From Phyllobacterium sp. 21LDTY02-6 (lineage in GTDB: Bacteria; Pseudomonadota; Alphaproteobacteria; Rhizobiales; Rhizobiaceae), in the NCBI RefSeq assembly GCF_023554255.2, contig NZ_JAMJWD020000001.1:558001-622000 (forward strand): DNA of 64,000 bases, in the 5' to 3' direction. Below, piece after piece: positions 1 through 64,000 of the stretch. Position 1 is the first letter of the stretch. Every line of letters starts with the position of its first letter. A model generated the notes under the pieces. That model had not been told where the DNA came from, did no database searches, and saw nothing but the letters and a program-made list of their open reading frames with translations. Made by a program: the position numbers and the translations under genes.

Positions 1-1
1 G

Positions 2-1117
2 ATCCACTTCGATGCGAATACGGGTCTTCTCACGGCTCAGGCGGGCATGCTGCTGTCGCAGATCATCGCGATTGCCGCGCCGCACGGCTATTTCCTGCCG
101 GTCACGCCGGGGACGCGTTTCGTCACACTCGGCGGCGCCATCGCCAATGATGTCCATGGCAAGAATCATCATCGCCGGGGGACGTTCGGCCGCCATGTCG
201 AGAACCTGAAATTGCTTCGGTCCGACGGCACGGTCAGCACGTGCTCCGGAACCAGCCATGCGGAGCTCTTCGCAGCGACGATCGGTGGGCTCGGCCTCAC
301 CGGGATAATCTTGTCGGCGACCGTGAAGCTGATGCGGGTGGGCTCGCTGGACATCCTCGAACGGATCACTCCATTCAACAGTCTCGAAGACTATTTCGCT
401 ATGGCGTCCGAAGCCGATCTCGACAACGAATATGCGGTCGCCTGGGTGGATCAACTCGCCTCCGGTGCAACATCCGGCCGCGGCGTCCTCATAACCGGCA
501 ATCACGCGGAAAAGGGCGGGCACCGCACGCCGGAATCGCCGGGAAATCTCGGCGTGCCTTTCGAAACGCCAATTTCGTTGCTCAATTATCCGAGCCTGAA
601 GCTGTTCAATATGGCCTATTTCTGGATGAAGAGCCGCAAGACCGAACCTCATATGGTCGGATACGGCTCCTTCTTCTATCCGCTGGATCAATTGCGGAAC
701 TGGAACAGGCTCTACGGAACGGCGGGGCTGTTTCAGCACCAGAGCGTCATTCCGGAGCAGGCGGCACTGGCAACGATACCGAAGATGCTCAAGGCGACAC
801 GCGATGCCGGTCAAAGCTCGTTCCTCACCGTCCTCAAGCGCTTTGGCGACGTCGCTTCGCCCGGATTACTTTCGTTTCCGCAGCCGGGATATACGTTGAC
901 GGTGGATTTTCCCAATCGCGGTCAACGCACGCTGGCGCTGTTGAAGCGCCTGGACGACATGACGATCGATGCCGGCGGACGCATCAACCCGTACAAGGAT
1001 CAGCGCATGAGTTCCCACAGCTTCAAGCGCGGATTTCCGATGTGGGATCAACTGGAGACATGGCGCGATCCGGCAATCATGTCGAACTTCTGGGCAAGGA
1101 CGGCGCTGGCGTCATAG
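2..1117 (+). CDS. FAD-binding oxidoreductase, DprE1-like (5' end outside window)
   Basis: The reading frame is open from the left edge, so the N-terminus lies upstream; 371 residues are visible. The motif GGAIANDVHGKNHH (about visible residues 44-57), followed by G(T/S)FG.HV and a C-terminal YKDQRM segment, is typical of decaprenylphosphoryl-ribose 2'-epimerase subunit DprE1 and its proteobacterial relatives (FAD_binding_4 plus ALO-type C-domain). DprE1 oxidises the 2'-OH of a polyprenyl-phospho-ribose, and a partner SDR then reduces the keto sugar. The gene is followed by a small transporter and an NAD-dependent sugar epimerase on the same strand, which fits synthesis of a lipid-linked pentose or a related sugar. 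The substrate is inference. A generic sugar or alditol oxidase is the alternative. Confidence 0.8.
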   Translation: MHFDANTGLLTAQAGMLLSQIIAIAAPHGYFLPVTPGTRFVTLGGAIANDVHGKNHHRRGTFGRHVENLKLLRSDGTVSTCSGTSHAELFAATIGGLGLTGIILSATVKLMRVGSLDILERITPFNSLEDYFAMASEADLDNEYAVAWVDQLASGATSGRGVLITGNHAEKGGHRTPESPGNLGVPFETPISLLNYPSLKLFNMAYFWMKSRKTEPHMVGYGSFFYPLDQLRNWNRLYGTAGLFQHQSVIPEQAALATIPKMLKATRDAGQSSFLTVLKRFGDVASPGLLSFPQPGYTLTVDFPNRGQRTLALLKRLDDMTIDAGGRINPYKDQRMSSHSFKRGFPMWDQLETWRDPAIMSNFWARTALAS

Positions 1118-1197
1118 CGGCAATATCAAATTTTACACAAGAGCTTGGTGGCTTTTCAACTTATGGTTGTTATTGGATCGAGCAAGGGGCGGGCATA

Positions 1198-1626
1198 ATG
1201 ACAAAATACATCCCATTCATACTCTTCACCGTCATGACGAATGCGGCGGCGCAGGTCATGCTCAAATATGGCATGATCACGCTTGGTCCGATCAGCTTCA
1301 GCATGGATACGCTGATCCAGCGTGTCTTTCAGATCGTGTTCAACCCCTGGGTGTTCGCCGGTCTGGTCATGTTCGTCATATCCATGGCGTCCCACCTTTA
1401 TGTGCTCTCGAAGGTCGATCTCTCCTTCGCCTACCCCTTCTTGAGCCTTGCCTATGTCGCAGTGGCTCTCTTTGCCTGGCTGGTCTTCAAGGAAGATCTC
1501 GGCATCTACAAAATCGCCGGCATTGCGTTGATCATGGCCGGCACCATCCTCATCGCGCAAAGCGGGCGCTCGGTTCCGGAGAATACCGGTCTCGGAGAAC
1601 CCCCGGCGTCCACGACCTCTTCCTGA
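1198..1626 (+). CDS. small EamA/SMR-type membrane transporter, ArnE-like
   Basis: The product is 142 residues, almost entirely hydrophobic, with about four predicted transmembrane helices and a short polar tail. The order of segments (an N-terminal helix, a long loop, then paired helices ending in GIALIMAGTILIAQ) is that of small DMT-superfamily proteins such as ArnE/ArnF, which flip undecaprenyl-linked aminosugars. The chosen ATG at 1198 is the first one giving a membrane-type N-terminus (MTKYIPFILFTV). It lies between the DprE1-like gene and an epimerase gene, so a role in moving a polyprenyl-linked sugar is plausible but inferred; small multidrug exporters look similar. Confidence 0.7.
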   Translation: MTKYIPFILFTVMTNAAAQVMLKYGMITLGPISFSMDTLIQRVFQIVFNPWVFAGLVMFVISMASHLYVLSKVDLSFAYPFLSLAYVAVALFAWLVFKEDLGIYKIAGIALIMAGTILIAQSGRSVPENTGLGEPPASTTSS

Positions 1627-1637
1627 GCGAGCATCCC

Positions 1638-2648
1638 ATGAAACACATCATTTTCGGTGGCGACGGATTTGTCGGCCGCCATCTTGCACCAAAACTGGCC
1701 GCGGAAGGCCAGGAGGTTGTCGTCGCGGACATCGTCAAGAGCGACTTGGCCCATTATGGGCAGGTACGTTTCTTCCATTGCGACGTTACCGATCCCAACT
1801 CCGTCCAGGCCGTGGGCATGACGGCAGGGGATATGGTCTATAACCTTTCCGCGAAGATGCTTTCGCCGCTGCAGGTCAGGGCCAAGCGGCATGATTTCTT
1901 CTTTCCGGTCAATTATTACGGCACGGAGAACATCATCAAGGAGATGGACCGGGCAGGGGCCAGCAATTTCGTCCACTACACCACCGATATGATTTACGGC
2001 CATACCTACGTCTGGCCGCAGACAGAGGAACACCCGGCTGCGCCTCTGGGCGAATACGGCCTGTCGAAACTCAAGACGGAAGAGCTTGCTGCAGAGTGGC
2101 GCCAGCGCGGAATGAACATTTCGCTGTTCCGTCCGCGTCTCATCATCGGACCTGGCCGGCTCGGAATATTGGAGAAGCTGTTCCGCCTGGTGGATCTCAA
2201 TCTGCCGGTGCCGATGATCGGATCGGGCAAGAACCCGTATCAATTCATCTCGGTATTCGATTGTGCCGAAGCCGCAAGGGCAGCTTGGAAGGCAGGGGTT
2301 CCGAACGAGGCCTACAATCTCGGTTCGCTCAATCCACCGCCGGTACGGAAACTCCTCGGGGATCTCGTCAAATTCGCCGGTTCCAGGTCGATCCTGCTGC
2401 CGACGCCCGCCTGGGCGGTAAAGAGGACGCTCGACCTGTTCGACTGGATGAACATACCGATCATGGATCCCGAGCAATATCTCATCGCCGACGAGATGTG
2501 CGTGCTCGACGTGTCGAAAGCCGAAAGACAACTGGGCTGGATTCCGCAATATCGCGATGAGGACATGCTGATCGCAGCCTATAAGGAATATCGCAACACG
2601 AAAGAGGGTGGGGCGCAACAGCCGGCTTCATCTGCCGCTATACAATAA
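1638..2648 (+). CDS. NAD-dependent epimerase/dehydratase (extended SDR)
   Basis: A 336-residue extended short-chain dehydrogenase. The N-terminal Rossmann motif is GGDGFVGRH (residues 7-15), and the catalytic Tyr-x3-Lys is in EYGLSK. The family epimerises, dehydrates or reduces nucleotide-linked or lipid-linked sugars in the cytoplasm. It starts 11 bp after the transporter and ends 11 bp before the aminotransferase, so all four genes look like one operon. With the DprE1-like gene upstream, a DprE2-like reductase role or a nucleotide-sugar epimerase role are both possible; the sequence alone does not decide. Confidence 0.8.
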   Translation: MKHIIFGGDGFVGRHLAPKLAAEGQEVVVADIVKSDLAHYGQVRFFHCDVTDPNSVQAVGMTAGDMVYNLSAKMLSPLQVRAKRHDFFFPVNYYGTENIIKEMDRAGASNFVHYTTDMIYGHTYVWPQTEEHPAAPLGEYGLSKLKTEELAAEWRQRGMNISLFRPRLIIGPGRLGILEKLFRLVDLNLPVPMIGSGKNPYQFISVFDCAEAARAAWKAGVPNEAYNLGSLNPPPVRKLLGDLVKFAGSRSILLPTPAWAVKRTLDLFDWMNIPIMDPEQYLIADEMCVLDVSKAERQLGWIPQYRDEDMLIAAYKEYRNTKEGGAQQPASSAAIQ

Positions 2649-2659
2649 AGGATAGGGTG

Positions 2660-4099
2660 ATGAACGACATGCACACGCCGTCGATGGACAAACGTCCAGC
2701 CGTGACGAAGCCGAACCTCCTGACCGTCGAGGATGCCAAGGCGATGCCCCTGGCCCAGATGGCGGATATTTTCACGAAGCACATCAATCCGGGACAGCTC
2801 CATTTCATGAAGCTTCTCGGCTTCCACAAGATCAAGATCGAGCGTGCCGAGGGCATGTATTATTACGATCAGACCGGCCGTGCCATTCTGGACTTCTTCG
2901 GTGGCTTCGGCTCTCTGGCCTTCGGTCATAACCATCCCCGCATCATCGAAGCACGACGAAAGTTCCAGGAGGAGAAGCGGCAGGAGATCGCCATCGCCTT
3001 CATGTCGCAATATGCAAGCACTCTCGCTTACAATCTGGCTGCCTGCTCGCCCGGCGATCTCGATATGGTATTTCTAGGCTCGTCCGGCTCCGAAGCCATG
3101 GAAGCGGCGATCAAGGTGGCCGAGCGCGCCGCCGGTCCGTCGCGGTCGAAGATCGTCTATGCGGAGAACTCCTTTCATGGCAAGACCAAGGGCGTCCTCG
3201 CAATAACCGACGGCCAGCTCTACAGGGGTGAGTTCAAGCTCACCGGCAATACGGTCAAGGTGCCGTTCGCCGATATCGAAGCGGTAGAGGCTGCCTTTAA
3301 GGCCGATCCGGAGATTGGCGTCATCGTGCTCGAGACGATCCAGGGCGGCGGCGGCATCTTGCAGGCGCCGGTGGAATATTGGCAAAAGCTGCGCGCCCTT
3401 TGCGACCAGTACCGCGTACTTTGGGTTGCCGATGAGGTACAGTGCGGTTTCGGCCGTTCGGGCAAGTTCTACGCCTTCGAGCATGCCGGGGTGGTCCCGG
3501 ATGTCACCGCATTGGCCAAATCCCTGGGTGGCGGCAAGGCCGCTGTCGGGGCGATGATCGCGCGGCGGGACGTCTATATGAAAGCCTATGGCACGCCGAA
3601 GACGGCGATGATCCATGCCATGGCGACCTTTGGCGGCATCGGGGAAGCCTGCGTCACCGCCATCGAGGGCATGAACATTCTCTATGACGAGCACCTGATC
3701 GATAATTCGGCCGATATGGGCGACTACCTGCTGTCCAGACTGCAGGAGTTGAAGCACCGCTATCTGACGATGATCAAGGATGTTCGCGGCAAGGGCTTGA
3801 TGATCGGCATCGAGTTCCACGACTTCTCGAAGACGGTGCCGGTCGTGTTAAGGCCGGTGCTGGCCATGCTTGACGACAAGCTGAAGGGGTCATTGCCGGG
3901 CTTCATCGGCAGTCATCTGCTGCGCGACCACGGTGTTTTGGTGGCCTTCACCGAATATAACCGCAATGTCGTTCGCCTGGAGCCGCCATTGATCTGCGAG
4001 AAGCAGCATGTGGACGCATTCATCGCTGCGCTGGAAGAGGTTCTTTCCCGCGGGATCGTGCGTATCGTCAAAGATTTTGTGAAGGCGCAGGTGAAATGA
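2660..4099 (+). CDS. class III PLP-dependent aminotransferase
   Basis: A 479-residue fold-type I aminotransferase of the ornithine/putrescine/4-aminobutyrate group. ADEVQCGFGRSGKF contains the Asp that binds the pyridine nitrogen, and LAKSLGGGK carries the probable Schiff-base Lys near residue 290. The ATG at 2660 is preferred over a GTG at 2657 because AAAGGA (2647-2652) is then spaced 7 bp. It is the last gene of the left cassette and ends at a hairpin. Sugar aminotransferases usually belong to the DegT group, so the substrate here is more likely an amine or amino acid; it is unknown. Confidence 0.8.
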   Translation: MNDMHTPSMDKRPAVTKPNLLTVEDAKAMPLAQMADIFTKHINPGQLHFMKLLGFHKIKIERAEGMYYYDQTGRAILDFFGGFGSLAFGHNHPRIIEARRKFQEEKRQEIAIAFMSQYASTLAYNLAACSPGDLDMVFLGSSGSEAMEAAIKVAERAAGPSRSKIVYAENSFHGKTKGVLAITDGQLYRGEFKLTGNTVKVPFADIEAVEAAFKADPEIGVIVLETIQGGGGILQAPVEYWQKLRALCDQYRVLWVADEVQCGFGRSGKFYAFEHAGVVPDVTALAKSLGGGKAAVGAMIARRDVYMKAYGTPKTAMIHAMATFGGIGEACVTAIEGMNILYDEHLIDNSADMGDYLLSRLQELKHRYLTMIKDVRGKGLMIGIEFHDFSKTVPVVLRPVLAMLDDKLKGSLPGFIGSHLLRDHGVLVAFTEYNRNVVRLEPPLICEKQHVDAFIAALEEVLSRGIVRIVKDFVKAQVK

Positions 4100-4103
4100 T
4101 CGC

Positions 4104-4130
4104 CGCTGCCGGGATCACGGCCCGGCAGCG
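4104..4130. terminator. bidirectional hairpin between convergent genes
   Basis: A perfect 10-bp inverted repeat, CGCTGCCGGG / CCCGGCAGCG, with a 7-nt loop. It follows the aminotransferase stop by 4 bp, and its loop contains the stop codon of the opposing membrane-protein gene. There is no T tract on either side, so it may act as a transcript-end stabiliser rather than a classical intrinsic terminator. Confidence 0.6.
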
Positions 4131-5824
4131 ATATCCGAACGAAGCAGCAATTCCCAGCACTCATTGAGCTTGACGACGCGGCGCCCGGCAAGGGCGCTTT
4201 CATAGGTCTCGGCCAAGCGCATGCGGGAGTGGGTGATCGGGCATAGCGGCCGCAATATCCCGTCAGTTGCGCGAACCGATGCCTCTTCCATTGCCGAAAG
4301 GCCGGCAACCGTGCGGAAAGGATCGGCCCCGATCTGGATGTTGCGCGTGGCATCCCGGTCCAGAATCCAGGGAAACGGGTTAACGAAATCGAGATTCATC
4401 AGGCTCTCCAGCCGGATATTGTTGCTGGTCTCGAACTGCTTGATCGCCTTGACCGCACCATCGGCGGAAATCAGCCAGAACATCTGATAGTCAAGTTCGG
4501 AATAGAGCTGCCAGCTTGGCAATTGTCCGTTCAATGCGAGGTCGCGATAGGAAGCGGCAGCGCGGCTGTAATGGCCTTCCAGAAACAGCGCTCGCTCCAT
4601 TATGTCCTTGCGCGTCGATACAAGGCCCATCGTCTTCAATTCCGTAACCGGAGCGGCGATGTAGGTCGGTGCTACGGCGATGAAGCGGAGCGTGCCATGA
4701 ACGACTTTCGCCACGGTCGGAACGGCAACAAAAGCGACGAGACAGCCGATGATCAACCGATCCCGGCTTGGCGAAATCCGGATGCTGCGCAGGATCGCAT
4801 AGAGGACCGGCCAAAGGAAAATGAACTCCTGGCTGCCCGTGTTCTGGGTTTCCAGAAAGGTGCCGGCGACCAGGACGACGAGAACCCACAGCCAATCATG
4901 GTCGATCGTGGATGTTTTGCTGGCGGGTTTTGGCCCCGAGCGCACATGTTCCGCCCAGAACAGGTAGAGAGCGAGCAGGCCGGCTGCCATGATCACATCG
5001 AGCTTGGCGGAGAATACCGTGAGAAACCGGGAGAGCAGCGAGTCCTGGTTGAGAGCAATCAAGATCGCTATCTCGCTGAGATAGGACGAGACAAGTCCGG
5101 TGGAAAGCTCCAGTGTACCGATCAAGGCGAGGAACACCGCCGCTGCGATCAGCGTCTGCCGCAGGGTAATGCGGCCTGCGGCAATGGCGTAAAGACCGAT
5201 GAGGCCGCCGGCGAGAAATCCGGTGATCTTGGTCATGAAGAGCGTCGCCATGGCAAGCGCCGCAACGATCGTAAGGCGCAGTCCGTTCGGGAGGAAGACG
5301 AGCGCGCTCACCAGCACATACAGCAGCAGGGAGGTATGCCTGTTATAGATGCCGAAGCCGTTCACGCCGGGATAGGAGTGGAAGCTCAACGAATTCGTCG
5401 GGCAGACGGCGAATATCAGGAACGGCAAGACCAGCGCATAGGCCGTCCACCGGTCCCGCCTGTCGATTGCGGCGGCGACGACCGCCATCAGAGGTGCGGC
5501 GCTTATGAGGACCGACCATTGTGCCAGCAGCGTCGGCTGTCCGCCTGGGAACAGCGATTGAAGCCAGTAGAACTGATAATATTCGAGCGCGCCCGCCGGC
5601 GTATGGAAATCTATGGCCGGTATCTGGCCTAGTTTCAGTCGCTGGGCGGCATCGAGATAGATATAGGTGTCCCAGTACATCGGCCCTATGGGAACGACTA
5701 AAGGCAGGGAAAGCAGGACGCACAGAAAGGCGAGTACGAGGCCCATCGGGACGAGTGGAGAGAAGCACCAGTCTGGCATCGCGCTGGTGATGGTTTTCGG
5801 AGGCGCCATAGGCTTTCGATCCAC
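4115..5824 (-). CDS. polytopic membrane protein, GT-C glycosyltransferase-like
   Basis: A 569-residue protein with about 10-12 hydrophobic segments, then a soluble C-terminal part of about 170 residues. After the first membrane helix comes YWDTYIYLDAAQRL with Asp52, resembling the acidic first-loop residue that GT-C transferases (GT39/GT83/ArnT-like) use for lipid-phosphate sugar donors. The start is GTG at 5824; an ATG at 5809 is the alternative. It converges on the DprE1-like cassette, which could supply the lipid-linked donor. No exact family is recognised, so the transferase role is inference from topology and neighbourhood. Confidence 0.55.
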   Translation of the reverse strand: MDRKPMAPPKTITSAMPDWCFSPLVPMGLVLAFLCVLLSLPLVVPIGPMYWDTYIYLDAAQRLKLGQIPAIDFHTPAGALEYYQFYWLQSLFPGGQPTLLAQWSVLISAAPLMAVVAAAIDRRDRWTAYALVLPFLIFAVCPTNSLSFHSYPGVNGFGIYNRHTSLLLYVLVSALVFLPNGLRLTIVAALAMATLFMTKITGFLAGGLIGLYAIAAGRITLRQTLIAAAVFLALIGTLELSTGLVSSYLSEIAILIALNQDSLLSRFLTVFSAKLDVIMAAGLLALYLFWAEHVRSGPKPASKTSTIDHDWLWVLVVLVAGTFLETQNTGSQEFIFLWPVLYAILRSIRISPSRDRLIIGCLVAFVAVPTVAKVVHGTLRFIAVAPTYIAAPVTELKTMGLVSTRKDIMERALFLEGHYSRAAASYRDLALNGQLPSWQLYSELDYQMFWLISADGAVKAIKQFETSNNIRLESLMNLDFVNPFPWILDRDATRNIQIGADPFRTVAGLSAMEEASVRATDGILRPLCPITHSRMRLAETYESALAGRRVVKLNECWELLLRSDIAAGP

Positions 5825-5927
5825 ATTGCCGAGGAATGGTTCACCCTAAGCGGGCAATTATCGATATTGGGTTAAACCAAGGCGCAACTTGTGTAGATTG
5901 GCTCCATTAAAGCGCCGATTCAGGCTG

Positions 5928-5954
5928 CGTCGCGCGGTGTTTTAGCCATGTCGC
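5928..5954 (+). promoter_or_regulatory. tandem operator, 21-bp spaced half-sites (site A)
   Basis: CGTCGC (5928-5933), 15 bp, TGTCGC (5949-5954), reading toward the FAD/GcvT gene whose ATG is 98 bp downstream. The spacing and TGTCGC core match the direct-repeat format described for ArgR-type AraC regulators. Four more copies lie before other genes of this cluster. Confidence 0.6.
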
Positions 5955-6052
5955 AAACAGGCCGGAAGAAGCAATGGACGTCACTGCATAGTGCGAAAAA
6001 TGGGCGCAAGCCATGCCAACCATCGATCGGTACTACCAAAGGATAAAATGAA

Positions 6053-8569
6053 ATGAAGACTGAGGCGCGTGTTGTCGTTATCGGCGGTGGCGTGGTGGGT
6101 GTTTCGACGCTTTACCATCTGGCCAAGAAGGGCTGGAGCGACGTTGTACTGATTGAACGCAAGGAGCTCACATCCGGCTCGACATGGCATGCCGCGGGCC
6201 TGCTGCCACTGTTCAACATGAGCTACTCGGTTGGCCAGATCCACAAATATTCCGTAAAGTTCTATCAGGAACTGCAGGAGGAGACCGGCATGAATGTCGG
6301 CTTCTCCAATTGCACCAATATTCGCCTGGCGCGCACAAAAGACCGTTGGGACGAGTATATGTATTATGCCGGCGTTGCCGAAACGATCGGCGTACCGGTG
6401 AAAATGTTGACGCCGGAACAGGTCAAGGAAGTCTGGCCGTTGGCCGAGACGGATGGAATTCTCGGCGCGATCCAGCATCCGGACGATGGCTACATCCAGC
6501 CTGCCGACCTTACCCAGGCACTCGCCAAAGGGGCACGCGACCGCGGCGCCACCATCTATCGCTATACGACAGTCACCGGCATCGAGCAGCTGCCCGACGG
6601 GAAATGGCTGGTAAAGACCGACAAGGGCGACATAACAGCCGAACATGTGGTGTCCGCCACCGGCAATTTCGCCCGCAAGACGGGCCAGATGGTCGGGCTC
6701 GACGTCCCGGTCATTCCGGTCGAGCACCAATACATCGTCACCGAACCGCATCCGGCCATTGTCGAGCGCAAGGCGAAGGGCCTGCCGGAAATGGGCGTTC
6801 TCCGCGAGAGCGACTCCTCCTGGTACATGCGCGAGGAGAATGGCGGCCTTCTGCTTGGACCATACGAGCATGGCGCTCCGGTCTGCTATGTGGATGGCCC
6901 GTCGGATGGCAGCGAATACGAACTGTTCCAGGAGGATCTCGAGCGCCTCGAGCCCTATATCGAAACGGCCATAGCGCGCGTTCCCGCCTTTGGCGAAGTC
7001 GGGATCAAGAAGGTCTATAATGGCGCGATCGCCTATACGCCAGATGGTTCGCCGATCATCGGGCCTGCGCCACGGTTGAAGAATTTCTGGCTCAATGAAG
7101 GCCACTCCTTCGGCGTAACGGCCGCCGGTGGTGCTGGCTGGCAGCTGGCAGAATGGATCGTGGAAGGAGAACCCTCGATCGACATGATGGGTGTCGATCC
7201 GCGGCGCTTCGGACCCTACGCGACCGAAGGCTATCTCAAGGAGAAGAACGAAGAAGCCTATGCGGATGTGTTCACCGTCCACTACCCGGACGAAGAGCGC
7301 GTTGCGGCGCGGCCGTTGAAGCGGTCGCCCAGCTATGACCGCCAGAAGGAACTCGGAGCCGTTTTCGGCAGCGTCTATGGCTGGGAGCGGGCCAACTGGT
7401 TTGCGCCAAAGGGCTATGAACTCGACGTAGGCAAGCTGGAGAAACCGGACGTTCTCCTGAACCGGAACCATCCGATGCCCGACGCCAACGGCAAGATCAA
7501 GGAATTGTGGTCGTTCAGGCGGTCGAATTATTTCGAGCATGTCGGCAATGAAGTACGCAATGTGACGACCAATGTCGGTCTCCTCGACATGTCGGCATTC
7601 GCCAAGATGGAAGTATCCGGACCCGGAGCGCGTGCATGGCTCGATTCCATCCTGGCCAATCGCATCCCAAAGAAGCAGGGCCGGATTGCGCTGTGCCACC
7701 TCCTGACACATCAGGGTGGGGTGCGTTCGGAGTTCACGGTCTATGAATGGTCGCCGGGCCGGTTCTATCTCGTCTCGGCCGGTGCCTACGAGAACCATGA
7801 CCATGATTATCTCTACAAGTTGCTGCCAAATGACGGCTCGGTATCGCTGCGGTCTCTGACGGCTACCTTTGGCGTTCTTGTTCTTGCCGGACCACGCAGC
7901 CGCGACGTTCTGCAGAAGTTGACCCGTGCGGACCTCTCCAACGAGGCGTTCCCCTGGCTGTCAGGCAAGCAGATCAATGTGGGACCCGCCACCGCTCACG
8001 CGTTGCGCGTGAATTTCGTTGGTGAACTGGGCTGGGAGTTGCATCATCCGATCGAGCAACAGGCAACGATCTACGACATGTTGCTTGAGGCGGGCGCCGA
8101 ATTCGGCATCAAGCCATTCGGCATCCGTGCAATGACGGCCATGGCGGTGGAGAAGTCCTACCGGCTCATACCGCGCGAGCTTTCGATCGAATACAACGCG
8201 TTTGAAAGCGGACTTGACCGTTTTGTCCATCCCAACAAGGGTGATTTCATCGGTCGCGACGCGGTGGTCAAGGCTCGCGAAGAAGGGCTTCGATGGAACT
8301 TCGTCACGCTGGAGGTGCACGTCCCCGGTGTTTCGGACGTGGACGCCCGCGGCAGTGAGCCGATCTATGCCAAGGGCGAACTGATAGGCCGCGCCACCCA
8401 TGGCGGTTATGGTTGGCGCCTTGGCAAGAGCCTCGCATTGGCGATGGTAAAGCCTGCTCATTCCGCGCTCGGCACCGTGCTGGAGATCAAGATACTGGGC
8501 AAGAACCACAAGGCCACCGTGATCGCCGAGTCGCCGTTCGATCCCGAAAATGAACGTCTGAAGGCCTAG
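6053..8569 (+). CDS. FAD-dependent dimethylglycine/sarcosine dehydrogenase-like, DAO-GcvT fusion
   Basis: An 838-residue two-part enzyme. The N-terminal half is a DAO-type flavoprotein with the dinucleotide motif GGGVVG (residues 11-16) and GSTWHAAG; His46 matches the histidine that covalently binds FAD in dimethylglycine dehydrogenase. The second half (about 430-838) is a GcvT-like aminomethyltransferase domain that in this family captures the formaldehyde unit on tetrahydrofolate as methylene-THF. It has the full length expected of DMGDH or sarcosine dehydrogenase. Site A lies about 100 bp upstream, and a GbdR-like regulator is two genes away. It probably acts in the cytoplasm on dimethylglycine or sarcosine; the two cannot be told apart by eye. 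Confidence 0.85.
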   Translation: MKTEARVVVIGGGVVGVSTLYHLAKKGWSDVVLIERKELTSGSTWHAAGLLPLFNMSYSVGQIHKYSVKFYQELQEETGMNVGFSNCTNIRLARTKDRWDEYMYYAGVAETIGVPVKMLTPEQVKEVWPLAETDGILGAIQHPDDGYIQPADLTQALAKGARDRGATIYRYTTVTGIEQLPDGKWLVKTDKGDITAEHVVSATGNFARKTGQMVGLDVPVIPVEHQYIVTEPHPAIVERKAKGLPEMGVLRESDSSWYMREENGGLLLGPYEHGAPVCYVDGPSDGSEYELFQEDLERLEPYIETAIARVPAFGEVGIKKVYNGAIAYTPDGSPIIGPAPRLKNFWLNEGHSFGVTAAGGAGWQLAEWIVEGEPSIDMMGVDPRRFGPYATEGYLKEKNEEAYADVFTVHYPDEERVAARPLKRSPSYDRQKELGAVFGSVYGWERANWFAPKGYELDVGKLEKPDVLLNRNHPMPDANGKIKELWSFRRSNYFEHVGNEVRNVTTNVGLLDMSAFAKMEVSGPGARAWLDSILANRIPKKQGRIALCHLLTHQGGVRSEFTVYEWSPGRFYLVSAGAYENHDHDYLYKLLPNDGSVSLRSLTATFGVLVLAGPRSRDVLQKLTRADLSNEAFPWLSGKQINVGPATAHALRVNFVGELGWELHHPIEQQATIYDMLLEAGAEFGIKPFGIRAMTAMAVEKSYRLIPRELSIEYNAFESGLDRFVHPNKGDFIGRDAVVKAREEGLRWNFVTLEVHVPGVSDVDARGSEPIYAKGELIGRATHGGYGWRLGKSLALAMVKPAHSALGTVLEIKILGKNHKATVIAESPFDPENERLKA

Positions 8570-8587
8570 TCCCGGGTTCCAGACAAG

Positions 8588-8610
8588 TGGGCGCGCGAAT
8601 GGCGCGCCCA
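8588..8610 (+). terminator. hairpin after the FAD/GcvT gene
   Basis: TGGGCGCGC / GCGCGCCCA forms a perfect 9-bp stem with a 5-nt loop, 18 bp after the stop codon. Only a short T-rich stretch follows, so termination strength is uncertain. Confidence 0.55.
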
Positions 8611-8688
8611 TTCCTTGCCCCGTTCAACAGAGCGTGAACGGCGGCAAAGCTGCTTTGTCCTTGGGAAAACTGCGCTACACTTCCCGGC

Positions 8689-9540
8689 ATGTTCATGCGG
8701 AAGAAGGCGATCTTCGGTTTTCTTGTGCTGGCGACAATGGCTGCCAGCCCCTCCGTGCGAGCCCTATCAAACGAAATCGATGTCGATGTGGAACTTGTGC
8801 TGGCAGTCGATGCTTCGCGCTCCATGGAAAGTTTTGAACAGAAGATCCAGCGCGAAGGCTATATCGCAGCGCTGAGGCAGAAGGAGGTCATCGACGCTAT
8901 CCGGGAGGGCGTTCATGGCCGAGTAGCAGTGACCTATGTCGAATGGGCCGGGGCCACCATGCAGCGAGTGATCGTGCCTTGGACAATTATCGACAGTGCG
9001 GAAACGGCGGAAAGCTTTGCGACCGCCTTGATGCGCCCGATACCTTCGACGCAGAGCCGCACCTCGATCTCGGGTGCGCTCGAATATAGCGGCCGGCTCT
9101 TCGATGATAATGGGTTCAAGGGAATTCGAAGGGTGATCGACGTGTCCGGTGATGGCGCCAACAATAACGGCATGCCCGTTGCGCCGGTACGAGATGACGT
9201 CCTCGCCAAAGGCATCACCATCAATGGCCTGCCATTGATGACGCAGGGCAATTTTTATTCTGACTGGGCCGTGCGCGATCTCGATGTCTACTACACCAAT
9301 TGTGTCATCGGCGGGCCGGGGTCCTTCATGATCCCCGTGAACTCGTGGGACCAGTTTCCCGAGGCCGTCCGCCGAAAGCTCGTGCTCGAACTTGCCGGCA
9401 GAACGCCCGACGTGGTGAAGGCATCGAGCGATGTCGAAAAGCTACCTGTGATCCTGGCCCAGGCCAAGGCGCAATCCTATGATTGCATGTCCGGAGAGCG
9501 CATATGGCAACGCCGGATGCAGGATTGGGAATCCCGATGA
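8689..9540 (+). CDS. DUF1194 family exported protein, VWA-like
   Basis: A 283-residue protein with a Sec-type signal peptide (basic MFMRKK, hydrophobic core, cleavage near residue 25). A von Willebrand A-like fold starts with the metal-site motif DASRS (Asp41-x-Ser43-x-Ser45). The family is common in alphaproteobacteria and its function is unknown. It has no obvious tie to the amine pathway and sits between the FAD/GcvT gene and the regulator. Its stop codon directly abuts the stop of the convergent regulator gene. Confidence 0.75.
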   Translation: MFMRKKAIFGFLVLATMAASPSVRALSNEIDVDVELVLAVDASRSMESFEQKIQREGYIAALRQKEVIDAIREGVHGRVAVTYVEWAGATMQRVIVPWTIIDSAETAESFATALMRPIPSTQSRTSISGALEYSGRLFDDNGFKGIRRVIDVSGDGANNNGMPVAPVRDDVLAKGITINGLPLMTQGNFYSDWAVRDLDVYYTNCVIGGPGSFMIPVNSWDQFPEAVRRKLVLELAGRTPDVVKASSDVEKLPVILAQAKAQSYDCMSGERIWQRRMQDWESR

Positions 9541-10539
9541 TCAGGCGGCCATGAGCTGTTTTCTGTCAGCGCGCTCCTGCTGCGGCGAACGCCCGTAAAG
9601 TTCGCGATAGCATTTGGAGAAGTGCGAGGCGGAAACGAAGCCGCAGGCGACCGCAACTTCGACAATGGGCATTGACGACTGAATCAGGAGATGGCGCGCC
9701 CTGTCCAGCCGTATTTCGAGGTAGTAGCGCGCTGGGGACCGGCCCATTTCCTGGCGGAACAGTCTTTCGATCTGCCGCCGCGACAGGCCCACATGGTCTG
9801 CAATCTCGATCAGCGACAAGGGCTCGGACAGGCGTGCCTCCATCAATTCGATAATGGTCAACACCTTGGAATTCTGGACGCCGAGACGCGCACGCAGGGG
9901 TAGTCGCTGCCGGTCATGCGGGCTGCGGACCCGGTCGGTCAGCGCCTGCTCGCAAACGCGATTGACGATATTGTCGCCGAAATCATCGCCGATGAGCTTC
10001 AACATCATATCCAACGCCGCCGTTCCGCCGGCGCAGGTATAAATGTTTCCGTCTACTTCAAAGAGGTCGGCATAGACGTCGGCCTTCGGGAATGCTTCGG
10101 CAAAACCCGGCAGGTTTTCCCAATGGATCGCGCAGCGCTTGCCAGAAAGGAGGCCGGCCGCCGCCAATATGTGCGCGCCCGTGCATAGCCCGCCAACAGC
10201 GACGCCCCGATTGAATTCCTCGCGGAGCCAGGCGAATACGGACTTGTTCTGGAACTTCTCGACATGTACGCCGGCGCAGACGAAGACCATCGACGGACGT
10301 TCTTCGCCAGTCAGGAACCGCCGTTCATCTTCGAGCGAAGAATTGACTGCGCATTCGACACCGTTCGAAGCGGTGACCGGTCTCGCATCAACCGAGGCCA
10401 GACGCCAGCGATAGGCCTCGTAGCCCAACATCCGGTTCGCGATCCGCAGCGGCTCGATTGCCGTGGCAAAAGCGATCATCGAAAAATTGGGTACGAGAAA
10501 AAAGACGAACGACCGCTTGTTGAGACCGATTTGATCCAT
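9541..10539 (-). CDS. GlxA/GbdR-type AraC regulator with DJ-1/PfpI-like N-domain
   Basis: A 332-residue regulator. Residues about 10-190 form a DJ-1/PfpI (GATase1-like) domain, seen in FVFFLVPNFSMIAFATAIEPLR and GLCTGAHILAAAGLL. Residues about 225-325 are a two-HTH AraC domain with LSLIEIADHVGLSRRQIERLF and FVSASHFSKCYRELYG. Members include GbdR (glycine betaine/dimethylglycine), CdhR (carnitine) and ArgR, which bind direct repeats of TGTCGC-like half-sites 21 bp apart. Five such repeats lie before methyl-handling genes in this window, making this gene the best candidate activator. The direct link is inferred; binding has not been shown. Confidence 0.85.
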   Translation of the reverse strand: MDQIGLNKRSFVFFLVPNFSMIAFATAIEPLRIANRMLGYEAYRWRLASVDARPVTASNGVECAVNSSLEDERRFLTGEERPSMVFVCAGVHVEKFQNKSVFAWLREEFNRGVAVGGLCTGAHILAAAGLLSGKRCAIHWENLPGFAEAFPKADVYADLFEVDGNIYTCAGGTAALDMMLKLIGDDFGDNIVNRVCEQALTDRVRSPHDRQRLPLRARLGVQNSKVLTIIELMEARLSEPLSLIEIADHVGLSRRQIERLFRQEMGRSPARYYLEIRLDRARHLLIQSSMPIVEVAVACGFVSASHFSKCYRELYGRSPQQERADRKQLMAA

Positions 10540-10746
10540 AATAGCCTATGTTCCCGTATCTGGCTTTGAACCATGTCGCAGTTGAAGCATATTTCGCGGC
10601 ATTCAACCGAGGCTCACAAAGCTTTTTTTCAGATACAACCATAGAACTATTCTAATTGGAAGTGGCCATCCCTGTGTCGCAAACGCACAGCTTTCACTTA
10701 TGCTGACCGGGGCAGATAGTTCGTTATCGGCCCCGGTCGTACCAGG

Positions 10747-11001
10747 CTATTGCTGCTGCTTTTCGCATTCGCTGACCTGGCGCTGGTAAAGGTCCGGCCA
10801 GCCTATATCGCAGCGGATGTTCTCGGGCAGCGCGTCGAGAGCGGCTTCTGTAACATGGCGGCGATGAATGCTTCGCACACGGTTTCCGACGCTTTTGATG
10901 AAGCGAACGGAGTAATCGGCTTGGGCAACAAGCGGGGCGGCGAGCCGCTCGATAAGCGGAGTGGCAGCCCGTTGCTGATGAAGTTCGATGCAAGTGCTCA
11001 T
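10747..11001 (-). CDS. small protein with DUF1127-like C-terminus
   Basis: An 84-residue protein preceded by a strong Shine-Dalgarno (AGGAGAAGG just before the ATG). The segment ALDALPENIRCDIGWPDLYQRQ resembles the DUF1127 core (L..L....L.DIG..R), whose small members have been linked to RNA-related regulation in alphaproteobacteria. It is divergently transcribed from a LysR gene with 118 bp between the start codons, so that regulator may control it. The DUF1127 assignment is tentative. Confidence 0.6.
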   Translation of the reverse strand: MSTCIELHQQRAATPLIERLAAPLVAQADYSVRFIKSVGNRVRSIHRRHVTEAALDALPENIRCDIGWPDLYQRQVSECEKQQQ

Positions 11002-11119
11002 TTCCTTCTCCTGCTATAAGTTGGTTGAACTCTTCAGGCTTGACTATCGGGCTAATCTAATGTTCAATCAAACGAAATTTGCGAACTATATGATTAAGAA
11101 AAATTGATGGAGTAGCGCC

Positions 11120-12028
11120 GTGTCAGCCCCTATGCATCACCCAATTCCGATCCTTGATCTGGATGTTTTGCGTACTTTCGCGATGATCGCCGAAACCGGA
11201 AGTTTTTCGAGCGCCGCCAATGCGGTGTTTCGCACTCCCTCGGCTGTCTCGATGCAGATCAAGAAGCTCGAGGATATTCTCGGTCATGTCCTGCTCGAGC
11301 GCGACGCACGGTCGGTGAAACTGACCCCGAATGGCGAGATTCTGCTTGGTTACGCCAAGCGTATGCTGGCACTCAACCGCGAAACCGTCGCCAAATTCAT
11401 TGCGCCGACCGTTTCCGGCGTTGTGCGTCTCGGCGCGCCTGATGATGTCGGGGAGCGCGTTCTTCCTTTCGTGTTGAAGCGTTTCGCCGATTCCCATCCG
11501 GATGTGACGGTCGATGTCGTCATCGACCAAAGCAACAGCCTGCGAAAGCGGCTCGACGAACAGCGCCTGGACGTGACGCTCGTGAATGTGAACGAGACAT
11601 TGGCCAAGCTGGACGAGATCGAGGTCCTGATGACCGAGGAGATCATCTGGGCCGGGGCCAAATGCGGCACCGCCCACGAGCGCAACCCGTTGCCGCTCTC
11701 GATGTGGGAGGAGGGCTGCATATGGCGCGCCAATGCAATCGAATCGCTGGAGAAGGCCGGTCGCGATTATCGCGTGGCCTATATGAGTGCCCACACGATG
11801 GGGCAGCGTGCCGCGATCATAGCTGATCTTGCAGTTGCGCCATTCTCCAAGTTTCTACTGGATGACAATATGGTGCAACTCGGACCGGAGCATGGATTGC
11901 CTCCGCTCGGGGAGTCGAAGCTGGGCATGCTGGTCGCCAAGGATGCCGGCGCCCATATCCGGGCTGTCGCGCAGCATTTGCGCGTCTATTTCGAAGGCTA
12001 TGAACGGACTGGCAAGCTCAGCTGTTGA
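11120..12028 (+). CDS. LysR-family transcriptional regulator
   Basis: A 302-residue LysR regulator. The N-terminal winged HTH is at residues about 12-70 (DLDVLRTFAMIAETGSFSSA, then TPSAVSMQIKKLED). The C-terminal inducer-binding domain starts near residue 98. GTG at 11120 is chosen because GGAG lies 7 bp upstream; an ATG four codons in is the alternative. It is divergent from the DUF1127-like gene, its likely target. The final 11 bp overlap the convergent cutC gene. The effector is unknown. Confidence 0.85.
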   Translation: MSAPMHHPIPILDLDVLRTFAMIAETGSFSSAANAVFRTPSAVSMQIKKLEDILGHVLLERDARSVKLTPNGEILLGYAKRMLALNRETVAKFIAPTVSGVVRLGAPDDVGERVLPFVLKRFADSHPDVTVDVVIDQSNSLRKRLDEQRLDVTLVNVNETLAKLDEIEVLMTEEIIWAGAKCGTAHERNPLPLSMWEEGCIWRANAIESLEKAGRDYRVAYMSAHTMGQRAAIIADLAVAPFSKFLLDDNMVQLGPEHGLPPLGESKLGMLVAKDAGAHIRAVAQHLRVYFEGYERTGKLSC

Positions 12029-12740
12029 GCAAATAGGCTTTCAACTCTCGTACGAGATCGGCGTCCGTTCGCTTCCGGGAGGCTGTTTCGAAGCCCAGTC
12101 TTGCGGCCGGTTCATTGACGATCGTTGCGGCAACGGAGCAGGACGAATGAATTTCGCCAAAAGCCAGGTGTTCCAATAGTTTTTGCGCAGTTCTTAAATT
12201 GACGCCTGAGCCGGGCATGATCGCAATGCGGCCCGCTGCACAATCGTGGGTCGCCTCGAGATCTGCCATGCCTTCGAGGGCGGTGGGCATGCGGCCGGAC
12301 GTCAATATGCGTTCGAACTTCAATTCGACGGCTGTTTCGACTGCTTCGGCCACATCCGGAACGAGATCGAAGGCGCGGTGCAGGGTCACTCCGAGCCCAG
12401 TTGCCTCCGCCATCAGGCGTCGGAGCGCTCGCTCGTCCAGGGCGCCATTGGCGAGATTCGCGCCGAATACCACTCCCGCCAGTCCCGCCGAACGGATACC
12501 GGCGATGTCGTGCAGCATCGCACCCAGCTCAATGTCCGAATAGATGAAATTGCCTGCGCGCGGCCGAACCATCGCATAGACGGGCGTTGAGACCCGTGCC
12601 GCCTGTTCAATGAGCCCCGGCGTCGGAGTGAGCCCGCCGAGCTCCAGCGAGGAACAGAGTTCGATACGGTCTGCCCCGCCGGCCACGGCGGCCGCGAGAC
12701 CTGCTGGATCATCGACGCAGACCTCAAGCAGGACAGTCAT
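12018..12740 (-). CDS. cutC: CutC family protein
   Basis: A 240-residue TIM-barrel protein with the CutC hallmarks LLEVCVDDPAGLAAAVAGGA at the start, AMVRPRAGNFIYS, and GVVFGAN in the middle. CutC was linked to copper tolerance in E. coli, but the biochemical role remains disputed. Its ATG overlaps the stop of the upstream ROK kinase gene by 4 bp (ATGA), so the two are translationally coupled. The pairing with a sugar kinase suggests carbohydrate rather than metal metabolism here, which is inference. Confidence 0.85.
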   Translation of the reverse strand: MTVLLEVCVDDPAGLAAAVAGGADRIELCSSLELGGLTPTPGLIEQAARVSTPVYAMVRPRAGNFIYSDIELGAMLHDIAGIRSAGLAGVVFGANLANGALDERALRRLMAEATGLGVTLHRAFDLVPDVAEAVETAVELKFERILTSGRMPTALEGMADLEATHDCAAGRIAIMPGSGVNLRTAQKLLEHLAFGEIHSSCSVAATIVNEPAARLGFETASRKRTDADLVRELKAYLLNS

Positions 12741-13651
12741 TTGGCGATCTCCGTCAACCCAAGGATGCCGGCGCCGACGAGACCTGGCTCGACCTTGAGC
12801 TTGGCGGGTACCACCAGGGGGCGGTCCGTCTTGTAGAGGATGCGCCGCCGCACGGCTTTGTCGAGCAGTTCCACCAGCGGGATGCAATTGGCAAGGCCGC
12901 CACCCACCGGAACGATGGATGCGCCGACAATATTGATGGTCATCGCAAGCGGCGCGCTGACGATATCGACATAGCAGTCGATCGTTCTTGCGGCGGTGGC
13001 CTCGCCATTCTCCCATGCCTCGATGATTTCGGTGCTGCTCAGCGCGGCTTGATGCAGGTGAAGATGCAGGCGCTCCAGTCCGCGGGCGGCTCCCACCGTA
13101 TCGATGCAACCGATCTGGCCGCAACCGCACGCAAAGCGCGGTATGCTGGCAGGAGGATTGCCTGCACTCGTGGCCGAAACGGGCCCATGCCCCCATTCTC
13201 CGGCAAAACCGCCGACGCCCTCATGGATATTCCCGTTGATAACGAGGCCACCGCCGACGCCGGTGCCGATTATCACGCCAAAGACGATCCGGTGGCCAAC
13301 CCCCGCGCCGACTGTCGCCTCGGACAGCGCAAAACAATCGGCGTCATTGGCAATCAATACTGACCTGCCGAGTTTTTCCTTCAGATCGGCGGCGAGGGCG
13401 CGTCCGTCTATACACGGTATGTTGGCGCAGGTGATCCGGCCCGTTTCCGCATCGACGACGCCGGCAATGGAGATCGCGATCAATTGCGACCGGTCGGCGC
13501 CGCTCTGGTCCGCAAGCTCGCCTATGGTCGCGGCGAAGGCGTCGAAATCGCTCAACGGCGTCGGCACTTTCGGCAATGGTCGTACGTCGTCATGCGCGTG
13601 GGCAGCGGCCGCCTTGATGGCCGAACCACCAATATCAAAACAGGCTATCAT
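12737..13651 (-). CDS. ROK-family sugar kinase, NagK/NanK-like
   Basis: A 304-residue ROK kinase. CFDIGGSAIKAA (residues 4-15) is the N-terminal phosphate-binding motif, and IIGTGVGGG is the second nucleotide motif. FACGCGQIGCID is the ROK zinc signature, here ending in Asp where Glu is usual. The sequence is closest in style to N-acetylglucosamine or N-acetylmannosamine kinases. It is coupled to cutC by a 4-bp overlap. No sugar transporter lies beside it in the window, so the substrate is unproven. Confidence 0.8.
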   Translation of the reverse strand: MIACFDIGGSAIKAAAAHAHDDVRPLPKVPTPLSDFDAFAATIGELADQSGADRSQLIAISIAGVVDAETGRITCANIPCIDGRALAADLKEKLGRSVLIANDADCFALSEATVGAGVGHRIVFGVIIGTGVGGGLVINGNIHEGVGGFAGEWGHGPVSATSAGNPPASIPRFACGCGQIGCIDTVGAARGLERLHLHLHQAALSSTEIIEAWENGEATAARTIDCYVDIVSAPLAMTINIVGASIVPVGGGLANCIPLVELLDKAVRRRILYKTDRPLVVPAKLKVEPGLVGAGILGLTEIAK

Positions 13652-13719
13652 GGAAGGTGCAATCCAGGTCCGAGCTTCAATGCGACGCTTGTTAACCGAA
13701 ATTGCTGCGCCGTCAAAGC

Positions 13720-15804
13720 CTATTCCCGGTTGCGGCGGGCGGCGCGATCTTCCCGCGAGCGCCGGCGCGGCGTGGCTTCGCCAGGCGTGGCGCCATCCGA
13801 CAGGCTTTTGCGCGGCGGCAGGGTGACGGCCTCTGACAATTTGGGGAAAGGATCGACCTTGTTCGGCAGGGCCATCGCATAGACGAAATGCTCCTGGAAC
13901 TTCGGTTCGAGCGCCGTTTCGATCTTTTCGATGCTGGTAACGGCATTTTCGATTTCGCGGCGGTAATTGCGGTTCAGCAAAGCCATGCGGGCACCCGTAC
14001 CGGCGGCATTGCCGACCGCCTGCACCTTGTCGAGATCACAGTCCGGAATGAGGCCGAGGACCATCGCATATTTCGGATCGATGAACGAACCGAATGCTCC
14101 GGCAAAGCGGATCTGGTCGACATGGTCGATACCAAGCTTGTCCATCAGGAGTTTGACGCCGGCATAGAGCGCAGCCTTGGCCAGTTGGATGGCGCGAACG
14201 TCATTTTGCGTGATGGTGATCGTCGGTGATCCCTCATGCAGCAGATACGAGAATGTGCGGCCGGTAGCGACAATTCGCGACGACCGTGCCGCCATGGCAC
14301 CATCGACAACGCCGTCTTCCGAGATGATGCCGGAAAGATACATCTCGGCCACGACCTCGATGATAGCCGATCCGCAAATTCCGGTGATGCCGGTCTTGGC
14401 GACTGCTTCCGCGAAGCCGGGCTCGTCCGACCATTGTTCGGTACCAATGACACGAAAGCGGGGTTCGAGCGTCAGCGGATCGATGCGAACGCGTTCGATC
14501 GCCCCCGGTGCTGCGCGCTGGCCGCCGGAGATTTCGGCGCCCTCGAATGCCGGACCGGTGGGAGACGACGCGGCCACGGTTCTTACGCGATTGCCAAGGA
14601 CGATCTCGGCATTGGTGCCGACATCGACCAGAAGCATCATTTCATCCTGCCGGTGTGGTCCCTCGGCCAGCGTGGCGGCGGCGGCATCGGCGCCGACATG
14701 ACCGGCTATGCAAGGCAGCATGTAGAGCCGGGTGCCCGGGTTCATCGTCAGGCCGATTTCAGACGCCTTGGTATGAACTGCACCGGAGACGGCGAGGGCG
14801 AACGGAGCACCGCCAAGCTCGGTCGGATCAATACCGAGGAAGAGGTGATGCATGATCGGGTTGCCAACGAAGACGCTGTCGAGGATGTCCTCTCGCGCAA
14901 CGCCGCCCTCCGCGCAGACCTTGTCTATCAGGCCGTTGATGGCTTCACGAACCGCCTTCGTCATCGCCTCGCGTCCGTCCGGATTCATCATGACGTATGA
15001 CACGCGGCTCATCAGGTCTTCGCCAAAGCGGATCTGCGGGTTGGATGTGCCGGCCGAGGCGATCGTGCGCACCGAAAGAAGCGACGACAAATGCATGGCT
15101 ATGGTGGTGGAGCCAATATCGCAGGCGATGCCATAGGCCTCGTTCTTCAGCCCCGGATAGAGCGCTATCATGGTCGGGCTGAGGCTTTCCTCGTCATGGT
15201 GAATGGCTGCCGTGACGGCCCATTGACCTTGGCGCAGGATCTTCTGTACCTGCGGCAATAGATGCGTATCGACGGAAATGCCCGTCAGCCCCCATTCCCT
15301 TTCAAGCGCCGCCTTCAGCCGATCAAGATCGCCGAGAGGCTTGTGCATGTCGGGTTCTTCAACTTCGACATAGCACATCCGCACCGCCGGATTCCGCTCG
15401 ATAACGCGGGTGTCGGCGGCCTTGCGGACGATCTGAGCGTTTATCTGAACATCCTGCGGCACATCGACCACAAGATCGCCAAGGATAGTGGCAGAACAGG
15501 AAAGACGGCGCCCCTCTTTGAGGTCGCGCTTTTCCGCATATCGCTGCTCCTTGGGGCCGAACTCGGAAATATGATCATTGGAGGAAGTGATGCCGTGCTT
15601 GGCAAATCGCCCTTCCTGCACCTCGACCTGGCAGCGGCCGCATATGCCGCGACCGCCACAGACGCTTTCCACGTAGACGCCGAGCGTGCGGGCGGCCTCG
15701 AGCACCGGCGTGCCAACCGGAAAGCGTCCGCGCTTTCCCGATGGCATGAACAGGACCAGGGCTTCCTTGCTATTTGTTTCGGGCGTCTTCACGGGTGCAT
15801 TCAA
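13720..15804 (-). CDS. corrinoid activation protein, [2Fe-2S]-ASKHA (RACo/DUF4445 type)
   Basis: A 694-residue protein. An N-terminal plant-type ferredoxin domain has Cys49, Cys55 and Cys58 (CGGRGICGRC) plus Cys103. The large C-terminal part is an ASKHA ATPase domain (ACDIGSTTIAMHL, LLVDVGTNAEIVLG). Such proteins use ATP and a low-potential electron to return inactive Co(II) corrinoid to Co(I), like RACo and related activators of methyltransferase systems. The start appears to be TTG at 15804, with GGAG 8 bp upstream and no in-frame ATG nearby. It is the last gene of the operon after the MetF- and MtgA-like genes. An Arg-rich tail (9 Arg in the last 32 residues) is unusual. Confidence 0.85.
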   Translation of the reverse strand: MNAPVKTPETNSKEALVLFMPSGKRGRFPVGTPVLEAARTLGVYVESVCGGRGICGRCQVEVQEGRFAKHGITSSNDHISEFGPKEQRYAEKRDLKEGRRLSCSATILGDLVVDVPQDVQINAQIVRKAADTRVIERNPAVRMCYVEVEEPDMHKPLGDLDRLKAALEREWGLTGISVDTHLLPQVQKILRQGQWAVTAAIHHDEESLSPTMIALYPGLKNEAYGIACDIGSTTIAMHLSSLLSVRTIASAGTSNPQIRFGEDLMSRVSYVMMNPDGREAMTKAVREAINGLIDKVCAEGGVAREDILDSVFVGNPIMHHLFLGIDPTELGGAPFALAVSGAVHTKASEIGLTMNPGTRLYMLPCIAGHVGADAAAATLAEGPHRQDEMMLLVDVGTNAEIVLGNRVRTVAASSPTGPAFEGAEISGGQRAAPGAIERVRIDPLTLEPRFRVIGTEQWSDEPGFAEAVAKTGITGICGSAIIEVVAEMYLSGIISEDGVVDGAMAARSSRIVATGRTFSYLLHEGSPTITITQNDVRAIQLAKAALYAGVKLLMDKLGIDHVDQIRFAGAFGSFIDPKYAMVLGLIPDCDLDKVQAVGNAAGTGARMALLNRNYRREIENAVTSIEKIETALEPKFQEHFVYAMALPNKVDPFPKLSEAVTLPPRKSLSDGATPGEATPRRRSREDRAARRNRE

Positions 15805-15893
15805 TATCGATGCTCCAAATACTGGGGCGGGAGTTACCGCCTCCTCTTATCCCGCCTGCATATCAGTCGTAAACGCGCTGAGCGCACAGGCGG

Positions 15894-16856
15894 TCAAACA
15901 GCCGCACCGCGGCGCGCTTCCCGGCCACCGCGCCGCCGTCCGCCGTTGGACGAAGCGGCCTCCGCTGGCACCGACGGTGCAACTCCTGCCGCCGCGGGCT
16001 GATGATCGCGGTATTTCTTGATCCAGTAAGTGCAATTGGCGTCGGTCCCATTGAGGACATTGGCGGCATGCACCGCTTCCATCTCCTGCGGTCGGCACGG
16101 GTTCATGATGGCCGACGTCATTCCGGCGCCGATGACCATCGGGATGAAACCTGCATTGATGCCGTGCCTGTGCGGCAGGCCAAACGAGATATTCGAGAGG
16201 CCGCACGTGGTGTTGACCTTCAATTCTTCGCGCAGGCGGCGGAGCAGTGCAAAAACCTGCCTGCCGGCATCTCCGAGGGCCCCGATCGGCATGACCAGCG
16301 GATCAACGACGATATCATGCGCGGGAATGCCGAAATCCGCGGCGCGCTCGACGATCTTCTTGGCGACGGCAAAGCGGACGTCCGGGTCCATCGAAATACC
16401 GGTCTCGTCATTCGATATCGCCACGACCGGGACATTGTATTTCTTGATGAGAGGCAAGATCGCCTCGAGCTTTTCCTCTTCGCCAGTGACGGAATTTACC
16501 AGCGGGCGGCCCTTCGCAACCCTCAAGGCGGCCTCGATAGCGGCCGTGACGGAACTGTCGATGGACAGCGGAACATCGACGAGGTTCTGCACGATCTCAA
16601 GTGTCTTGACGAGAAGGTCCGGCTCCGTGGCGTTCGGATCGACCGCCGTGACGCCGGCATTGACATCCAGCATCGTTGCGCCTGCCGCCACCTGTTCCAG
16701 CGCGTCCTTGGTCACCGTGTCGAAATTGCCCGCCACCATCTCTGCGGCCAGTTTCTTGCGGCCGGTGGGATTGATGCGCTCGCCGATCACACAGAAGGGC
16801 TGGTCAAAACCGATGATGATTTCTCTTGTCGCCGAGGCAACGATCGTACGGGTCAT
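15894..16856 (-). CDS. methyltetrahydrofolate:corrinoid methyltransferase, MtgA/AcsE-like
   Basis: A 320-residue pterin-binding TIM barrel. GERINPTGRKKLA (residues 26-38) and ATMLDVNAGV are the signature segments shared with AcsE, MtgA, and the folate domain of MetH. The enzyme moves a methyl group between a corrinoid protein and tetrahydrofolate; in a catabolic setting it would make methyl-THF. It begins 10 bp after the MetF-like gene and has a good GAGG ribosome site. The C-terminal 19 residues (SSNGGRRRGGREARRGAAV) are an Arg/Gly-rich tail not expected for the fold. Being alone rather than inside MetH, it fits corrinoid methyl catabolism. Confidence 0.87.
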   Translation of the reverse strand: MTRTIVASATREIIIGFDQPFCVIGERINPTGRKKLAAEMVAGNFDTVTKDALEQVAAGATMLDVNAGVTAVDPNATEPDLLVKTLEIVQNLVDVPLSIDSSVTAAIEAALRVAKGRPLVNSVTGEEEKLEAILPLIKKYNVPVVAISNDETGISMDPDVRFAVAKKIVERAADFGIPAHDIVVDPLVMPIGALGDAGRQVFALLRRLREELKVNTTCGLSNISFGLPHRHGINAGFIPMVIGAGMTSAIMNPCRPQEMEAVHAANVLNGTDANCTYWIKKYRDHQPAAAGVAPSVPAEAASSNGGRRRGGREARRGAAV

Positions 16857-16866
16857 TCAAATTACC

Positions 16867-17769
16867 TCAGTTGGCAGCGGCGTTTGCGGCGGTGAAATGC
16901 GAAGGTGCCAGATTCCAGCTACCCCGATCGACAAGCCATTCGGACGATTTCTTCAAGCCACCAAAGGGGAATATATGGATCTGCTTGATGGCGGTACCCG
17001 CCGTCGCGAGCACATGTTGCTCAATAGGCCCCACCACGCCCTCTGGCGAATGGCTGGTGGCGAGAGCAGTCAGGGAGAGGGCGTTCTTTTTCAGGAAGCT
17101 GATGGAATTGCCGACGCCGCACATGGCGGCATATTTTATCAGCGTCGTGATCTTTGCCGGTCCGGCAACGCCGAGATGCACCGGCAGGTCGATGCCATGT
17201 TCGCGCAGCGATTCAGCATAATTGATGAAGCGTTCGGCATCGAAGCCGAACTGGGTGACGACACGAAGCTTGGCTCCGGTGCGTTCGCCAAAACTCTTCT
17301 TCAACCGCAGGGCCTGCAATGCCACCGCGTCCGAAAATTCCGGGCTGCCTTCCGGATGGCCGGCCACGCCCATTTCCTTGATGCCATATTTGTCGAAGAA
17401 GCCGGTTTCGAGCACTTCCATGGTCGAAGAGAATTCTCCGGCCTGACGCTCCAGACCACCGCCTATGACCAGCACATCGGTAACGCCTGCCTCCTCGGCA
17501 GCGCGGCGGATGCGTGTTTCCAGCGCGGTGCGGCTGGAAAGGCGCCGCGACGCAAAGTGCGGGACGGGCTTGTAGCCGAGATCATGAATTCTCCTCGCCG
17601 CAGCAGTGAGCGTGTCGACGCTGTCGGTGCCCATATCGGTGATGTAGACCCGCGTTCCGACCGGGAAGAGGCCGGGCAGATCTTGCGATTCAATTGCCTG
17701 GCGCGCCGCGACTTCGATAGATGCTGCGATTTTGCTCATTGGCTTCGCTTTCAATTCATGAATTGTCAT
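16867..17769 (-). CDS. methylenetetrahydrofolate reductase family protein (MetF-like)
   Basis: A 300-residue MTHFR-type barrel: TDMGTDSVDTL, VLVIGGG, and the MetF landmark GVAGHPEGSPEF near the centre. MetF interconverts methylene-THF and methyl-THF with flavin. Placed between the small PF13769-like gene and MtgA-like gene, it would run in the oxidative direction, feeding betaine methyl groups into the one-carbon pool. The ATG at 17769 has an AGGTGG site close upstream; GTG at 17775 or ATG at 17739 are alternatives. It is divergent from canonical biosynthetic MetF, so a dedicated catabolic form is likely. Confidence 0.8.
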   Translation of the reverse strand: MTIHELKAKPMSKIAASIEVAARQAIESQDLPGLFPVGTRVYITDMGTDSVDTLTAAARRIHDLGYKPVPHFASRRLSSRTALETRIRRAAEEAGVTDVLVIGGGLERQAGEFSSTMEVLETGFFDKYGIKEMGVAGHPEGSPEFSDAVALQALRLKKSFGERTGAKLRVVTQFGFDAERFINYAESLREHGIDLPVHLGVAGPAKITTLIKYAAMCGVGNSISFLKKNALSLTALATSHSPEGVVGPIEQHVLATAGTAIKQIHIFPFGGLKKSSEWLVDRGSWNLAPSHFTAANAAAN

Positions 17770-18058
17770 GTCCACCTGCCTGTACGAGGGCTACCAAGCG
17801 CTGCCGGTCATACTCCTGATCGATGCGGGCCAGCGCATTATCCGCTTCTGCTTCAAGATCGTCACTGACCGCAACTGGCGCTCCACGGCGCCATTCGGCC
17901 AGATATGCGTCGGAATCCTTTGCGCCGATGCGCATCGCACACATGTCGATAGCTTCGGTGAAGCGCAGCGGAAGCTCTCGCTTTGCTGATTGCCGACCCT
18001 TCTTGACAGTGACTTGTGCCGGAATATCCCGCCAATAAACGACAATGAGATCAGCCAT
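17756..18058 (-). CDS. small PF13769-like protein ('virulence factor' annotation)
   Basis: A 100-residue protein starting MADLIVVYWRDIPAQV, typical of a small family usually labelled virulence factor without evidence. ATG at 18058 is supported by GGAGG 8 bp upstream. It is the first gene of the operon small protein - MetF-like - MtgA-like - activator, and its end overlaps the MetF-like start. There is no signal peptide or membrane segment; it is rich in charged residues. Its position suggests a helper in methyl transfer, but no function can be read from the sequence. Confidence 0.7.
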   Translation of the reverse strand: MADLIVVYWRDIPAQVTVKKGRQSAKRELPLRFTEAIDMCAMRIGAKDSDAYLAEWRRGAPVAVSDDLEAEADNALARIDQEYDRQRLVALVQAGGHDNS

Positions 18059-18119
18059 GCACCACATCCTCCGACAGGGACCGTTTTGCCGGAAAAATAA
18101 GGCTCAAGCTAGCTATGGC

Positions 18120-18146
18120 ACGACGCGCGTGCACTCAAATGCGACG
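18120..18146 (-). promoter_or_regulatory. tandem operator, 21-bp spaced half-sites (site B)
   Basis: On the minus strand CGTCGC, 15 bp, CGTCGT, ending 61 bp before the ATG of the MetF operon. A further CGTCGC lies 24 bp upstream of the first half-site (18165-18170). The spacing equals that of site A. Confidence 0.6.
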
Positions 18147-18212
18147 TTGCCAGATGGTGTTTTTGCGACGCCGCAACCAGCCGGATATGGCCTTCGGAAA
18201 GTGACGATCTGC

Positions 18213-18884
18213 CTAGAAGGGCCAGAAGCTGGCGAGATAGGTCAGGACACTCGCCGCGATGAAGGCGAAACCGGCGACAATAGCGATCGATACGACACCG
18301 ATGACCAGCCCACCGAAGAGCAGCCTGCCGTCCCGCTCGCAAAGAGCGATGCCGATAATGGCCGTGGCAAAGGCCGGCAGCCAGTTCGAAAGCGGCATCG
18401 GCAGCACGACGGACATTCCGAGTATCGTGGTGAAGGCGCCGAGCCAGCGATCGCCCTGTCTTCGCCCGAACGGCCAGTTTCTTGGCTTGATGAACCGCTC
18501 GAGCCATTGCAGGCGAGGGACGACCTTGTCGGACATCTGCCGGAAGCGGTCCGGCGATATGGATTTGGTGCGCAGGAAAGCGGGCAGCCATACGGAATCA
18601 CGTCCCATGACCATCTGCACCGATACAAGTACCAACGGGATGCCTGTGATCATCCCGGTGCCCGGCGGCAGTGGAATGAGGTTCAATATGGCAAAGAACG
18701 TCAGAAGGGCGGCGAAGCTCCGATCGGTGAACGCATCTTCGAGTTCGGTAAACGATACGGGTCTTGTTGCCGATAGCGAAAGATCTTGAAACACCTGGGA
18801 CAAGGGGCGCGGATCATTGTCCGCCATTGCATCGGTTTTCTTGTCTTCCGACATCAAATCATCACCTGCATCTGTCGCGGTCAT
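18213..18884 (-). CDS. ExoD family membrane protein
   Basis: A 223-residue protein with the ExoD (exopolysaccharide synthesis) pattern: a hydrophilic N-terminus, PLSQVFQDLS, then several membrane segments including LLTFFAILNLIPLPPGTG and MSVVLPMPLSNWLPAFA. ExoD of Sinorhizobium affects exopolysaccharide production and alkali tolerance; the molecular role is not known. ATG at 18884 is chosen because the upstream in-frame stretch is proline-rich and unlike the family. It sits 68 bp downstream of the DUF4893 gene and has no visible link to the methyl pathway. Confidence 0.8.
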   Translation of the reverse strand: MTATDAGDDLMSEDKKTDAMADNDPRPLSQVFQDLSLSATRPVSFTELEDAFTDRSFAALLTFFAILNLIPLPPGTGMITGIPLVLVSVQMVMGRDSVWLPAFLRTKSISPDRFRQMSDKVVPRLQWLERFIKPRNWPFGRRQGDRWLGAFTTILGMSVVLPMPLSNWLPAFATAIIGIALCERDGRLLFGGLVIGVVSIAIVAGFAFIAASVLTYLASFWPF

Positions 18885-18951
18885 AGCCTCATCTTCGTCA
18901 AGCGTTTCGACGCATATGGCGCGGGTATGATGACATTGCAATGACGAATTT

Positions 18952-19524
18952 CTATCGAGCGAGCTCCAATATATTGAATCGGGACTCTTTGGCGGGCGCG
19001 GGAAACTCGATGCGAAAGGCGTCGTCGGAGGTTCGGTAGGCATAGCCGACTTCGTCGGTTTCGGCGCCGCTGCCATAGGGCAGGGCGGTTTCTCCCGCTA
19101 TATAGCCTGATCCGAGATAGGTGAGGCGATTGTCGCCATCGGTATAGAAACGCCCTTTTGTTCGTTGCGAGCCGGTGAGTTTCTCCAATTGCCAGCCCGA
19201 CCCATCATCGGTGACGCGGCATTTGAACCAGCCATAGACAACCAGCGGCAGATTACCGCCGAGTTTCAGCGTCCGGCACTTCCAGTCGCCGGTCATGTCG
19301 AAGCTGCCAAATGGCAGATCCGGTCGGGCGATTATCCCGTCCAGGATCGCTAGATCCTGCGCTGCGCCACGCCGCGCTTCCTCGAGGGCCTGTTTCCTGG
19401 TCGTTTCGTATCCGGCCAGGCGCTCGGAATCCTGGCGCGTGATGATTTTAAGGATGGTGCCGTCAGCCTTCGCCGGTAACGCGGCAAGAAGCATTGCCGA
19501 CACGATCAAAGTGACACGAAGCAT
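18952..19524 (-). CDS. DUF4893 exported protein
   Basis: A 190-residue protein with a clear signal peptide (MLRVTLIVSAMLLAALPAKA, cleavage after about residue 20). The body matches the DUF4893 pattern: GDWKCRTLKLGG, VYGWFKCRV and a GRFYTDGDNRLTYLGSGY segment, suggesting a beta-rich periplasmic domain. Function is unknown. It lies between DUF1638 and exoD on the same strand with short gaps. Confidence 0.75.
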   Translation of the reverse strand: MLRVTLIVSAMLLAALPAKADGTILKIITRQDSERLAGYETTRKQALEEARRGAAQDLAILDGIIARPDLPFGSFDMTGDWKCRTLKLGGNLPLVVYGWFKCRVTDDGSGWQLEKLTGSQRTKGRFYTDGDNRLTYLGSGYIAGETALPYGSGAETDEVGYAYRTSDDAFRIEFPAPAKESRFNILELAR

Positions 19525-19560
19525 CGATCCATATCCTTGTGAGAGAGCTGCAATGATTGA

Positions 19561-20190
19561 TCACGAAGGGACGGAAGCGGCCTTCGCGAGCGCGGACGGA
19601 AGATCGCCATAACCGGTGAAGCGGCGTTCATAGGCGAGACCGAGAAACTGTGCCGCCCGCTCCGCCTTCAGATCGAGCTCCGGGTCGTCCGTCTGCGCCA
19701 TGTAGATCATCTTTTTGTAATGCCCGAAATACATGTCCCGCAATTCAGGATGCCGGTTCAGTCCCAAGGGTTTGACCATGAAGGTTTCAAAATGGCGGGC
19801 AAGAAAGTCGGTCATGAAGAATGATGTCATGTCATCCTCCCATTGCTCGGCGAATTTGGCATTGCCGGTATAGAACGAAAAGCAATGCGGGCCGGCAATG
19901 CGCTCCACGCCGTGGCGCTTGCAGACTTCGTCCAGCAGGCCGCCGGTGCCGCAATCGGCATAGCCGACAAAAACATGGTCGATGCCTTCGGTGCGGGCCT
20001 CGGAGATTGCCCTGTCGACCGCTGCGGGGATTTTATCGGGATGATGATGGAAGTCGGCGGGCAGGCACGTAAGCTGCACATGGTCCAGCCCGAGAGATTG
20101 GCGAATTGCCAGCACCTCGCGTGCAATCATGCCACAGGCGATGACTCTGACGGTGCTGGGCGAAATATTGTTCTTGCGGCTAACATTCAT
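19561..20190 (-). CDS. DUF1638 domain protein, associated with corrinoid methyltransferases
   Basis: A 209-residue soluble protein. VRVIACGMIAREVLAI, LPADFHHHPDKI and DHVFVGYADCGTGGLLDE are characteristic of DUF1638. In methanogens and sulfate reducers this domain is repeatedly found beside methylamine-type methyltransferase and corrinoid genes, and the co-occurrence here is consistent. The conserved His and Cys residues (HHH, DCGTGG) could bind metal. No reaction is established. It is divergent from the entericidin gene and close to the corrinoid gene. Confidence 0.75.
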   Translation of the reverse strand: MNVSRKNNISPSTVRVIACGMIAREVLAIRQSLGLDHVQLTCLPADFHHHPDKIPAAVDRAISEARTEGIDHVFVGYADCGTGGLLDEVCKRHGVERIAGPHCFSFYTGNAKFAEQWEDDMTSFFMTDFLARHFETFMVKPLGLNRHPELRDMYFGHYKKMIYMAQTDDPELDLKAERAAQFLGLAYERRFTGYGDLPSALAKAASVPS

Positions 20191-20259
20191 GGAACCGATA
20201 ATGCTCCATCGCGTTATGCGAACGTTGAATTCAGTTTAACACAACGGGAGACCCAGTCC

Positions 20260-20415
20260 ATGAAACTATCTCGCATTGCTCCAATTGCCGCAGTTGTCGC
20301 AGTCATTGCGCTGGCGGGCTGTGCAAATACCATACGGGGTGTGGGGGCTGATGCAGCCAACACTGTGAATGCGACCCAGAATGCCGGCCAACGCGTCGCC
20401 AATTCGGCGGAATAG
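20260..20415 (+). CDS. entericidin-like small lipoprotein
   Basis: A 51-residue protein with a lipoprotein signal: hydrophobic stretch then LAGC with Cys21 as the lipidation site. The rest, NTIRGVGADAANTVNATQ, is the entericidin A/B pattern (small membrane lipoproteins, some linked to antidote/toxin lysis control). It is monocistronic, with its own downstream terminator, and splits the minus-strand DUF1638 and corrinoid genes. It is probably unrelated to the methyl pathway. Confidence 0.85.
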   Translation: MKLSRIAPIAAVVAVIALAGCANTIRGVGADAANTVNATQNAGQRVANSAE

Positions 20416-20434
20416 GACCGGGTCAATCCATCGA

Positions 20435-20467
20435 TTGAATGGCCGCTCCCGGCGGCCATTCAATTTT
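20435..20467 (+). terminator. intrinsic terminator of the entericidin-like gene
   Basis: TTGAATGGCCGC / GCGGCCATTCAA is a perfect 12-bp stem with a 5-nt loop followed by TTTT. It ends 6 bp before the stop codon of the convergent corrinoid protein gene. Confidence 0.85.
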
Positions 20468-20473
20468 GTGCGT

Positions 20474-21163
20474 CTAGAGCTGATTGTGCTTGCGCTTCAT
20501 ATATGATTTGGCTGTCTCCACAGCCACCGCCGCATCGCGGCAATAGGCATCGGCACCGACAGCCTTGCCGAATTCTTCGTTGAGCGGTGCGCCGCCGACG
20601 AGAACGACATAGTCGTCACGGATGCCTTTTTCCTTCATCGTGTCGATGACGACCTTCATATAAGGCATCGTCGTCGTCAGCAGGGCCGACATGCCGAGAA
20701 TATCGGGCTGGTGCTCTTCGATGGCGGCCAGATAGTTCTCGACCGGGTTGTTGATGCCGAGATCGATGACGTCGAAACCAGCGCCTTCCATCATCATTCC
20801 AACCAGGTTCTTGCCGATGTCGTGGATGTCGCCCTTGACGGTGCCGATTACCAGCTTGCCCTGCTTGGGCGCGCCTGTCGCGGCAAGAAGCGGCCGCAAT
20901 ATCGACATGCCGGCCTTCATGGCATTGGCCGACAGCAGAACTTCCGGAACGAAAAGAATGCCGTCGCGGAAATCCTCACCGACGATGCGCATGCCTTCGA
21001 CCAGAGCTTCGGTCAAGACCCGATAGGGCTCCCAGCCGCGCTCCAGAAGAATATTGGTGCCTTCTTCGATTTCTTCCTTCAGGCCGTCATAGAGGTCGTC
21101 ATGCATCTGCTCGACGAGTTCATCGTCGGAAAGCTCCGAAAGAATGATTTCATCATCGGCCAT
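20474..21163 (-). CDS. corrinoid-binding methyl carrier protein (MtgC/MttC-like)
   Basis: A 229-residue two-domain protein. There is a helical cap (residues about 5-95), then a B12-binding Rossmann domain with the base-off motif GDIHDIGKNLVG (Asp112-x-His114-x2-Gly117), where His114 would ligate cobalt. GLGINNP-like and GGAPLNEEFG segments complete the fold. It carries methyl groups from an MttB-type enzyme to the MtgA-like enzyme. It is the only free corrinoid protein in the window, so both MttB paralogues probably share it. The N-terminus is extremely acidic: about 15 Asp/Glu in the first 35 residues. Ribosome site GGAAG lies 8 bp before the ATG, and operator site C is upstream. Confidence 0.9.
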   Translation of the reverse strand: MADDEIILSELSDDELVEQMHDDLYDGLKEEIEEGTNILLERGWEPYRVLTEALVEGMRIVGEDFRDGILFVPEVLLSANAMKAGMSILRPLLAATGAPKQGKLVIGTVKGDIHDIGKNLVGMMMEGAGFDVIDLGINNPVENYLAAIEEHQPDILGMSALLTTTMPYMKVVIDTMKEKGIRDDYVVLVGGAPLNEEFGKAVGADAYCRDAAVAVETAKSYMKRKHNQL

Positions 21164-21258
21164 TTAAATGCTTCCTTTCAGACTTGTGCACCGTTGAGAC
21201 CCGGTTCTGGCGTTTCCCTATCATATCGGGCAAGTTGCTGAAAACACATTGCTTAAAT

Positions 21259-21285
21259 GCGACCTAGTGAATGACGAAAACGACT
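21259..21285 (-). promoter_or_regulatory. tandem operator, 21-bp spaced half-sites (site C)
   Basis: On the minus strand AGTCGT, 15 bp, GGTCGC, pointing at the corrinoid gene and ending 95 bp before its ATG. It lies in the 237-bp divergent region shared with mttB-1 and could serve both promoters. Confidence 0.55.
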
Positions 21286-21400
21286 GGCCATTTGTCCCCG
21301 ATGCGCCATCATGTGCCGCACACGGAATTGCTATTGCGGGTATGAAGGCTAGGATTTGCCCATTATCAAACTATCGGCGCCATGCGCCCGGAGAAATCTA

Positions 21401-22987
21401 ATGACCGAGGAAATGCCAATCGATGTTCCCGCAGAGGCGGAGGCAGGCAGTGGACGTCGCGGCAGGGGAAGCGGTGGAGGCGCGGCTGCCCGCCGTGCGG
21501 CCCGATCGGGCGGCGGCCCCGGCAAATCGCTGACCTATATCCGGCGGAAGATCCACACCTATGATGTCCTCGATGAAGAGGGGCTGGCACTGATCGAAGC
21601 CAATGCGGATACTGTGCTGGAGGAGATCGGCATCGAGTTCCGCGACGATGCCGAGGCGTTGTCGCTCTGGAAGGAAGCGGGCGCCGACGTGAAGGGCGAG
21701 CGGGTTCACTTCCCGAAAGGCCTGCCGCGTTCCTTGTTGAAGACCGCGCCGTCCATCTATACGCAGCACGCGCGAAATCCGGAACGTTCGGTCCAGATTG
21801 GCGGCGATGCCACTGTGTTCGCACCTGTCTACGGCCCGCCCTTCGTCCGGGATCTCGATGGCAACAGGCGCTATGCGACGATTGCCGATTTCCAGAATTT
21901 CGTGAAGCTGGCCTATATGGCGCCTTCGATCCATCATTCCGGCGGCACGGTTTGCGAGCCCGTCGACGTGCCGGTCAACAAGCGCCATCTGGACATGATC
22001 TATGCGCACATCAAATACTCCGACAAGCCCTTCATGGGCTCGGTGACTGCGCCCGAGCGCGCAGAAGATACCATCGAGATGTGCAAAATGGTGTTCGGCG
22101 AGGATTTCCTTGACCGGAACACCGTGCTCACCAGCCTGATCAATGCAAATTCGCCTATGGTTTTCGACGAAACCATGCTGGGCGCATTGAAGGTCTATGC
22201 GCGCAACAATCAGGCTTGCATTGTCACGCCGTTCATTCTCGCCGGCGCAATGAGCCCGGTCACGGTGGCCGGGACGCTGACACAGGTTCTCGCCGAAGTT
22301 CTGGCGGGCGCTTCGTTCACCCAGCTGGTGCGTCCCGGCGCCCCCGTTATCTTCGGCACCTTTGCCTCGTCCATATCGATGCAGTCGGGGGCCCCGACCT
22401 TCGGCACGCCCGAACCTTCTCTCGTATCCTACGGCGCTGCGCAGCTCGCGCGCCGTCTGGGGCTGCCTTTCCGTACAGGCGGGTCGCTCTGCGCCTCCAA
22501 GGTCTCCGATGCACAGGCTGCCTATGAAAGCGCCAATACGCTGAACTCGACATTGCTTGCAGGCACGAACTTCGTCCTGCATGCGGCGGGCTGGCTCGAA
22601 GGCGGGCTGGTGTCGTCCTACGAGAAGTTCATGATGGATATCGACCAGCTTGGCATGGCCCAAAGGCTCTCGGAAGGTGTGGACCTGTCGGAAAACGGTC
22701 AGGCCATGGATGCAATCCGCCAGGTTGGCCCCGGTAGCCACTATCTCGGCTGCGACCATACGCAGGCAAATTTCCAGACCGCGTTCTATCGCTCGACGAT
22801 GGCCGACAACAACTCCTACGAACAATGGCTGGCCGAAGGGGAGAAACGCGCGGATCAACGAGCCAACGAGCTCGCACGCCGCTGGCTGGAAACCTATGAG
22901 GCGCCCTATCTGGACCCCGCGATCGACGAATCCCTGAAGGAGTTCATCGCCAAGAAGAAGGCTTCGATGCCCGACGCATTCACGTGA
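21401..22987 (+). CDS. MttB-superfamily methyltransferase, non-pyrrolysine (paralogue 1, MtgB-like)
   Basis: A 528-residue member of the trimethylamine methyltransferase superfamily. Typical blocks are TPFILAGAMSPVTVAG, a LVRPGAPV segment, FGTPE, DAQAAYES and LHAAGWLEGGL. The frame is open throughout with no in-frame amber, so it is a non-Pyl member like the glycine betaine methyltransferase MtgB. It would transfer one methyl from a quaternary amine to the corrinoid protein encoded divergently beside it. The ATG at 21401 has GGAG 7-8 bp upstream. Residues 15-40 form a Gly/Arg-rich low-complexity leader, unusual for the family. Substrate (glycine betaine, proline betaine, carnitine or other) is not determinable. 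Confidence 0.88.
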   Translation: MTEEMPIDVPAEAEAGSGRRGRGSGGGAAARRAARSGGGPGKSLTYIRRKIHTYDVLDEEGLALIEANADTVLEEIGIEFRDDAEALSLWKEAGADVKGERVHFPKGLPRSLLKTAPSIYTQHARNPERSVQIGGDATVFAPVYGPPFVRDLDGNRRYATIADFQNFVKLAYMAPSIHHSGGTVCEPVDVPVNKRHLDMIYAHIKYSDKPFMGSVTAPERAEDTIEMCKMVFGEDFLDRNTVLTSLINANSPMVFDETMLGALKVYARNNQACIVTPFILAGAMSPVTVAGTLTQVLAEVLAGASFTQLVRPGAPVIFGTFASSISMQSGAPTFGTPEPSLVSYGAAQLARRLGLPFRTGGSLCASKVSDAQAAYESANTLNSTLLAGTNFVLHAAGWLEGGLVSSYEKFMMDIDQLGMAQRLSEGVDLSENGQAMDAIRQVGPGSHYLGCDHTQANFQTAFYRSTMADNNSYEQWLAEGEKRADQRANELARRWLETYEAPYLDPAIDESLKEFIAKKKASMPDAFT

Positions 22988-23068
22988 AAGAAGCCCGAGG
23001 ACGGCCGGGCTAAAGTGGCCGATCTGATCCACAAGGACGTGTGGGCAACTGCCGTCAAGGGGTAGACC

Positions 23069-23749
23069 ATGCCGGATGGTGGTCCAGATATCGGCGGATT
23101 GACATCACGGCTCGAGGAGTTTGGCCTGTCGGTGCGTGGCGGGTTCGTCCTGGAAGAGGGCGATATCGATGCACCACGTCATCGAGCAGGGCCTGTGAGA
23201 TCCGTTCTGATGGTTGGCCATTTCGGCTCTTCCATCTGGCCTAGCTTCCGGCGGTGGCACCTTGCCCATTCCCATGAAGCGGATCCGCTGGACAATTGGT
23301 CCAAGGAAGTTCTGGGCCGTATTGCGGCAGACCATTCCGCAGTCGCGGTGTTTCCATCCGACAAGCCCTTCATGCCCTTTCAACGTTGGGCCATGCGGGC
23401 GGAGGGCATTTCGCAATCGCCACTCGGCATGCTGATCCACCCCGTATACGGTCTGTGGCATGCGTTTCGCGGCGCCTTGCTGTTCCGCGATCCGATCGAC
23501 ATCGAGCCTGCGACAAAACAGGCGCACCCCTGCGCCACTTGCCGAGCCAAGCCATGCCTTTCAGCCTGTCCCGTCAGCGCCTTCGATGGCGCGAATTTCG
23601 CGGTGGACAGATGCCGCGATCATCTGCGGCAGAAACATCAGGCCTGCATGATGGGTGGCTGTCTTGCCAGGTTGGCGTGTCCGGTCGGCGATGGTTATGA
23701 ATACGTTCCGGAACAGCAGGCGTTTCACATGCGGGCTTTCGCGGGCTGA
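23069..23749 (+). CDS. 8-Cys ferredoxin-like protein, QueG-like arrangement
   Basis: A 226-residue protein. The N-terminal 140 residues lack cysteine and contain GPVRSVLMVGHFG and MFPF/RWAMRAEGI-type segments. The C-terminus has CX2CX4CX3CP (Cys155, 158, 163, 167) and a second set (Cys182, 193, 198, 204), sufficient for two [4Fe-4S] clusters. This order recalls the C-terminal part of epoxyqueuosine reductase and reductive dehalogenases, which pass electrons to cobalamin. It follows mttB-1 by 81 bp on the same strand, so a role in corrinoid reduction is an attractive inference. No established family name is recognised. Confidence 0.7.
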   Translation: MPDGGPDIGGLTSRLEEFGLSVRGGFVLEEGDIDAPRHRAGPVRSVLMVGHFGSSIWPSFRRWHLAHSHEADPLDNWSKEVLGRIAADHSAVAVFPSDKPFMPFQRWAMRAEGISQSPLGMLIHPVYGLWHAFRGALLFRDPIDIEPATKQAHPCATCRAKPCLSACPVSAFDGANFAVDRCRDHLRQKHQACMMGGCLARLACPVGDGYEYVPEQQAFHMRAFAG

Positions 23750-23761
23750 GCGCCGAACCCG

Positions 23762-24772
23762 TCAGGCCCTGCGCCGCCGCTCCCGCTTCGGCAGATTGTC
23801 GCCATGCGCGGCCAGCTTGTTGCGCATCGGGCCGATCACCTCAACGATGCTCTCCACGGTGGGCCGAGCCGCCGCCTTGTGTGTATCGAGCGCCTTCCGC
23901 ATTGCAGCGAGGTGCTCAAACGAGGTGCCACAGCAGCCGCCGATGATCCTTGCCCCGCCATCGATCGCCAGTCGTGCATAATCCGACATGAGTTCCGGCG
24001 TGCCAGAGTAGAAAATCTCGGAACCACGAAATTCCGGGATGCCGCAATTTCCCTTCACGACGATGGTTGCAGATGGGTCGGATTCGCTCATATCCAAAAG
24101 GGAAGCGAGAATGTCCGATGCTCCGACGCCGCAATTGGCACCGACTGCCAGCGGACGTTCCGCGAGGCCGTCCACGACGCCGTGAATATCTTTCGGATGC
24201 AGGCCCATCATCGTCTTGCCCGCAGTATCGAACGATCCCGTATATACGTAAGGGAGGCCGACCTTCACGGCCGCTTCGGCTGCGGCCCTTATCTCGCCGG
24301 GCGCAGACATGGTTTCAATCCAGGCAACATCCACACCGCCGGCCTTCAGGCCCTCCAACTGCTCGATGAACGCTGCGACCGCGTCTTCTTCGGTCAGTGC
24401 GCCAAGCGGGACAAGAAGTTCGCCCGTCGGGCCGACCGATCCGGCAACGATGACCTTGCGGCCGGCCTTGTCCGCAACCTCGCGAGCCAGTTCCGCAGCC
24501 GCCTTGTTCAAGGCAAAAACACGGTCCTGCGCGTGATGCAACTTGAGGCGATGCCTCGTTCCGCCGAAGGAGTTGGTGAGGATGATGTCCGCACCCGCAT
24601 CGATGAAGCCCTGATGCAGCGCCAGGATTTTCTCCGGCTGCGACTCGTTCCACAGTTCCGGCGCTTCGCCTGCTTCAAGTCCGGCGGCGAACAGGTTGGT
24701 CCCTGTGGCTCCGTCGGCGAGCAGCACCCCTTTTTCTGCAATGAGGTCGGCAAGAGGATTGGAAGCGGACAT
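23762..24772 (-). CDS. bmt: betaine-homocysteine S-methyltransferase (Bmt)
   Basis: A 336-residue homocysteine methyltransferase barrel. The N-terminal motif is LADGATGTNLF, and the zinc site is provided by Cys in GANCGVG and the pair in GGCCGTSFEHL. Rhizobial Bmt transfers a methyl group from glycine betaine to homocysteine, giving dimethylglycine and methionine, independent of B12. It thus supplies the dimethylglycine for the FAD/GcvT enzymes encoded on both sides. It is convergent with the ferredoxin-like gene. The last ten residues (LPKRERRRRA) form a short basic tail. A methylmethionine donor cannot be excluded. Confidence 0.85.
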   Translation of the reverse strand: MSASNPLADLIAEKGVLLADGATGTNLFAAGLEAGEAPELWNESQPEKILALHQGFIDAGADIILTNSFGGTRHRLKLHHAQDRVFALNKAAAELAREVADKAGRKVIVAGSVGPTGELLVPLGALTEEDAVAAFIEQLEGLKAGGVDVAWIETMSAPGEIRAAAEAAVKVGLPYVYTGSFDTAGKTMMGLHPKDIHGVVDGLAERPLAVGANCGVGASDILASLLDMSESDPSATIVVKGNCGIPEFRGSEIFYSGTPELMSDYARLAIDGGARIIGGCCGTSFEHLAAMRKALDTHKAAARPTVESIVEVIGPMRNKLAAHGDNLPKRERRRRA

Positions 24773-24858
24773 TGCGGAGTATTCCTTCGTTGGATTTAGA
24801 TAATGATATAAGCAAGTCTTTATATGTCGGTCAATGCGAATCTAAGCGTCGATGATCT

Positions 24859-25695
24859 CTAGGCTGTGTTCAGGCCGGCAATATAGGCCGCTGTTTCATG
24901 AGCATTTATCCGCGCTACGCGGATGAGCCCGTCAAAATGACGCTGCATCGTCAGAACAGCCTCGGTCGTGTTGAGCACGAGGTACATGCCTCCGACGAAA
25001 AGCGCCACTCTATAGGGCCCGAAAACCGTATAGGGCACCGAATAGCGCTCGCGCCCGTCGAAGAGGTACAGCCGGAACGACGGATAGAGCTCGTCCACCA
25101 GACCGGCCATGTGCTTCAACTGTTCAATTCGAACGTCTTGCGGCAGATCTGCCCATATGCCGTGCCCGGAGGCGAAATCATTGAGTGTCTGCACCGGCAT
25201 GCAGACTTCCATATCCGTTCCGGGCTGGCGGTTATAGTCCAGCCGAAACGCAGTTTCATGCATCTGGACTGACGGGTCGCGCGGAACCATCGAGGTCTCA
25301 TAGGAAATGACCGCAGGGGTACGCAGAAGATCGGGAATACGGGCGGGAACGTAGCGAATCTTGCTTCCGGTTGCCTCGGCGTGCCAACGCACCAGCAATG
25401 TACGTTCGAAATTATCCGGACCCTCTTCCAGCTCCATGCTCGGGCGAAGCTCGCCGGTGATGCCTTCATCATGGCTAAGCCCGAGCAGCCAGTCCAGCGA
25501 CACAGCATATTTCTCGGCAATGTTCAGCAAGGTCTCCACCCGCGGCAGACGGGTTGATTGGCCGGAAAGCAGCTGTGAAAGGGCTGAACGATCGATTCCT
25601 ATGGAGGCAGCGAAAGAGGATTGGTTCTCTCCGCTTCGTTCCAGCAGGATTTTCACCCGAGTCTGGAAGAGCCGGGACAGATCCCTCTTATCCAC
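24859..25695 (-). CDS. XRE-family transcriptional regulator with ligand-type C-domain
   Basis: About 278 residues. Residues about 5-65 form an XRE/Cro HTH (NQSSFAASIGIDRSALSQLL, then AEKYAVSLDWLLGLS). The C-terminal 200 residues are a conserved domain without recognised motif, perhaps ligand-sensing. GTG at 25695 is preferred because GGAG is spaced 8 bp; GTG at 25704 is the alternative. It lies 86 bp upstream of bmt on the same strand and is divergent from the desaturase-like gene, so both are candidate targets. The effector is unknown. Confidence 0.75.
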   Translation of the reverse strand: MDKRDLSRLFQTRVKILLERSGENQSSFAASIGIDRSALSQLLSGQSTRLPRVETLLNIAEKYAVSLDWLLGLSHDEGITGELRPSMELEEGPDNFERTLLVRWHAEATGSKIRYVPARIPDLLRTPAVISYETSMVPRDPSVQMHETAFRLDYNRQPGTDMEVCMPVQTLNDFASGHGIWADLPQDVRIEQLKHMAGLVDELYPSFRLYLFDGRERYSVPYTVFGPYRVALFVGGMYLVLNTTEAVLTMQRHFDGLIRVARINAHETAAYIAGLNTA

Positions 25696-25812
25696 TGCAA
25701 GCACTCCGAATGTTTATATTGAACAACATATGCGCTGTTTGGTGCGCAAAATCAACATTCAGTTACGGAAATCTCATTGCTGACACTTGCTGACAATGAG
25801 ACGATAAATGAC

Positions 25813-26826
25813 ATGGAATCAGAAAGACATACATCTCGCCGCGGTAAGCGGCGCATCGAATGGCCGACAATCGGCCTTGTTTTGGTTTGCTACGGGCTGT
25901 GGTTTGCCTCCGGCCTTTATCTTTATCCCGTAAGCCCGCTGCTTGCGCTGTCACTCATGGCAGTGTCGGTCGCCTTGCACTCTTCACTGCAGCACGAAGT
26001 CCTGCATGGCCACCCGACGCGGAATGGCTCTATCAACGAGTTGCTGGTGGCAATGCCGCTCGGACTTTTCTACCCGTATCGCCGCTATAAGTACCTGCAT
26101 CTGAAACATCATGCGGATGAGCGGCTCACAGACCCCTATGATGATCCGGAGAGCTATTATCGGGCGTTGGGCGATTGGGAGAAATTGCCGTCATTCATCA
26201 AACGGCTCCTGAACTGGAACAATACGCTGATCGGACGGGTAACGATCGGGCCGGCCCTAATGGTTATCGGCTTTGCCATCAGCGAGACGCAACTGGTTCT
26301 CGGTGGCGAACGCAAGACCCGCGACGCCTGGATATTGCATGGTCTGAGCCTGATCCCTCTCGTCGCGGTCCTGTGGTTCGTCTTCGATATTCCATTGTGG
26401 CTCTATGGCCTGACTGCCGCCTATTGGGGGTTGTCGATCATTGCTATTCGCACCTATTGCGAGCACCAATGGTCGGAGCGGCCGGATGGTCGAACGATCA
26501 TCGTCGAAAAATCACCCCTGGCACTGCTTTTCCTCAACAACAATCTTCATTTCGTCCACCATAAACGGCCGACGGCGCCATGGTATGATCTGCCTAAACT
26601 GTATCAGGCGCAGCGGGAGGAATGGCAGCGCATGAATGGCGGCTATGTGTTCCGCAACTATCTCGAAATTTTGAAGGCCTATGCTTTCCGCAAGAAGCAC
26701 GAAGTCGTTCATCCGGTGTTGCGGCGCGATCCCGCTCCCGCACGCGCTTTCCGGCCGCGGCGCCATGGTATAAGCATGCAGGGAGGGTCAACCATGCCCA
26801 TCCCGGCCGAGCCGCCCAAGGACTGA
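25813..26826 (+). CDS. membrane fatty-acid desaturase/hydroxylase family protein
   Basis: A 337-residue integral membrane di-iron enzyme. The three histidine boxes are visible: HEVLH, HLKHH and HFVHH, with hydrophobic helices between them. The family desaturates or hydroxylates acyl chains or other hydrocarbon groups. ATG at 25813 is used; a TTG at 25777 in frame is less likely. The gene precedes the PhnD-like gene by 10 bp, so they form a pair, divergent from the XRE regulator. The setting amid betaine genes raises the possibility of a non-lipid substrate, but that is speculation. Confidence 0.8.
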   Translation: MESERHTSRRGKRRIEWPTIGLVLVCYGLWFASGLYLYPVSPLLALSLMAVSVALHSSLQHEVLHGHPTRNGSINELLVAMPLGLFYPYRRYKYLHLKHHADERLTDPYDDPESYYRALGDWEKLPSFIKRLLNWNNTLIGRVTIGPALMVIGFAISETQLVLGGERKTRDAWILHGLSLIPLVAVLWFVFDIPLWLYGLTAAYWGLSIIAIRTYCEHQWSERPDGRTIIVEKSPLALLFLNNNLHFVHHKRPTAPWYDLPKLYQAQREEWQRMNGGYVFRNYLEILKAYAFRKKHEVVHPVLRRDPAPARAFRPRRHGISMQGGSTMPIPAEPPKD

Positions 26827-26836
26827 AGCCCATTAC

Positions 26837-27607
26837 ATGATGCCATTCATTGCCGCTTTGCCAATGTATGATTGGCCGGAACGCCGTGCTGAGGTCGACG
26901 CGCAGTGGGGTTTGCTGCGTCAGCGGCTGATCGATGCAGGGTTTGACGCGCCGAGCGACCTCGTGCGCCGCAACGGGGATCTTCCGCCTGTGCCTGGCGG
27001 TATCATCGGCAAGAATGGCGAGCTTATCGCGCCGGACCCGGCGACATTGCCGCCGCATGAGCTTGATCTTCCGGTACTGTGGAAGCACCCGGCACTATTG
27101 TTGGCGCAGACCTGCTGGGGGCCGATGGAACTTGGCCTGAGGGACCACGTCCATGTGGTTGGCCAGGACGATTATTCGGGTATCGAGGGCGGGCAGGGTG
27201 CCTTGTATTCCAGCGTACTCGTCATGCGTCGCGGCGACGGCGTCCGTGCCGGTGCGCCTGCGGACGGCAATGCGATGCTGCCTGTCGAGAAAATGCGAGG
27301 CAAGCGGCTCGCTTTCAACAGCCGGGATTCCATGTCCGGCTACCTGGCGCTGGAGCGCGATCTTGCTGAAGCCGGGCTTTCGTTCGGCATTTTCTCCGAC
27401 CTTGTCGAAACTCGCGGACATCGCAGATCGATCGACGCCGTTGCCGAAAATCGCGCCGATCTCGCCGCGATCGACTGCAAATCGTGGGATATTGCATTGA
27501 AGTTCACGACGGCGGCGCGCGCCCTGGCACCTGTAGGCTGGACTGCGAGGCGAAAGGGTTTGCCCTTCATCTCCTCGCTGCAGCTACCCGCGGAGCTTTT
27601 CGCCTGA
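26837..27607 (+). CDS. PhnD-like periplasmic-binding-fold protein without signal peptide
   Basis: A 256-residue protein resembling the phosphate/phosphonate-type substrate-binding fold: AALPMYDWPERRAEVDAQW at the start, a GPMELGLRDHVHVVGQ middle, and KRLAFNSRDSMSGYLALE, the hinge-side motif of PhnD proteins. It lacks a signal sequence, so it is probably cytoplasmic and may be an enzyme or sensor rather than a transporter part. No ABC genes adjoin it. It is co-oriented with the desaturase-like gene. Its last 24 bp overlap the convergent FAD/GcvT gene. Confidence 0.7.
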   Translation: MMPFIAALPMYDWPERRAEVDAQWGLLRQRLIDAGFDAPSDLVRRNGDLPPVPGGIIGKNGELIAPDPATLPPHELDLPVLWKHPALLLAQTCWGPMELGLRDHVHVVGQDDYSGIEGGQGALYSSVLVMRRGDGVRAGAPADGNAMLPVEKMRGKRLAFNSRDSMSGYLALERDLAEAGLSFGIFSDLVETRGHRRSIDAVAENRADLAAIDCKSWDIALKFTTAARALAPVGWTARRKGLPFISSLQLPAELFA

Positions 27608-30160
27608 AGGATCAAAGGGCGGTTCGACATTGATGCGGGCAGGGCGTCGTTTCCCGAGGATTTCGATCTCGAAGAGCCCGGCGCTTTCGTTTCCTGCAAG
27701 CTCGTTCGGCACATAGCCCTGGGCCATGGAATGGCCGACATGATGCGCATAACCGCCCGAGGTAACCCAGCCGACCACGCGCCATTCGCCCTGTACTGCA
27801 CCGATGTCGCCAATATTCGCAACAGTCTTGCCGCTGCCGTCGAAGCGCGGCGCACCGACGCCGTGGCTGGCCTGAACGATGCCATAATCCTTGGAAACCT
27901 TGGCCCAGATCGGCTCATCGCCCATCACATCGGCGGCGTCCGGTCCGGTTGGCACGTCGACGATGAATGATACGCGGCGAAGCTTGCCGTCACCTCCGGC
28001 GTCAAACTCTGCCTTTTCCCTCGCTGCCGGCTCCCGTCCGATGAAATCATTCTTGGCCAGCTTGACGAAGCGATCCATCGAGCCTTCATAGGGGCCATAA
28101 ATCGGCCGCAGCTCGCGATACCAGGTCGGAAAGTTCTTTTCGAGGCGCATCGAGAGCAGGGCGCGCATGCCGAAGTCCACGATGCCATATTCGGCGCCGG
28201 CATCCTTGATCGCCTGATAGACAAGACGCTGATAGGCCGGCTCCATCCAGATCTCGTAGCCGAGGTCGCCGGTATAGGAGATCCGGTTGACGCGGCAGGG
28301 AGCACCGCCGACAGCCATCTCGCGATAGTCCATGAAGCGGAACTGGCCACCCGAGACATCCTCGTCGACCAGTTTGGCGAGCAGGTCGCGCGATTTCGGC
28401 CCGGCAATGCTCAGTCCGACCAGGGTCTGGTCGAAACGGTGGATGCGAACCGAGCCGTCGCGCGGCTGGTGCTTCTGGAACCAGCGCATGTGATAACGCT
28501 GGGCGGCGGATGAGCCCCAGATGACGAACCGGTCCTCTGCTGCCTTGGCAATGGTGAAGTCGCCGATGAGTTTTCCATCCTCGTTCAACATGGGTGTCAG
28601 CACCAGGCGTCCGATCCTCGGCATGGTGTTCGTCATCAACCGGGACAGGAAGGCTTCGGCGCCGGGACCCGTCACCTCATACTTTGCGAAGTTTGCGATT
28701 TCGGTCACGCCGACGCTGCGCCGCGTTGCCCGTACTTCATTGCCGACATGGTCGAAATCGTTGGAGCGGTGGTAGGAAACGATATCGCGCGGTTCAGTGC
28801 CCTCTGGTGCGAACCAGAGCGGCGTTTCAAGGCCCCAGGAATCGCCCATGACGGCGTTTTGAGCAATCATCCTGTCATAGAGCGGCGTGGTCTGCTGCGG
28901 TCTGCCTGCCGGGAGTTCCTCATTGGGGAAGCGAATGGAGAAGCGTCTGGAGTAATTTTCGCGCACCTTGGCATTCGTATAGCGCAGGGTTGCCCACTCG
29001 CCGAAACGGGCGACGTCCATTCCCCATACGTCGAAGCCGGGTTCGCCGTGAACCATCCAGTTGGAGAGCGCCAGGCCAACGCCGCCGCCCTGGCTGAATC
29101 CGGCCATCACGGCGCAGGCCGTCCAGTAATTGGTGAGGCCCGGGACGGGGCCGACGAGCGGGTTGCCGTCCGGCGCGAATGTGAAGGGTCCATTGATGAT
29201 CTGCTTGATGCCGGCCTTTTCGATGCCGGGGAAATGGCGGAACCCGACTTCCAGCGAGGGGGCGATACGATCCAGGTCAGGCGCCAGCAGCTCGTGGCCG
29301 AAATCCCAAGGGGTATTGACGGGCGACCATGGCTTTGCCGCTTTCTCATAGGTGCCGAGCAGGACGCCGTTCCGCTCCTGGCGCGTATAGATCTCGCCCT
29401 TGAAGTCCATGACACCGATGAGCTCGCGACCGGTCGATTCATTGAATTCGATGACTTCCGGCATGTCTTCGGTCAGGAGATACATGTGTTCCATGGCGAG
29501 GACAGGCAGTTCGAGCCCCGCCATACGCCCGACCTCGCGAGCCCAGAGCCCACCGCAATTGACCACGTGCTCGGCCTTCACCGTTCCCTGTTCGGTTACC
29601 ACGTTCCATGTGCCATCGGCGTCCTGGGTCAGTTCCACCACGCGATTGCGCAGCGAGATGTCGGCGCCGAGCTTGCGTGCCGCCTTGGCATAGGCATGGG
29701 TAGTGCCGGAGGGATCGAGGTGGCCTTCGACCGGATCCCACATGGCGCCGACGAAATTGGACTCGTCCATGAGCGGGAACATTGCCCGCGCTTCGGATGG
29801 GGTAATGAGCTCGGTGTCCATGCCGAGATAGCGGCCGCGCGCGTGGGCGAGGCGGAGAAAATCCATTCGTTCGGGCGAATCCGCCATCATGACACCGCCG
29901 GTCAGGTGCAGGCCACAGGACTGCCCGGACAATTCTTCGATCTCCTTGTAGAGACTGACGGTATAGGCTTGAAGTTTCGCGACGTTCGGATCGCCGTTCA
30001 GTGTATGGAACCCGCCGGCCGCATGCCAGGAGGAACCGGATGTGAGTTCGGATCTCTCGATCAGCAATACATCTGTCCACCCGGCGCGGGCGAGATGATA
30101 CAGCACCGAACATCCGACTACTCCGCCACCGATTACCACTGCTTTAACGTGCGATTTCAT
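27584..30160 (-). CDS. second FAD-dependent dimethylglycine/sarcosine dehydrogenase-like enzyme
   Basis: An 858-residue DAO-GcvT fusion parallel to the one at 6053. It has GGGVVG at residues 11-16, GSSWHAAGG with His46 as the probable covalent FAD ligand, and a GcvT-like C-half with GDLGYEIWMEP and RALLSMRLEKNF. It would oxidise an N-methyl group and load the one-carbon unit on tetrahydrofolate. It follows mttB-2 by 59 bp on the same strand and looks like its operon partner, suggesting the two act in sequence on the same betaine. Which N-methyl substrate each paralogue uses is open. Confidence 0.85.
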   Translation of the reverse strand: MKSHVKAVVIGGGVVGCSVLYHLARAGWTDVLLIERSELTSGSSWHAAGGFHTLNGDPNVAKLQAYTVSLYKEIEELSGQSCGLHLTGGVMMADSPERMDFLRLAHARGRYLGMDTELITPSEARAMFPLMDESNFVGAMWDPVEGHLDPSGTTHAYAKAARKLGADISLRNRVVELTQDADGTWNVVTEQGTVKAEHVVNCGGLWAREVGRMAGLELPVLAMEHMYLLTEDMPEVIEFNESTGRELIGVMDFKGEIYTRQERNGVLLGTYEKAAKPWSPVNTPWDFGHELLAPDLDRIAPSLEVGFRHFPGIEKAGIKQIINGPFTFAPDGNPLVGPVPGLTNYWTACAVMAGFSQGGGVGLALSNWMVHGEPGFDVWGMDVARFGEWATLRYTNAKVRENYSRRFSIRFPNEELPAGRPQQTTPLYDRMIAQNAVMGDSWGLETPLWFAPEGTEPRDIVSYHRSNDFDHVGNEVRATRRSVGVTEIANFAKYEVTGPGAEAFLSRLMTNTMPRIGRLVLTPMLNEDGKLIGDFTIAKAAEDRFVIWGSSAAQRYHMRWFQKHQPRDGSVRIHRFDQTLVGLSIAGPKSRDLLAKLVDEDVSGGQFRFMDYREMAVGGAPCRVNRISYTGDLGYEIWMEPAYQRLVYQAIKDAGAEYGIVDFGMRALLSMRLEKNFPTWYRELRPIYGPYEGSMDRFVKLAKNDFIGREPAAREKAEFDAGGDGKLRRVSFIVDVPTGPDAADVMGDEPIWAKVSKDYGIVQASHGVGAPRFDGSGKTVANIGDIGAVQGEWRVVGWVTSGGYAHHVGHSMAQGYVPNELAGNESAGLFEIEILGKRRPARINVEPPFDPSGEKLRG

Positions 30161-30219
30161 TCGCTTGGGCCTCTTTGATGTGAATATGATTCAGGGGGCT
30201 GACAGATTGATTCAAGCAA

Positions 30220-31794
30220 TCAGAAATCCGTCGGCGCGCCGCCTTCCGCCTTGCGCCGTGCGACGAAGGCATCGATCTCTTCTTCGATCGCGAGATCGAT
30301 TGCGGGTTTGGTATAGGTCGCCAGACGCTCTTTCCAGAGGCGGTTGGCGCGCTGGATGGCTGTAGGCGAACCGGCTTCCTGCCATGTCTCGTAGTTCCGC
30401 CAGTCGGATATGATGGGCGAATAGAATGCCGTCTTGTAGCGCGACTGCGTATGGGCAGTGCCGAAGAAATGACCGCCTGGGCCGACATCCCGCATGGCGT
30501 CCACGCCAAGCGCATCCTGCGACAGGTCCAACGGGGTCAGAAATTCGGCTACCATCTGCAGCAGATCGATATCCAGCATCATCTTCTCGTATGAACAGCA
30601 AAGGCCGCCTTCGAGCCAGCCGGCCGAGTGGAGCATGAAGTTTGCTCCGCCCTGAATGGCGCCCCACAGGGAAAACACCGATTCGTAGGCGGCCTGCGCG
30701 TCAACCGTATTGGCGGCGCAAACATTAGAGGTGCGGTAGGGGATGCCATAGCGTCTCGCCAATTGTCCGCCGATGAGCTGCGCCTTCATATATTCGGGTG
30801 TTCCGAAGGCGGGTGAACCGGATTTCATGTCCACATTGGAGGTAAAGCCGCCATAGCCGACGGGAGCGCCCTTCTTGACCATCTGCGTGAAGGCGATGCC
30901 CGCCAATGCCTCGGCATTCTGCTGCACGAGGGCGCCGGCAATGGTAACCGGGGCCATTGCTCCGGCCAGGGTGAACGGGGTGACGATGACGAGCTGGCCA
31001 TTGCCCGACATCTGGATGATGCCTTCCATCATCGGGATATCGAGCCTCAAGGGTGAATTCGTATTGATGATGGTGTAGCAAGACGGTTCGTCCTGCAATT
31101 GTTCGCGGCTTATCCCCCGAGCCAGCCGCGCAATCTCTATTCCATCCTCATTTCGCTCCTTGCCGAGCGAATAGATGTGGAATGCCTTGTCGGTGAGGGT
31201 GGCAAGGTCTCTGATACATTCGAGGTGCCGAACCGATGGATGGATGTCGATGGGCTCGACGGGATAGCCGCCGCTCATGTTGATGATATTATGCATCTGG
31301 GCGAGCTTGAGGAAATTGCGAAAGTCCGCCTGGTTTCCCGAGCGCCTGCCATTGTCGGTGTCGGAGCAATTTGGCGCAGAACCCATCTGGGCGAAGATGA
31401 GATTATTGCCACCGAAGCGCACATTATGCGCCGGGTTGCGCGCGTGCATCGTGAATTCAGAAGGCGCATGGCCGACATGCTCAAGGATCATCTCCGGGTC
31501 GAAACGCACGCGCATGCTGCCTGGGACGATATCGGCGCCGGCTTGCTTCATGATTTCGCGCGCGCCGTCGTGGAGGACATCGACACCGATTTCCCGCAGG
31601 ACCTGCAGGGAAGCATTGTGGATCGATTCCAGTTCGTCGTCGGAAACGATCTTGGTCGGCGTGATCGGAATGCGAAGCTGGCGAAAGGGTGGCTGGTCGA
31701 ATGGGCCGCTTGCGACATCGCGGGGCCTTGCCCGTCCGCCACGCCTGCCATGTGCCTGTTTTTCGCTATCGGTTCCTGTCGCGGATTCGCTCAT
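30220..31794 (-). CDS. MttB-superfamily methyltransferase, non-pyrrolysine (paralogue 2)
   Basis: About 524 residues, homologous along its length to paralogue 1 (TPFTLAGAMAPVTIAG, TQMVKKGAPVGYGGF, DAQAAYESVFSLW, LHSAGWLEGGL). There is no in-frame amber codon. ATG at 31794 is preferred since GAGG lies 8-9 bp upstream; ATG at 31800 is possible. Residues 16-25 form an Arg-rich patch (GRRGGRARPR). It sits between proVWX and the second FAD/GcvT gene with operator site D upstream, so it probably demethylates the substrate that ProXWV imports. There is no corrinoid protein of its own nearby. Confidence 0.87.
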   Translation of the reverse strand: MSESATGTDSEKQAHGRRGGRARPRDVASGPFDQPPFRQLRIPITPTKIVSDDELESIHNASLQVLREIGVDVLHDGAREIMKQAGADIVPGSMRVRFDPEMILEHVGHAPSEFTMHARNPAHNVRFGGNNLIFAQMGSAPNCSDTDNGRRSGNQADFRNFLKLAQMHNIINMSGGYPVEPIDIHPSVRHLECIRDLATLTDKAFHIYSLGKERNEDGIEIARLARGISREQLQDEPSCYTIINTNSPLRLDIPMMEGIIQMSGNGQLVIVTPFTLAGAMAPVTIAGALVQQNAEALAGIAFTQMVKKGAPVGYGGFTSNVDMKSGSPAFGTPEYMKAQLIGGQLARRYGIPYRTSNVCAANTVDAQAAYESVFSLWGAIQGGANFMLHSAGWLEGGLCCSYEKMMLDIDLLQMVAEFLTPLDLSQDALGVDAMRDVGPGGHFFGTAHTQSRYKTAFYSPIISDWRNYETWQEAGSPTAIQRANRLWKERLATYTKPAIDLAIEEEIDAFVARRKAEGGAPTDF

Positions 31795-31868
31795 TGCCAT
31801 GCCCTCAATCGCACCTGATGGTGTGGCTTTCACTATCGCCAAGCGACCGCAAAAGATGCGTGGCCTGA

Positions 31869-31895
31869 ACGACGCTCAGCGCGAGGGAAGCGACA
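31869..31895 (-). promoter_or_regulatory. tandem operator, 21-bp spaced half-sites (site D)
   Basis: On the minus strand TGTCGC, 15 bp, CGTCGT, ending 74 bp before the ATG of mttB-2, in the 167-bp gap behind proV. Confidence 0.6.
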
Positions 31896-31961
31896 TGGCG
31901 ATTGCCGAAACTTGGTGCGACGACGATGCCGGCCGGCGGCCGGAATCGGATACGCGGCGAG

Positions 31962-33029
31962 CTATTCCGCGGCTGCGCTAAGATGGCTGATCGGGGTCAC
32001 CATCGCCTGGATAAGGCTGTTCATGCTGATGACGCCGATGCTCTTGCCGGACTCGTCCACCACCGTTGCATATTGCTGGTTGGCGTCGGTCATGGTCTTG
32101 GCGGCATCCTCCAAAATCGTACCGGACTTGACCGTTACGCTGCCTAGATCGGGCGGCGTGGCACCGGTCGTTGCTATCGTGTCGACCATGATGACGCGGC
32201 CGCGATTCACTTCCTTTACGAAGCTCGAGATATATTCATCGGCAGGCTGAAGGACGATATCCTGTCCTGTTCCCTGCTGAACGATTTCCCCATCACGAAG
32301 GATCGCGATGCGGTCGCCGAGGCGCAGTGCCTCGTCAAGGTCGTGGGTGATGAAGACGACCGTCTTCTTGATTTCCTTCTGGAGATCCAGCAGGACCGAT
32401 TGCATATCCATGCGGATAAGCGGATCGAGCGCCGAAAAGGCCTCGTCCATCAGGAGAATCGGCGCGTCATTGGTCAGCGCTCGTGCGAGGCCGACGCGTT
32501 GCTGCATGCCGCCGGAAAGCTGGTTGGGATAATTGTCCTCAAAGCCTTTGAGTCCGACACGTTCGATCCAGCGCCGGGCCTGCTCTTCCTGCTTCGTGCG
32601 GGACAATCCCTGTATTTCCAGGCCGTAGACCGTATTATCCAGCACCGTGCGGTGCGGGAGCAGGGCGAACTTCTGGAACACCATGGCGGTCTTGTGCCGC
32701 CGGAACTGGCGCAATTCATTCTCGTTCATCTTGCAGACATCATCGCCATCGATAATGACTTCGCCGGCCGTTGGGTCTATCAAACGGTTGATGTGACGGA
32801 TCAGCGTGGACTTGCCCGAACCGGAAAGCCCCATGACAACCTGAATACAACCAGCTGGCATATCGATGTTGATATCACGCAATCCGAGCACGTGGGCGTG
32901 CTTCTCATTGAGCTCAGCTTTCGTCATGCCGTTCTTGACGGCCTCGACATGGGCGGAAGGACGCTGGCCGAAGATCTTGTAGAGATTCTTGATCCTGATG
33001 CCAGCGTGCTGTGGTGATGGATTAGCCAT
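31962..33029 (-). CDS. proV: glycine betaine/proline ABC transporter ATP-binding protein ProV
   Basis: A 355-residue ATPase. Walker A is GLSGSGKS, the signature is LSGGMQQRVGLARAL, and Walker B is ILLMDEAFSALDP. The C-terminal 80 residues resemble a single CBS-type regulatory region (SVTVKSGTILEDAAKTM, then YATVVDESGKSIGVI). ATG at 33029 (MANPSPQH) is chosen; it overlaps the proW stop by 8 bp. It energises import of quaternary amines at the inner membrane and is the last gene of proX-proW-proV. Confidence 0.92.
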   Translation of the reverse strand: MANPSPQHAGIRIKNLYKIFGQRPSAHVEAVKNGMTKAELNEKHAHVLGLRDINIDMPAGCIQVVMGLSGSGKSTLIRHINRLIDPTAGEVIIDGDDVCKMNENELRQFRRHKTAMVFQKFALLPHRTVLDNTVYGLEIQGLSRTKQEEQARRWIERVGLKGFEDNYPNQLSGGMQQRVGLARALTNDAPILLMDEAFSALDPLIRMDMQSVLLDLQKEIKKTVVFITHDLDEALRLGDRIAILRDGEIVQQGTGQDIVLQPADEYISSFVKEVNRGRVIMVDTIATTGATPPDLGSVTVKSGTILEDAAKTMTDANQQYATVVDESGKSIGVISMNSLIQAMVTPISHLSAAAE

Positions 33030-33909
33030 GTACGACCTCTTGATGCTTCTGCAGACGCTTGCCATAGGCCTGACTGACGCGGTCAAAAATGATGGCAATG
33101 CCTACGATGGCAAGACCGTTGAATAGCCCAAGGGAAAAGAACTGGCCGTTGACGGAGCGCAGAACCGGCTGGCCTAGTCCCTGCACGCCGATCATCGAAG
33201 CGATGACCACCATTGCCAGCGCCATCATGATGGTCTGGTTGATGCCGGCCATGATCGTGGGCAGGGCGAGCGGAATCTGGACGTTTTTCAGCCTCTGCCA
33301 ACTGGAGGAGCCGAAGGCGTCGGCCGCTTCGAGAACGTCCTTGTCGACGAGCCTGATGCCGAGATTGGTCAGGCGTATCATTGGCGGGATCGCGTAGATG
33401 ACGACCGCGATAAGGCCGGGCACCTTGCCGATACCAAGAAGCATGACGACGGGTATGAGGTAGACGAAGCTCGGCATGGTCTGCATCACATCGAGTATCG
33501 GATTGACCAAACGCTGGAAACTGTCCGAGCGAGCCATGATGATGCCGATGGGAATGCCGACGACGATGGACACGACGGTGCCGACAAATATCATCGCGAT
33601 GGTCTTCATCGCGTCGCTCCACATGTCGAAATAGCCGATGAGGAGGAGGGTGATGATGGTGCCGCCGACGATCTTCCAGTTGCGGCTCGCGAGCCATGCA
33701 ATCCCCGCTATCAGGACGATCATGATTGGCCACGGCGTCGTGGTCATGAACTTTTCGGCCTGGATCAGGAAATATTGCAGCGGCCGAAAGAATGTTTCGA
33801 TGACGTCGCCATAACTGCGCGTGAAAGCCTTGAAGCCCTCATCCATCGTCTTTTTCAGATTGCGCAGCGTATCGTCATTCATATTCGGGAATGAGTAGAA
33901 CCAATCCAT
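33022..33909 (-). CDS. proW: glycine betaine/proline ABC transporter permease ProW
   Basis: A 295-residue permease with about six membrane helices and the EAA-like loop VLEAADAFGSSSWQRLKNVQIPL that contacts the ATPase. The N-terminal 60 residues are hydrophilic, as in ProW/OpuAB relatives. It is downstream of proX and overlaps proV. The complete XWV set lies directly behind mttB-2, tying uptake to demethylation. Confidence 0.92.
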   Translation of the reverse strand: MDWFYSFPNMNDDTLRNLKKTMDEGFKAFTRSYGDVIETFFRPLQYFLIQAEKFMTTTPWPIMIVLIAGIAWLASRNWKIVGGTIITLLLIGYFDMWSDAMKTIAMIFVGTVVSIVVGIPIGIIMARSDSFQRLVNPILDVMQTMPSFVYLIPVVMLLGIGKVPGLIAVVIYAIPPMIRLTNLGIRLVDKDVLEAADAFGSSSWQRLKNVQIPLALPTIMAGINQTIMMALAMVVIASMIGVQGLGQPVLRSVNGQFFSLGLFNGLAIVGIAIIFDRVSQAYGKRLQKHQEVVHG

Positions 33910-33999
33910 TTGTTGGTACCCCCTTCTTCGGCCACAACGCGGCTCGTCATAGCAAATTCATAGCTGAGCGTTGCGGCTCAACTGTCCAAGCTTGCGGGT

Positions 34000-34022
34000 G
34001 CGGCGGAGTCTTGCTCCGCCGC
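34000..34022 (-). other. intercistronic hairpin between proX and proW
   Basis: GCGGCGGAG / CTCCGCCGC, a perfect 9-bp stem with a 5-nt loop starting 8 bp after the proX stop. There is no T tract on the transcribed side. Such hairpins often protect the upstream message so that the binding protein is made in excess over the permease; that role is inferred. Confidence 0.6.
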
Positions 34023-34029
34023 ATGCAAA

Positions 34030-35034
34030 TTACTGTACTGCGGCCTTGATTTTCTCGGCAGCTTCCGGCGAAACCCAACTGGCCCAGGTCGCCTCATTGT
34101 TCTTGAGGTAGTATTTGGCGCCATCTTCACCGGTGGCCTGATTGTCCACCATCCATGCCAGGAGCTTGTTGGCGTCTTCGGTGGATATCTGCCGCTTCTT
34201 CAAATATTCGAAGGCGGGGCCGGCACGATCAGCGAATTTCTTCGTCACGATCGTGTAGATGTCGGCAATGGGCCAGCCGTTCGGCTTGGGATCCGGGCAA
34301 TCCGCGATGGCATTGCAACGGTTCCATTCCTTCTCGTCCCACGCCACGCCGTTGTCCAGTTTGACCATGGGATATTTTCCGAGGATCGCCGTTGGGCCCC
34401 AGTAATAGCCGAGCCATGGTTCCTTGCGCTCATAGGCCTTGGCAATAGAGCCATCGAGGCCGGCGGCAGAACCCGTATCAACCAGCGTGAAGCCGTTCTT
34501 CTCGCCTTCATAGGCCTTGAAGAAATTCGTTGTCGTGATCTGGCATGCCCAACCGGAGGGGCAATTGTAGACAGCACCCTTCTTGGGATCTTCCGGCGAG
34601 GGGAAGAGCTCCGGATGTTTCATCGCATCAGCGATGGTCTTGATCTCCGGATGTGCGTCCGCAAAATATTTTGGTACCCACCAGCTCTCGGTGCCACCCT
34701 CGGTAATTGCGGGCGCTGCATAGACCAGCTTGCCTTCCTTGACGGCTTTCTCGAGCGGCTCACGAACGGCATTGAGCCAGCCTTCCGGTGCGATGTCCGG
34801 CTCGCCTTTTTCGATCATGGAGGTGAAGGTTGGAACGGTGTCGCCGGCCACAAGTTCGGCATCGCAGCCATAACCTTCCGACAGAATGATCTTGTCGAGA
34901 TTGGCGAGAGCTTCAGCCGATTGCCAGTTCATGTTTGCGATCGTCACGGTACCGCAGTCTTCGGCCGCTGATGCCGTTCCGGCATAACCCAGAAGGCCTG
35001 TGACCAATATAGTCGAAGCCAATAGCTTCTTCAT
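34030..35034 (-). CDS. proX: glycine betaine/proline substrate-binding protein ProX
   Basis: A 334-residue OpuAC-type periplasmic protein. The signal peptide MKKLLASTILVTGLLGYAG is cleaved at about residue 23 (ASA). The mature part has many Trp residues (MNWQSAEAL, ESWWVPKYF, GYYWGPTAI), as expected for the aromatic cage that holds trimethylammonium groups. It is the first gene of proXWV, with operator site E about 140 bp upstream. Specificity among glycine betaine, proline betaine and choline-like compounds cannot be read off. Confidence 0.92.
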   Translation of the reverse strand: MKKLLASTILVTGLLGYAGTASAAEDCGTVTIANMNWQSAEALANLDKIILSEGYGCDAELVAGDTVPTFTSMIEKGEPDIAPEGWLNAVREPLEKAVKEGKLVYAAPAITEGGTESWWVPKYFADAHPEIKTIADAMKHPELFPSPEDPKKGAVYNCPSGWACQITTTNFFKAYEGEKNGFTLVDTGSAAGLDGSIAKAYERKEPWLGYYWGPTAILGKYPMVKLDNGVAWDEKEWNRCNAIADCPDPKPNGWPIADIYTIVTKKFADRAGPAFEYLKKRQISTEDANKLLAWMVDNQATGEDGAKYYLKNNEATWASWVSPEAAEKIKAAVQ

Positions 35035-35173
35035 GATGGTAGTCTCCCACTCTTTGGACAGTTCACCCTTACGCGAATTACTGCTGGTACTGCCTCACCC
35101 AGCTTCGCTTGTGCCATTTGGCATTATTATCCCGGCAGAATGCAATGGTTCCACTGAATAAATGCGGTCTAAC

Positions 35174-35200
35174 GCGACAATGCCTGTCGATATAACGACG
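35174..35200 (-). promoter_or_regulatory. tandem operator, 21-bp spaced half-sites (site E)
   Basis: On the minus strand CGTCGT, 15 bp, TGTCGC, pointing toward proX and ending 139 bp before its ATG. Confidence 0.6.
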
Positions 35201-35603
35201 CCTGTAAAATGACTGAGTGCCAGTACAAGAATGCTCATGTGAACATCGTAACAAAGCAATAGATGAAAGATCAACGCTTTAAGCCATTTTCTTTATCCTG
35301 GACGCCCCTCCGATGTCGCGAAGCTGGCTGAAAGCTAGTAATGGCGGGTCCATATCGGCGTCCTCGGAAGGCGATTGCTTGTGGATTACTGGCTTATCTG
35401 ATAGCGCCATGCTCAAATTCTGCGTCGGTTGATGACGAGTTCCCGTGCCGCAGGCGGTTTTTGCGGCCTCGCGCATAGCTGGTATGCAAAAATGCATGAG
35501 CCGGTACCGTAAATGCGACACGTCGTGACGAATTTCCCTGATCAAAGTTTAAGCAAAGAGCGCATTTGGAGTGCAACAACCACTTCGTTTTTAGGGTGCA
35601 GAA

Positions 35604-35741
35604 ATGCTCTATATCTTCAATCGCAACAACCGCGTTCACATCGCCTGGAATGCAACTGAAAAGCGCGACATGGCGCGCGCCAATGAGAAGAGCGGTCTGG
35701 CTTCCGCGCTCTCCTTCATCTGGACCCGTTCGGCAGGCTGA
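35604..35741 (+). CDS. possible 45-residue small protein
   Basis: ATG at 35604 preceded by AGGGTG; the frame starts MLYIFNRNNRVHIAWNATEK and closes with TGA 63 bp before a strong intrinsic terminator. The peptide is basic, without a signal sequence. It is not recognised. The transcription unit could equally encode a small RNA, so the coding call is weak. Confidence 0.25.
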   Translation: MLYIFNRNNRVHIAWNATEKRDMARANEKSGLASALSFIWTRSAG

Positions 35742-35803
35742 CACCTGCGGAACCAGCCGGAGGTACACGACCGCCGGCAACACCGATCCAGTTCGTTATC
35801 TTG

Positions 35804-35829
35804 GCGGCGCTTACTCGGCGCCGCTTTTT
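35804..35829 (+). terminator. intrinsic terminator
   Basis: GCGGCGC / GCGCCGC stem with a 7-nt loop followed by TTTTT. It implies a plus-strand transcript ending here, probably from the 35.6-kb region. Confidence 0.75.
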
Positions 35830-35841
35830 CACGTCTGAACG

Positions 35842-35948
35842 CAAAAAAACCGCCCCATGCACGGCACAGCGCGGTCTTTTTAAAGCCAGAAGCTTGGTAT
35901 CCTGCCGTCTAGGAAGCAGGACTCCGGTACGCAGTACCTGATCCGGAG
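35842..35948. other. series of inverted repeats, possible structured RNA or terminator
   Basis: Three elements follow in order: A-tract-ACCGC / GCGGT-C-T-tract (35842-35881), which could terminate transcripts from both sides; TCCTGC / GCAGGA (35900-35921); and CTCCGG / CCGGAG (35922-35948) with an inner GTAC/GTAC. The minus-strand neighbour mmsB-like gene ends at 36039, so part of this may be its terminator region. Confidence 0.4.
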
Positions 35949-36038
35949 TAGGGGCTTTGCAGCTCCGGATAAAGTTTTACCTGCACATCGTTACCGCAAG
36001 GTTATCAGCCGCAGCGGAACTGGCGCTGCAACGTGCAA

Positions 36039-36929
36039 CTAGTCGCGCCGTTCGGCCTGGCGCAGATAATTGACGATGCCCGAGAAATCGGAGCCTTCAT
36101 TTCCCGCCGCCGCGAAAGCCGCATAGATTTCTTCCGCATGCGCTCCGAGTGGTGTCGCGACATGGACACTGGCGGCTGCCTCCTGGGAAAGCTTGAGGTC
36201 TTTCAGCATCAGCGCAGCGGCAAATCCCGGTTTATAGCCGTTGTTGGCAGGAGATGTCGGGACCGGACCCGGTACCGGGCAATAGGTCGTCAGCGACCAG
36301 CACTGGCCGGACGATGTGGACGCGACGTCGAAAAGTGCCTGATGGGAGAGGCCGAGCTTCTCTGCCAGGGCGAAAGCCTCGCTGACCCCAATCATGGAAA
36401 TGCCAAGGATCATGTTGTTGCAGATCTTTGCGGCCTGGCCGTTTCCGGCGTCGCCGCAATGGACGATGCGGGCTCCCATGTTCTTGAGGAGAGGTTCCGC
36501 CGCGGCGAAAGCCTCCGGGGCGCCGCCGACCATGAAGGTCAGCGTTCCGGCTGCCGCGCCACCGATGCCGCCCGAAACCGGTGCATCGACCGAGCGCAAG
36601 CCGTTTTCGCGGGCGATCTCATGCGCTTTCCGCGCCGAAGCTACGTCAATGGTCGAGGAATCGATGAGGAGGCTGCCTTTCGGGGCGCGCTTGGCGATTG
36701 CCTCATAGACGGAAAGCACATGTTTGCCTGCCGGCAGCATGGTTATGATGGCTTCGGCTTCCGCAACAGCATCCTCGGCACTCGCTGCGATGACGACACC
36801 ATTCGCCTCCGCCGTAGCGAGGTTTTCGGGCATCAGATCGAACCCAAGCACCTTGTGCCCAGCCTTCACCAGATTTGCGGCCATCGGATTGCCCATATGT
36901 CCCAATCCGATAAATGCGATTGTCGTCAT
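36039..36929 (-). CDS. mmsB: 3-hydroxyisobutyrate dehydrogenase family
   Basis: A 296-residue beta-hydroxyacid dehydrogenase. The NAD motif is IGLGHMGNPMAANLVKAGH, substrate loop DAPVSGGIGGAAAGTL, and the catalytic Lys lies in GNGQAAKICNN. It oxidises 3-hydroxyisobutyrate to methylmalonate semialdehyde in valine breakdown. It lies 25 bp downstream of an acyl-CoA dehydrogenase gene on the same strand; the pair fits steps of one pathway. The hydrolase and semialdehyde dehydrogenase are not in the window. Confidence 0.85.
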   Translation of the reverse strand: MTTIAFIGLGHMGNPMAANLVKAGHKVLGFDLMPENLATAEANGVVIAASAEDAVAEAEAIITMLPAGKHVLSVYEAIAKRAPKGSLLIDSSTIDVASARKAHEIARENGLRSVDAPVSGGIGGAAAGTLTFMVGGAPEAFAAAEPLLKNMGARIVHCGDAGNGQAAKICNNMILGISMIGVSEAFALAEKLGLSHQALFDVASTSSGQCWSLTTYCPVPGPVPTSPANNGYKPGFAAALMLKDLKLSQEAAASVHVATPLGAHAEEIYAAFAAAGNEGSDFSGIVNYLRQAERRD

Positions 36930-36954
36930 CGCGCTTTCCTCCCTCGCTGAACAG

Positions 36955-38115
36955 TCATCGATCGATCATATGCCGTGCGATGATGACACGCATGATCTCG
37001 TTCGTGCCTTCGAGTATCTGATGCACGCGCAAGTCGCGAACGATTTTTTCGATTCCGTAGTCGTGCAGATATCCATAGCCGCCATGAATCTGCAGCGCAT
37101 CATTTGCGATGGCGAAGCCTGCATCGGTAACGAAGCGCTTGGCCATGGCGGACCATTTCGAGGCATCGTGTGCCTTGCGGTCGAGCTTGGCCGCAGCCGT
37201 ATAGAGCAGCATCCGTGCAGCGGAGATGTCCGTTTCCATATCGGCGAGCTTGAATTGCAACGCCTGGAACTGGTTGATCGCCTTGCCGAATGCCTTGCGT
37301 TCGGCGGCGTAGGCGAGGGCCTTGTCGAGCGCCGATTGTGCGCCGCCGAGCGAACAGGCGGCGATGTTGAGCCGGCCGCCGTCGAGCCCACCCATGGCGA
37401 TGCGGAAGCCTTCGCCTTCCTCGCCTATCCTGTTTCGGACAGGCACCCGGCAATCGTCAAAAGTCACCGTGCGCGTCGATTGGGCGTTCCACCCCATCTT
37501 GTGTTCATTGGCTCCAAAGGAGAGGCCAGGCGCATCCTTTGGTATGATGAATGCCGATATGCCTTTCGCGCCTTCGCCACCGGTTCGCACCATCGTCACA
37601 TAGAGATCGCTGTCGCCCGCGCCGGAAATGAACTGCTTGGCGCCGTTCAGAACATATTCGTCGCCTTGCCTGACCGCCGTGGTCTTCAAGGCGGCTGCAT
37701 CCGATCCTGAGCCGGGCTCCGTGAGGCAATAGCTGGCCAATTGCTCCATGGCCGTCAGGCCCGGTACATATTGCCGCCGCTGGTCCTCGTCTCCGAAGCG
37801 GTCGATCATCCACGTCGCCATGTTGTGGATGGATATGAAGGCCGAAAACGCCGGACAGGCGGCAGCGAGCGCCTCGAAGATCAGCACGGCGTCGAGACGC
37901 GCCAGGCCCGATCCGCCGACATCCTCGCGCACATAGATGCCGCCCATGCCGAGCGGTCCCGTCTCCTTGATGATCTCGATCGGAAAATGCCTGTCCCGAT
38001 CCCAGGCGAGCGCGTTCGGAGCGACCCTGTCGGCGGCAAACGACCTTGCCATATCCTGAATTGCAATCTGATCTTCGTTCAGTTCGAACTGAACCGGCGC
38101 GACGTCTGCGTCCAT
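36955..38115 (-). CDS. acyl-CoA dehydrogenase, probable isobutyryl-CoA dehydrogenase
   Basis: A 386-residue flavoprotein with standard landmarks: YCLTEPGSGSDAAALKTTA, RKAFGKAINQFQALQFKLA and the C-terminal QILEGTNEIMRVIIARHM. ATG at 38115 is chosen because the longer frame adds 20 residues unlike the family. Pairing with a 3-hydroxyisobutyrate dehydrogenase gene suggests isobutyryl-CoA as substrate; other short branched acyl-CoAs are possible. The promoter lies in the 100-bp divergent gap to cobQ. Confidence 0.85.
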   Translation of the reverse strand: MDADVAPVQFELNEDQIAIQDMARSFAADRVAPNALAWDRDRHFPIEIIKETGPLGMGGIYVREDVGGSGLARLDAVLIFEALAAACPAFSAFISIHNMATWMIDRFGDEDQRRQYVPGLTAMEQLASYCLTEPGSGSDAAALKTTAVRQGDEYVLNGAKQFISGAGDSDLYVTMVRTGGEGAKGISAFIIPKDAPGLSFGANEHKMGWNAQSTRTVTFDDCRVPVRNRIGEEGEGFRIAMGGLDGGRLNIAACSLGGAQSALDKALAYAAERKAFGKAINQFQALQFKLADMETDISAARMLLYTAAAKLDRKAHDASKWSAMAKRFVTDAGFAIANDALQIHGGYGYLHDYGIEKIVRDLRVHQILEGTNEIMRVIIARHMIDR

Positions 38116-38215
38116 TGTTTCCTCCAACCCACGACCCACTCTATCCAAAGTGTCGATGCGCGCAACGGCCTGCATGGGGCTAGGAAGAGAAAGACATATC
38201 CGCTACTCAGAGCCC

Positions 38216-39679
38216 ATGACACGCGCAATCATGTTACAGGGAACAGGCTCGGACGTTGGCAAATCGGTACTGGTAGCCGGTTTGTGCCGCCTGGCACGCA
38301 ATCGCGGCTTGAAGGTTCGGCCATTCAAGCCGCAGAACATGTCGAACAATGCAGCGGTCAGCGATGACGGCGGCGAAATCGGGCGCGCGCAATGGCTGCA
38401 GGCGCTGGCCTGCGGCGTTCCCTCGTCCGTGCACATGAATCCTGTACTCCTGAAACCGCAATCGGAAACCGGCAGCCAGGTCGTCGTCCACGGCAAGGTG
38501 AGGGGCAGCGCTCGCGGCAAGGACTACCAGACCTTCAAATCCACCCTGATGGAAGCCGTCATGGAATCATGGGGCAGGGTCGGGGAGGGCGCCGACCTGG
38601 TTATAGTCGAAGGGGCGGGATCGCCGGCCGAGATCAACCTGCGGGCGGGAGACATCGCCAATATGGGCTTTGCAACGCGCGCCGGTGTTCCGGTGGTGCT
38701 CGTCGGCGATATCGACCGTGGCGGTGTCATCGCGTCCATCGTCGGTACACACACCATTTTGCCGCAAGAGGATCGCGGCATGATCGCCGGCTATATCATA
38801 AACAAGTTTCGCGGCGACGTATCGCTGTTCGACGAAGGGTTGAAATCGATCACCGATTTTACCGGCTGGCGTTCCTTCGGCGTTGTTCCATGGCTCAAGG
38901 ATGCGGCGCGCCTGCCGGCGGAGGATTCGGTCGTGCTGGAGCGGCTGACCCGAAGTGCCGGCCCCGCGCTGAGAATCGCCGTGCTGGTGCTCGACCGGAT
39001 CGCGAATTTCGACGATCTTGATCCACTCGGCAGCGAGCCGGCCGTCGACCTCAATTGGGTGCACCGAGGCGAGCGGATACCGGCCGATGCCGGCCTTGTC
39101 ATCATTCCGGGCTCCAAATCCACCATCGGCGATCTTCAGCAGTTGAAAGCGAATGGCTGGGATCAGGATCTTCATCTCCATCGCCGGCGGGGAGGCACGA
39201 TTGTCGGCATTTGTGGCGGCTACCAGATGCTTGGGCGCAGCATATCCGACCCTGACGGCATCGAGGGACCTGCGCGAGAGGTCGATGGTCTTGGTTTTCT
39301 CGACGTCACGACCATCATGGAGCCTGAAAAGACCGTGCGCAATGTGACGGCGCATTCGCTGCATTTCGACTTGCCGTTGGAGGGATATGAAATCCATCTC
39401 GGCAGGACTGCCGGGCCCGATTGCACCCGGCCTGCGACGCGTATCAATGGGATCGATGATGGAGCGACTTCCGCTGACGGCAAGGTTTTCGGAACCTATC
39501 TCCATGGATTGTTCGGCGCCGACGATTTCAGGACGCAGTTTCTGCGTTCGATGGGAGTAGTGGCGGAACCGTCGAATTACAAGGCAGGCGTGGAACTCGC
39601 CCTTGACGCCATCGCCGCGCAACTCGAGCAGGTTCTGGACATCGATGCGCTCCTTTCCGTCAGTTCGATCTCCCGGTGA
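38216..39679 (+). CDS. cobQ: cobyric acid synthase CobQ
   Basis: A 487-residue amidotransferase. The N-terminal ATP-binding part starts MTRAIMLQGTGSDVGKS with the P-loop-like GTGSDVGKS. The C-terminal class I glutaminase-like domain has the Cys in GICGGYQMLG and the His in GTYLHGLF. It amidates adenosylcobyrinic a,c-diamide at four side chains to give cobyric acid. ATG at 38216 matches the family start. It is transcribed alone, ahead of the riboswitch-led cob operon, with no riboswitch seen in front of it. Confidence 0.95.
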   Translation: MTRAIMLQGTGSDVGKSVLVAGLCRLARNRGLKVRPFKPQNMSNNAAVSDDGGEIGRAQWLQALACGVPSSVHMNPVLLKPQSETGSQVVVHGKVRGSARGKDYQTFKSTLMEAVMESWGRVGEGADLVIVEGAGSPAEINLRAGDIANMGFATRAGVPVVLVGDIDRGGVIASIVGTHTILPQEDRGMIAGYIINKFRGDVSLFDEGLKSITDFTGWRSFGVVPWLKDAARLPAEDSVVLERLTRSAGPALRIAVLVLDRIANFDDLDPLGSEPAVDLNWVHRGERIPADAGLVIIPGSKSTIGDLQQLKANGWDQDLHLHRRRGGTIVGICGGYQMLGRSISDPDGIEGPAREVDGLGFLDVTTIMEPEKTVRNVTAHSLHFDLPLEGYEIHLGRTAGPDCTRPATRINGIDDGATSADGKVFGTYLHGLFGADDFRTQFLRSMGVVAEPSNYKAGVELALDAIAAQLEQVLDIDALLSVSSISR

Positions 39680-39738
39680 AGGCCATGGCGGATTTGTTTT
39701 GACATTTCGCGCGCTTGGTGACTAACGTTCGGGATTGA

Positions 39739-39942
39739 TTGGTTCCCGCTTGGCCAAAGGCTTAGGGATCAAAAGGGAATACGACGACCGTACCCATCAG
39801 GGCGGTCCAACCGTAGCCGACCCCGCGACTGTAGAGCGGATAGGATCATGCCATCGCTGCGAGCCGAAGCGCTTGCAGCAGCCACTGGGAAACCGGGAAG
39901 GAGGCAAGGATCTTATGACCCGCGAGCCAGGAGACCTGCCAG
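39739..39942 (+). promoter_or_regulatory. cobalamin (AdoCbl) riboswitch
   Basis: Upstream of cbtB. Conserved parts appear in the right order: a GGTTCCCGC start, AAAAGGGAA, the core CCCGCGACTGTAGAGCGG, and the B12 box GCCACTGGGAAACCGGGAAG at 39881-39900, closing with GAGCCAGGAGACCTGCC. It should lower expression of cbtBA and the following cob genes when cobalamin is plentiful. The 60-bp linker to cbtB contains short inverted repeats, but no clear T-tract terminator was seen. Confidence 0.93.
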
Positions 39943-40004
39943 TCAAAGGGCAATAATGCCCAGAACCGAAGGATTGTCCCTTCTGGCCCTGCACGGAGGT
40001 TGTT

Positions 40005-40184
40005 ATGGCTGCCACTTCTACTTCGAATACGATTTCCATACCGCTTGCTTCGCGTATGGCGACCGCTGTCGTCTCGCTGCTGCTCGGTGTCTTCATCATT
40101 TATGGCGTCGGCATGGCCCATTCCGACATGCTGCACGATACCGCGCATGATACGCGCCATTCCTACGGTTTTCCCTGCCACTGA
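40005..40184 (+). CDS. cbtB: cobalt transporter subunit CbtB
   Basis: A 59-residue protein with one membrane helix (ATAVVSLLLGVFIIYGVG) and a His-rich C-terminus, HSDMLHDTAHDTRHSYGFPC, which is the CbtB hallmark and probably binds Co(II). GGAGG lies 5 bp before the ATG. It is the first gene after the B12 riboswitch, followed by cbtA; the two form a small cobalt uptake system of alphaproteobacteria and pseudomonads. Confidence 0.93.
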   Translation: MAATSTSNTISIPLASRMATAVVSLLLGVFIIYGVGMAHSDMLHDTAHDTRHSYGFPCH

Positions 40185-40293
40185 GCCGAAGCTGAATCTG
40201 ATTCTTTAGCGCGCTTGATTGCCGAAAAACCTGCGGTTTTGACCGATATCGTTGCGGTATCGGCACAATCGTATTCCGATGGGGACTGAAACC

Positions 40294-41004
40294 ATGTTGG
40301 TAAAATATCTTCTGGCTACGATCGTGGCCGGATTGTTCGCCGGTATCCTTCTCACGCCGGCCATGTATGTCCGAAACGTACCTCTGATCCTGCACGCCGA
40401 ACAATTCGAAGGCGAGGGCGGGCATTCGCACGAATCGGACCATGCGGCGCAGGGTGCCGCTGCGACGCCGCATGAACACGCCGAGGAGGCGGGGGCAGAA
40501 CTCCCGTTAGGACGCCTTGGCAATACCTTGCTGATCAATCTCGTTGCGGGTGCGGGCTTTGCACTGGTGACCGGCGCCGCCGCCCTGTTTCTCGGCCGTC
40601 GCATCACGTTGCAGAACGGCGTCTATTGGGGGCTGGCAGGGTTCTTCATCTTCAACTTCGCACCCGCTTTCAGCCTTGCGCCGGAACTGCCCGCAATGCC
40701 TGCGGCCGATCTCGCGGCGCGTCAGACATGGTGGCTGGTCACAGTTCTGCTCACGGCCGGCGGCCTCTATCTGATCGTGCTTAAAGATTTCATCTGGGCG
40801 AAGATCGCCGGCATTGCGCTCATCGTCGCGCCTCATCTCTACGGCGCGCCCGAGCCCGATAATCTCACCTCGCCGGTTCCGCCGACGCTGGCATCGGAAT
40901 TTGCCGTATCGACGCTGGCGACGAACCTCTTCTTCTGGGCCGTACTCGGTATCTCGCTGGGCTGGCTCCTGCAGACTTACGCTCAATCGGAGCTTGAAGT
41001 CTGA
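40294..41004 (+). CDS. cbtA: cobalt transporter subunit CbtA
   Basis: A 236-residue membrane protein with about six helices. A His-rich periplasmic loop after the first helix ([10 protein letters not shown], then HEHAEE) is expected for cobalt capture. ATG at 40294 gives the proper N-terminal helix ([18 protein letters not shown]). The stop overlaps the cobU start by one base (TGATG), so supply of cobalt and later B12 steps are translationally linked under one riboswitch. Confidence 0.93.
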
Positions 41005-41528
41005 TGCATGAACTTGATCGCGGCTGCACGCTCGTGCTTGGCGGCGCGCGGTCCGGCAAGTCGAGCTTCGCCGAAGGACTAGCCGAAAGTTCGGGCAAGC
41101 GCTGCGTCTATATCGCAACCGGGCGTGCCTGGGATGAGGAGATGACGCAGCGTATCGCGCTTCACCGACAAGGACGTGGCGCTTCGTGGGTGACGGTAGA
41201 AGAGCCGCTCGATCTCGTTGCGGCGCTGGAGGCGAATTGCGGGGCGGAGAATGTGGTTCTCGTCGATTGCCTGACGCTATGGCTGACAAACCTCATGATG
41301 GCTGAAAAGGATGTGGACGAGGAAATTGCGCGGTTCGTCGCGCTGCTACCCAAGCTGGAAGGCGCGACGTTGCTCGTATCGAACGAAGTGGGCCTCGGCA
41401 TCGTGCCGGAAAACCGCATGGCGCGCGATTTCCGCGACCATGCCGGCAGGCTCCACCAGGCGGTGGCCAAGGTAGCCGCGAGTGTTTATTTTCTGGCAGC
41501 CGGGCTGCCGCTCAAAATGAAGGGATAA
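41004..41528 (+). CDS. cobU: adenosylcobinamide kinase/guanylyltransferase CobU (CobP)
   Basis: A 174-residue P-loop enzyme with [15 protein letters not shown] (residues 12-26) and the conserved [14 protein letters not shown]. It phosphorylates adenosylcobinamide and adds GMP, the nucleotide-loop step of cobalamin assembly. It begins on the last base of the cbtA stop and ends 4 bp before cobW. Confidence 0.95.
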
Positions 41529-41532
41529 TGAA

Positions 41533-42585
41533 ATGCAGGGGCACAAGATTCCGGCGACGGTAATCACTGGTTTTCTAGGATCGGGCAAGACGACGATGAT
41601 CCGCAATCTGCTGGAAAACGCAGATGGCAAGCGTATCGCGCTGATCATCAACGAATTTGGCGATCTCGGCGTCGATGGCGGACTGCTCAAGGGCTGCGGC
41701 ATCGAAGCCTGCCGGGACGAGGACGTCATCGAACTCAACAATGGCTGCATATGCTGCACCGTGGCCGATGACTTCATTCCGACAATGACCAAGCTGTTGG
41801 ACCGCGAGGATCGGCCTGATCATATCGTCATCGAGACGTCCGGCCTGGCACTACCCCAGCCGCTGGTGGCGGCCTTCAATTGGCCGGAAATCAAGACGCA
41901 GGTCACCGTCGATGGCGTCGTGACGGTCATCGATGCCGCTGCGGTCTCCGAGGGCCGTTTCGCAGATGATCACGACAAGGTCGATGCACAAAGGGCGCAG
42001 GACGAATCGCTCGATCATGAGAGCCCGTTGGAGGAGCTGTTCGAAGATCAGATCAGGGCGGCCGACCTTATCGTTCTCAACAAGGCGGATTTGATCAGCG
42101 AGACCGGACTGGCCAGCGTCAGAAGCGACGTGCAGAGCCGGTCGAGCCGATCGCTCAACATGGTGCCGGCAAGCTTCGGCAAGCTCAGCACACAATTGCT
42201 GCTCGGGCTCGGCGTCGGCACAGAAGAAGATATCGCCAACAGGAAATCGCATCACGAGCTTGAACATGAGGCCGGCGAGGAACACGATCATGACGAGTTC
42301 GAGAGCTTTGTCGTGGGTCTTGGCCCGGTTGCCGATCCGAAACCCTTCATCGATAAGCTTAAGGACGTGATCGCGGGCCATGATATCCTTCGTTTGAAAG
42401 GCTTCGTGGACGTGCCGGGCAAGCCGATGCGTCTCGTCATCCAGGCGGTGGGCCGGCGGATCGAGCATTATTTCGACCGGAGCTGGAATCCCGGCGAGGC
42501 GAGGGAGACGAAGCTTGTCGTCATCGGCCTGCACGATATAGACAACGCGGCCATAGAGGCGGCGATTCAGTCTGCCGCAGCCTGA
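41533..42585 (+). CDS. cobW: CobW, metallochaperone-type GTPase of cobalamin synthesis
   Basis: A 350-residue G3E GTPase. P-loop GFLGSGKTT (residues 13-21), the metal motif CICC in NNGCICCTV, and NKADLI for guanine recognition. A His/Glu/Asp-rich insert (HHELEHEAGEEHDHDE) should bind metal. CobW delivers Co(II) for insertion by the CobNST chelatase, and cobN follows 12 bp downstream. Confidence 0.95.
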   Translation: MQGHKIPATVITGFLGSGKTTMIRNLLENADGKRIALIINEFGDLGVDGGLLKGCGIEACRDEDVIELNNGCICCTVADDFIPTMTKLLDREDRPDHIVIETSGLALPQPLVAAFNWPEIKTQVTVDGVVTVIDAAAVSEGRFADDHDKVDAQRAQDESLDHESPLEELFEDQIRAADLIVLNKADLISETGLASVRSDVQSRSSRSLNMVPASFGKLSTQLLLGLGVGTEEDIANRKSHHELEHEAGEEHDHDEFESFVVGLGPVADPKPFIDKLKDVIAGHDILRLKGFVDVPGKPMRLVIQAVGRRIEHYFDRSWNPGEARETKLVVIGLHDIDNAAIEAAIQSAAA

Positions 42586-42597
42586 CGGATATCAGAT

Positions 42598-45500
42598 ATG
42601 CATTTGTTGCTGGCGCAGAAAGGCACGATTGCCGAGGGCAATGAAGCGATCGACCTCGGGCAGACCCCGGGCGATGTCGTATTTCTCTCGGCTGCCGATA
42701 CGGAACTCGCCAGCCTGGCTTCGGCCCGGCGCGGCGAGGCCGGCTTTTCGCTGCGTCTGGCAAACATGATGGCATTGAGCCATCCGATGTCGGTCGATGC
42801 CTATGTCGAGCGTACTGCCCGTCACGCCCGGCTCATCATCGTCCGCATCATAGGCGGCGAAAGCTACTGGCCCTATGGGCTGGAGGCGCTGCACGCCTGC
42901 GCGGTCAATCACAAGATCATGCTTGCCGTTCTGCCCGGCGACGACAAGCCCGATCCGGGCCTCGACAGGTTCTCGACGCTCCCGCAGGCCGATCGCGACG
43001 CACTCTGGCACTATCTTCTTGAGGGAGGCGAGCAGAATTCGCGCCGTTTTCTCGACTATTGCGCTTCCCTCGTCCATGGTTCGGAGAGGCCCGAGGAGGC
43101 TTCGCCGCTGCTCAAGGCCGGACTGTGGTGGCCTGAGCTTGCAGCTCCGGCATTGGATGATGTTTCCAGACATTGGCAGGTAGGCGCACCCGTCATAGGC
43201 ATCTGCTTTTACCGGGCGCTCGTACAAAGCGGACAGACCCGGCCCGTCGAGGCGCTTGTCGCGGCGCTGTTGGCGAAAGGGCTCAATCCGCTGCCGATCT
43301 TTGTCGCCAGCCTCAAGGATGCGGTGTCCGTTGCCATCGTAGAGACGCTGTTTGAACAGGCGTCTCCGGCCGTCGTGCTCAACGCGACGGGTTTTGCGGT
43401 TTCCGCACCGGGTAGCGCCCGCAAGCCAACAGTGCTCGAGAAGGACGGAGCAATCGTCCTCCAGGTCATTTTCTCGGGTTCGAGCCGCGAGCAGTGGCAG
43501 GAAGCAGGGCAGGGACTATCGGCGCGTGACCTTGCCATGAATGTCGCCCTGCCCGAGGTTGACGGCCGCGTTCTTGCGCGCGCGGTTTCGTTCAAATCCG
43601 CCCGGCAATATGACGAGAATGTCGAAGCGAATATCGTCTCGCACGAGCCGCTTGCCGATCGCGTCGAATTCGTGACCGATCTTGCCGCCAATTGGGCCAG
43701 GCTCCGCGCTTCCGCGCCGCAAGCGAGGCGCGTGGCGCTGGTCATGGCCAATTATCCAAGCCGCGATGGCAGGGTAGGCAATGGCGTTGGTCTCGACACG
43801 CCGGCCAGTACGTTGGGAATACTCGGCGCCATGCGTGAGGCGGGTTATGATGTGAGTGATCTGCCGCCGGATGGCGAGGCTCTGCTGCGGCAGCTTGGTG
43901 CAGGTCCGACCAATGCCGGGATTCGTGGCCGCGAGGTGCGTGAGACGATTTCCGTCAATGATTACAAGGATTTTTTCCGGTCGCTTCCGGAAAAGATTCA
44001 GGCCGAGGTAACGGCGAGATGGGGCGCACCTGAATCGGACCCGTACTTTATCGGCTCCAAGGGACTATTCGCGCTGCCTATTTGCAGGTTTGGCGGCACA
44101 TTGGTTGGCATTCAGCCGGCGCGAGGCTTCAATATAGACCCAAAAGAGAGCTACCACTCGCCCGACCTTGTTCCGCCGCATGGCTATTTCGCCTTTTATG
44201 CCTTTCTGCGCCTTATCTATGCGGCACATGCCGTCGTTCACGTTGGCAAGCATGGCAATCTTGAATGGCTGCCCGGCAAGTCTCTTGCACTGTCGAATGC
44301 GTGCTATCCGGAGGCTGCGCTCGGGTCATTGCCTCACATTTACCCGTTTATCGTCAACGACCCGGGCGAGGGCACGCAGGCGAAACGCCGCGCTTCGGCA
44401 GTCATCATCGACCATCTGACACCGCCGCTGACGAGGGCTGAGAGCTATGGTCCGTTGAAGGACCTCGAAGCGCTGGTGGATGAATATTACGAAGCTTCGG
44501 GCGTCGATCCTCGCCGACTGGTGCGATTGAAAGCGCAGATTCTGGATCTGGTGCGGGACATCGGCCTCGATCACGATGCGGGCATCCATGGGCATGACGC
44601 CGACGATCTGGCGCTGCAGAAGCTCGACGCCTATCTCTGCGACCTGAAGGAAATGCAGATTCGCGACGGTCTGCACATATTCGGGCAATCGCCGCAGGGG
44701 CGCCTGAAGACCGACCTGATCGTCGCGCTCTCTCGAGTGTCGCGTCATTCCGGCGAAGGACGCGACAAGAGCCTGCAGCGCGCCATCGCCGCCGATCTGG
44801 AACTGGATATCGACCCGCTGGATTGCGACATGGCCGCGCCGTGGGAAGGTCCGAGGCCGGAAATGTTGCAGGCGGTGTCCGCCGATCCGTGGCGGACCAA
44901 CGGCGATGTCGTCGAGCGGATAGAACTATTGTCCGCCAGCTTCGTAAGCGGCGAACTTGGCTGCCCGTATGGTTGGCTGGCAACCGCCGCGGTCCTCGAA
45001 GGGATAGAACAGGAGATTGCCCCTGCCATCGACCGTTGCGGGGCCAACGAGATCAATGGTTTGCTGGCGGCGCTGGACGGGCGCTTTGTCGAGCCGGGGC
45101 CGTCCGGGGCGCCGACGCGTGGCCGTCTCGACGTGCTCCCGACCGGCAGGAACTTCTTTTCCGTCGATACCCGCAGCGTGCCGACACCGGCTGCCTGGGC
45201 GCTCGGCCAGAAATCGGCAGAGCTTCTGGTCCGACGCTATACTCAGGATCACGGTGAATGGCCGAAATCCTTCGGCCTGACGGCGTGGGGCACCTCCAAT
45301 ATGCGCACGGGAGGAGACGATATCGCGCAGGCGCTCGCCCTCATCGGCGTCAAGCCTGTCTGGGATATGGCCTCCCGCCGGGTGACTGGCTATGAAATCC
45401 TGCCCGTGTCGGTGCTGGGACGGCCGCGCGTCGATGTGACATTGCGCATCTCCGGCTTCTTTCGTGATGCATTTCCCGACCAGATCGCGCTTTTCGACCG

Positions 45501-46323
45501 GGCGGTCCGTGCGGTTGCGAAGCTCGCCGAGGACGAAGACGACAATCCCATCGCGGCGCGCGCCAGCAAGGACCGGCAGCGGCTGCTGGCGGAAGGCGCT
45601 GACGAGAAGCTTGCAGAGCTGCGCGCCGGCTTCCGTGTCTTCGGCTCCAAGCCTGGAGCCTATGGGGCGGGGCTGCAGGCCCTGGTCGATCATGGCGAGT
45701 GGACCGAACGCGACGATCTCGCCGAAGCCTGGCTCGTCTGGGGCGGCTATGCCTATGGTGCCGGCGAAGAAGGCAAGGCGGAACGCGGGCTGTTGGAAGA
45801 ACGCCTGCGCGACGTGAGCGCGGTGGTGCAGAACCAGGACAATCGCGAGCATGACCTGCTCGATTCGGATGAATATTACCAGTTCGAGGGCGGCATGGCG
45901 GCGGCGATCGAGAAGGTGGCAGGAGAGCGGCCCGCGATCTACCACAATGACCATTCGCGCCCCGAGAAACCTGTCATCCGGACGCTCGAGGAAGAGATCG
46001 GCCGGACCGTGCGTGGCCGCGTCACCAATCCGAAATGGATCGCTGGCGCGATGCGACACGGCTATAAGGGTGCCGCCGAGATGGCTGCGACGGTGGATTA
46101 CATGTTTGCCTTCGCTGCGACGACGGGGGCGGTCGGCAATCATCATTTCGAAGCCGTCTATGCGGCATTCCTTGGTGATGAAGCCGTTCGGGCATTCCTG
46201 CAGGAAAAGAACCCGCATGCCTTGCGCGAGATGGCGGAGAAGCTGGAAGAGGCGGCGGCAAGGGGACTGTGGACGCCCCGGTCCAATTCGGCGCGCTACG
46301 AATTGAGCAGGCTGGCAGCTTGA
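42598..46323 (+). CDS. cobN: cobaltochelatase subunit CobN
   Basis: A 1241-residue large chelatase subunit, full length for the family. Recognisable blocks are VALVMANYPSRDGRVGNGVGLD, HVGKHGNLEWLPGK (His ligands near the porphyrinoid site) and GYEILPVSVLGRPRVDVTLRISGFFRD, each cited in part. It inserts cobalt into hydrogenobyrinic a,c-diamide with CobS and CobT, the defining reaction of the late-insertion (aerobic) pathway. CobS and CobT are not in this window. Confidence 0.95.
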   Translation: MHLLLAQKGTIAEGNEAIDLGQTPGDVVFLSAADTELASLASARRGEAGFSLRLANMMALSHPMSVDAYVERTARHARLIIVRIIGGESYWPYGLEALHACAVNHKIMLAVLPGDDKPDPGLDRFSTLPQADRDALWHYLLEGGEQNSRRFLDYCASLVHGSERPEEASPLLKAGLWWPELAAPALDDVSRHWQVGAPVIGICFYRALVQSGQTRPVEALVAALLAKGLNPLPIFVASLKDAVSVAIVETLFEQASPAVVLNATGFAVSAPGSARKPTVLEKDGAIVLQVIFSGSSREQWQEAGQGLSARDLAMNVALPEVDGRVLARAVSFKSARQYDENVEANIVSHEPLADRVEFVTDLAANWARLRASAPQARRVALVMANYPSRDGRVGNGVGLDTPASTLGILGAMREAGYDVSDLPPDGEALLRQLGAGPTNAGIRGREVRETISVNDYKDFFRSLPEKIQAEVTARWGAPESDPYFIGSKGLFALPICRFGGTLVGIQPARGFNIDPKESYHSPDLVPPHGYFAFYAFLRLIYAAHAVVHVGKHGNLEWLPGKSLALSNACYPEAALGSLPHIYPFIVNDPGEGTQAKRRASAVIIDHLTPPLTRAESYGPLKDLEALVDEYYEASGVDPRRLVRLKAQILDLVRDIGLDHDAGIHGHDADDLALQKLDAYLCDLKEMQIRDGLHIFGQSPQGRLKTDLIVALSRVSRHSGEGRDKSLQRAIAADLELDIDPLDCDMAAPWEGPRPEMLQAVSADPWRTNGDVVERIELLSASFVSGELGCPYGWLATAAVLEGIEQEIAPAIDRCGANEINGLLAALDGRFVEPGPSGAPTRGRLDVLPTGRNFFSVDTRSVPTPAAWALGQKSAELLVRRYTQDHGEWPKSFGLTAWGTSNMRTGGDDIAQALALIGVKPVWDMASRRVTGYEILPVSVLGRPRVDVTLRISGFFRDAFPDQIALFDRAVRAVAKLAEDEDDNPIAARASKDRQRLLAEGADEKLAELRAGFRVFGSKPGAYGAGLQALVDHGEWTERDDLAEAWLVWGGYAYGAGEEGKAERGLLEERLRDVSAVVQNQDNREHDLLDSDEYYQFEGGMAAAIEKVAGERPAIYHNDHSRPEKPVIRTLEEEIGRTVRGRVTNPKWIAGAMRHGYKGAAEMAATVDYMFAFAATTGAVGNHHFEAVYAAFLGDEAVRAFLQEKNPHALREMAEKLEEAAARGLWTPRSNSARYELSRLAA

Positions 46324-46349
46324 GAAACAGATTCGGGAAAGACGGGTAA

Positions 46350-46988
46350 ATGGCTGAGAAATCACAAAAACTGCAAAACATGTCGGAAGCGGAGCTCAAT
46401 GAGCGTCACGCCGAGAAGATGCGCAAGAAAAAGGCGGTTCGCGACAAGATCCTGGCCACCAAGACGGACGAGAAGGGCCTGGTCATCGTCAACACCGGCA
46501 AGGGCAAGGGCAAATCGACTGCAGGGTTCGGCATCGTCTTTCGGGCGCTGGGGCATGGCATGAAGATCGGCGTCGTCCAGTTCGTCAAGGGCGCTTGGGA
46601 CACGGGCGAGCGCTGGGTGCTGGAGAAATTTCCCGAGCAGGTGAAGATTTCGGCGATGGGTGAAGGGTTCACCTGGGAGACGCAGGACAGGGCGCGCGAC
46701 ATCGCAATGGCGCGCGAGGCCTGGGAGCAGGCGAAGACGATGATAATGGATGACGAAACCGAGATCGTGCTGTGCGACGAACTCAATATCGCCCTCCGTT
46801 ACGACTATCTGCCCGTCGAAGAGATTATCGATGTGCTCCGGCAGAAGCCGCATATGAAGCACGTGATCATCACTGGCCGCAATGCCAAGGACGAACTGAT
46901 CGAATTCGCCGACCTCGTGACCGAAATGGAAATGATCAAGCATCCGTTCCGGGACGGCATAAAGGCTCAGAAGGGCATCGAGTTCTGA
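46350..46988 (+). CDS. cobO: cob(I)yrinic acid a,c-diamide adenosyltransferase CobO
   Basis: A 212-residue CobA/CobO-type ATP:corrinoid adenosyltransferase. The P-loop is NTGKGKGKSTAGFG, and EIVLCDELNIALRYDYL is the second conserved block. It transfers the adenosyl group to Co(I) corrinoid. It ends the riboswitch-led unit cbtB-cbtA-cobU-cobW-cobN-cobO; its stop lies 2 bp from the stop of the convergent TSUP gene. Confidence 0.95.
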   Translation: MAEKSQKLQNMSEAELNERHAEKMRKKKAVRDKILATKTDEKGLVIVNTGKGKGKSTAGFGIVFRALGHGMKIGVVQFVKGAWDTGERWVLEKFPEQVKISAMGEGFTWETQDRARDIAMAREAWEQAKTMIMDDETEIVLCDELNIALRYDYLPVEEIIDVLRQKPHMKHVIITGRNAKDELIEFADLVTEMEMIKHPFRDGIKAQKGIEF

Positions 46989-46990
46989 GC

Positions 46991-47785
46991 CTAGCCGACT
47001 AGCGCGGTAATCCAGATGCGCAGCGGATTGTCCGTTTCGAGCAGCAGCTTTCCCGCCAGCGCCAGGCAGACGACGATCAGCAGCGGCTTGATGATCCTGG
47101 CGCCGTTTTTCATCGCCATGCCGGCCCCGACCCTTGCCCCTGCAAACTGCGCGACCCCCATGAGGATGCCGACCTTCCAATTGATGACGCCAAGCACGGC
47201 GAATGTGGCGAAACCGCCGAGATTGGAAGCAAGATTGAGCAGTTTCGTATGGGCGGTCGCCTTGAGGAGGCCATAGCCGGCGAGGGAAACGAAGCTGAGC
47301 ATGAAGAAAGAGCCCGTTCCAGGGCCGAAAAGCCCGTCATAGAACCCGATGAGCGGAACGATGGTGAGACCAAAGAGAAAGGGTGTCATGCGTTGTGCCC
47401 GGTCGATATCGCCCATATTCGGCTTCACCGCGAAATAGACCGCAATTGCGACGAGCAGGATGGGCAGGAAGGCGCGCAGCACATCGCCCGGCAGAAATCC
47501 CGCCAGGAGTGCGCCGCCGACACCGCCAAGCGCAGACATGAGCGCGGAAGGCAGCTGTTTCTTCAGGTCCACATGTCCCTTCTGGGCATAGGCGATCGTC
47601 GCCGAGGCCGAGCCGAACAACGATTGCAGCTTGTTGGTGCCGAGGGATTCGACTGGCGAGAAGCCGGCGAGCAAGAGTGCAGGCACGGTCACAAGGCCGC
47701 CGCCGCCGGCAATCGAGTCGATGAAGCCTGCTGCAAATGCTGCAATTACCAGGATGAGCGGAAAATTATCGAGAAATGTAGACAT
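46991..47785 (-). CDS. TSUP/TauE-SafE family membrane permease
   Basis: A 264-residue protein with about eight membrane helices. Family marks are DSIAGGGGLVTVPALLLAGF near the N-terminus and IGFYDGLFGPGTGSFF in the middle. TSUP proteins move sulfite, sulfoacetate or related anions. It is inserted, on the opposite strand, in the middle of the cob block. SoeABC-like sulfite dehydrogenase genes lie 12 kb away, so sulfite export is conceivable; no direct link is visible. Confidence 0.85.
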   Translation of the reverse strand: MSTFLDNFPLILVIAAFAAGFIDSIAGGGGLVTVPALLLAGFSPVESLGTNKLQSLFGSASATIAYAQKGHVDLKKQLPSALMSALGGVGGALLAGFLPGDVLRAFLPILLVAIAVYFAVKPNMGDIDRAQRMTPFLFGLTIVPLIGFYDGLFGPGTGSFFMLSFVSLAGYGLLKATAHTKLLNLASNLGGFATFAVLGVINWKVGILMGVAQFAGARVGAGMAMKNGARIIKPLLIVVCLALAGKLLLETDNPLRIWITALVG

Positions 47786-47940
47786 TGGGCGATCCGATTT
47801 TGCGCCGGACCATAGTGGTATTTTGGCGATTGGCGAGTGGTTTCAGAGCGGCGCCGTGCAAATAAGCGGGCTGTGTGTTGTTTACGCACTTGAAACGATC
47901 GGCGGCCACTGCAATCAATCGGGAAAATGACGGGGGTATG

Positions 47941-48369
47941 ATGAGCGAGAGCATTTTTGATCGCATATTGGCATATCTGGGCACCAAGAGCGCTGTCCAG
48001 AAAGTTGCCGATGATCCTGTTTTGACGGCCGAACTTCTCTTGTTGCTTCACATCGCCCTGGCCGATGGGAAGACGGAGAAAGCCGAATACACGGCCATAT
48101 TGAAGATCGCTGCATCGGATTTCGGCATATCTCCGGAGGAATTTGGAGAAGTCGCCTCCTATCTGAAGGATTTCGGTTATGAAACCACGAGCGCGCAGGC
48201 GGCGCTGGCTTTCGCCGAGGTGCCATTCGAACGCAAGGTACTTCTTCTGCGCCATTTGCTGACGATCGCCAATGCCGATAATGATATCGACCCCAAGGAA
48301 GCGAACCTGATCCGGAAGACGGCGGAGCTGCTCGGTGTCACGCCTGAAGAACTGCACAAACCGCATTGA
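47941..48369 (+). CDS. TerB-like (TerB/DUF533-type helical) protein coupled to cobE
   Basis: A 142-residue all-helical protein with two acidic metal-loop-like segments, LLLHIALADGKTEKAE and LLTIANADNDIDPKEANLI, typical of TerB-like domains. GGGGG lies 4 bp before ATG 47941 (47938 is an alternative). Its stop TGA shares a base with the cobE ATG (TGATG), so the two are translationally coupled. A function in B12 synthesis is not known for this family; the coupling may simply be positional. Confidence 0.75.
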   Translation: MSESIFDRILAYLGTKSAVQKVADDPVLTAELLLLLHIALADGKTEKAEYTAILKIAASDFGISPEEFGEVASYLKDFGYETTSAQAALAFAEVPFERKVLLLRHLLTIANADNDIDPKEANLIRKTAELLGVTPEELHKPH

Positions 48370-48761
48370 TGAAACCCGTCTATACGCTTGGCCTTGGGTG
48401 CGAACGGGGGTGCGATCCGCTTGAACTGCGGCAGCTTGCCGAAAGGGTGCTTGCCGAAGCAGCATTGTCACCAGGGGATCTCGCCGGCGCTTTTACGATC
48501 GACCAGCGCGAACATGAGCCGGCGATCATTGCCGTCGCCGATGGTTTGGGTATCTCCTTGTCATGCTACAGTGCGGCGCAGCTGGAAGAGCAGACGCCGA
48601 AACTGCTCAATCCGTCCGATGCCGTTTTTGCGCTTGTCGGTTGTCATGGCGTAGCCGAGGCGGCCGCATTGGCTGGTGCCGGCAGGCTAGCTCGCCTCAT
48701 CATCGGCAAAACCAAGTCTGCACATGGAACGGCCGCACTCGCAACCGGGTCGAGCCTTTAA
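48369..48761 (+). CDS. cobE: CobE (CbiG C-terminal domain homologue)
   Basis: A 130-residue protein: YTLGLGCERGCDPLELRQL at the N-terminus and VGCHGVAEAAALAGAG near the end match CobE / CbiG-C. CobE is required in the aerobic pathway, probably assisting ring contraction steps around precorrin-4/5. It is coupled to the TerB-like gene upstream and ends 11 bp before cobM. Confidence 0.88.
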   Translation: MKPVYTLGLGCERGCDPLELRQLAERVLAEAALSPGDLAGAFTIDQREHEPAIIAVADGLGISLSCYSAAQLEEQTPKLLNPSDAVFALVGCHGVAEAAALAGAGRLARLIIGKTKSAHGTAALATGSSL

Positions 48762-48772
48762 CGGGACATAGA

Positions 48773-49528
48773 ATGATCGTACATTTCATCGGTGCCGGCC
48801 CCGGCGCGACAGACCTCATCACCGTTCGTGGGCTCCGGCTCATCCAGACCTGCCCGGTATGCCTCTATGCGGGGTCACTGGTTCCGGCGGAAATGCTGGC
48901 CGAGGCACCCAAGGATGCGCGCATCGTCGACACGTCGGTGCTCACCCTGGATGAGATCGTAGCCGAATTTGAGAAGGCGCAGCGGGAAGGCAAGGATGTC
49001 GCGCGCGTTCATTCCGGCGATCCTTCCATCTATGGCGCCGTAGCGGAGCAGATGCGGCGGCTGGACGAACTCGGGATCGACTACGACGTCACCCCGGGTG
49101 TGCCGGCCTTTGCGGCCGCGGCGGCGGCGCTGAAGAAAGAGCTTACCGTTCCGGAAGTATGCCAGACGATCATCCTGACACGCACTTCGATGAAATCTTC
49201 CGCCATGCCGGAGGGCGAGGATCTGGCAACGCTGGGCAAATCAGGGGCGACGCTTGTCATCCACCTTTCCGTCCGCAACATGCAGCGGATCAGGACAGAG
49301 CTGGCGCCACTATATGGGGAGGATTGCCCGGTCATCGTGGCCTACCGCGTCGGATGGCCCGACGAGCAGTTCCTGCATGGAACGTTGGCCGATATCGAGG
49401 ACAAGATCAAGAATGCGGGCCTGAGCCGAAGCGCCATGATCTTTGTCGGGCGAGGGCTATCAGCCGACGGTTTTCGTGATTCAGCGCTCTATAACAAGGG
49501 CCATCATCACAGTTTGAGACCCGGCTGA
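48773..49528 (+). CDS. cobM: precorrin-4 C11-methyltransferase CobM
   Basis: A 251-residue SAM-dependent tetrapyrrole methylase. VHFIGAGPGATDLITVRG at the start is the family P-loop-like motif, and ARVHSGDPSIYGAVAEQM is the second conserved region; YAGSLVP is typical of CobM/CbiF. It methylates C11 of precorrin-4. Its last 22 bp overlap the convergent cobK gene. Confidence 0.94.
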   Translation: MIVHFIGAGPGATDLITVRGLRLIQTCPVCLYAGSLVPAEMLAEAPKDARIVDTSVLTLDEIVAEFEKAQREGKDVARVHSGDPSIYGAVAEQMRRLDELGIDYDVTPGVPAFAAAAAALKKELTVPEVCQTIILTRTSMKSSAMPEGEDLATLGKSGATLVIHLSVRNMQRIRTELAPLYGEDCPVIVAYRVGWPDEQFLHGTLADIEDKIKNAGLSRSAMIFVGRGLSADGFRDSALYNKGHHHSLRPG

Positions 49529-50271
49529 GGCATCGCTTCGGCGACAAAGGACAAAATCGCGCCGATATCGGGGAGTGTGGCAATGGCGGGGCGCTGCGGC
49601 CGCTCGATCATGATGACGGGTATGGATTGTTCCCGCGCCGCCCTCAACTTCGCATAGGACTGGCTGCCGCCGGAATTGCGGCAGACGATATGGGAAATCC
49701 GCTTCTTTGAAAGCAGTGCGACCTCGTCGTCGAAATTGCCGGGCTTCGACAGTTCAAGTTCGAAATCCATCAGATCGAGCGGAGCGTCTGGCGGATCGAT
49801 CATGCGGACGATGAAATGAACGTCGTTGCGGCGCGAAAACGGCGCAAGATGCTGTCGGCCCAGTGCCAGCAGGACCCGGGCTTTCGATGGGATGGCGCGG
49901 GCCGCCGCCGAACCATCGGCCACGCTGGTCCAGATATCACCGGGCCTCGGCAACCATGCGGGCCGCTCGAGCCGCGCGAAGGGAATTCCCGTTGCCTCTG
50001 CGGCAGCTATCGCGTTGTCCGAGATCTGCGTCGCGAAGGGGTGCGTCGCGTCGATCAGGATGGCGGTGCCATTGCTGCGAATATAGTCCGCCAGGCCCTG
50101 CTGTCCGCCGAAGCCACCGACGCGCGTTTCACCGGCAATGCGGATGGGATCGCTGGTGCGCCCGGCCAGCGAGGAAATGACTCGGTATCCTTGTTCCACG
50201 AGCATTTTGGCCAGGCCGCGCGCCTCCGCGGTGCCTCCGAGAACAAGGATTGGCCGCTCAGACGCGCGCAA
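49507..50271 (-). CDS. cobK: precorrin-6A reductase CobK
   Basis: A 254-residue reductase with ILVLGGTAEARGLAKMLVE at the N-terminus and DATHPFATQISDNAI, both diagnostic of CobK/CbiJ. It reduces the macrocycle of precorrin-6A with NADPH. It is on the minus strand with cbiD, overlapping that gene's end by 14 bp, in a block otherwise read from the plus strand. Confidence 0.93.
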   Translation of the reverse strand: MRASERPILVLGGTAEARGLAKMLVEQGYRVISSLAGRTSDPIRIAGETRVGGFGGQQGLADYIRSNGTAILIDATHPFATQISDNAIAAAEATGIPFARLERPAWLPRPGDIWTSVADGSAAARAIPSKARVLLALGRQHLAPFSRRNDVHFIVRMIDPPDAPLDLMDFELELSKPGNFDDEVALLSKKRISHIVCRNSGGSQSYAKLRAAREQSIPVIMIERPQRPAIATLPDIGAILSFVAEAMPQPGLKL

Positions 50272-51373
50272 TGATCGTCCCTTTACGATCCACGACGATG
50301 ATTTCGACTTCGACGGGCGCGCCCTTCAGCGTCTGCAGTGCCGTGGCCTTTGCCTTCACGGCTATTGGCAGGGCGAGGTCGATTCCATTATCTCGCGCGG
50401 TTTCAAATACTTCCTGTGCTGTGTTGGCATTTTGAATCCGCTCGATCAGCTCCGCAGGTGCGCCAAGTTCCTTTGCTTCAGCGGCAAGAAACTCCATGCT
50501 GACCTGGCTGCGGGCGGAATGCAGGTCCAGTGCGCCCTGGGCGAGTTTCGTGAGCTTGGCGAAGCCGCCGGCGATGGTGAGACGCTCGATCGGGTGGACA
50601 CGCAGATATTTGAGCAATCCACCGGCGAAATCGCCCATGTCGAGCAGTGCGATCTCAGGCAGATCATATAAGGATTGCGCTGCATCCTCCGATGTTGAAC
50701 CGGTCGCGCCCAACACATGTTTCAGGCCCGCTGCGCGGCAGACGTCGATGCCACGGTGAATGGAATGAATCCAGGCGGCGCAGGAGAACGGATGCACGAC
50801 ACCCGTCGTGCCGAGGATCGATATGCCGCCGACGATCCCCAGTCGTGGATTCCAAGTCTGTTTGGCCAGTTCTTCTCCCTCAGGCACGGAGATGGCAATC
50901 ACGAGGTCCGCCGGCAGGTCGTACTGAGCACAGATTTCGTTGCAGATGTCCGTCATCATCTTGCGCGGCACCGGATTGATGGCTGCTTCGCCGGGGGCGA
51001 TCGGCAGGCCCGGCAATGTCACCGTGCCTACGCCTTCGCCAGCGACAAACTGAATGCCGCTTCCGGGCGGGGCAGGAAATACCGTCGATATTATAGTTGC
51101 GCCATGGGTCACATCGGGGTCATCACCGGCATCCTTCACGATGCCAGCCATAGCGTAGCCGTCGCCGAGGGATTCGATGGCGAGCTGGAAATGCGGAACT
51201 TCGCCCTTTGGCAGGATGATCGCTACAGGATCCGGAAATTCCCCCGTGATCAGCGCCAGAAGAGCAGCCTTCGTGGCAGCCGTTGCGCAGGCGCCCGTTG
51301 TCCAGCCCCTGCGCAATGGCCGTTCATGTGTCTCATCCTGCTTGCGCAAGCCAGCATCTGCTTCATCACTCAT
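50258..51373 (-). CDS. cbiD: CbiD, (cobalt-)precorrin-5B C1-methyltransferase
   Basis: A 371-residue protein with RRGWTTGACATAATKAALLA near residue 20, the CbiD signature. ATG at 51373 gives the usual length; ATG at 51409 or 51433 would add unconserved residues. CbiD belongs to the early-cobalt pathway, where it methylates C1, yet the neighbours CobN, CobE and CobM belong to the oxygen-dependent route, where CobF usually does this step. Several alphaproteobacteria are known to use CbiD in place of CobF. The start is divergent from cobA across 104 bp. Confidence 0.93.
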   Translation of the reverse strand: MSDEADAGLRKQDETHERPLRRGWTTGACATAATKAALLALITGEFPDPVAIILPKGEVPHFQLAIESLGDGYAMAGIVKDAGDDPDVTHGATIISTVFPAPPGSGIQFVAGEGVGTVTLPGLPIAPGEAAINPVPRKMMTDICNEICAQYDLPADLVIAISVPEGEELAKQTWNPRLGIVGGISILGTTGVVHPFSCAAWIHSIHRGIDVCRAAGLKHVLGATGSTSEDAAQSLYDLPEIALLDMGDFAGGLLKYLRVHPIERLTIAGGFAKLTKLAQGALDLHSARSQVSMEFLAAEAKELGAPAELIERIQNANTAQEVFETARDNGIDLALPIAVKAKATALQTLKGAPVEVEIIVVDRKGTIIARV

Positions 51374-51477
51374 CCGGTTCTTATAGACCAGCTTCGATCG
51401 CAGTTGCATGATTTTTGCATTATGCTCATTCATGTTCGGCGGAAATTTATGCTATGCGCCAGCAGGCGGGGTGACTT

Positions 51478-52314
51478 ATGAGCGCGAAAGTGAAATTGCC
51501 GAAACTCGAAGCGGGTCATGTATGGCTGGTGGGCGCCGGTCCGGGCGATCCCGGGCTGTTGACGCTGCATGCGTTGAACGGCATCGAGCAGGCAGATGTG
51601 ATCATTTACGACGCGCTCGTAAATGAAGACTGCCTCTCCTATGCGAACTCGGCGGCAGCGCTGGAATATGCAGGAAAGCGGGGCGGCAAGCCTTCGCCTC
51701 AGCAACGCGATATTTCGTTGCGGCTGGTCGAACTGGCTCGAGCCGGCAAGAAGGTGGTTCGCCTGAAGGGCGGCGATCCGTTCGTCTTCGGGCGGGGGGG
51801 CGAAGAGGCGCTCATGCTGGTCGAACATGGCGTGCCGTTCCGCATCGTTCCGGGAATCACGGCCGGCATTGGCGGGCTGGCCTATGCGGGCATTCCCGTT
51901 ACCCACCGGGAAACGAACCAGAGCGTCACCTTCCTGACGGGGCATGATGCGAGCGGCCTCGTACCCGATGCCATGGACTGGGCAAGCATAGCAAAGGGTT
52001 CTTCCGTCATCGTCATGTACATGGCCATGAAACACATAGGCACGATTGCGGCGCGGCTCATCGCAGGCGGGCGCGCAGCGTCCGATCCCGTCGCCTTCGT
52101 CTGCAATGCCACGACCAATGTGCAGCGGGTGGTGGAAACGACACTCGCGCAGGCCGAGGCGGATGTCGAGGCAGCAGGTCTTGAGCCGCCGGCGATCGTC
52201 GTGATCGGACAAGTGGTGCGACTGCGGAGCGCGCTGGACTGGCTTGGCGCGCTCGAGGGCCGGGTGCTCACGCGCGACCCTCTCGGTACGCGCAAGAAAA
52301 GAGATACCGCATGA
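51478..52314 (+). CDS. cobA: uroporphyrinogen-III C-methyltransferase CobA
   Basis: A 278-residue SUMT. WLVGAGPGDPGLLTLHAL at residues about 15-32 and RLKGGDPFVFGRGGEE are the family blocks. It makes precorrin-2 from uroporphyrinogen III, the branch point to B12 and sirohaem. There are no oxidase or ferrochelatase domains, so it is not CysG. It is the first gene of cobA-cobB-cobC-cobD, overlapping cobB by 4 bp. Confidence 0.94.
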   Translation: MSAKVKLPKLEAGHVWLVGAGPGDPGLLTLHALNGIEQADVIIYDALVNEDCLSYANSAAALEYAGKRGGKPSPQQRDISLRLVELARAGKKVVRLKGGDPFVFGRGGEEALMLVEHGVPFRIVPGITAGIGGLAYAGIPVTHRETNQSVTFLTGHDASGLVPDAMDWASIAKGSSVIVMYMAMKHIGTIAARLIAGGRAASDPVAFVCNATTNVQRVVETTLAQAEADVEAAGLEPPAIVVIGQVVRLRSALDWLGALEGRVLTRDPLGTRKKRDTA

Positions 52315-53606
52315 AGGGAATACTGATTGGCGCTCCCGCATCCGGAAGCGGCAAGACGACCATCACTCTCGGGCTTTTGCGTGCATTGCAGGACGCAGGC
52401 GCCGATGTTGTGCCGGCCAAGGCCGGGCCCGACTACATAGATCCGGCATATCATGCCATCGCTGCGCGAACGAGTTGCATCAATCTCGACCCATGGGCGA
52501 TGCGCCCCGACCTGATAAGCGCGCTCGCTGCACGCCATACGGAAGGCGGCAAGATGCTGCTCGTCGAAGGGATGATGGGTCTATTCGATGGGGCGATCGA
52601 CGGGCAAGGCTCGGGTGCGGATCTGGCGCAGCGGCTGCAGCTTCCAGTTATTTTCGTCGTCGATTGCGCGCGTCAGTCGCAATCCATCGCCGCGCTGGTC
52701 AGCGGCTTCAGGGATTTCCGGCGCAATGTGATGATTGGCGGACTGATCCTGAACAAGGTCGGCAGCGTCCGGCATGAAAGCCTGCTGAGGCGGGCACTGC
52801 AGCCGGTGGGAATACCGGTGCTCGGGGTGGTCCCGCGCGATGCGGGCCTGGCATTGCCGGAGCGTCATCTCGGCCTCGTCCAGGCGGGGGAGCATCAGGA
52901 TATCGATGATTTCATCGCCAATGCCGGAGAAGTCATTGCCGGCGCGGTCGATTTGCAGAGCATTCGCCAGATCGCGGGACGGTGGGGGCCAAGCGAATCC
53001 ATGGCCAATGTGCAGCGCGTCCCGCCTTTGGGACAGCGGATCGCCGTGGCGCGGGACAATGCCTTCGCCTTTTCCTATGCTCATCTCATCGATGGCTGGC
53101 GCAGGCGGGGAGCAGAGGTCAGCTATTTCTCGCCGCTGGCCGACGAAGCGCCGGCGGTCGACAGCGATGCCATCTATCTGCCGGGCGGATATCCCGAGCT
53201 TCACGCGGGGAGGCTGGCCGCAGCGCAGGTTTTTGGCGACGGGATTCGCGAGGCTGCCGCCCGCTCGATTCCCGTCTATGGGGAATGCGGTGGCTATATG
53301 GTGCTGGGGGAATCACTTGAGGACGCGGAAGGCAATGAGCACAAGATGCTCGGTCTGCTGCCGTTGCGGACGAGCTTTGCCAAAAGAAAGCTTCATCTCG
53401 GCTATCGCCGGCTCCAGCCTCTCCCGGGTGGCCCGTTCGCCTCGCCGCTTACCGGCCATGAGTTCCACTACGCAACGATCGTCGAGGAAGGAAGCGCCCC
53501 GCGGCTGTTCCGGGTTCGCGATGCCTTGAACGAAGATCTGGGAGAAGCGGGACTGAGAAATGGCTCGGTTTCGGGTTCCTACATGCACATTATCGACTTG
53601 GCCTGA
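52311..53606 (+). CDS. cobB: cobyrinate/hydrogenobyrinate a,c-diamide synthase CobB
   Basis: A 431-residue amidotransferase. The P-loop region is GAPASGSGKTTITLGLLRAL, and the glutaminase-like Cys is in PVYGECGGYMVLGE. It amidates the a and c side chains before cobalt insertion. It starts inside the cobA stop (ATGA) and is followed without a gap by cobC. Confidence 0.95.
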   Translation: MKGILIGAPASGSGKTTITLGLLRALQDAGADVVPAKAGPDYIDPAYHAIAARTSCINLDPWAMRPDLISALAARHTEGGKMLLVEGMMGLFDGAIDGQGSGADLAQRLQLPVIFVVDCARQSQSIAALVSGFRDFRRNVMIGGLILNKVGSVRHESLLRRALQPVGIPVLGVVPRDAGLALPERHLGLVQAGEHQDIDDFIANAGEVIAGAVDLQSIRQIAGRWGPSESMANVQRVPPLGQRIAVARDNAFAFSYAHLIDGWRRRGAEVSYFSPLADEAPAVDSDAIYLPGGYPELHAGRLAAAQVFGDGIREAAARSIPVYGECGGYMVLGESLEDAEGNEHKMLGLLPLRTSFAKRKLHLGYRRLQPLPGGPFASPLTGHEFHYATIVEEGSAPRLFRVRDALNEDLGEAGLRNGSVSGSYMHIIDLA

Positions 53607-54632
53607 ATGAAAAAGATCGAACATGGTGGCGCGCTCGACCGCGCCATGAGCCAATATGGCGGGGTCCGCAGCGACTGGCTCGACCTCTCCACGGGCATTA
53701 ATCCCGAGCCGTTCCATTTACCCGATATGAGTTCCGATATATGGAACAGCCTGCCGGACGAGGGACTTTTGACCAAGGCGTTGAACGGCGCGCGAACCTA
53801 TTATGGTGCAGCACCGGCCACTGCGATCGTGGCGGCACCGGGCACGCAGGCCCTGATCCAGCTCATGCCCTGGATGAAGCCGAGCGGCGAGGTGGCCGTG
53901 GTCGGACCGACCTATCAGGAACACGAGTTTTGCTTCGCCAAGGCCGGCTGGGCAATCCGCCATTGTTCGAGTTTGCGCGAGATTCCGGTCTCTGCGGGCG
54001 CTGTTGTCATCGTCAATCCGAACAATCCCGACGGCCGAAGCGTCGATCGGGCCGATCTGTTGAAACTTGCCGAGGAAATGGCGAATCGTCAGGGTTTTCT
54101 GGTCGTCGACGAGGCCTTCGCGGACATGCATCCGGAAAACAGCCTTGCCGCCGACGCCGGCAAAAAGGGTTTGATCGTCCTCAAATCATTCGGAAAGTTC
54201 TTCGGTCTGGCCGGTTTGAGGCTTGGATTCGCCCTGACATCACCGGAGACAGGGCTATTCCTGCGGGAAAGGCTGGGCCCTTGGGCCGTATCGGGGCCTG
54301 CGCTCGCCATTGCGGCGCATGCGTTTGCCGGCGGCGAGGCGTTGGATGCCTTTGCGTCGAGACTGCAGACGAGGCGCAAGCTGCTGAGCGAGGTGCTGGC
54401 TGCGCATGGTTTGATGGAGATCGGCGGCACGGCGCTTTTCTCGCTCGTCAGGCACGAACAGGCGCACGGGCTGCATGATTCTCTGTGCAGGCAGCGCGTT
54501 CTGACCCGAAAATTCGAGCATTTCGCGGACCGTCTTCGCTTCGGCGTGCCGCTCGATCGGAACGATGCCGACAAATTGCATCTTCGTCTTACTCTTGCTT
54601 TACGAGCGGCCCAAGCTGATTGGCCGAAGTGA
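53607..54632 (+). CDS. cobC: CobC, threonine-phosphate decarboxylase-like aminotransferase
   Basis: A 341-residue class I/II PLP enzyme. HGGALDRAMSQYGG near the start, VIVNPNNPDG for cofactor contacts, VVDEAFADMHP, and LKSFGKFFGLAGLRLG with the PLP Lys. It is needed to make or attach the (R)-1-amino-2-propanol arm. It directly abuts cobB and overlaps cobD by one base. Confidence 0.93.
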   Translation: MKKIEHGGALDRAMSQYGGVRSDWLDLSTGINPEPFHLPDMSSDIWNSLPDEGLLTKALNGARTYYGAAPATAIVAAPGTQALIQLMPWMKPSGEVAVVGPTYQEHEFCFAKAGWAIRHCSSLREIPVSAGAVVIVNPNNPDGRSVDRADLLKLAEEMANRQGFLVVDEAFADMHPENSLAADAGKKGLIVLKSFGKFFGLAGLRLGFALTSPETGLFLRERLGPWAVSGPALAIAAHAFAGGEALDAFASRLQTRRKLLSEVLAAHGLMEIGGTALFSLVRHEQAHGLHDSLCRQRVLTRKFEHFADRLRFGVPLDRNDADKLHLRLTLALRAAQADWPK

Positions 54633-55627
54633 TGGATTGGGTGCAAATGGAAATCAATCTGCTGATATTGTTTCTTGCGCTGCTGGCCGACCGATATTTC
54701 GGCGATCCCGATTGGCTCTGGCGCACGATTCCGCACCCCGTCGTGCTATTCGGCAAGGCCATCGATTTTGTCGATCACAGGTTCAATCTGGCTGCCAATA
54801 CCGACCAGCAGCGTCGGCGCGATGGTTTCTTGTCGGTGCTCGCACTCTTGCTTCTGGCAGCGCTGGTTGGTGCCGTCATTCACGCCGCACTTGCCCTCAT
54901 CCCGCCCTTTGGCGGGCTGGTGGAGGCGCTTGTCGTGGCAGTGTTTCTGGCACAGAAGAGCCTCGGCGATCATGTCGAGGCCGTAGCAACCGCGCTGCGC
55001 GAGGAGGGCCTGGAGGGCGCGCGGCGGGCCGTGTCCATGATCGTCGGCAGGGATACGCAAGTGCTGGATGAGGCGGCGACCAGCCGTGCCGCGATCGAAA
55101 GCCTTGCCGAAAACAGTTCGGACGGTATCGTCGCGCCGGCCTTCTGGTATGCGCTGCTCGGACTTCCCGGATTGCTCGCTTACAAGATGCTGAACACGGC
55201 CGATTCGATGATCGGTCACCTGAATGACCGGCATCGCCATTTTGGACGCTTCGCCGCGAAGCTCGACGACGTGGCGAACTGGGTGCCGGCGCGGCTCACC
55301 GGGCTTCTGATCGCAGCCGCAGCCTGTCTCGTTCACGGCGGGAGCGCGGCCCGGCAATCCTTCGACGTGATGATGCGCGATGCCCGCCTGCATCGTTCGC
55401 CGAATGCCGGTTGGCCCGAAGCGGCGATGGCCGGCGCCATCGATGTGGCGCTGGCGGGACCGCGCGTCTATGGCGGGGCGGTCGCCAACGAACCCATGCT
55501 CAACGGTGCCGGCCGACGCGATGCGGGCATAGAGAATATCGAGGATGGCCTGCATATTTTCCGCGTCGCGACGGCCATATTCACGGGCGTGGTGGCGGTA
55601 CTCTTCCTTGTCGGGCTGTTGTTCTGA
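54632..55627 (+). CDS. cobD: adenosylcobinamide-phosphate synthase CobD (CbiB)
   Basis: A 331-residue membrane protein with several helices. Landmarks are LLADRYFGDPDWLWRTIPHP near the N-terminus and SLAENSSDGIVAPAFW in the middle. It joins aminopropanol (phosphate) to cobyric acid. ATG at 54632 overlaps the cobC stop (TGATG). The stop codon directly abuts that of the convergent peptide-permease gene. Confidence 0.94.
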   Translation: MDWVQMEINLLILFLALLADRYFGDPDWLWRTIPHPVVLFGKAIDFVDHRFNLAANTDQQRRRDGFLSVLALLLLAALVGAVIHAALALIPPFGGLVEALVVAVFLAQKSLGDHVEAVATALREEGLEGARRAVSMIVGRDTQVLDEAATSRAAIESLAENSSDGIVAPAFWYALLGLPGLLAYKMLNTADSMIGHLNDRHRHFGRFAAKLDDVANWVPARLTGLLIAAAACLVHGGSAARQSFDVMMRDARLHRSPNAGWPEAAMAGAIDVALAGPRVYGGAVANEPMLNGAGRRDAGIENIEDGLHIFRVATAIFTGVVAVLFLVGLLF

Positions 55628-56452
55628 TCAGCGGGAGGAGGCCCTCGGGTCCAGCATGTCGCGCAGCCCGTCACCGAAAAGGTTGAGCCCGAGCACCGTC
55701 GCGACAATGGCGAGGCCCGGGAATATCGCCATGTGCGGCGCCACCCCGATCATCGTCTGGGCATCGAAGAGCATGCGGCCCCAGCTTGGCATCGGCGGCT
55801 GGGTCCCGAGCCCGACATAGGCAAGGCTCGCTTCCGCAAGGATGCCGAGCGAGAACTGTATCGTCGCCTGCACCATGAGCAGGTGCGAGACGTTCGGGAA
55901 GACATGATCGAAGGTGATCCGACGGTCGCTTTTCCCGGTCGAACGGGCGGCGAGGATATATTCCCGTGGCCAGATGGAAAGCGCTGCTCCCCGCGTCGCC
56001 CGGGCGAAAACCGGAATATTGAAGATACCGATGGCGATGATGGCGTTGAGCGCACCGGGGCCGAAGACCGCCGTGATCATGATCGCGGAAATGAGGGCGG
56101 GAAACGCAAATATGAGGTCATTCAGCCGCATCAGCGCGTCGTCGATCAGACCCCGCCGCTCTGCCGCCAACAGTCCGATGGGAACACCGATGCCGATGCC
56201 GATGGCAACGGCGGCAATGGCTACCGCGATCGACGTTCGACTGCCGACCATGACCATGGAAAGAATGTCGCGGCCGAAATGATCCGTGCCCATCCAGTGT
56301 CGCATCGAGGGAGGCTGCAACTTGCTGGCGATATCGATGGCGGTCGGCGGGTAGGGTGTCCAGACGAACGAGCAGAGGGCCGTCAATCCTACGACCAGCA
56401 TGATGAGCAAGCCGATCTTGAAACGGGCTGGTGATTTGCGCCAACCGTTCAT
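55628..56452 (-). CDS. peptide-type ABC transporter permease, DppC-like
   Basis: A 274-residue permease with six helices; MGTDHFGRDILSMVMVGSRTSI and the loop RSTGKSDRRITFDHVFPN are typical of DppC/OppC. ATG at 56452 overlaps the upstream permease stop by 4 bp. It is the last gene of its operon and ends against cobD; no ATPase gene follows. The ligand is not evident; peptides, nickel chelates and glycosides all occur in the family. Confidence 0.88.
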   Translation of the reverse strand: MNGWRKSPARFKIGLLIMLVVGLTALCSFVWTPYPPTAIDIASKLQPPSMRHWMGTDHFGRDILSMVMVGSRTSIAVAIAAVAIGIGIGVPIGLLAAERRGLIDDALMRLNDLIFAFPALISAIMITAVFGPGALNAIIAIGIFNIPVFARATRGAALSIWPREYILAARSTGKSDRRITFDHVFPNVSHLLMVQATIQFSLGILAEASLAYVGLGTQPPMPSWGRMLFDAQTMIGVAPHMAIFPGLAIVATVLGLNLFGDGLRDMLDPRASSR

Positions 56453-57396
56453 CGGTCTGCCGCCAGTCTTGGATCGATCAGAGCGTAGGAACAATCCACG
56501 AGAAAATTTATCAGGATGACCGTCGCGACGAGCAGGACGACGACGCCCTCGACGACGATGAGATCCCGCTGCGTGATGGATTGGAAGACGAGCCGCCCGA
56601 GACCCGGCAAATAGAAGACGTTCTCGATGATGATCGTGCCGGCCAGCAGGAACGCGAACTGCAGCCCCAGGATCGTCACCACCGGTATGAAGGCGTTGCG
56701 AAGAGCGTGGCGGTAGAGCACCTGCGCCGGGCTCAGTCCTTTGGCGCGGGCGGTGCGAATATAGTCCTCGGCCAGGGTTTCGATCAGGCTGGAGCGCGTT
56801 ATCCGGGCGAGTATCGCTGCTTGCGGCAAGGCAAGGGCAAAGGCAGGCAGCAGCAGCGATTTAAGCGCTGTCCAGGTGCCGGTCTCCCAGCCTGCAAATC
56901 CACCGGCTGGAACGAGCCGCAAGGATATGGCGAACACGTAGACGAGAAGCAGCGCCAGCCAGAAATTCGGCAGTGCTATGCCGAGCTGCGTGGCGCCCAT
57001 GATGGCGGTATCTGCGGGCCGCCCGCGCCGCGAGGCCGTGAATATTCCAATGGGGATCGCGATGGCGGTAGACAGGACAAGCGACAATACCGCCAGAGGC
57101 AGCGATACGACGACGCGCTCGCGAATGAGGTCGGCGACAGGAACGGCATAGGTATAGGAGCGGCCGAAATCCCCGGTCAGCATGCCGAAAAGCCAGCTGA
57201 AATAACGCATGAACAGCGGCTGGTTCAGTCCCATCTGTTCCTGGAGAGACCGTATGGCTTCCTCCGAAGCATTCATTCCCAGCATGATGCGGGCAGGATC
57301 GCCGGGGAGGATTTCAATGAGGGCGAAGATAACCGCGCTGGCCGCAAGAAGCGTCATAAGGCTTATGAACAGACGTCTGATCGCGTAATTTGCCAT
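56449..57396 (-). CDS. peptide-type ABC transporter permease, DppB-like
   Basis: A 315-residue permease beginning MANYAIRRLFISLMTLLAAS with the DppB/OppB N-terminal helix, GDFGRSYTYAVPV, and the ATPase-contact loop EDYIRTARAKGLSPAQVLYRHALRN cited by its core ARAKGLS. It sits 24 bp downstream of the binding-protein gene and is coupled to the DppC-like gene. Confidence 0.88.
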   Translation of the reverse strand: MANYAIRRLFISLMTLLAASAVIFALIEILPGDPARIMLGMNASEEAIRSLQEQMGLNQPLFMRYFSWLFGMLTGDFGRSYTYAVPVADLIRERVVVSLPLAVLSLVLSTAIAIPIGIFTASRRGRPADTAIMGATQLGIALPNFWLALLLVYVFAISLRLVPAGGFAGWETGTWTALKSLLLPAFALALPQAAILARITRSSLIETLAEDYIRTARAKGLSPAQVLYRHALRNAFIPVVTILGLQFAFLLAGTIIIENVFYLPGLGRLVFQSITQRDLIVVEGVVVLLVATVILINFLVDCSYALIDPRLAADR

Positions 57397-57420
57397 CGCT
57401 GCCCAATCCGCCTGCGAGCT

Positions 57421-58899
57421 TCAGTCGGTCCATCTGACATTGGTCAGATCATTCGCCTGGATCGGGCCATTCTCCCAAAGCCCCTCGACGCCGGCATCCC
57501 AGATACCCGTCTTGGGAAGCTGGAACAGGAAGGCCGCAGGCATATCGTCGGCGAGAACAGTCTGTGCCTCGCGGTAGAGTTCGGCACGTTGCGCCTGGTC
57601 CGAAGTCGCGGCAATGGTCTTGATCAGTTCCTTGAAGGCCGGATTGTTGTAGTTGAAATAGTAGTCGTCACGGGCAAATATATTGAGATCGTTCGGCTCC
57701 GTATGGGATACGATCGTCAGATCGTAATCCTTGCCCTTGAACACCTGGTCGAGCCATTGCGCCCATTCCAGTGGGACGATCTGGGCTTCTATGCCGATGG
57801 CCGCGAGCTGCGCCGCGATAATCTCGCCACCGCGCCGCGCATAGACGGGCGGAGGCAGTTTCAGCGTCGTCTTGAATCCCTGCGGGTGACCCGCCTCCGC
57901 CAGCAATTTCTTGGCAAGTTCCGGATCATAGGCCGATTTGGCGGTCAGATCGGTATAGGCTGCATGGTGCGGCGGGAAGAACGAGCCTATCGGCGTCCCA
58001 AATCCGAACATTGTTCCATCGATCAGTGCCTTGCGATCGATCGCATGCGCGATCGCCTGCCGGACTTTCAATGCGTCGAATGGAGGTTTGGCATTGTTCA
58101 TGCCCAGAACCGTCTCGCCTTCGGTCGTGCCGATCACCACCTTGAAACGCGGATCGGTCTGGAATTGCGGTACCGTTTCATAGCTCGGAAACACCGGAAA
58201 AGCTTGAACATCGCCGGCAAGAAGCGCTGCCGTGGCGGCGGCAGGGTCCGGTATGATGCGGAACGTCGCCTTCTCCAGCGCCGGTTGGCTGCCCCAATAG
58301 GCGGTATTGCGCAATAGTGTGATCTGCGATCCCTTGGCCCAATTGCCGAATTTGAACGGGCCTGTGCCTACGGGTCTTTCCTTGTTTGTCGCGGCCGTTT
58401 CCGGTGCCACGATCACCGCGTCTCCCCAGCCCATATTATAGAGGAAATCGCCATCCGGTTGTTTCAGCGTGATGCGCACCGTCAGCGGATCGACGATCTC
58501 AACATTCTCGATACCTTCGAACAGTACCTTCTGCGCATTGACGGATTTCGCGTCGCGGGCGCGATCCAGCGAGAATTTCACATCTTCCCCGTCGAAAGTC
58601 GTGCCATCGTGGAAAAGCACCTTGCCATGAAGCTTGAACGTATAGACCCGGCCATCGTCGGAAATGTCCCAGCTCTCCGCCAATGCAGGTAGAACTTCGC
58701 CATTCGCGCCTATCCGTGTCAGTCCTTCGAACACATTCGCATAGACGATCTCGTCTATCGCGGCAGCAGCGCCGGCGGTGGGATCGAGATGCGGCGGCTC
58801 AAGGACGACACCGAGCACCAGATCGCTCCTGGCGGCATGGGCGCTCGCCGATCCAAGGACCAGCGTCAAGGCAAGCAGCGCAGATCTCCACAACGTCAT
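57421..58899 (-). CDS. peptide-type ABC transporter substrate-binding protein
   Basis: A 492-residue SBP_bac_5 protein. The signal peptide MTLWRSALLALTLVLGSASA is followed by the domain start EPPHLDPTAGAAAAIDEIVY and GTGPFKFGNW. ATG at 58899 has GGAGAA about 8 bp upstream; a longer frame to 58998 lacks such a site. It is the first gene of SBP-permease-permease and is divergent from the SoeA-like gene. Confidence 0.9.
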   Translation of the reverse strand: MTLWRSALLALTLVLGSASAHAARSDLVLGVVLEPPHLDPTAGAAAAIDEIVYANVFEGLTRIGANGEVLPALAESWDISDDGRVYTFKLHGKVLFHDGTTFDGEDVKFSLDRARDAKSVNAQKVLFEGIENVEIVDPLTVRITLKQPDGDFLYNMGWGDAVIVAPETAATNKERPVGTGPFKFGNWAKGSQITLLRNTAYWGSQPALEKATFRIIPDPAAATAALLAGDVQAFPVFPSYETVPQFQTDPRFKVVIGTTEGETVLGMNNAKPPFDALKVRQAIAHAIDRKALIDGTMFGFGTPIGSFFPPHHAAYTDLTAKSAYDPELAKKLLAEAGHPQGFKTTLKLPPPVYARRGGEIIAAQLAAIGIEAQIVPLEWAQWLDQVFKGKDYDLTIVSHTEPNDLNIFARDDYYFNYNNPAFKELIKTIAATSDQAQRAELYREAQTVLADDMPAAFLFQLPKTGIWDAGVEGLWENGPIQANDLTNVRWTD

Positions 58900-59091
58900 T
58901 CTACCGTTTCTCCAGTATTCGGTGCTCGTGAATCGATATGTAGCGCGTTTCGTGCTGCGAGCACAGCAGGAGCCGGATATCGATGAATCCGGCATCAAAC
59001 TTTGCGCGGGAAATGTCGTTTGCGTGTTTGTAGATTGGAATTGTTCTTATAAAACTGGTGTCACAGAGTAAAGCGAGCGGGGCAGCGCGTC

Positions 59092-61947
59092 ATGACGTCA
59101 GAACCAGATCTGACCCTAACCGAACCGGTGGGTGACGCTATTGCCAAGACCACATGCTACATGTGCGCCTGCCGCTGCGGCATCGACGTGCATCTGAAGG
59201 ACGGCAAGATCCGCTATATCGAGGGCAATCGCGACCATCCGATCAACAAGGGCGTCCTCTGCGCCAAGGGCTCGGCCGGCATCATGCAGCACTATTCGCC
59301 AGCGCGGCTGCAGGCGCCTCTGCTGCGCACCGGGCCAAGGGGGTCGGGCGAGTTCAAGACGATCAGCTGGGAGGAAGCGCTGTCGCTCGCGGTCGAATGG
59401 TTGGCGCCGATCAGGGAGACGGCGCCTCAGAAGCTGGCGTTTTTCACGGGACGCGACCAGAGCCAGGCGCTGACGAGCTTCTGGGCGCAGAATTTCGGCA
59501 CGCCGAATTATGCCGCGCATGGCGGTTTCTGCTCCGTGAACATGGCGGCCGCCGGGATTTATACGATCGGCGGCGCTTTCTGGGAGTTTGGCGCGCCGGA
59601 TTGGGACAAGACCAAACTCTTCGTCCTGTTCGGCGTCGCGGAAGATCATGATTCGAACCCGATAAAGATCGGCATATCCAAGCTGAAAAAGCGGGGAGCG
59701 CGCTTCGTCTCGGTCAATCCGATCCGCACCGGATATTCAGCCGTGGCGGACAATTGGATCGGCATTCGTCCCGGGACCGATGGCTTGCTCATCCTGTCGA
59801 TCATCCATCAATTGTTTCTCACCGGCAGGATCGACCTCGATTATCTCCAGCGTTACACGAATGCGCCCTGGCTGGTCATCGACAATCCGGGAGGAGAGGA
59901 CCACGGCCTCTTCCTGCGCGACGATCTTGGCAAGGCGCTGATACGCGACCGCGGGACGGGTGCCCTGGTCAGGTTCGATGCGTTCGGGCATTCCCCCGAT
60001 CTCAACGCGGACTTCGTCCTTGCGGACGGTCGCAAGGTGCGCAGCGTATTGCGGCTGATGGCCGAGAAATATCTCGATCCCAGATATGCGCCCGAGGCTG
60101 TGGCGGAGCAGACCGGGATCGATGCGGCGACCATACGAGGGCTGGCTGCGGAGATAACCCGCGTTGCCTTTGAGGAAGAGATCATCCTGCAGCAACCCTG
60201 GACGGACATGAAAGGCGAATATCACGAGGTGATGATCGGGCGGCCGGTCAGCTTCCACGCCATGCGCGGGATTTCAGCGCATTCGAACGGATTTCAGACG
60301 GCGAGGGCGCTGCACGTCCTTCAGACCATCATCGGCTCCATCGATTGCCCTGGCGGCTATCGCTACAAGCCGCCATACCCGAAACCCGCGACGGCTCACC
60401 CTCGCCCGCACGGGAAACCGGCACATGTCCAGCCCGGCAATCCGCTGGCAGGACCGCATCTCGGCTACCCCCTTGGGCCGGAGGATCTGCTCGTAGACGA
60501 TCAGGGCAAGCCACAACGCATCGACAAGGCGTTTTCCTGGGAAGCTCCGCTTTCGGCGCACGGCATGATGCACATGGTGATCGCCAATGCCTGTGCCGGT
60601 GATCCCTATCCTGTGGATGTCCTGTTCCTCTATATGGCCAACATGGCCTGGAACTCGTCGATGAACACGCGCGGCACCATCCGGATGCTCGAGGAGCGCG
60701 ATGAAACGACGGGCGAGTACAAGATACCGCGAATCATCTATTGCGACGCCTATTCATCGGAAATGGTGGCCTATGCGGATCTCGTCCTGCCGGATACGAC
60801 CTATCTGGAGCGCCATGACTGTATCTCATTGCTGGACAGGCCCATATCGGAACCCGACGCGGTTTGCGACGCGGTCCGCTGGCCGGTACTTCAGCCAGAG
60901 CGCGACGTTCGAGGCTTCCAGTCGGTTCTGATCGATCTCGGTGCGCGCCTCGGACTTCCGGGCTTCGTCGATCCGCAGGGGCAACCGCTCTACCGCGATT
61001 ATGCGGACTACATCGTCAATCACCAGCGCAAGCCCGGTATCGGACCGCTGTCCGGCTGGCGGGGTGAGGATGGACTGGACGAGGGCAGGGGACAACCCAA
61101 CCAGAGCCAGCTCGACCGCTACATCGGCAATGGCGCCTTCTGGCAGAAGCATATTCCGGCCGAGGCACTCTACTTCAAGCACCACAACGCCGCCTATCAG
61201 CAATTCGCCATCGATATGGGGTTTTTCGATACGCCGCAGCCGGTGACGATACAGCTTTATCTGGAAACCCTGCAGAAGTTCCGGCTGTCGGGCGAAGGCG
61301 TGCGCGAGCCGGTGGCGCCTGAGCCATACAGGCAGCGGCTGGTGGATTATTTCGATCCCCTGCCGGACTGGTACATGCCTCTCGAAGAGCAGCAAACCGA
61401 CAATTCGGTCTTTCCCTTCCACGCGCTGACGCAAAGGCCCATGGCCATGTATCATTCCTGGGGCTCGCAGAATGCCTGGCTCAGACAGATACACACCAGA
61501 AACCCGCTTTATGTTCCGGGACCGATCTGCAACGAACTCGGCCTGAGCGACGGTGATTGGGCATGGGTCATCTCCAGCCATGGCCGGATCAAATGCGAGA
61601 TCGCCCGCATGGATGCGGTAAATTCGAAGACGCTGTGGACGTGGAATGCCATCGGCAAGCGCAAAGGCGCATGGGCGCTCGAGACGAACGCGCCGGAAGC
61701 CAATAAGGGCTTCCTGCTCAACCATCTCATCCATGAATTGCTGCCGCCAAAGAGCGACGGCATGCGCTGGTCCAATTCCGACCCGATCACCGGGCAGGCC
61801 GCCTGGTATGATCTGCGCGTGCGTATCGAAAAGGCCGAGCCCGGTCTTGAACTGGCCGAGCCGTCCTTTGCGCCGGTCGGGCGTCCGGCGGGCCAGGCCC
61901 GCGCGGCCAGCGAACTGCGCTATGGCCAGGAGTGGAGCAAGCAATGA
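59092..61947 (+). CDS. soeA: molybdopterin oxidoreductase, SoeA-like sulfite dehydrogenase catalytic subunit
   Basis: A 951-residue DMSO-reductase-family enzyme. The N-terminal CX2CX3CX27C (Cys22, 25, 29, 57) binds a [4Fe-4S] cluster, and the TTCYMCACRCGIDVHL block resembles SoeA of cytoplasmic sulfite:quinone oxidoreductase. Cys147 in GGFCSVNMA is the probable molybdenum ligand. No Tat signal is present, consistent with the cytoplasmic location of SoeABC. A ferredoxin subunit (overlap ATGA) and a membrane anchor follow. Other relatives (polysulfide, thiosulfate or formate enzymes) are less likely but possible. Confidence 0.78.
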   Translation: MTSEPDLTLTEPVGDAIAKTTCYMCACRCGIDVHLKDGKIRYIEGNRDHPINKGVLCAKGSAGIMQHYSPARLQAPLLRTGPRGSGEFKTISWEEALSLAVEWLAPIRETAPQKLAFFTGRDQSQALTSFWAQNFGTPNYAAHGGFCSVNMAAAGIYTIGGAFWEFGAPDWDKTKLFVLFGVAEDHDSNPIKIGISKLKKRGARFVSVNPIRTGYSAVADNWIGIRPGTDGLLILSIIHQLFLTGRIDLDYLQRYTNAPWLVIDNPGGEDHGLFLRDDLGKALIRDRGTGALVRFDAFGHSPDLNADFVLADGRKVRSVLRLMAEKYLDPRYAPEAVAEQTGIDAATIRGLAAEITRVAFEEEIILQQPWTDMKGEYHEVMIGRPVSFHAMRGISAHSNGFQTARALHVLQTIIGSIDCPGGYRYKPPYPKPATAHPRPHGKPAHVQPGNPLAGPHLGYPLGPEDLLVDDQGKPQRIDKAFSWEAPLSAHGMMHMVIANACAGDPYPVDVLFLYMANMAWNSSMNTRGTIRMLEERDETTGEYKIPRIIYCDAYSSEMVAYADLVLPDTTYLERHDCISLLDRPISEPDAVCDAVRWPVLQPERDVRGFQSVLIDLGARLGLPGFVDPQGQPLYRDYADYIVNHQRKPGIGPLSGWRGEDGLDEGRGQPNQSQLDRYIGNGAFWQKHIPAEALYFKHHNAAYQQFAIDMGFFDTPQPVTIQLYLETLQKFRLSGEGVREPVAPEPYRQRLVDYFDPLPDWYMPLEEQQTDNSVFPFHALTQRPMAMYHSWGSQNAWLRQIHTRNPLYVPGPICNELGLSDGDWAWVISSHGRIKCEIARMDAVNSKTLWTWNAIGKRKGAWALETNAPEANKGFLLNHLIHELLPPKSDGMRWSNSDPITGQAAWYDLRVRIEKAEPGLELAEPSFAPVGRPAGQARAASELRYGQEWSKQ

Positions 61948-62711
61948 CCAGTCTTCCGCAGGATCGCGGTACAACCAGTCTCGGGCTGGTCATCGATCTC
62001 GACGTATGTGTCGGCTGCCACGCATGCGTCGTCAGTTGCAAGGAATGGAACACTGGCGGATATGGCAGCGCGTTGTCCGACCAGCATCCTTATGGAGACG
62101 ACGTCTCGGGTACGTTCCTCAACCGCATTCACAGCTACGAGGTCGTCCCGGAAGGCGGCGAGGTGATCGGCGAGGCCGGACAGGCCCGTATCGTCCACTT
62201 TCCGAAATCATGCCTCCACTGCGAGGATGCGCCTTGCGTCACCGTCTGCCCCACCGGAGCGTCATACAAGCGCGCAAGCGACGGCATCGTTCTGGTGGAC
62301 GAGACCAAATGTATCGGTTGCGGGCTGTGCGCTTGGTCCTGTGCCTACGGCGCTCGCGAGATGGATCTGGCTGCCGGCGTCATGAAGAAATGCACGCTGT
62401 GCGTGGATCGCATCTACAATGAAGCGCTGCAAGAGGAAGATCGGGTTCCGTCCTGTGTCCGTACCTGCCCGGCGAACGCTCGCCATTTCGGCGATCTTGG
62501 CGACCCGCGATCCGAAGTTTCCATCATGGTTGCCGAGCGCGGCGGCTATGACCTCATGCCTGAACAGGGCACACGGCCAACCAACAAATATCTGCCGCCG
62601 CGACCAAGAATATCCCTGGCCGACCAGCAACCTGCCATGCCGCTGGCGGAGAACACGGAAGGCGCTCGCGGTTTCTTCGCCTGGCTGGACAAGACGCTGG
62701 ACCGGATCTGA
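61944..62711 (+). CDS. soeB: four-cluster ferredoxin subunit, SoeB-like
   Basis: A 255-residue protein with four Cys groups: CVGCHACVVSC, CLHCEDAPCVTVCP, CIGCGLCAWSC and a final set with CTLC and CVRTCP. They would bind four [4Fe-4S] clusters and pass electrons from the Mo subunit to the membrane anchor. ATG at 61944 overlaps the soeA-like stop. The C-terminal 50 residues lack cysteine and may contact the anchor. Confidence 0.8.
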   Translation: MTSLPQDRGTTSLGLVIDLDVCVGCHACVVSCKEWNTGGYGSALSDQHPYGDDVSGTFLNRIHSYEVVPEGGEVIGEAGQARIVHFPKSCLHCEDAPCVTVCPTGASYKRASDGIVLVDETKCIGCGLCAWSCAYGAREMDLAAGVMKKCTLCVDRIYNEALQEEDRVPSCVRTCPANARHFGDLGDPRSEVSIMVAERGGYDLMPEQGTRPTNKYLPPRPRISLADQQPAMPLAENTEGARGFFAWLDKTLDRI

Positions 62712-62715
62712 CGCA

Positions 62716-63615
62716 ATGCATCCAGCCTATTCGATGATCATATTCACGGTACTGTCAGGCCTGGGCTATGGGCTTGCCGTCGTTCTTGGCCTTGGCGGGC
62801 TCGAGCCTTCGCTGCCATCGACGGTGCTGGCCCATATCCTGGCGCTGGTGCTCATAGCGGCGGGATTGATCGCGTCGCTCTTCCACCTCGGCAATCCGCA
62901 ACGGGCATGGCGCGCGCTCAGCCAATGGCGGTCGAGCTGGCTGTCGCGCGAAGGCGTGATGGCGCTTGGAACCTTCGTGCCTCTGACATTGAACGCCGGG
63001 CTGTTGCTGTTCACAGGACAGTCGGAGCCCATCCTCGGCTATATCGGCGCCGCCGGCGCCATGCTCACCGTGTTCTGCACGTCGATGATCTACACGTCGC
63101 TGAAAGGCATAGACGCCTGGCACAGCGCCCTGACGCCGGCCTGCTTCCTGCTCTTGTCGCTGACGGGGGGCGTTCTGCTCGCCGCCTGTTTCGCCCCGGG
63201 CACGAGGCTGCTTGCCGGCGCGGGATTGCTGCTGCTCCTCGGCGCGATGGCCAGCAAATTGGCGTGGCGCAGGCGGATGTTGCGAAACCAGCCGCTCTCG
63301 ACACCGGAAAGCGCGACAGGGCTGGGCGGTATCGGCCGGGTGCGGCTATTCGAACGTCCCCATACGCTCGACAATTATCTCACGCGGGAAATGGGCTACC
63401 GCGTCGCGAGGAAACATTCGGCGAAGCTGTGGGCCATTGCGCTTGTCTGCGCTTTTCTGCTGCCGGCGGCACTGCTGCTGCTTTCCCTGGCGCTGGGCGG
63501 CCTGCCCTTGCGTTCGGTGCTCGTCTTCGCCGTTCTGAGCCATTCTGTCGGCGTTCTGGTCGAGCGTTGGCTGTTCTTCGCGGAGGCAAGGCACGCCGTG
63601 ATGAATTATTATTGA
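62716..63615 (+). CDS. soeC: DmsC-type membrane anchor, SoeC-like
   Basis: A 299-residue protein with about eight helices, starting MHPAYSMIIFTVLSGLGYGL. FHLGNPQRAWRALSQWRSSWLSREG, cited by its core HLGNPQRAWRAL, is the typical DmsC-family quinone-side block. It should hand electrons to quinone. The start is 4 bp after the soeB-like stop, so the three genes form one operon. Confidence 0.82.
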   Translation: MHPAYSMIIFTVLSGLGYGLAVVLGLGGLEPSLPSTVLAHILALVLIAAGLIASLFHLGNPQRAWRALSQWRSSWLSREGVMALGTFVPLTLNAGLLLFTGQSEPILGYIGAAGAMLTVFCTSMIYTSLKGIDAWHSALTPACFLLLSLTGGVLLAACFAPGTRLLAGAGLLLLLGAMASKLAWRRRMLRNQPLSTPESATGLGGIGRVRLFERPHTLDNYLTREMGYRVARKHSAKLWAIALVCAFLLPAALLLLSLALGGLPLRSVLVFAVLSHSVGVLVERWLFFAEARHAVMNYY

Positions 63616-63627
63616 GCGACCATGACC

Positions 63628-64000
63628 CTAGCTGTTCCAGCGCTTGTGGAACCACATCCATTGGCCGGGATATTCGCGGACCCAGGCTTCCACCTTGTCG
63701 TTCAGCGCCTGCGCGGTCGCAGCTATATCGACGCCGCCCTTTTCATCGCGCGGCAGCTCCATCTTTTCCTCGAGTTCGAGACGAAACCGGCCGCCAGGAA
63801 GGCGGACGCAGCGCGCCGGATAGACGTCGCATTCATATTGCCGCGCCAGCTTCGCGAGGAGCGGGTTCGTCCTGCACGGCCGGCCGAAGAATGTCGAGGG
63901 TACGCCCCGACGGAACTTCTGGTCGACCAGCATGCCCACATTGCCGTCCGCGTTGAGGACTGTCGCGAGCGACCAGGCGGCACCCGCCTTTGAAGGTACG
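63628..64000 (-). CDS. lysophospholipid acyltransferase family protein, LpxL/HtrB-like (N-terminus outside window)
   Basis: About 123 C-terminal residues are visible; the frame continues past the right edge. GMLVDQKFRRGVPSTFFGRP is the LpxL/HtrB block that follows the catalytic HX4D, and WVREYPGQWMWFHKRW is the typical C-terminus. The family adds secondary acyl chains to lipid A at the inner membrane. It is convergent with the soeC-like gene across 12 bp. Confidence 0.85.
   Translation of the reverse strand, partial: VPSKAGAAWSLATVLNADGNVGMLVDQKFRRGVPSTFFGRPCRTNPLLAKLARQYECDVYPARCVRLPGGRFRLELEEKMELPRDEKGGVDIAATAQALNDKVEAWVREYPGQWMWFHKRWNS

What the first reader, a model, noticed from the sequence alone, without database searches (positions are those of the whole stretch)
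5928..35200. Five 21-bp spaced GTCG direct repeats mark the promoters of the methyl cluster
Sites at 5928-5954 (+), 18120-18146 (-), 21259-21285 (-), 31869-31895 (-) and 35174-35200 (-) all read NGTCG(C/T)-N15-NGTCG(C/T). All are oriented with the gene they precede, 61-139 bp before the start codon. In the roughly 1 kb of these five upstream regions, two GTCG tetramers at exactly this spacing would be expected about 0.03 times by chance (both strands, equal base frequencies). Reading the other intergenic regions by eye I found none. P. aeruginosa ArgR, an AraC protein with the same DJ-1-like N-domain as the regulator at 9541-10539, binds TGTCGC direct repeats of this period. This suggests one betaine-responsive regulon spanning 30 kb.
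Basis: partly seen in the sequence, partly recalled or inferred. Interest (0 to 1): 0.85.

Follow-up and report, generated by a model that had tools for sequence, protein, structure and literature searches.

The report
GbdR-type betaine regulon operator sites
Five matching DNA repeats in this soil bacterium are the probable landing sites of one switch protein that turns on genes for using the nutrient glycine betaine, and many related bacteria have kept the same repeats before the same genes.

Summary
The window (Phyllobacterium) holds exactly five GTCGY-N16-GTCGY repeats. All are intergenic and point at betaine-type genes: a dimethylglycine/sarcosine-dehydrogenase-type gene, the PF13769-metF2-mtgD-ramA run, mtgC, mtgB2 and proXWV. 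In the same genome I classified 157 of the 172 other matches: 151 are coding, and two precede a gene on the same strand, a GbcA-like (betaine monooxygenase) gene and an L-serine dehydratase gene. In relatives, 21-22 bp spaced repeats in the same orientation precede 48/48 PF13769 genes, 65/70 distinct mtgC promoters, 24/28 mtgB2, dehydrogenase genes in 65/71 loci and 26/29 gbcA-like genes, against 4/516 control promoters. Outside the family, 20/29 mtgC promoters of other Alphaproteobacteria have it. The proX site is patchy (9/30) and the serine-dehydratase site is not conserved (0/29). Best explanation: operators of the GbdR-like AraC regulator at 9541-10539. The published Pseudomonas CdhR site (GGTCGC-N15-GGTCGC, said to resemble GbdR, SouR and ArgR sites) has the same form. 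The operator type is known; a GbdR regulon over the corrinoid (Mtg) pathway was not found in my paper searches. Binding and betaine response are inferred.

The parts
5929..5954 (+). Site 1, GTCGC-N16-GTCGC, 98 bp before an FAD/GCV_T dehydrogenase-type gene
   Evidence: relatives: 65 of 71 loci, of which 11 of 14 orthologs and 54 loci with a 27-29% identical protein of the same domain make-up
6053..8569 (+). dimethylglycine/sarcosine dehydrogenase-type protein (DAO + FAO_M + GCV_T + GCV_T_C)
   Evidence: Pfam; NCBIfam models shown all below cut-off
9541..10539 (-). GbdR-like AraC-family regulator (DJ-1/PfpI + HTH_18); proposed binder of the sites
   Evidence: NF052371 361.5 bits, cut-off 480; Pfam; ortholog (about 71% identity or more) in 128 of 151 family genomes, 108 of 110 with mtgC
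13720..15804 (-). RamA-like corrinoid reductive activase (RACo domains)
   Evidence: Pfam; NF040756 and TIGR04270 below cut-off
15894..16856 (-). mtgD-like pterin-binding methyltransferase
   Evidence: PF00809; name by analogy with PMC12478193
16867..17775 (-). metF2-like methylenetetrahydrofolate reductase
   Evidence: PF02219
17756..18058 (-). PF13769 small protein, first gene of the run with metF2-, mtgD- and ramA-like genes
18120..18145 (-). Site 2, GTCGC-N16-GTCGT, 61 bp before the PF13769 gene
   Evidence: relatives 48 of 48 with 21 or 22 bp spacing
19561..20190 (-). DUF1638 protein downstream of mtgC
   Evidence: PF07796
20474..21163 (-). mtgC-like corrinoid protein
   Evidence: NF047996, 213 bits, best match but below the curated cut-off of 370; B12-binding domains
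21259..21284 (-). Site 3, GTCGT-N16-GTCGC, 95 bp before mtgC, between divergent mtgC and mtgB1
   Evidence: relatives 65 of 70 distinct promoters (67 of 72 rows) in the family, 20 of 29 in the class
21401..22987 (+). mtgB1, MttB-superfamily methyltransferase, divergent from mtgC
   Evidence: PF06253, 788 bits
27584..30160 (-). second FAD/GCV_T dehydrogenase-type gene, downstream of mtgB2
30220..31800 (-). mtgB2, MttB-superfamily methyltransferase
   Evidence: PF06253; TIGR02369 below cut-off; start
31869..31894 (-). Site 4, GTCGC-N16-GTCGT, 68 bp before mtgB2
   Evidence: relatives 24 of 28, 27 of 28 if the fifth base is free
31962..33098 (-). proV-type ABC ATPase of the betaine uptake genes
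   Evidence: TIGR01186 over cut-off
33022..33909 (-). proW-type permease
   Evidence: TIGR03416 below cut-off
34030..35034 (-). proX-type binding protein (OpuAC), first gene of proXWV
   Evidence: PF04069
35174..35199 (-). Site 5, GTCGT-N16-GTCGC, 139 bp before proX
   Evidence: relatives 9 of 30

Best explanation
The five repeats are operators of the GbdR-like AraC-family activator encoded at 9541-10539. A dimer would bind two directly repeated GTCGY half-sites about two helical turns apart (21, in some relatives 22 bp), upstream of the promoter. On sensing glycine betaine or its product dimethylglycine it would switch on betaine uptake (proXWV), corrinoid-dependent demethylation (mtgB2; mtgC-DUF1638; PF13769-metF2-mtgD-ramA), FAD/folate-dependent demethylation of the products, and, elsewhere in the genome, a GbcA-like O2-dependent monooxygenase gene. 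Shown here: the sites, their concentration at betaine-type promoters in this genome, their conservation, and co-occurrence with the regulator. Inferred: binding by this protein, activation, and the ligand.
For: Exact sites at five promoters. Genome-wide, 151 of 157 classified non-window matches are coding, and only 2 of the 6 non-coding ones point at a downstream gene on the same strand: GbcA-like (NF058607 best match, 517.9 bits, cut-off 670) and L-serine ammonia-lyase (TIGR00720 over cut-off). Relatives keep 21/22 spacing and orientation: PF13769 gene 48/48, mtgC 65/70 distinct promoters, mtgB2 24/28, dehydrogenase-type gene 65/71 loci, against 4/516 upstream regions of 14 other genes in the fetched loci; gbcA-like 26/29. 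In other alphaproteobacterial families 20 of 29 mtgC promoters have it, 0 of 29 reversed, and no other spacing from 8 to 40 occurs more than once. mtgC genomes carry the regulator ortholog in 108 of 110. G115 has mtgC, no regulator match and no site; G097 has a gbcA-like gene, no regulator match and no site. The P. aeruginosa CdhR site is GGTCGC-N15-GGTCGC, 'very similar' to GbdR, SouR and ArgR sites (PMC5806209 passages), the same 21 bp period.
Against: The regulator scores below the curated GbdR cut-off (361.5 against 480). A 45% identical paralogue (L002, 329.7 bits on the same model) and a 31% one (L003, 212.4 bits) exist and could share sites. The proX site is in only 9 of 30 relatives and the serine-dehydratase site in 0 of 29. 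Three dehydrogenase orthologs of 14 (L009, L010, L080) and three loci with the 27-28% protein (L042, L045, L047) lack a paired site. G110 has the mtgC site but no regulator was found (genome 68% complete). G042 and G102 have the regulator and a gbcA-like gene but no gbcA site. mtgC copies without a paired site occur in G050, G142, G080 and G056, which have the regulator. Nine of 29 class-level mtgC promoters lack it; their regulator content was not checked. No -10 box common to all promoters was found. No binding or expression data.
Confidence: 0.87

Rival explanations
1. The sites are real operators, but the main binder is a paralogous regulator of the same family: L002 (C7:432990, beside what looks by eye like folD, perhaps SouR-like) or L003 (C1:951713, beside what looks by eye like a BKACE-type gene, perhaps CdhR-like).
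For: L002 scores 329.7 and L003 212.4 bits on the GbdR model. Related Pseudomonas regulators have very similar sites, and CdhR binds a GbdR target in vitro (PMC5806209 passages).
Against: The window regulator sits inside the cluster, is the best match of the three, and is present in 108 of 110 mtgC genomes. Of the 40 genomes, 21 have a single match at 1e-60 (the window-type regulator); 20 of these 21 keep a 21/22 bp mtgC site. Weaker paralogues below that threshold were not excluded.
Confidence: 0.08
2. The repeats mark promoters of betaine genes but are a target of another factor, such as the LysR regulator at 11120-12028, which is kept beside the AraC gene in most relatives.
For: The LysR gene lies within 1.5 kb of the regulator in 72 loci, out of 80 regulator loci fetched.
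Against: LysR-type sites are recalled as interrupted palindromes (T-N11-A), not 21 bp direct repeats. The match is to the published form of AraC-family sites.
Confidence: 0.03
3. Chance: a frequent GC-rich word that happens to fall in five promoters.
For: 177 matches in the 4.6 Mb genome; with free choice of tetramer and spacing, 15 of 60 shuffles reach 5 or more.
Against: 151 of 157 classified others are coding; conserved in many genera and families at the same spacing and orientation.
Confidence: 0.005

Closest known systems
GbdR regulon of Pseudomonas aeruginosa
   Same: AraC regulator with DJ-1-like N-domain; direct-repeat half-sites with a conserved CG; betaine transport and catabolism genes (gene list partly recalled; the regulon paper is not held)
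   Different: Here main targets are corrinoid methyltransferase genes (mtgB, mtgC, mtgD, ramA, metF2 types); the host is an alphaproteobacterium; in some relatives the spacing is 22 bp; the score is below the GbdR model's cut-off
CdhR site of P. aeruginosa (GGTCGC-N15-GGTCGC, PMC5806209, passages)
   Same: half-site core and 21 bp period
   Different: the first base of the half-site is free here and the last is C or T; targets are betaine rather than carnitine genes
MtgBCD betaine demethylation in Ruegeria pomeroyi (PMC12478193)
   Same: mtgB, mtgC, mtgD, metF2, ramA, DUF1638 gene set, more abundant on betaine; MtgE looks constitutive (part 1 of Results)
   Different: its main text has no occurrence of GbdR, AraC, promoter or motif; Phyllobacterium also has full-length MetH, so mtgC/mtgD need not serve methionine synthesis here

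Membership tests
GbdR-type (DJ-1/PfpI + AraC HTH) regulators | DJ-1/PfpI N-domain plus AraC-type HTH C-domain | tested here: met
   PF01965, PF12833, PF00165 over cut-offs
GbdR (NCBIfam NF052371 equivalog) | score over curated cut-off 480 | tested here: not met
   361.5 bits; best family for this protein and best of the three paralogues. Hence GbdR-like, not GbdR
GbdR/CdhR/SouR/ArgR operators | two direct GTCG-core half-sites, 21 bp period | tested here: met
   against the CdhR site quoted
GbdR/CdhR/SouR/ArgR operators | upstream of and oriented to genes of the cognate pathway | tested here: met
GbdR/CdhR/SouR/ArgR operators | bound by the regulator; CG of half-site needed | not testable with these tools
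   needs gel shift or footprint
GbdR regulon | induced by glycine betaine or dimethylglycine | not testable with these tools
   needs expression data
MtgBCD betaine demethylation pathway | MttB-type, corrinoid, pterin-binding and RamA-type proteins encoded together | tested here: met
   Pfam; NCBIfam MtgC and RamA models below cut-off
MtgBCD betaine demethylation pathway | substrate is glycine betaine | not testable with these tools
   needs growth or enzyme assay

The most novel reading that the evidence does not exclude
A GbdR-type regulon older than the family and spread across Alphaproteobacteria, using 21/22 bp GTCG direct repeats, controls both the O2-independent corrinoid (Mtg) and the O2-dependent Rieske (Gbc) routes of betaine demethylation, and marks PF13769 ('virulence factor') and DUF1638 proteins as dedicated members of the methyl pathway.
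Probability: 0.65. Interest if true: 0.55.

Novelty: new member of a known kind. Interest (0 to 1): 0.5.

Why it matters
Corrinoid-dependent betaine demethylation in aerobic bacteria was reported in 2025 (PMC12478193), and the main text of that paper does not mention GbdR, AraC, promoters or motifs. This gives a concrete regulator, operator and gene list, testable with a gel shift and a deletion. It would place two routes of demethylation under one switch, offers a sequence tag for finding further pathway genes, and suggests that proteins called 'virulence factor' (PF13769) and DUF1638 belong to methyl metabolism.

Tried and rejected
Considered and rejected: chance (see rivals). A common -10 at a fixed distance from all sites: TANNNT clusters 29-33 bp after the site for the dehydrogenase gene, best partial matches near 31 bp for proX and gbcA, nothing clear for the PF13769 gene or mtgC, and mtgB2 could not be scored, so overlap of the proximal half-site with -35 is only a guess. 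Autoregulation: no site upstream of the regulator (0 of 79 at 21 bp; 1 of 79 at 21/22). The L-serine dehydratase site looked like a regulon member but no relative examined has it (0 of 29). 15 of 172 non-window matches (on C9 and later contigs) were not listed by the tool and not classified. The classifier was trained on window genes and mis-called the CutC region near 12018-13196, so single calls may be wrong. Of the control genes several lie inside operons, so their upstream regions overlap coding DNA; mtgB1 (31 rows, site seen in reverse in 25) and four genes with one row each were left out of the control sum. Two mtgC rows were the same genomes fetched twice and are removed in the 65/70 count. 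Information content is high in half-sites by construction (rows were chosen by the motif), so I do not use it as evidence. In one search I misread the strand of loci; one search replaces it. For mtgC I fetched 40 of the roughly 80 places without loci; for class-level mtgC I read 29 of 43 other genomes. Relatives' proX hits are mostly 62-69% identical, about as close as the window genome's own second proX (66%), so many may not be orthologs. The regulator's relatives among solved structures are AraC-type HTH domains and DJ-1-type domains by sequence; no structure was predicted.

Papers: PMC5806209, PMC8041468, PMC3900636, PMC4417242 and PMC5554395 seen as passages only; PMC12478193 as outline, passages and part 1 of the Results; all others as search listings. 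PMC4417242 names a 'transcriptional regulator GbdR' in a Neorhizobium gene table, without betaine; PMC5554395 (Brucella) uses mtgC as an island label. The GbdR regulon papers 10.1128/JB.01055-13 and PMC2293255 are not held, so the GbdR consensus itself was not read.
Full report
What was claimed and what is there. A scan finds exactly these five GTCGY-N16-GTCGY matches in the window and no other. Each lies between genes and is oriented with the gene it precedes, 61-139 bp before its start codon. In shuffled non-coding segments of the first 42 kb the pattern appears 0.036 times on average and never five times in 500. Had any tetramer and any spacing from 12 to 32 been allowed, 15 of 60 shuffles would have reached five or more. 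The within-window count is therefore good but not decisive.

The genes. Closest relatives are Phyllobacterium. Site 1 precedes an FAD/folate-type dehydrogenase gene of the dimethylglycine/sarcosine kind. Site 2 precedes a PF13769 protein gene followed by metF2-like, mtgD-like (pterin-binding) and ramA-like genes. Site 3 precedes mtgC and a DUF1638 gene, with an MttB-superfamily gene (mtgB1) diverging. Site 4 precedes a second MttB-superfamily gene (mtgB2) and another dehydrogenase-type gene. Site 5 precedes proXWV. In Ruegeria pomeroyi the same kinds of genes are more abundant on betaine, and mtgC and mtgD are needed to grow on it (PMC12478193: abstract and part 1 of the Results read). A BHMT-type gene (mtgE-like, 23762-24772; NF005718 over cut-off) has no site, which fits the statement there that MtgE looks constitutive. 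Phyllobacterium also has a full-length metH at C9.

Whole-genome specificity. The genome has 177 matches, five in the window. I fetched and classified 157 of the other 172 with a codon-model Viterbi trained on window genes; 15 were not listed by the tool. 151 are coding. Of six non-coding ones, two point at a gene downstream on the same strand: C1:184494, upstream of a GbcA-like gene (NF058607 best match over nearly its whole length, 517.9 bits, cut-off 670), and C1:993385, upstream of an L-serine ammonia-lyase gene (TIGR00720, 619.5 bits, cut-off 345.1). So seven oriented intergenic sites were found, five in this 30 kb and one at another betaine-type gene.

Conservation in the family. I located homologues in 80 loci around the regulator and in loci for mtgB2, mtgC and proX from 151-genome family samples. 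Within 300 bp upstream, excluding the window's own loci, a 21 or 22 bp repeat in the right orientation occurs at 48 of 48 PF13769 genes, 67 of 72 mtgC rows (65 of 70 distinct promoters), 24 of 28 mtgB2 (27 of 28 if the fifth base is free), 65 of 79 dehydrogenase rows and 9 of 30 proX. Fourteen other genes of the fetched loci show 4 of 516. The 79 dehydrogenase rows are 71 loci, of which 65 have a site: 11 of 14 orthologs, and 54 loci whose protein is only 27-29% identical but, in the example tested with Pfam, of the same domain make-up. In the spacing spectra of these promoters 21 (and 22 at mtgC) stands out in one orientation; lesser peaks exist, such as 24 at the PF13769 gene (11 of 48) and 35 at mtgC (13 of 72). 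Of 40 further mtgC promoters 26 have 21 bp, 12 have 22 bp, one is degenerate, and one (G115) has none. For the gbcA-like gene 26 of 29 relatives have the site, mostly 356-398 bp upstream, a few at 139-158; for the serine dehydratase 0 of 29.

Beyond the family. In a class-wide sample 44 of 240 genomes have mtgC, the window's own included. Of the 29 other loci returned, 20 have the repeat (18 at 21, 2 at 22 bp), none reversed, and no other spacing occurs more than once. By the handles these 20 lie in 16 families other than the window's. A homologue of the regulator is encoded within the short flanks in three of the 29 loci.

The regulator. The protein at 9541-10539 has a DJ-1/PfpI domain and an AraC-type HTH. 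Its best family is NCBIfam GbdR (361.5 bits), below the curated cut-off of 480. An ortholog (about 71% identity or more) is present in 128 of 151 family genomes and in 108 of the 110 that have mtgC. Of the two mtgC genomes without a match, G115 (99% complete) lacks the mtgC site; G110 (68% complete) has it. G097 has a gbcA-like gene, no regulator match and no gbcA site; G042 and G102 have the regulator and still lack the gbcA site. Two paralogues in this genome score 329.7 and 212.4 on the GbdR model. Of the 40 genomes, 21 had a single match at 1e-60, and 20 of these still have the mtgC site, so the closer paralogue is unlikely to be required.

Comparison with the literature. In PMC5806209 (passages only) the footprinted CdhR site of P. 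aeruginosa is GGTCGC-N15-GGTCGC, said to be very similar to GbdR, SouR and ArgR sites, and CG-to-AA changes abolish GbdR binding. The form and 21 bp period are those seen here. The GbdR regulon paper is not held. PMC12478193 has no occurrence of GbdR, AraC, promoter or motif in its main text. Searches for GbdR with binding site, with Alphaproteobacteria, with Rhizobium, with consensus and direct repeat, for mtgC with regulon, and for betaine catabolism with Sinorhizobium showed no paper on this regulon in their listings (one search listed 20 of 39 papers). Two listed papers were opened and were not about it. These searches cover open-licence papers only.

Mechanism. Shown: site geometry, location, concentration at betaine-type genes, and conservation. 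Inferred from the family: a dimer binds both half-sites, one per subunit, and activates transcription when betaine or dimethylglycine is present. A -10-like element about 31 bp after the site at some promoters would put the proximal half-site next to the -35 box, but this is weak, and at gbcA the site is usually far upstream of the start codon. The regulon would give uptake, corrinoid demethylation, methyl-group oxidation and the oxygenase route in one response.

Verdict. The operator is of a known kind; its regulon content and reach appear unreported in what I could search.

Noticed in passing
17756-18058: The Pfam 'Virulence factor' family PF13769 protein heads the metF2-mtgD-ramA run; a homologue also lies beside mtgC in 15 of 29 class-level loci. 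Its family name probably misleads.
   Followed up: partly
11120-12028: A LysR-type regulator lies within 1.5 kb of the GbdR-like gene in 72 loci out of 80 regulator loci fetched, 58% identical or more; role unknown.
   Followed up: partly
18165-18169: A third GTCGC half-site lies 24 bp upstream of site 2; 11 of 48 relatives also show a 24 bp GTCGY pair in this promoter.
   Followed up: no
39723-39957: Cobalamin riboswitch (RF00174, 81.6 bits) upstream of cobalt/B12-type genes beside the betaine cluster.
   Followed up: no
4115-5824 (-) and 23069-23749 (+): Likely genes without a Pfam match.
   Followed up: no
L002:1495-2490 (G000:C7:432990): Second GbdR-like regulator, 45% identical, beside what looks by eye like folD; may be a SouR-like sarcosine sensor (name and role recalled).
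   Followed up: partly
G000:C1:926630-927628: A second proX (66% identical); no 21 bp match is listed upstream of it.
   Followed up: partly
L244:901-926: A 21 bp site 89 bp upstream of an L-serine dehydratase gene, absent from 29 of 29 relatives examined; chance or a recent gain.
   Followed up: yes
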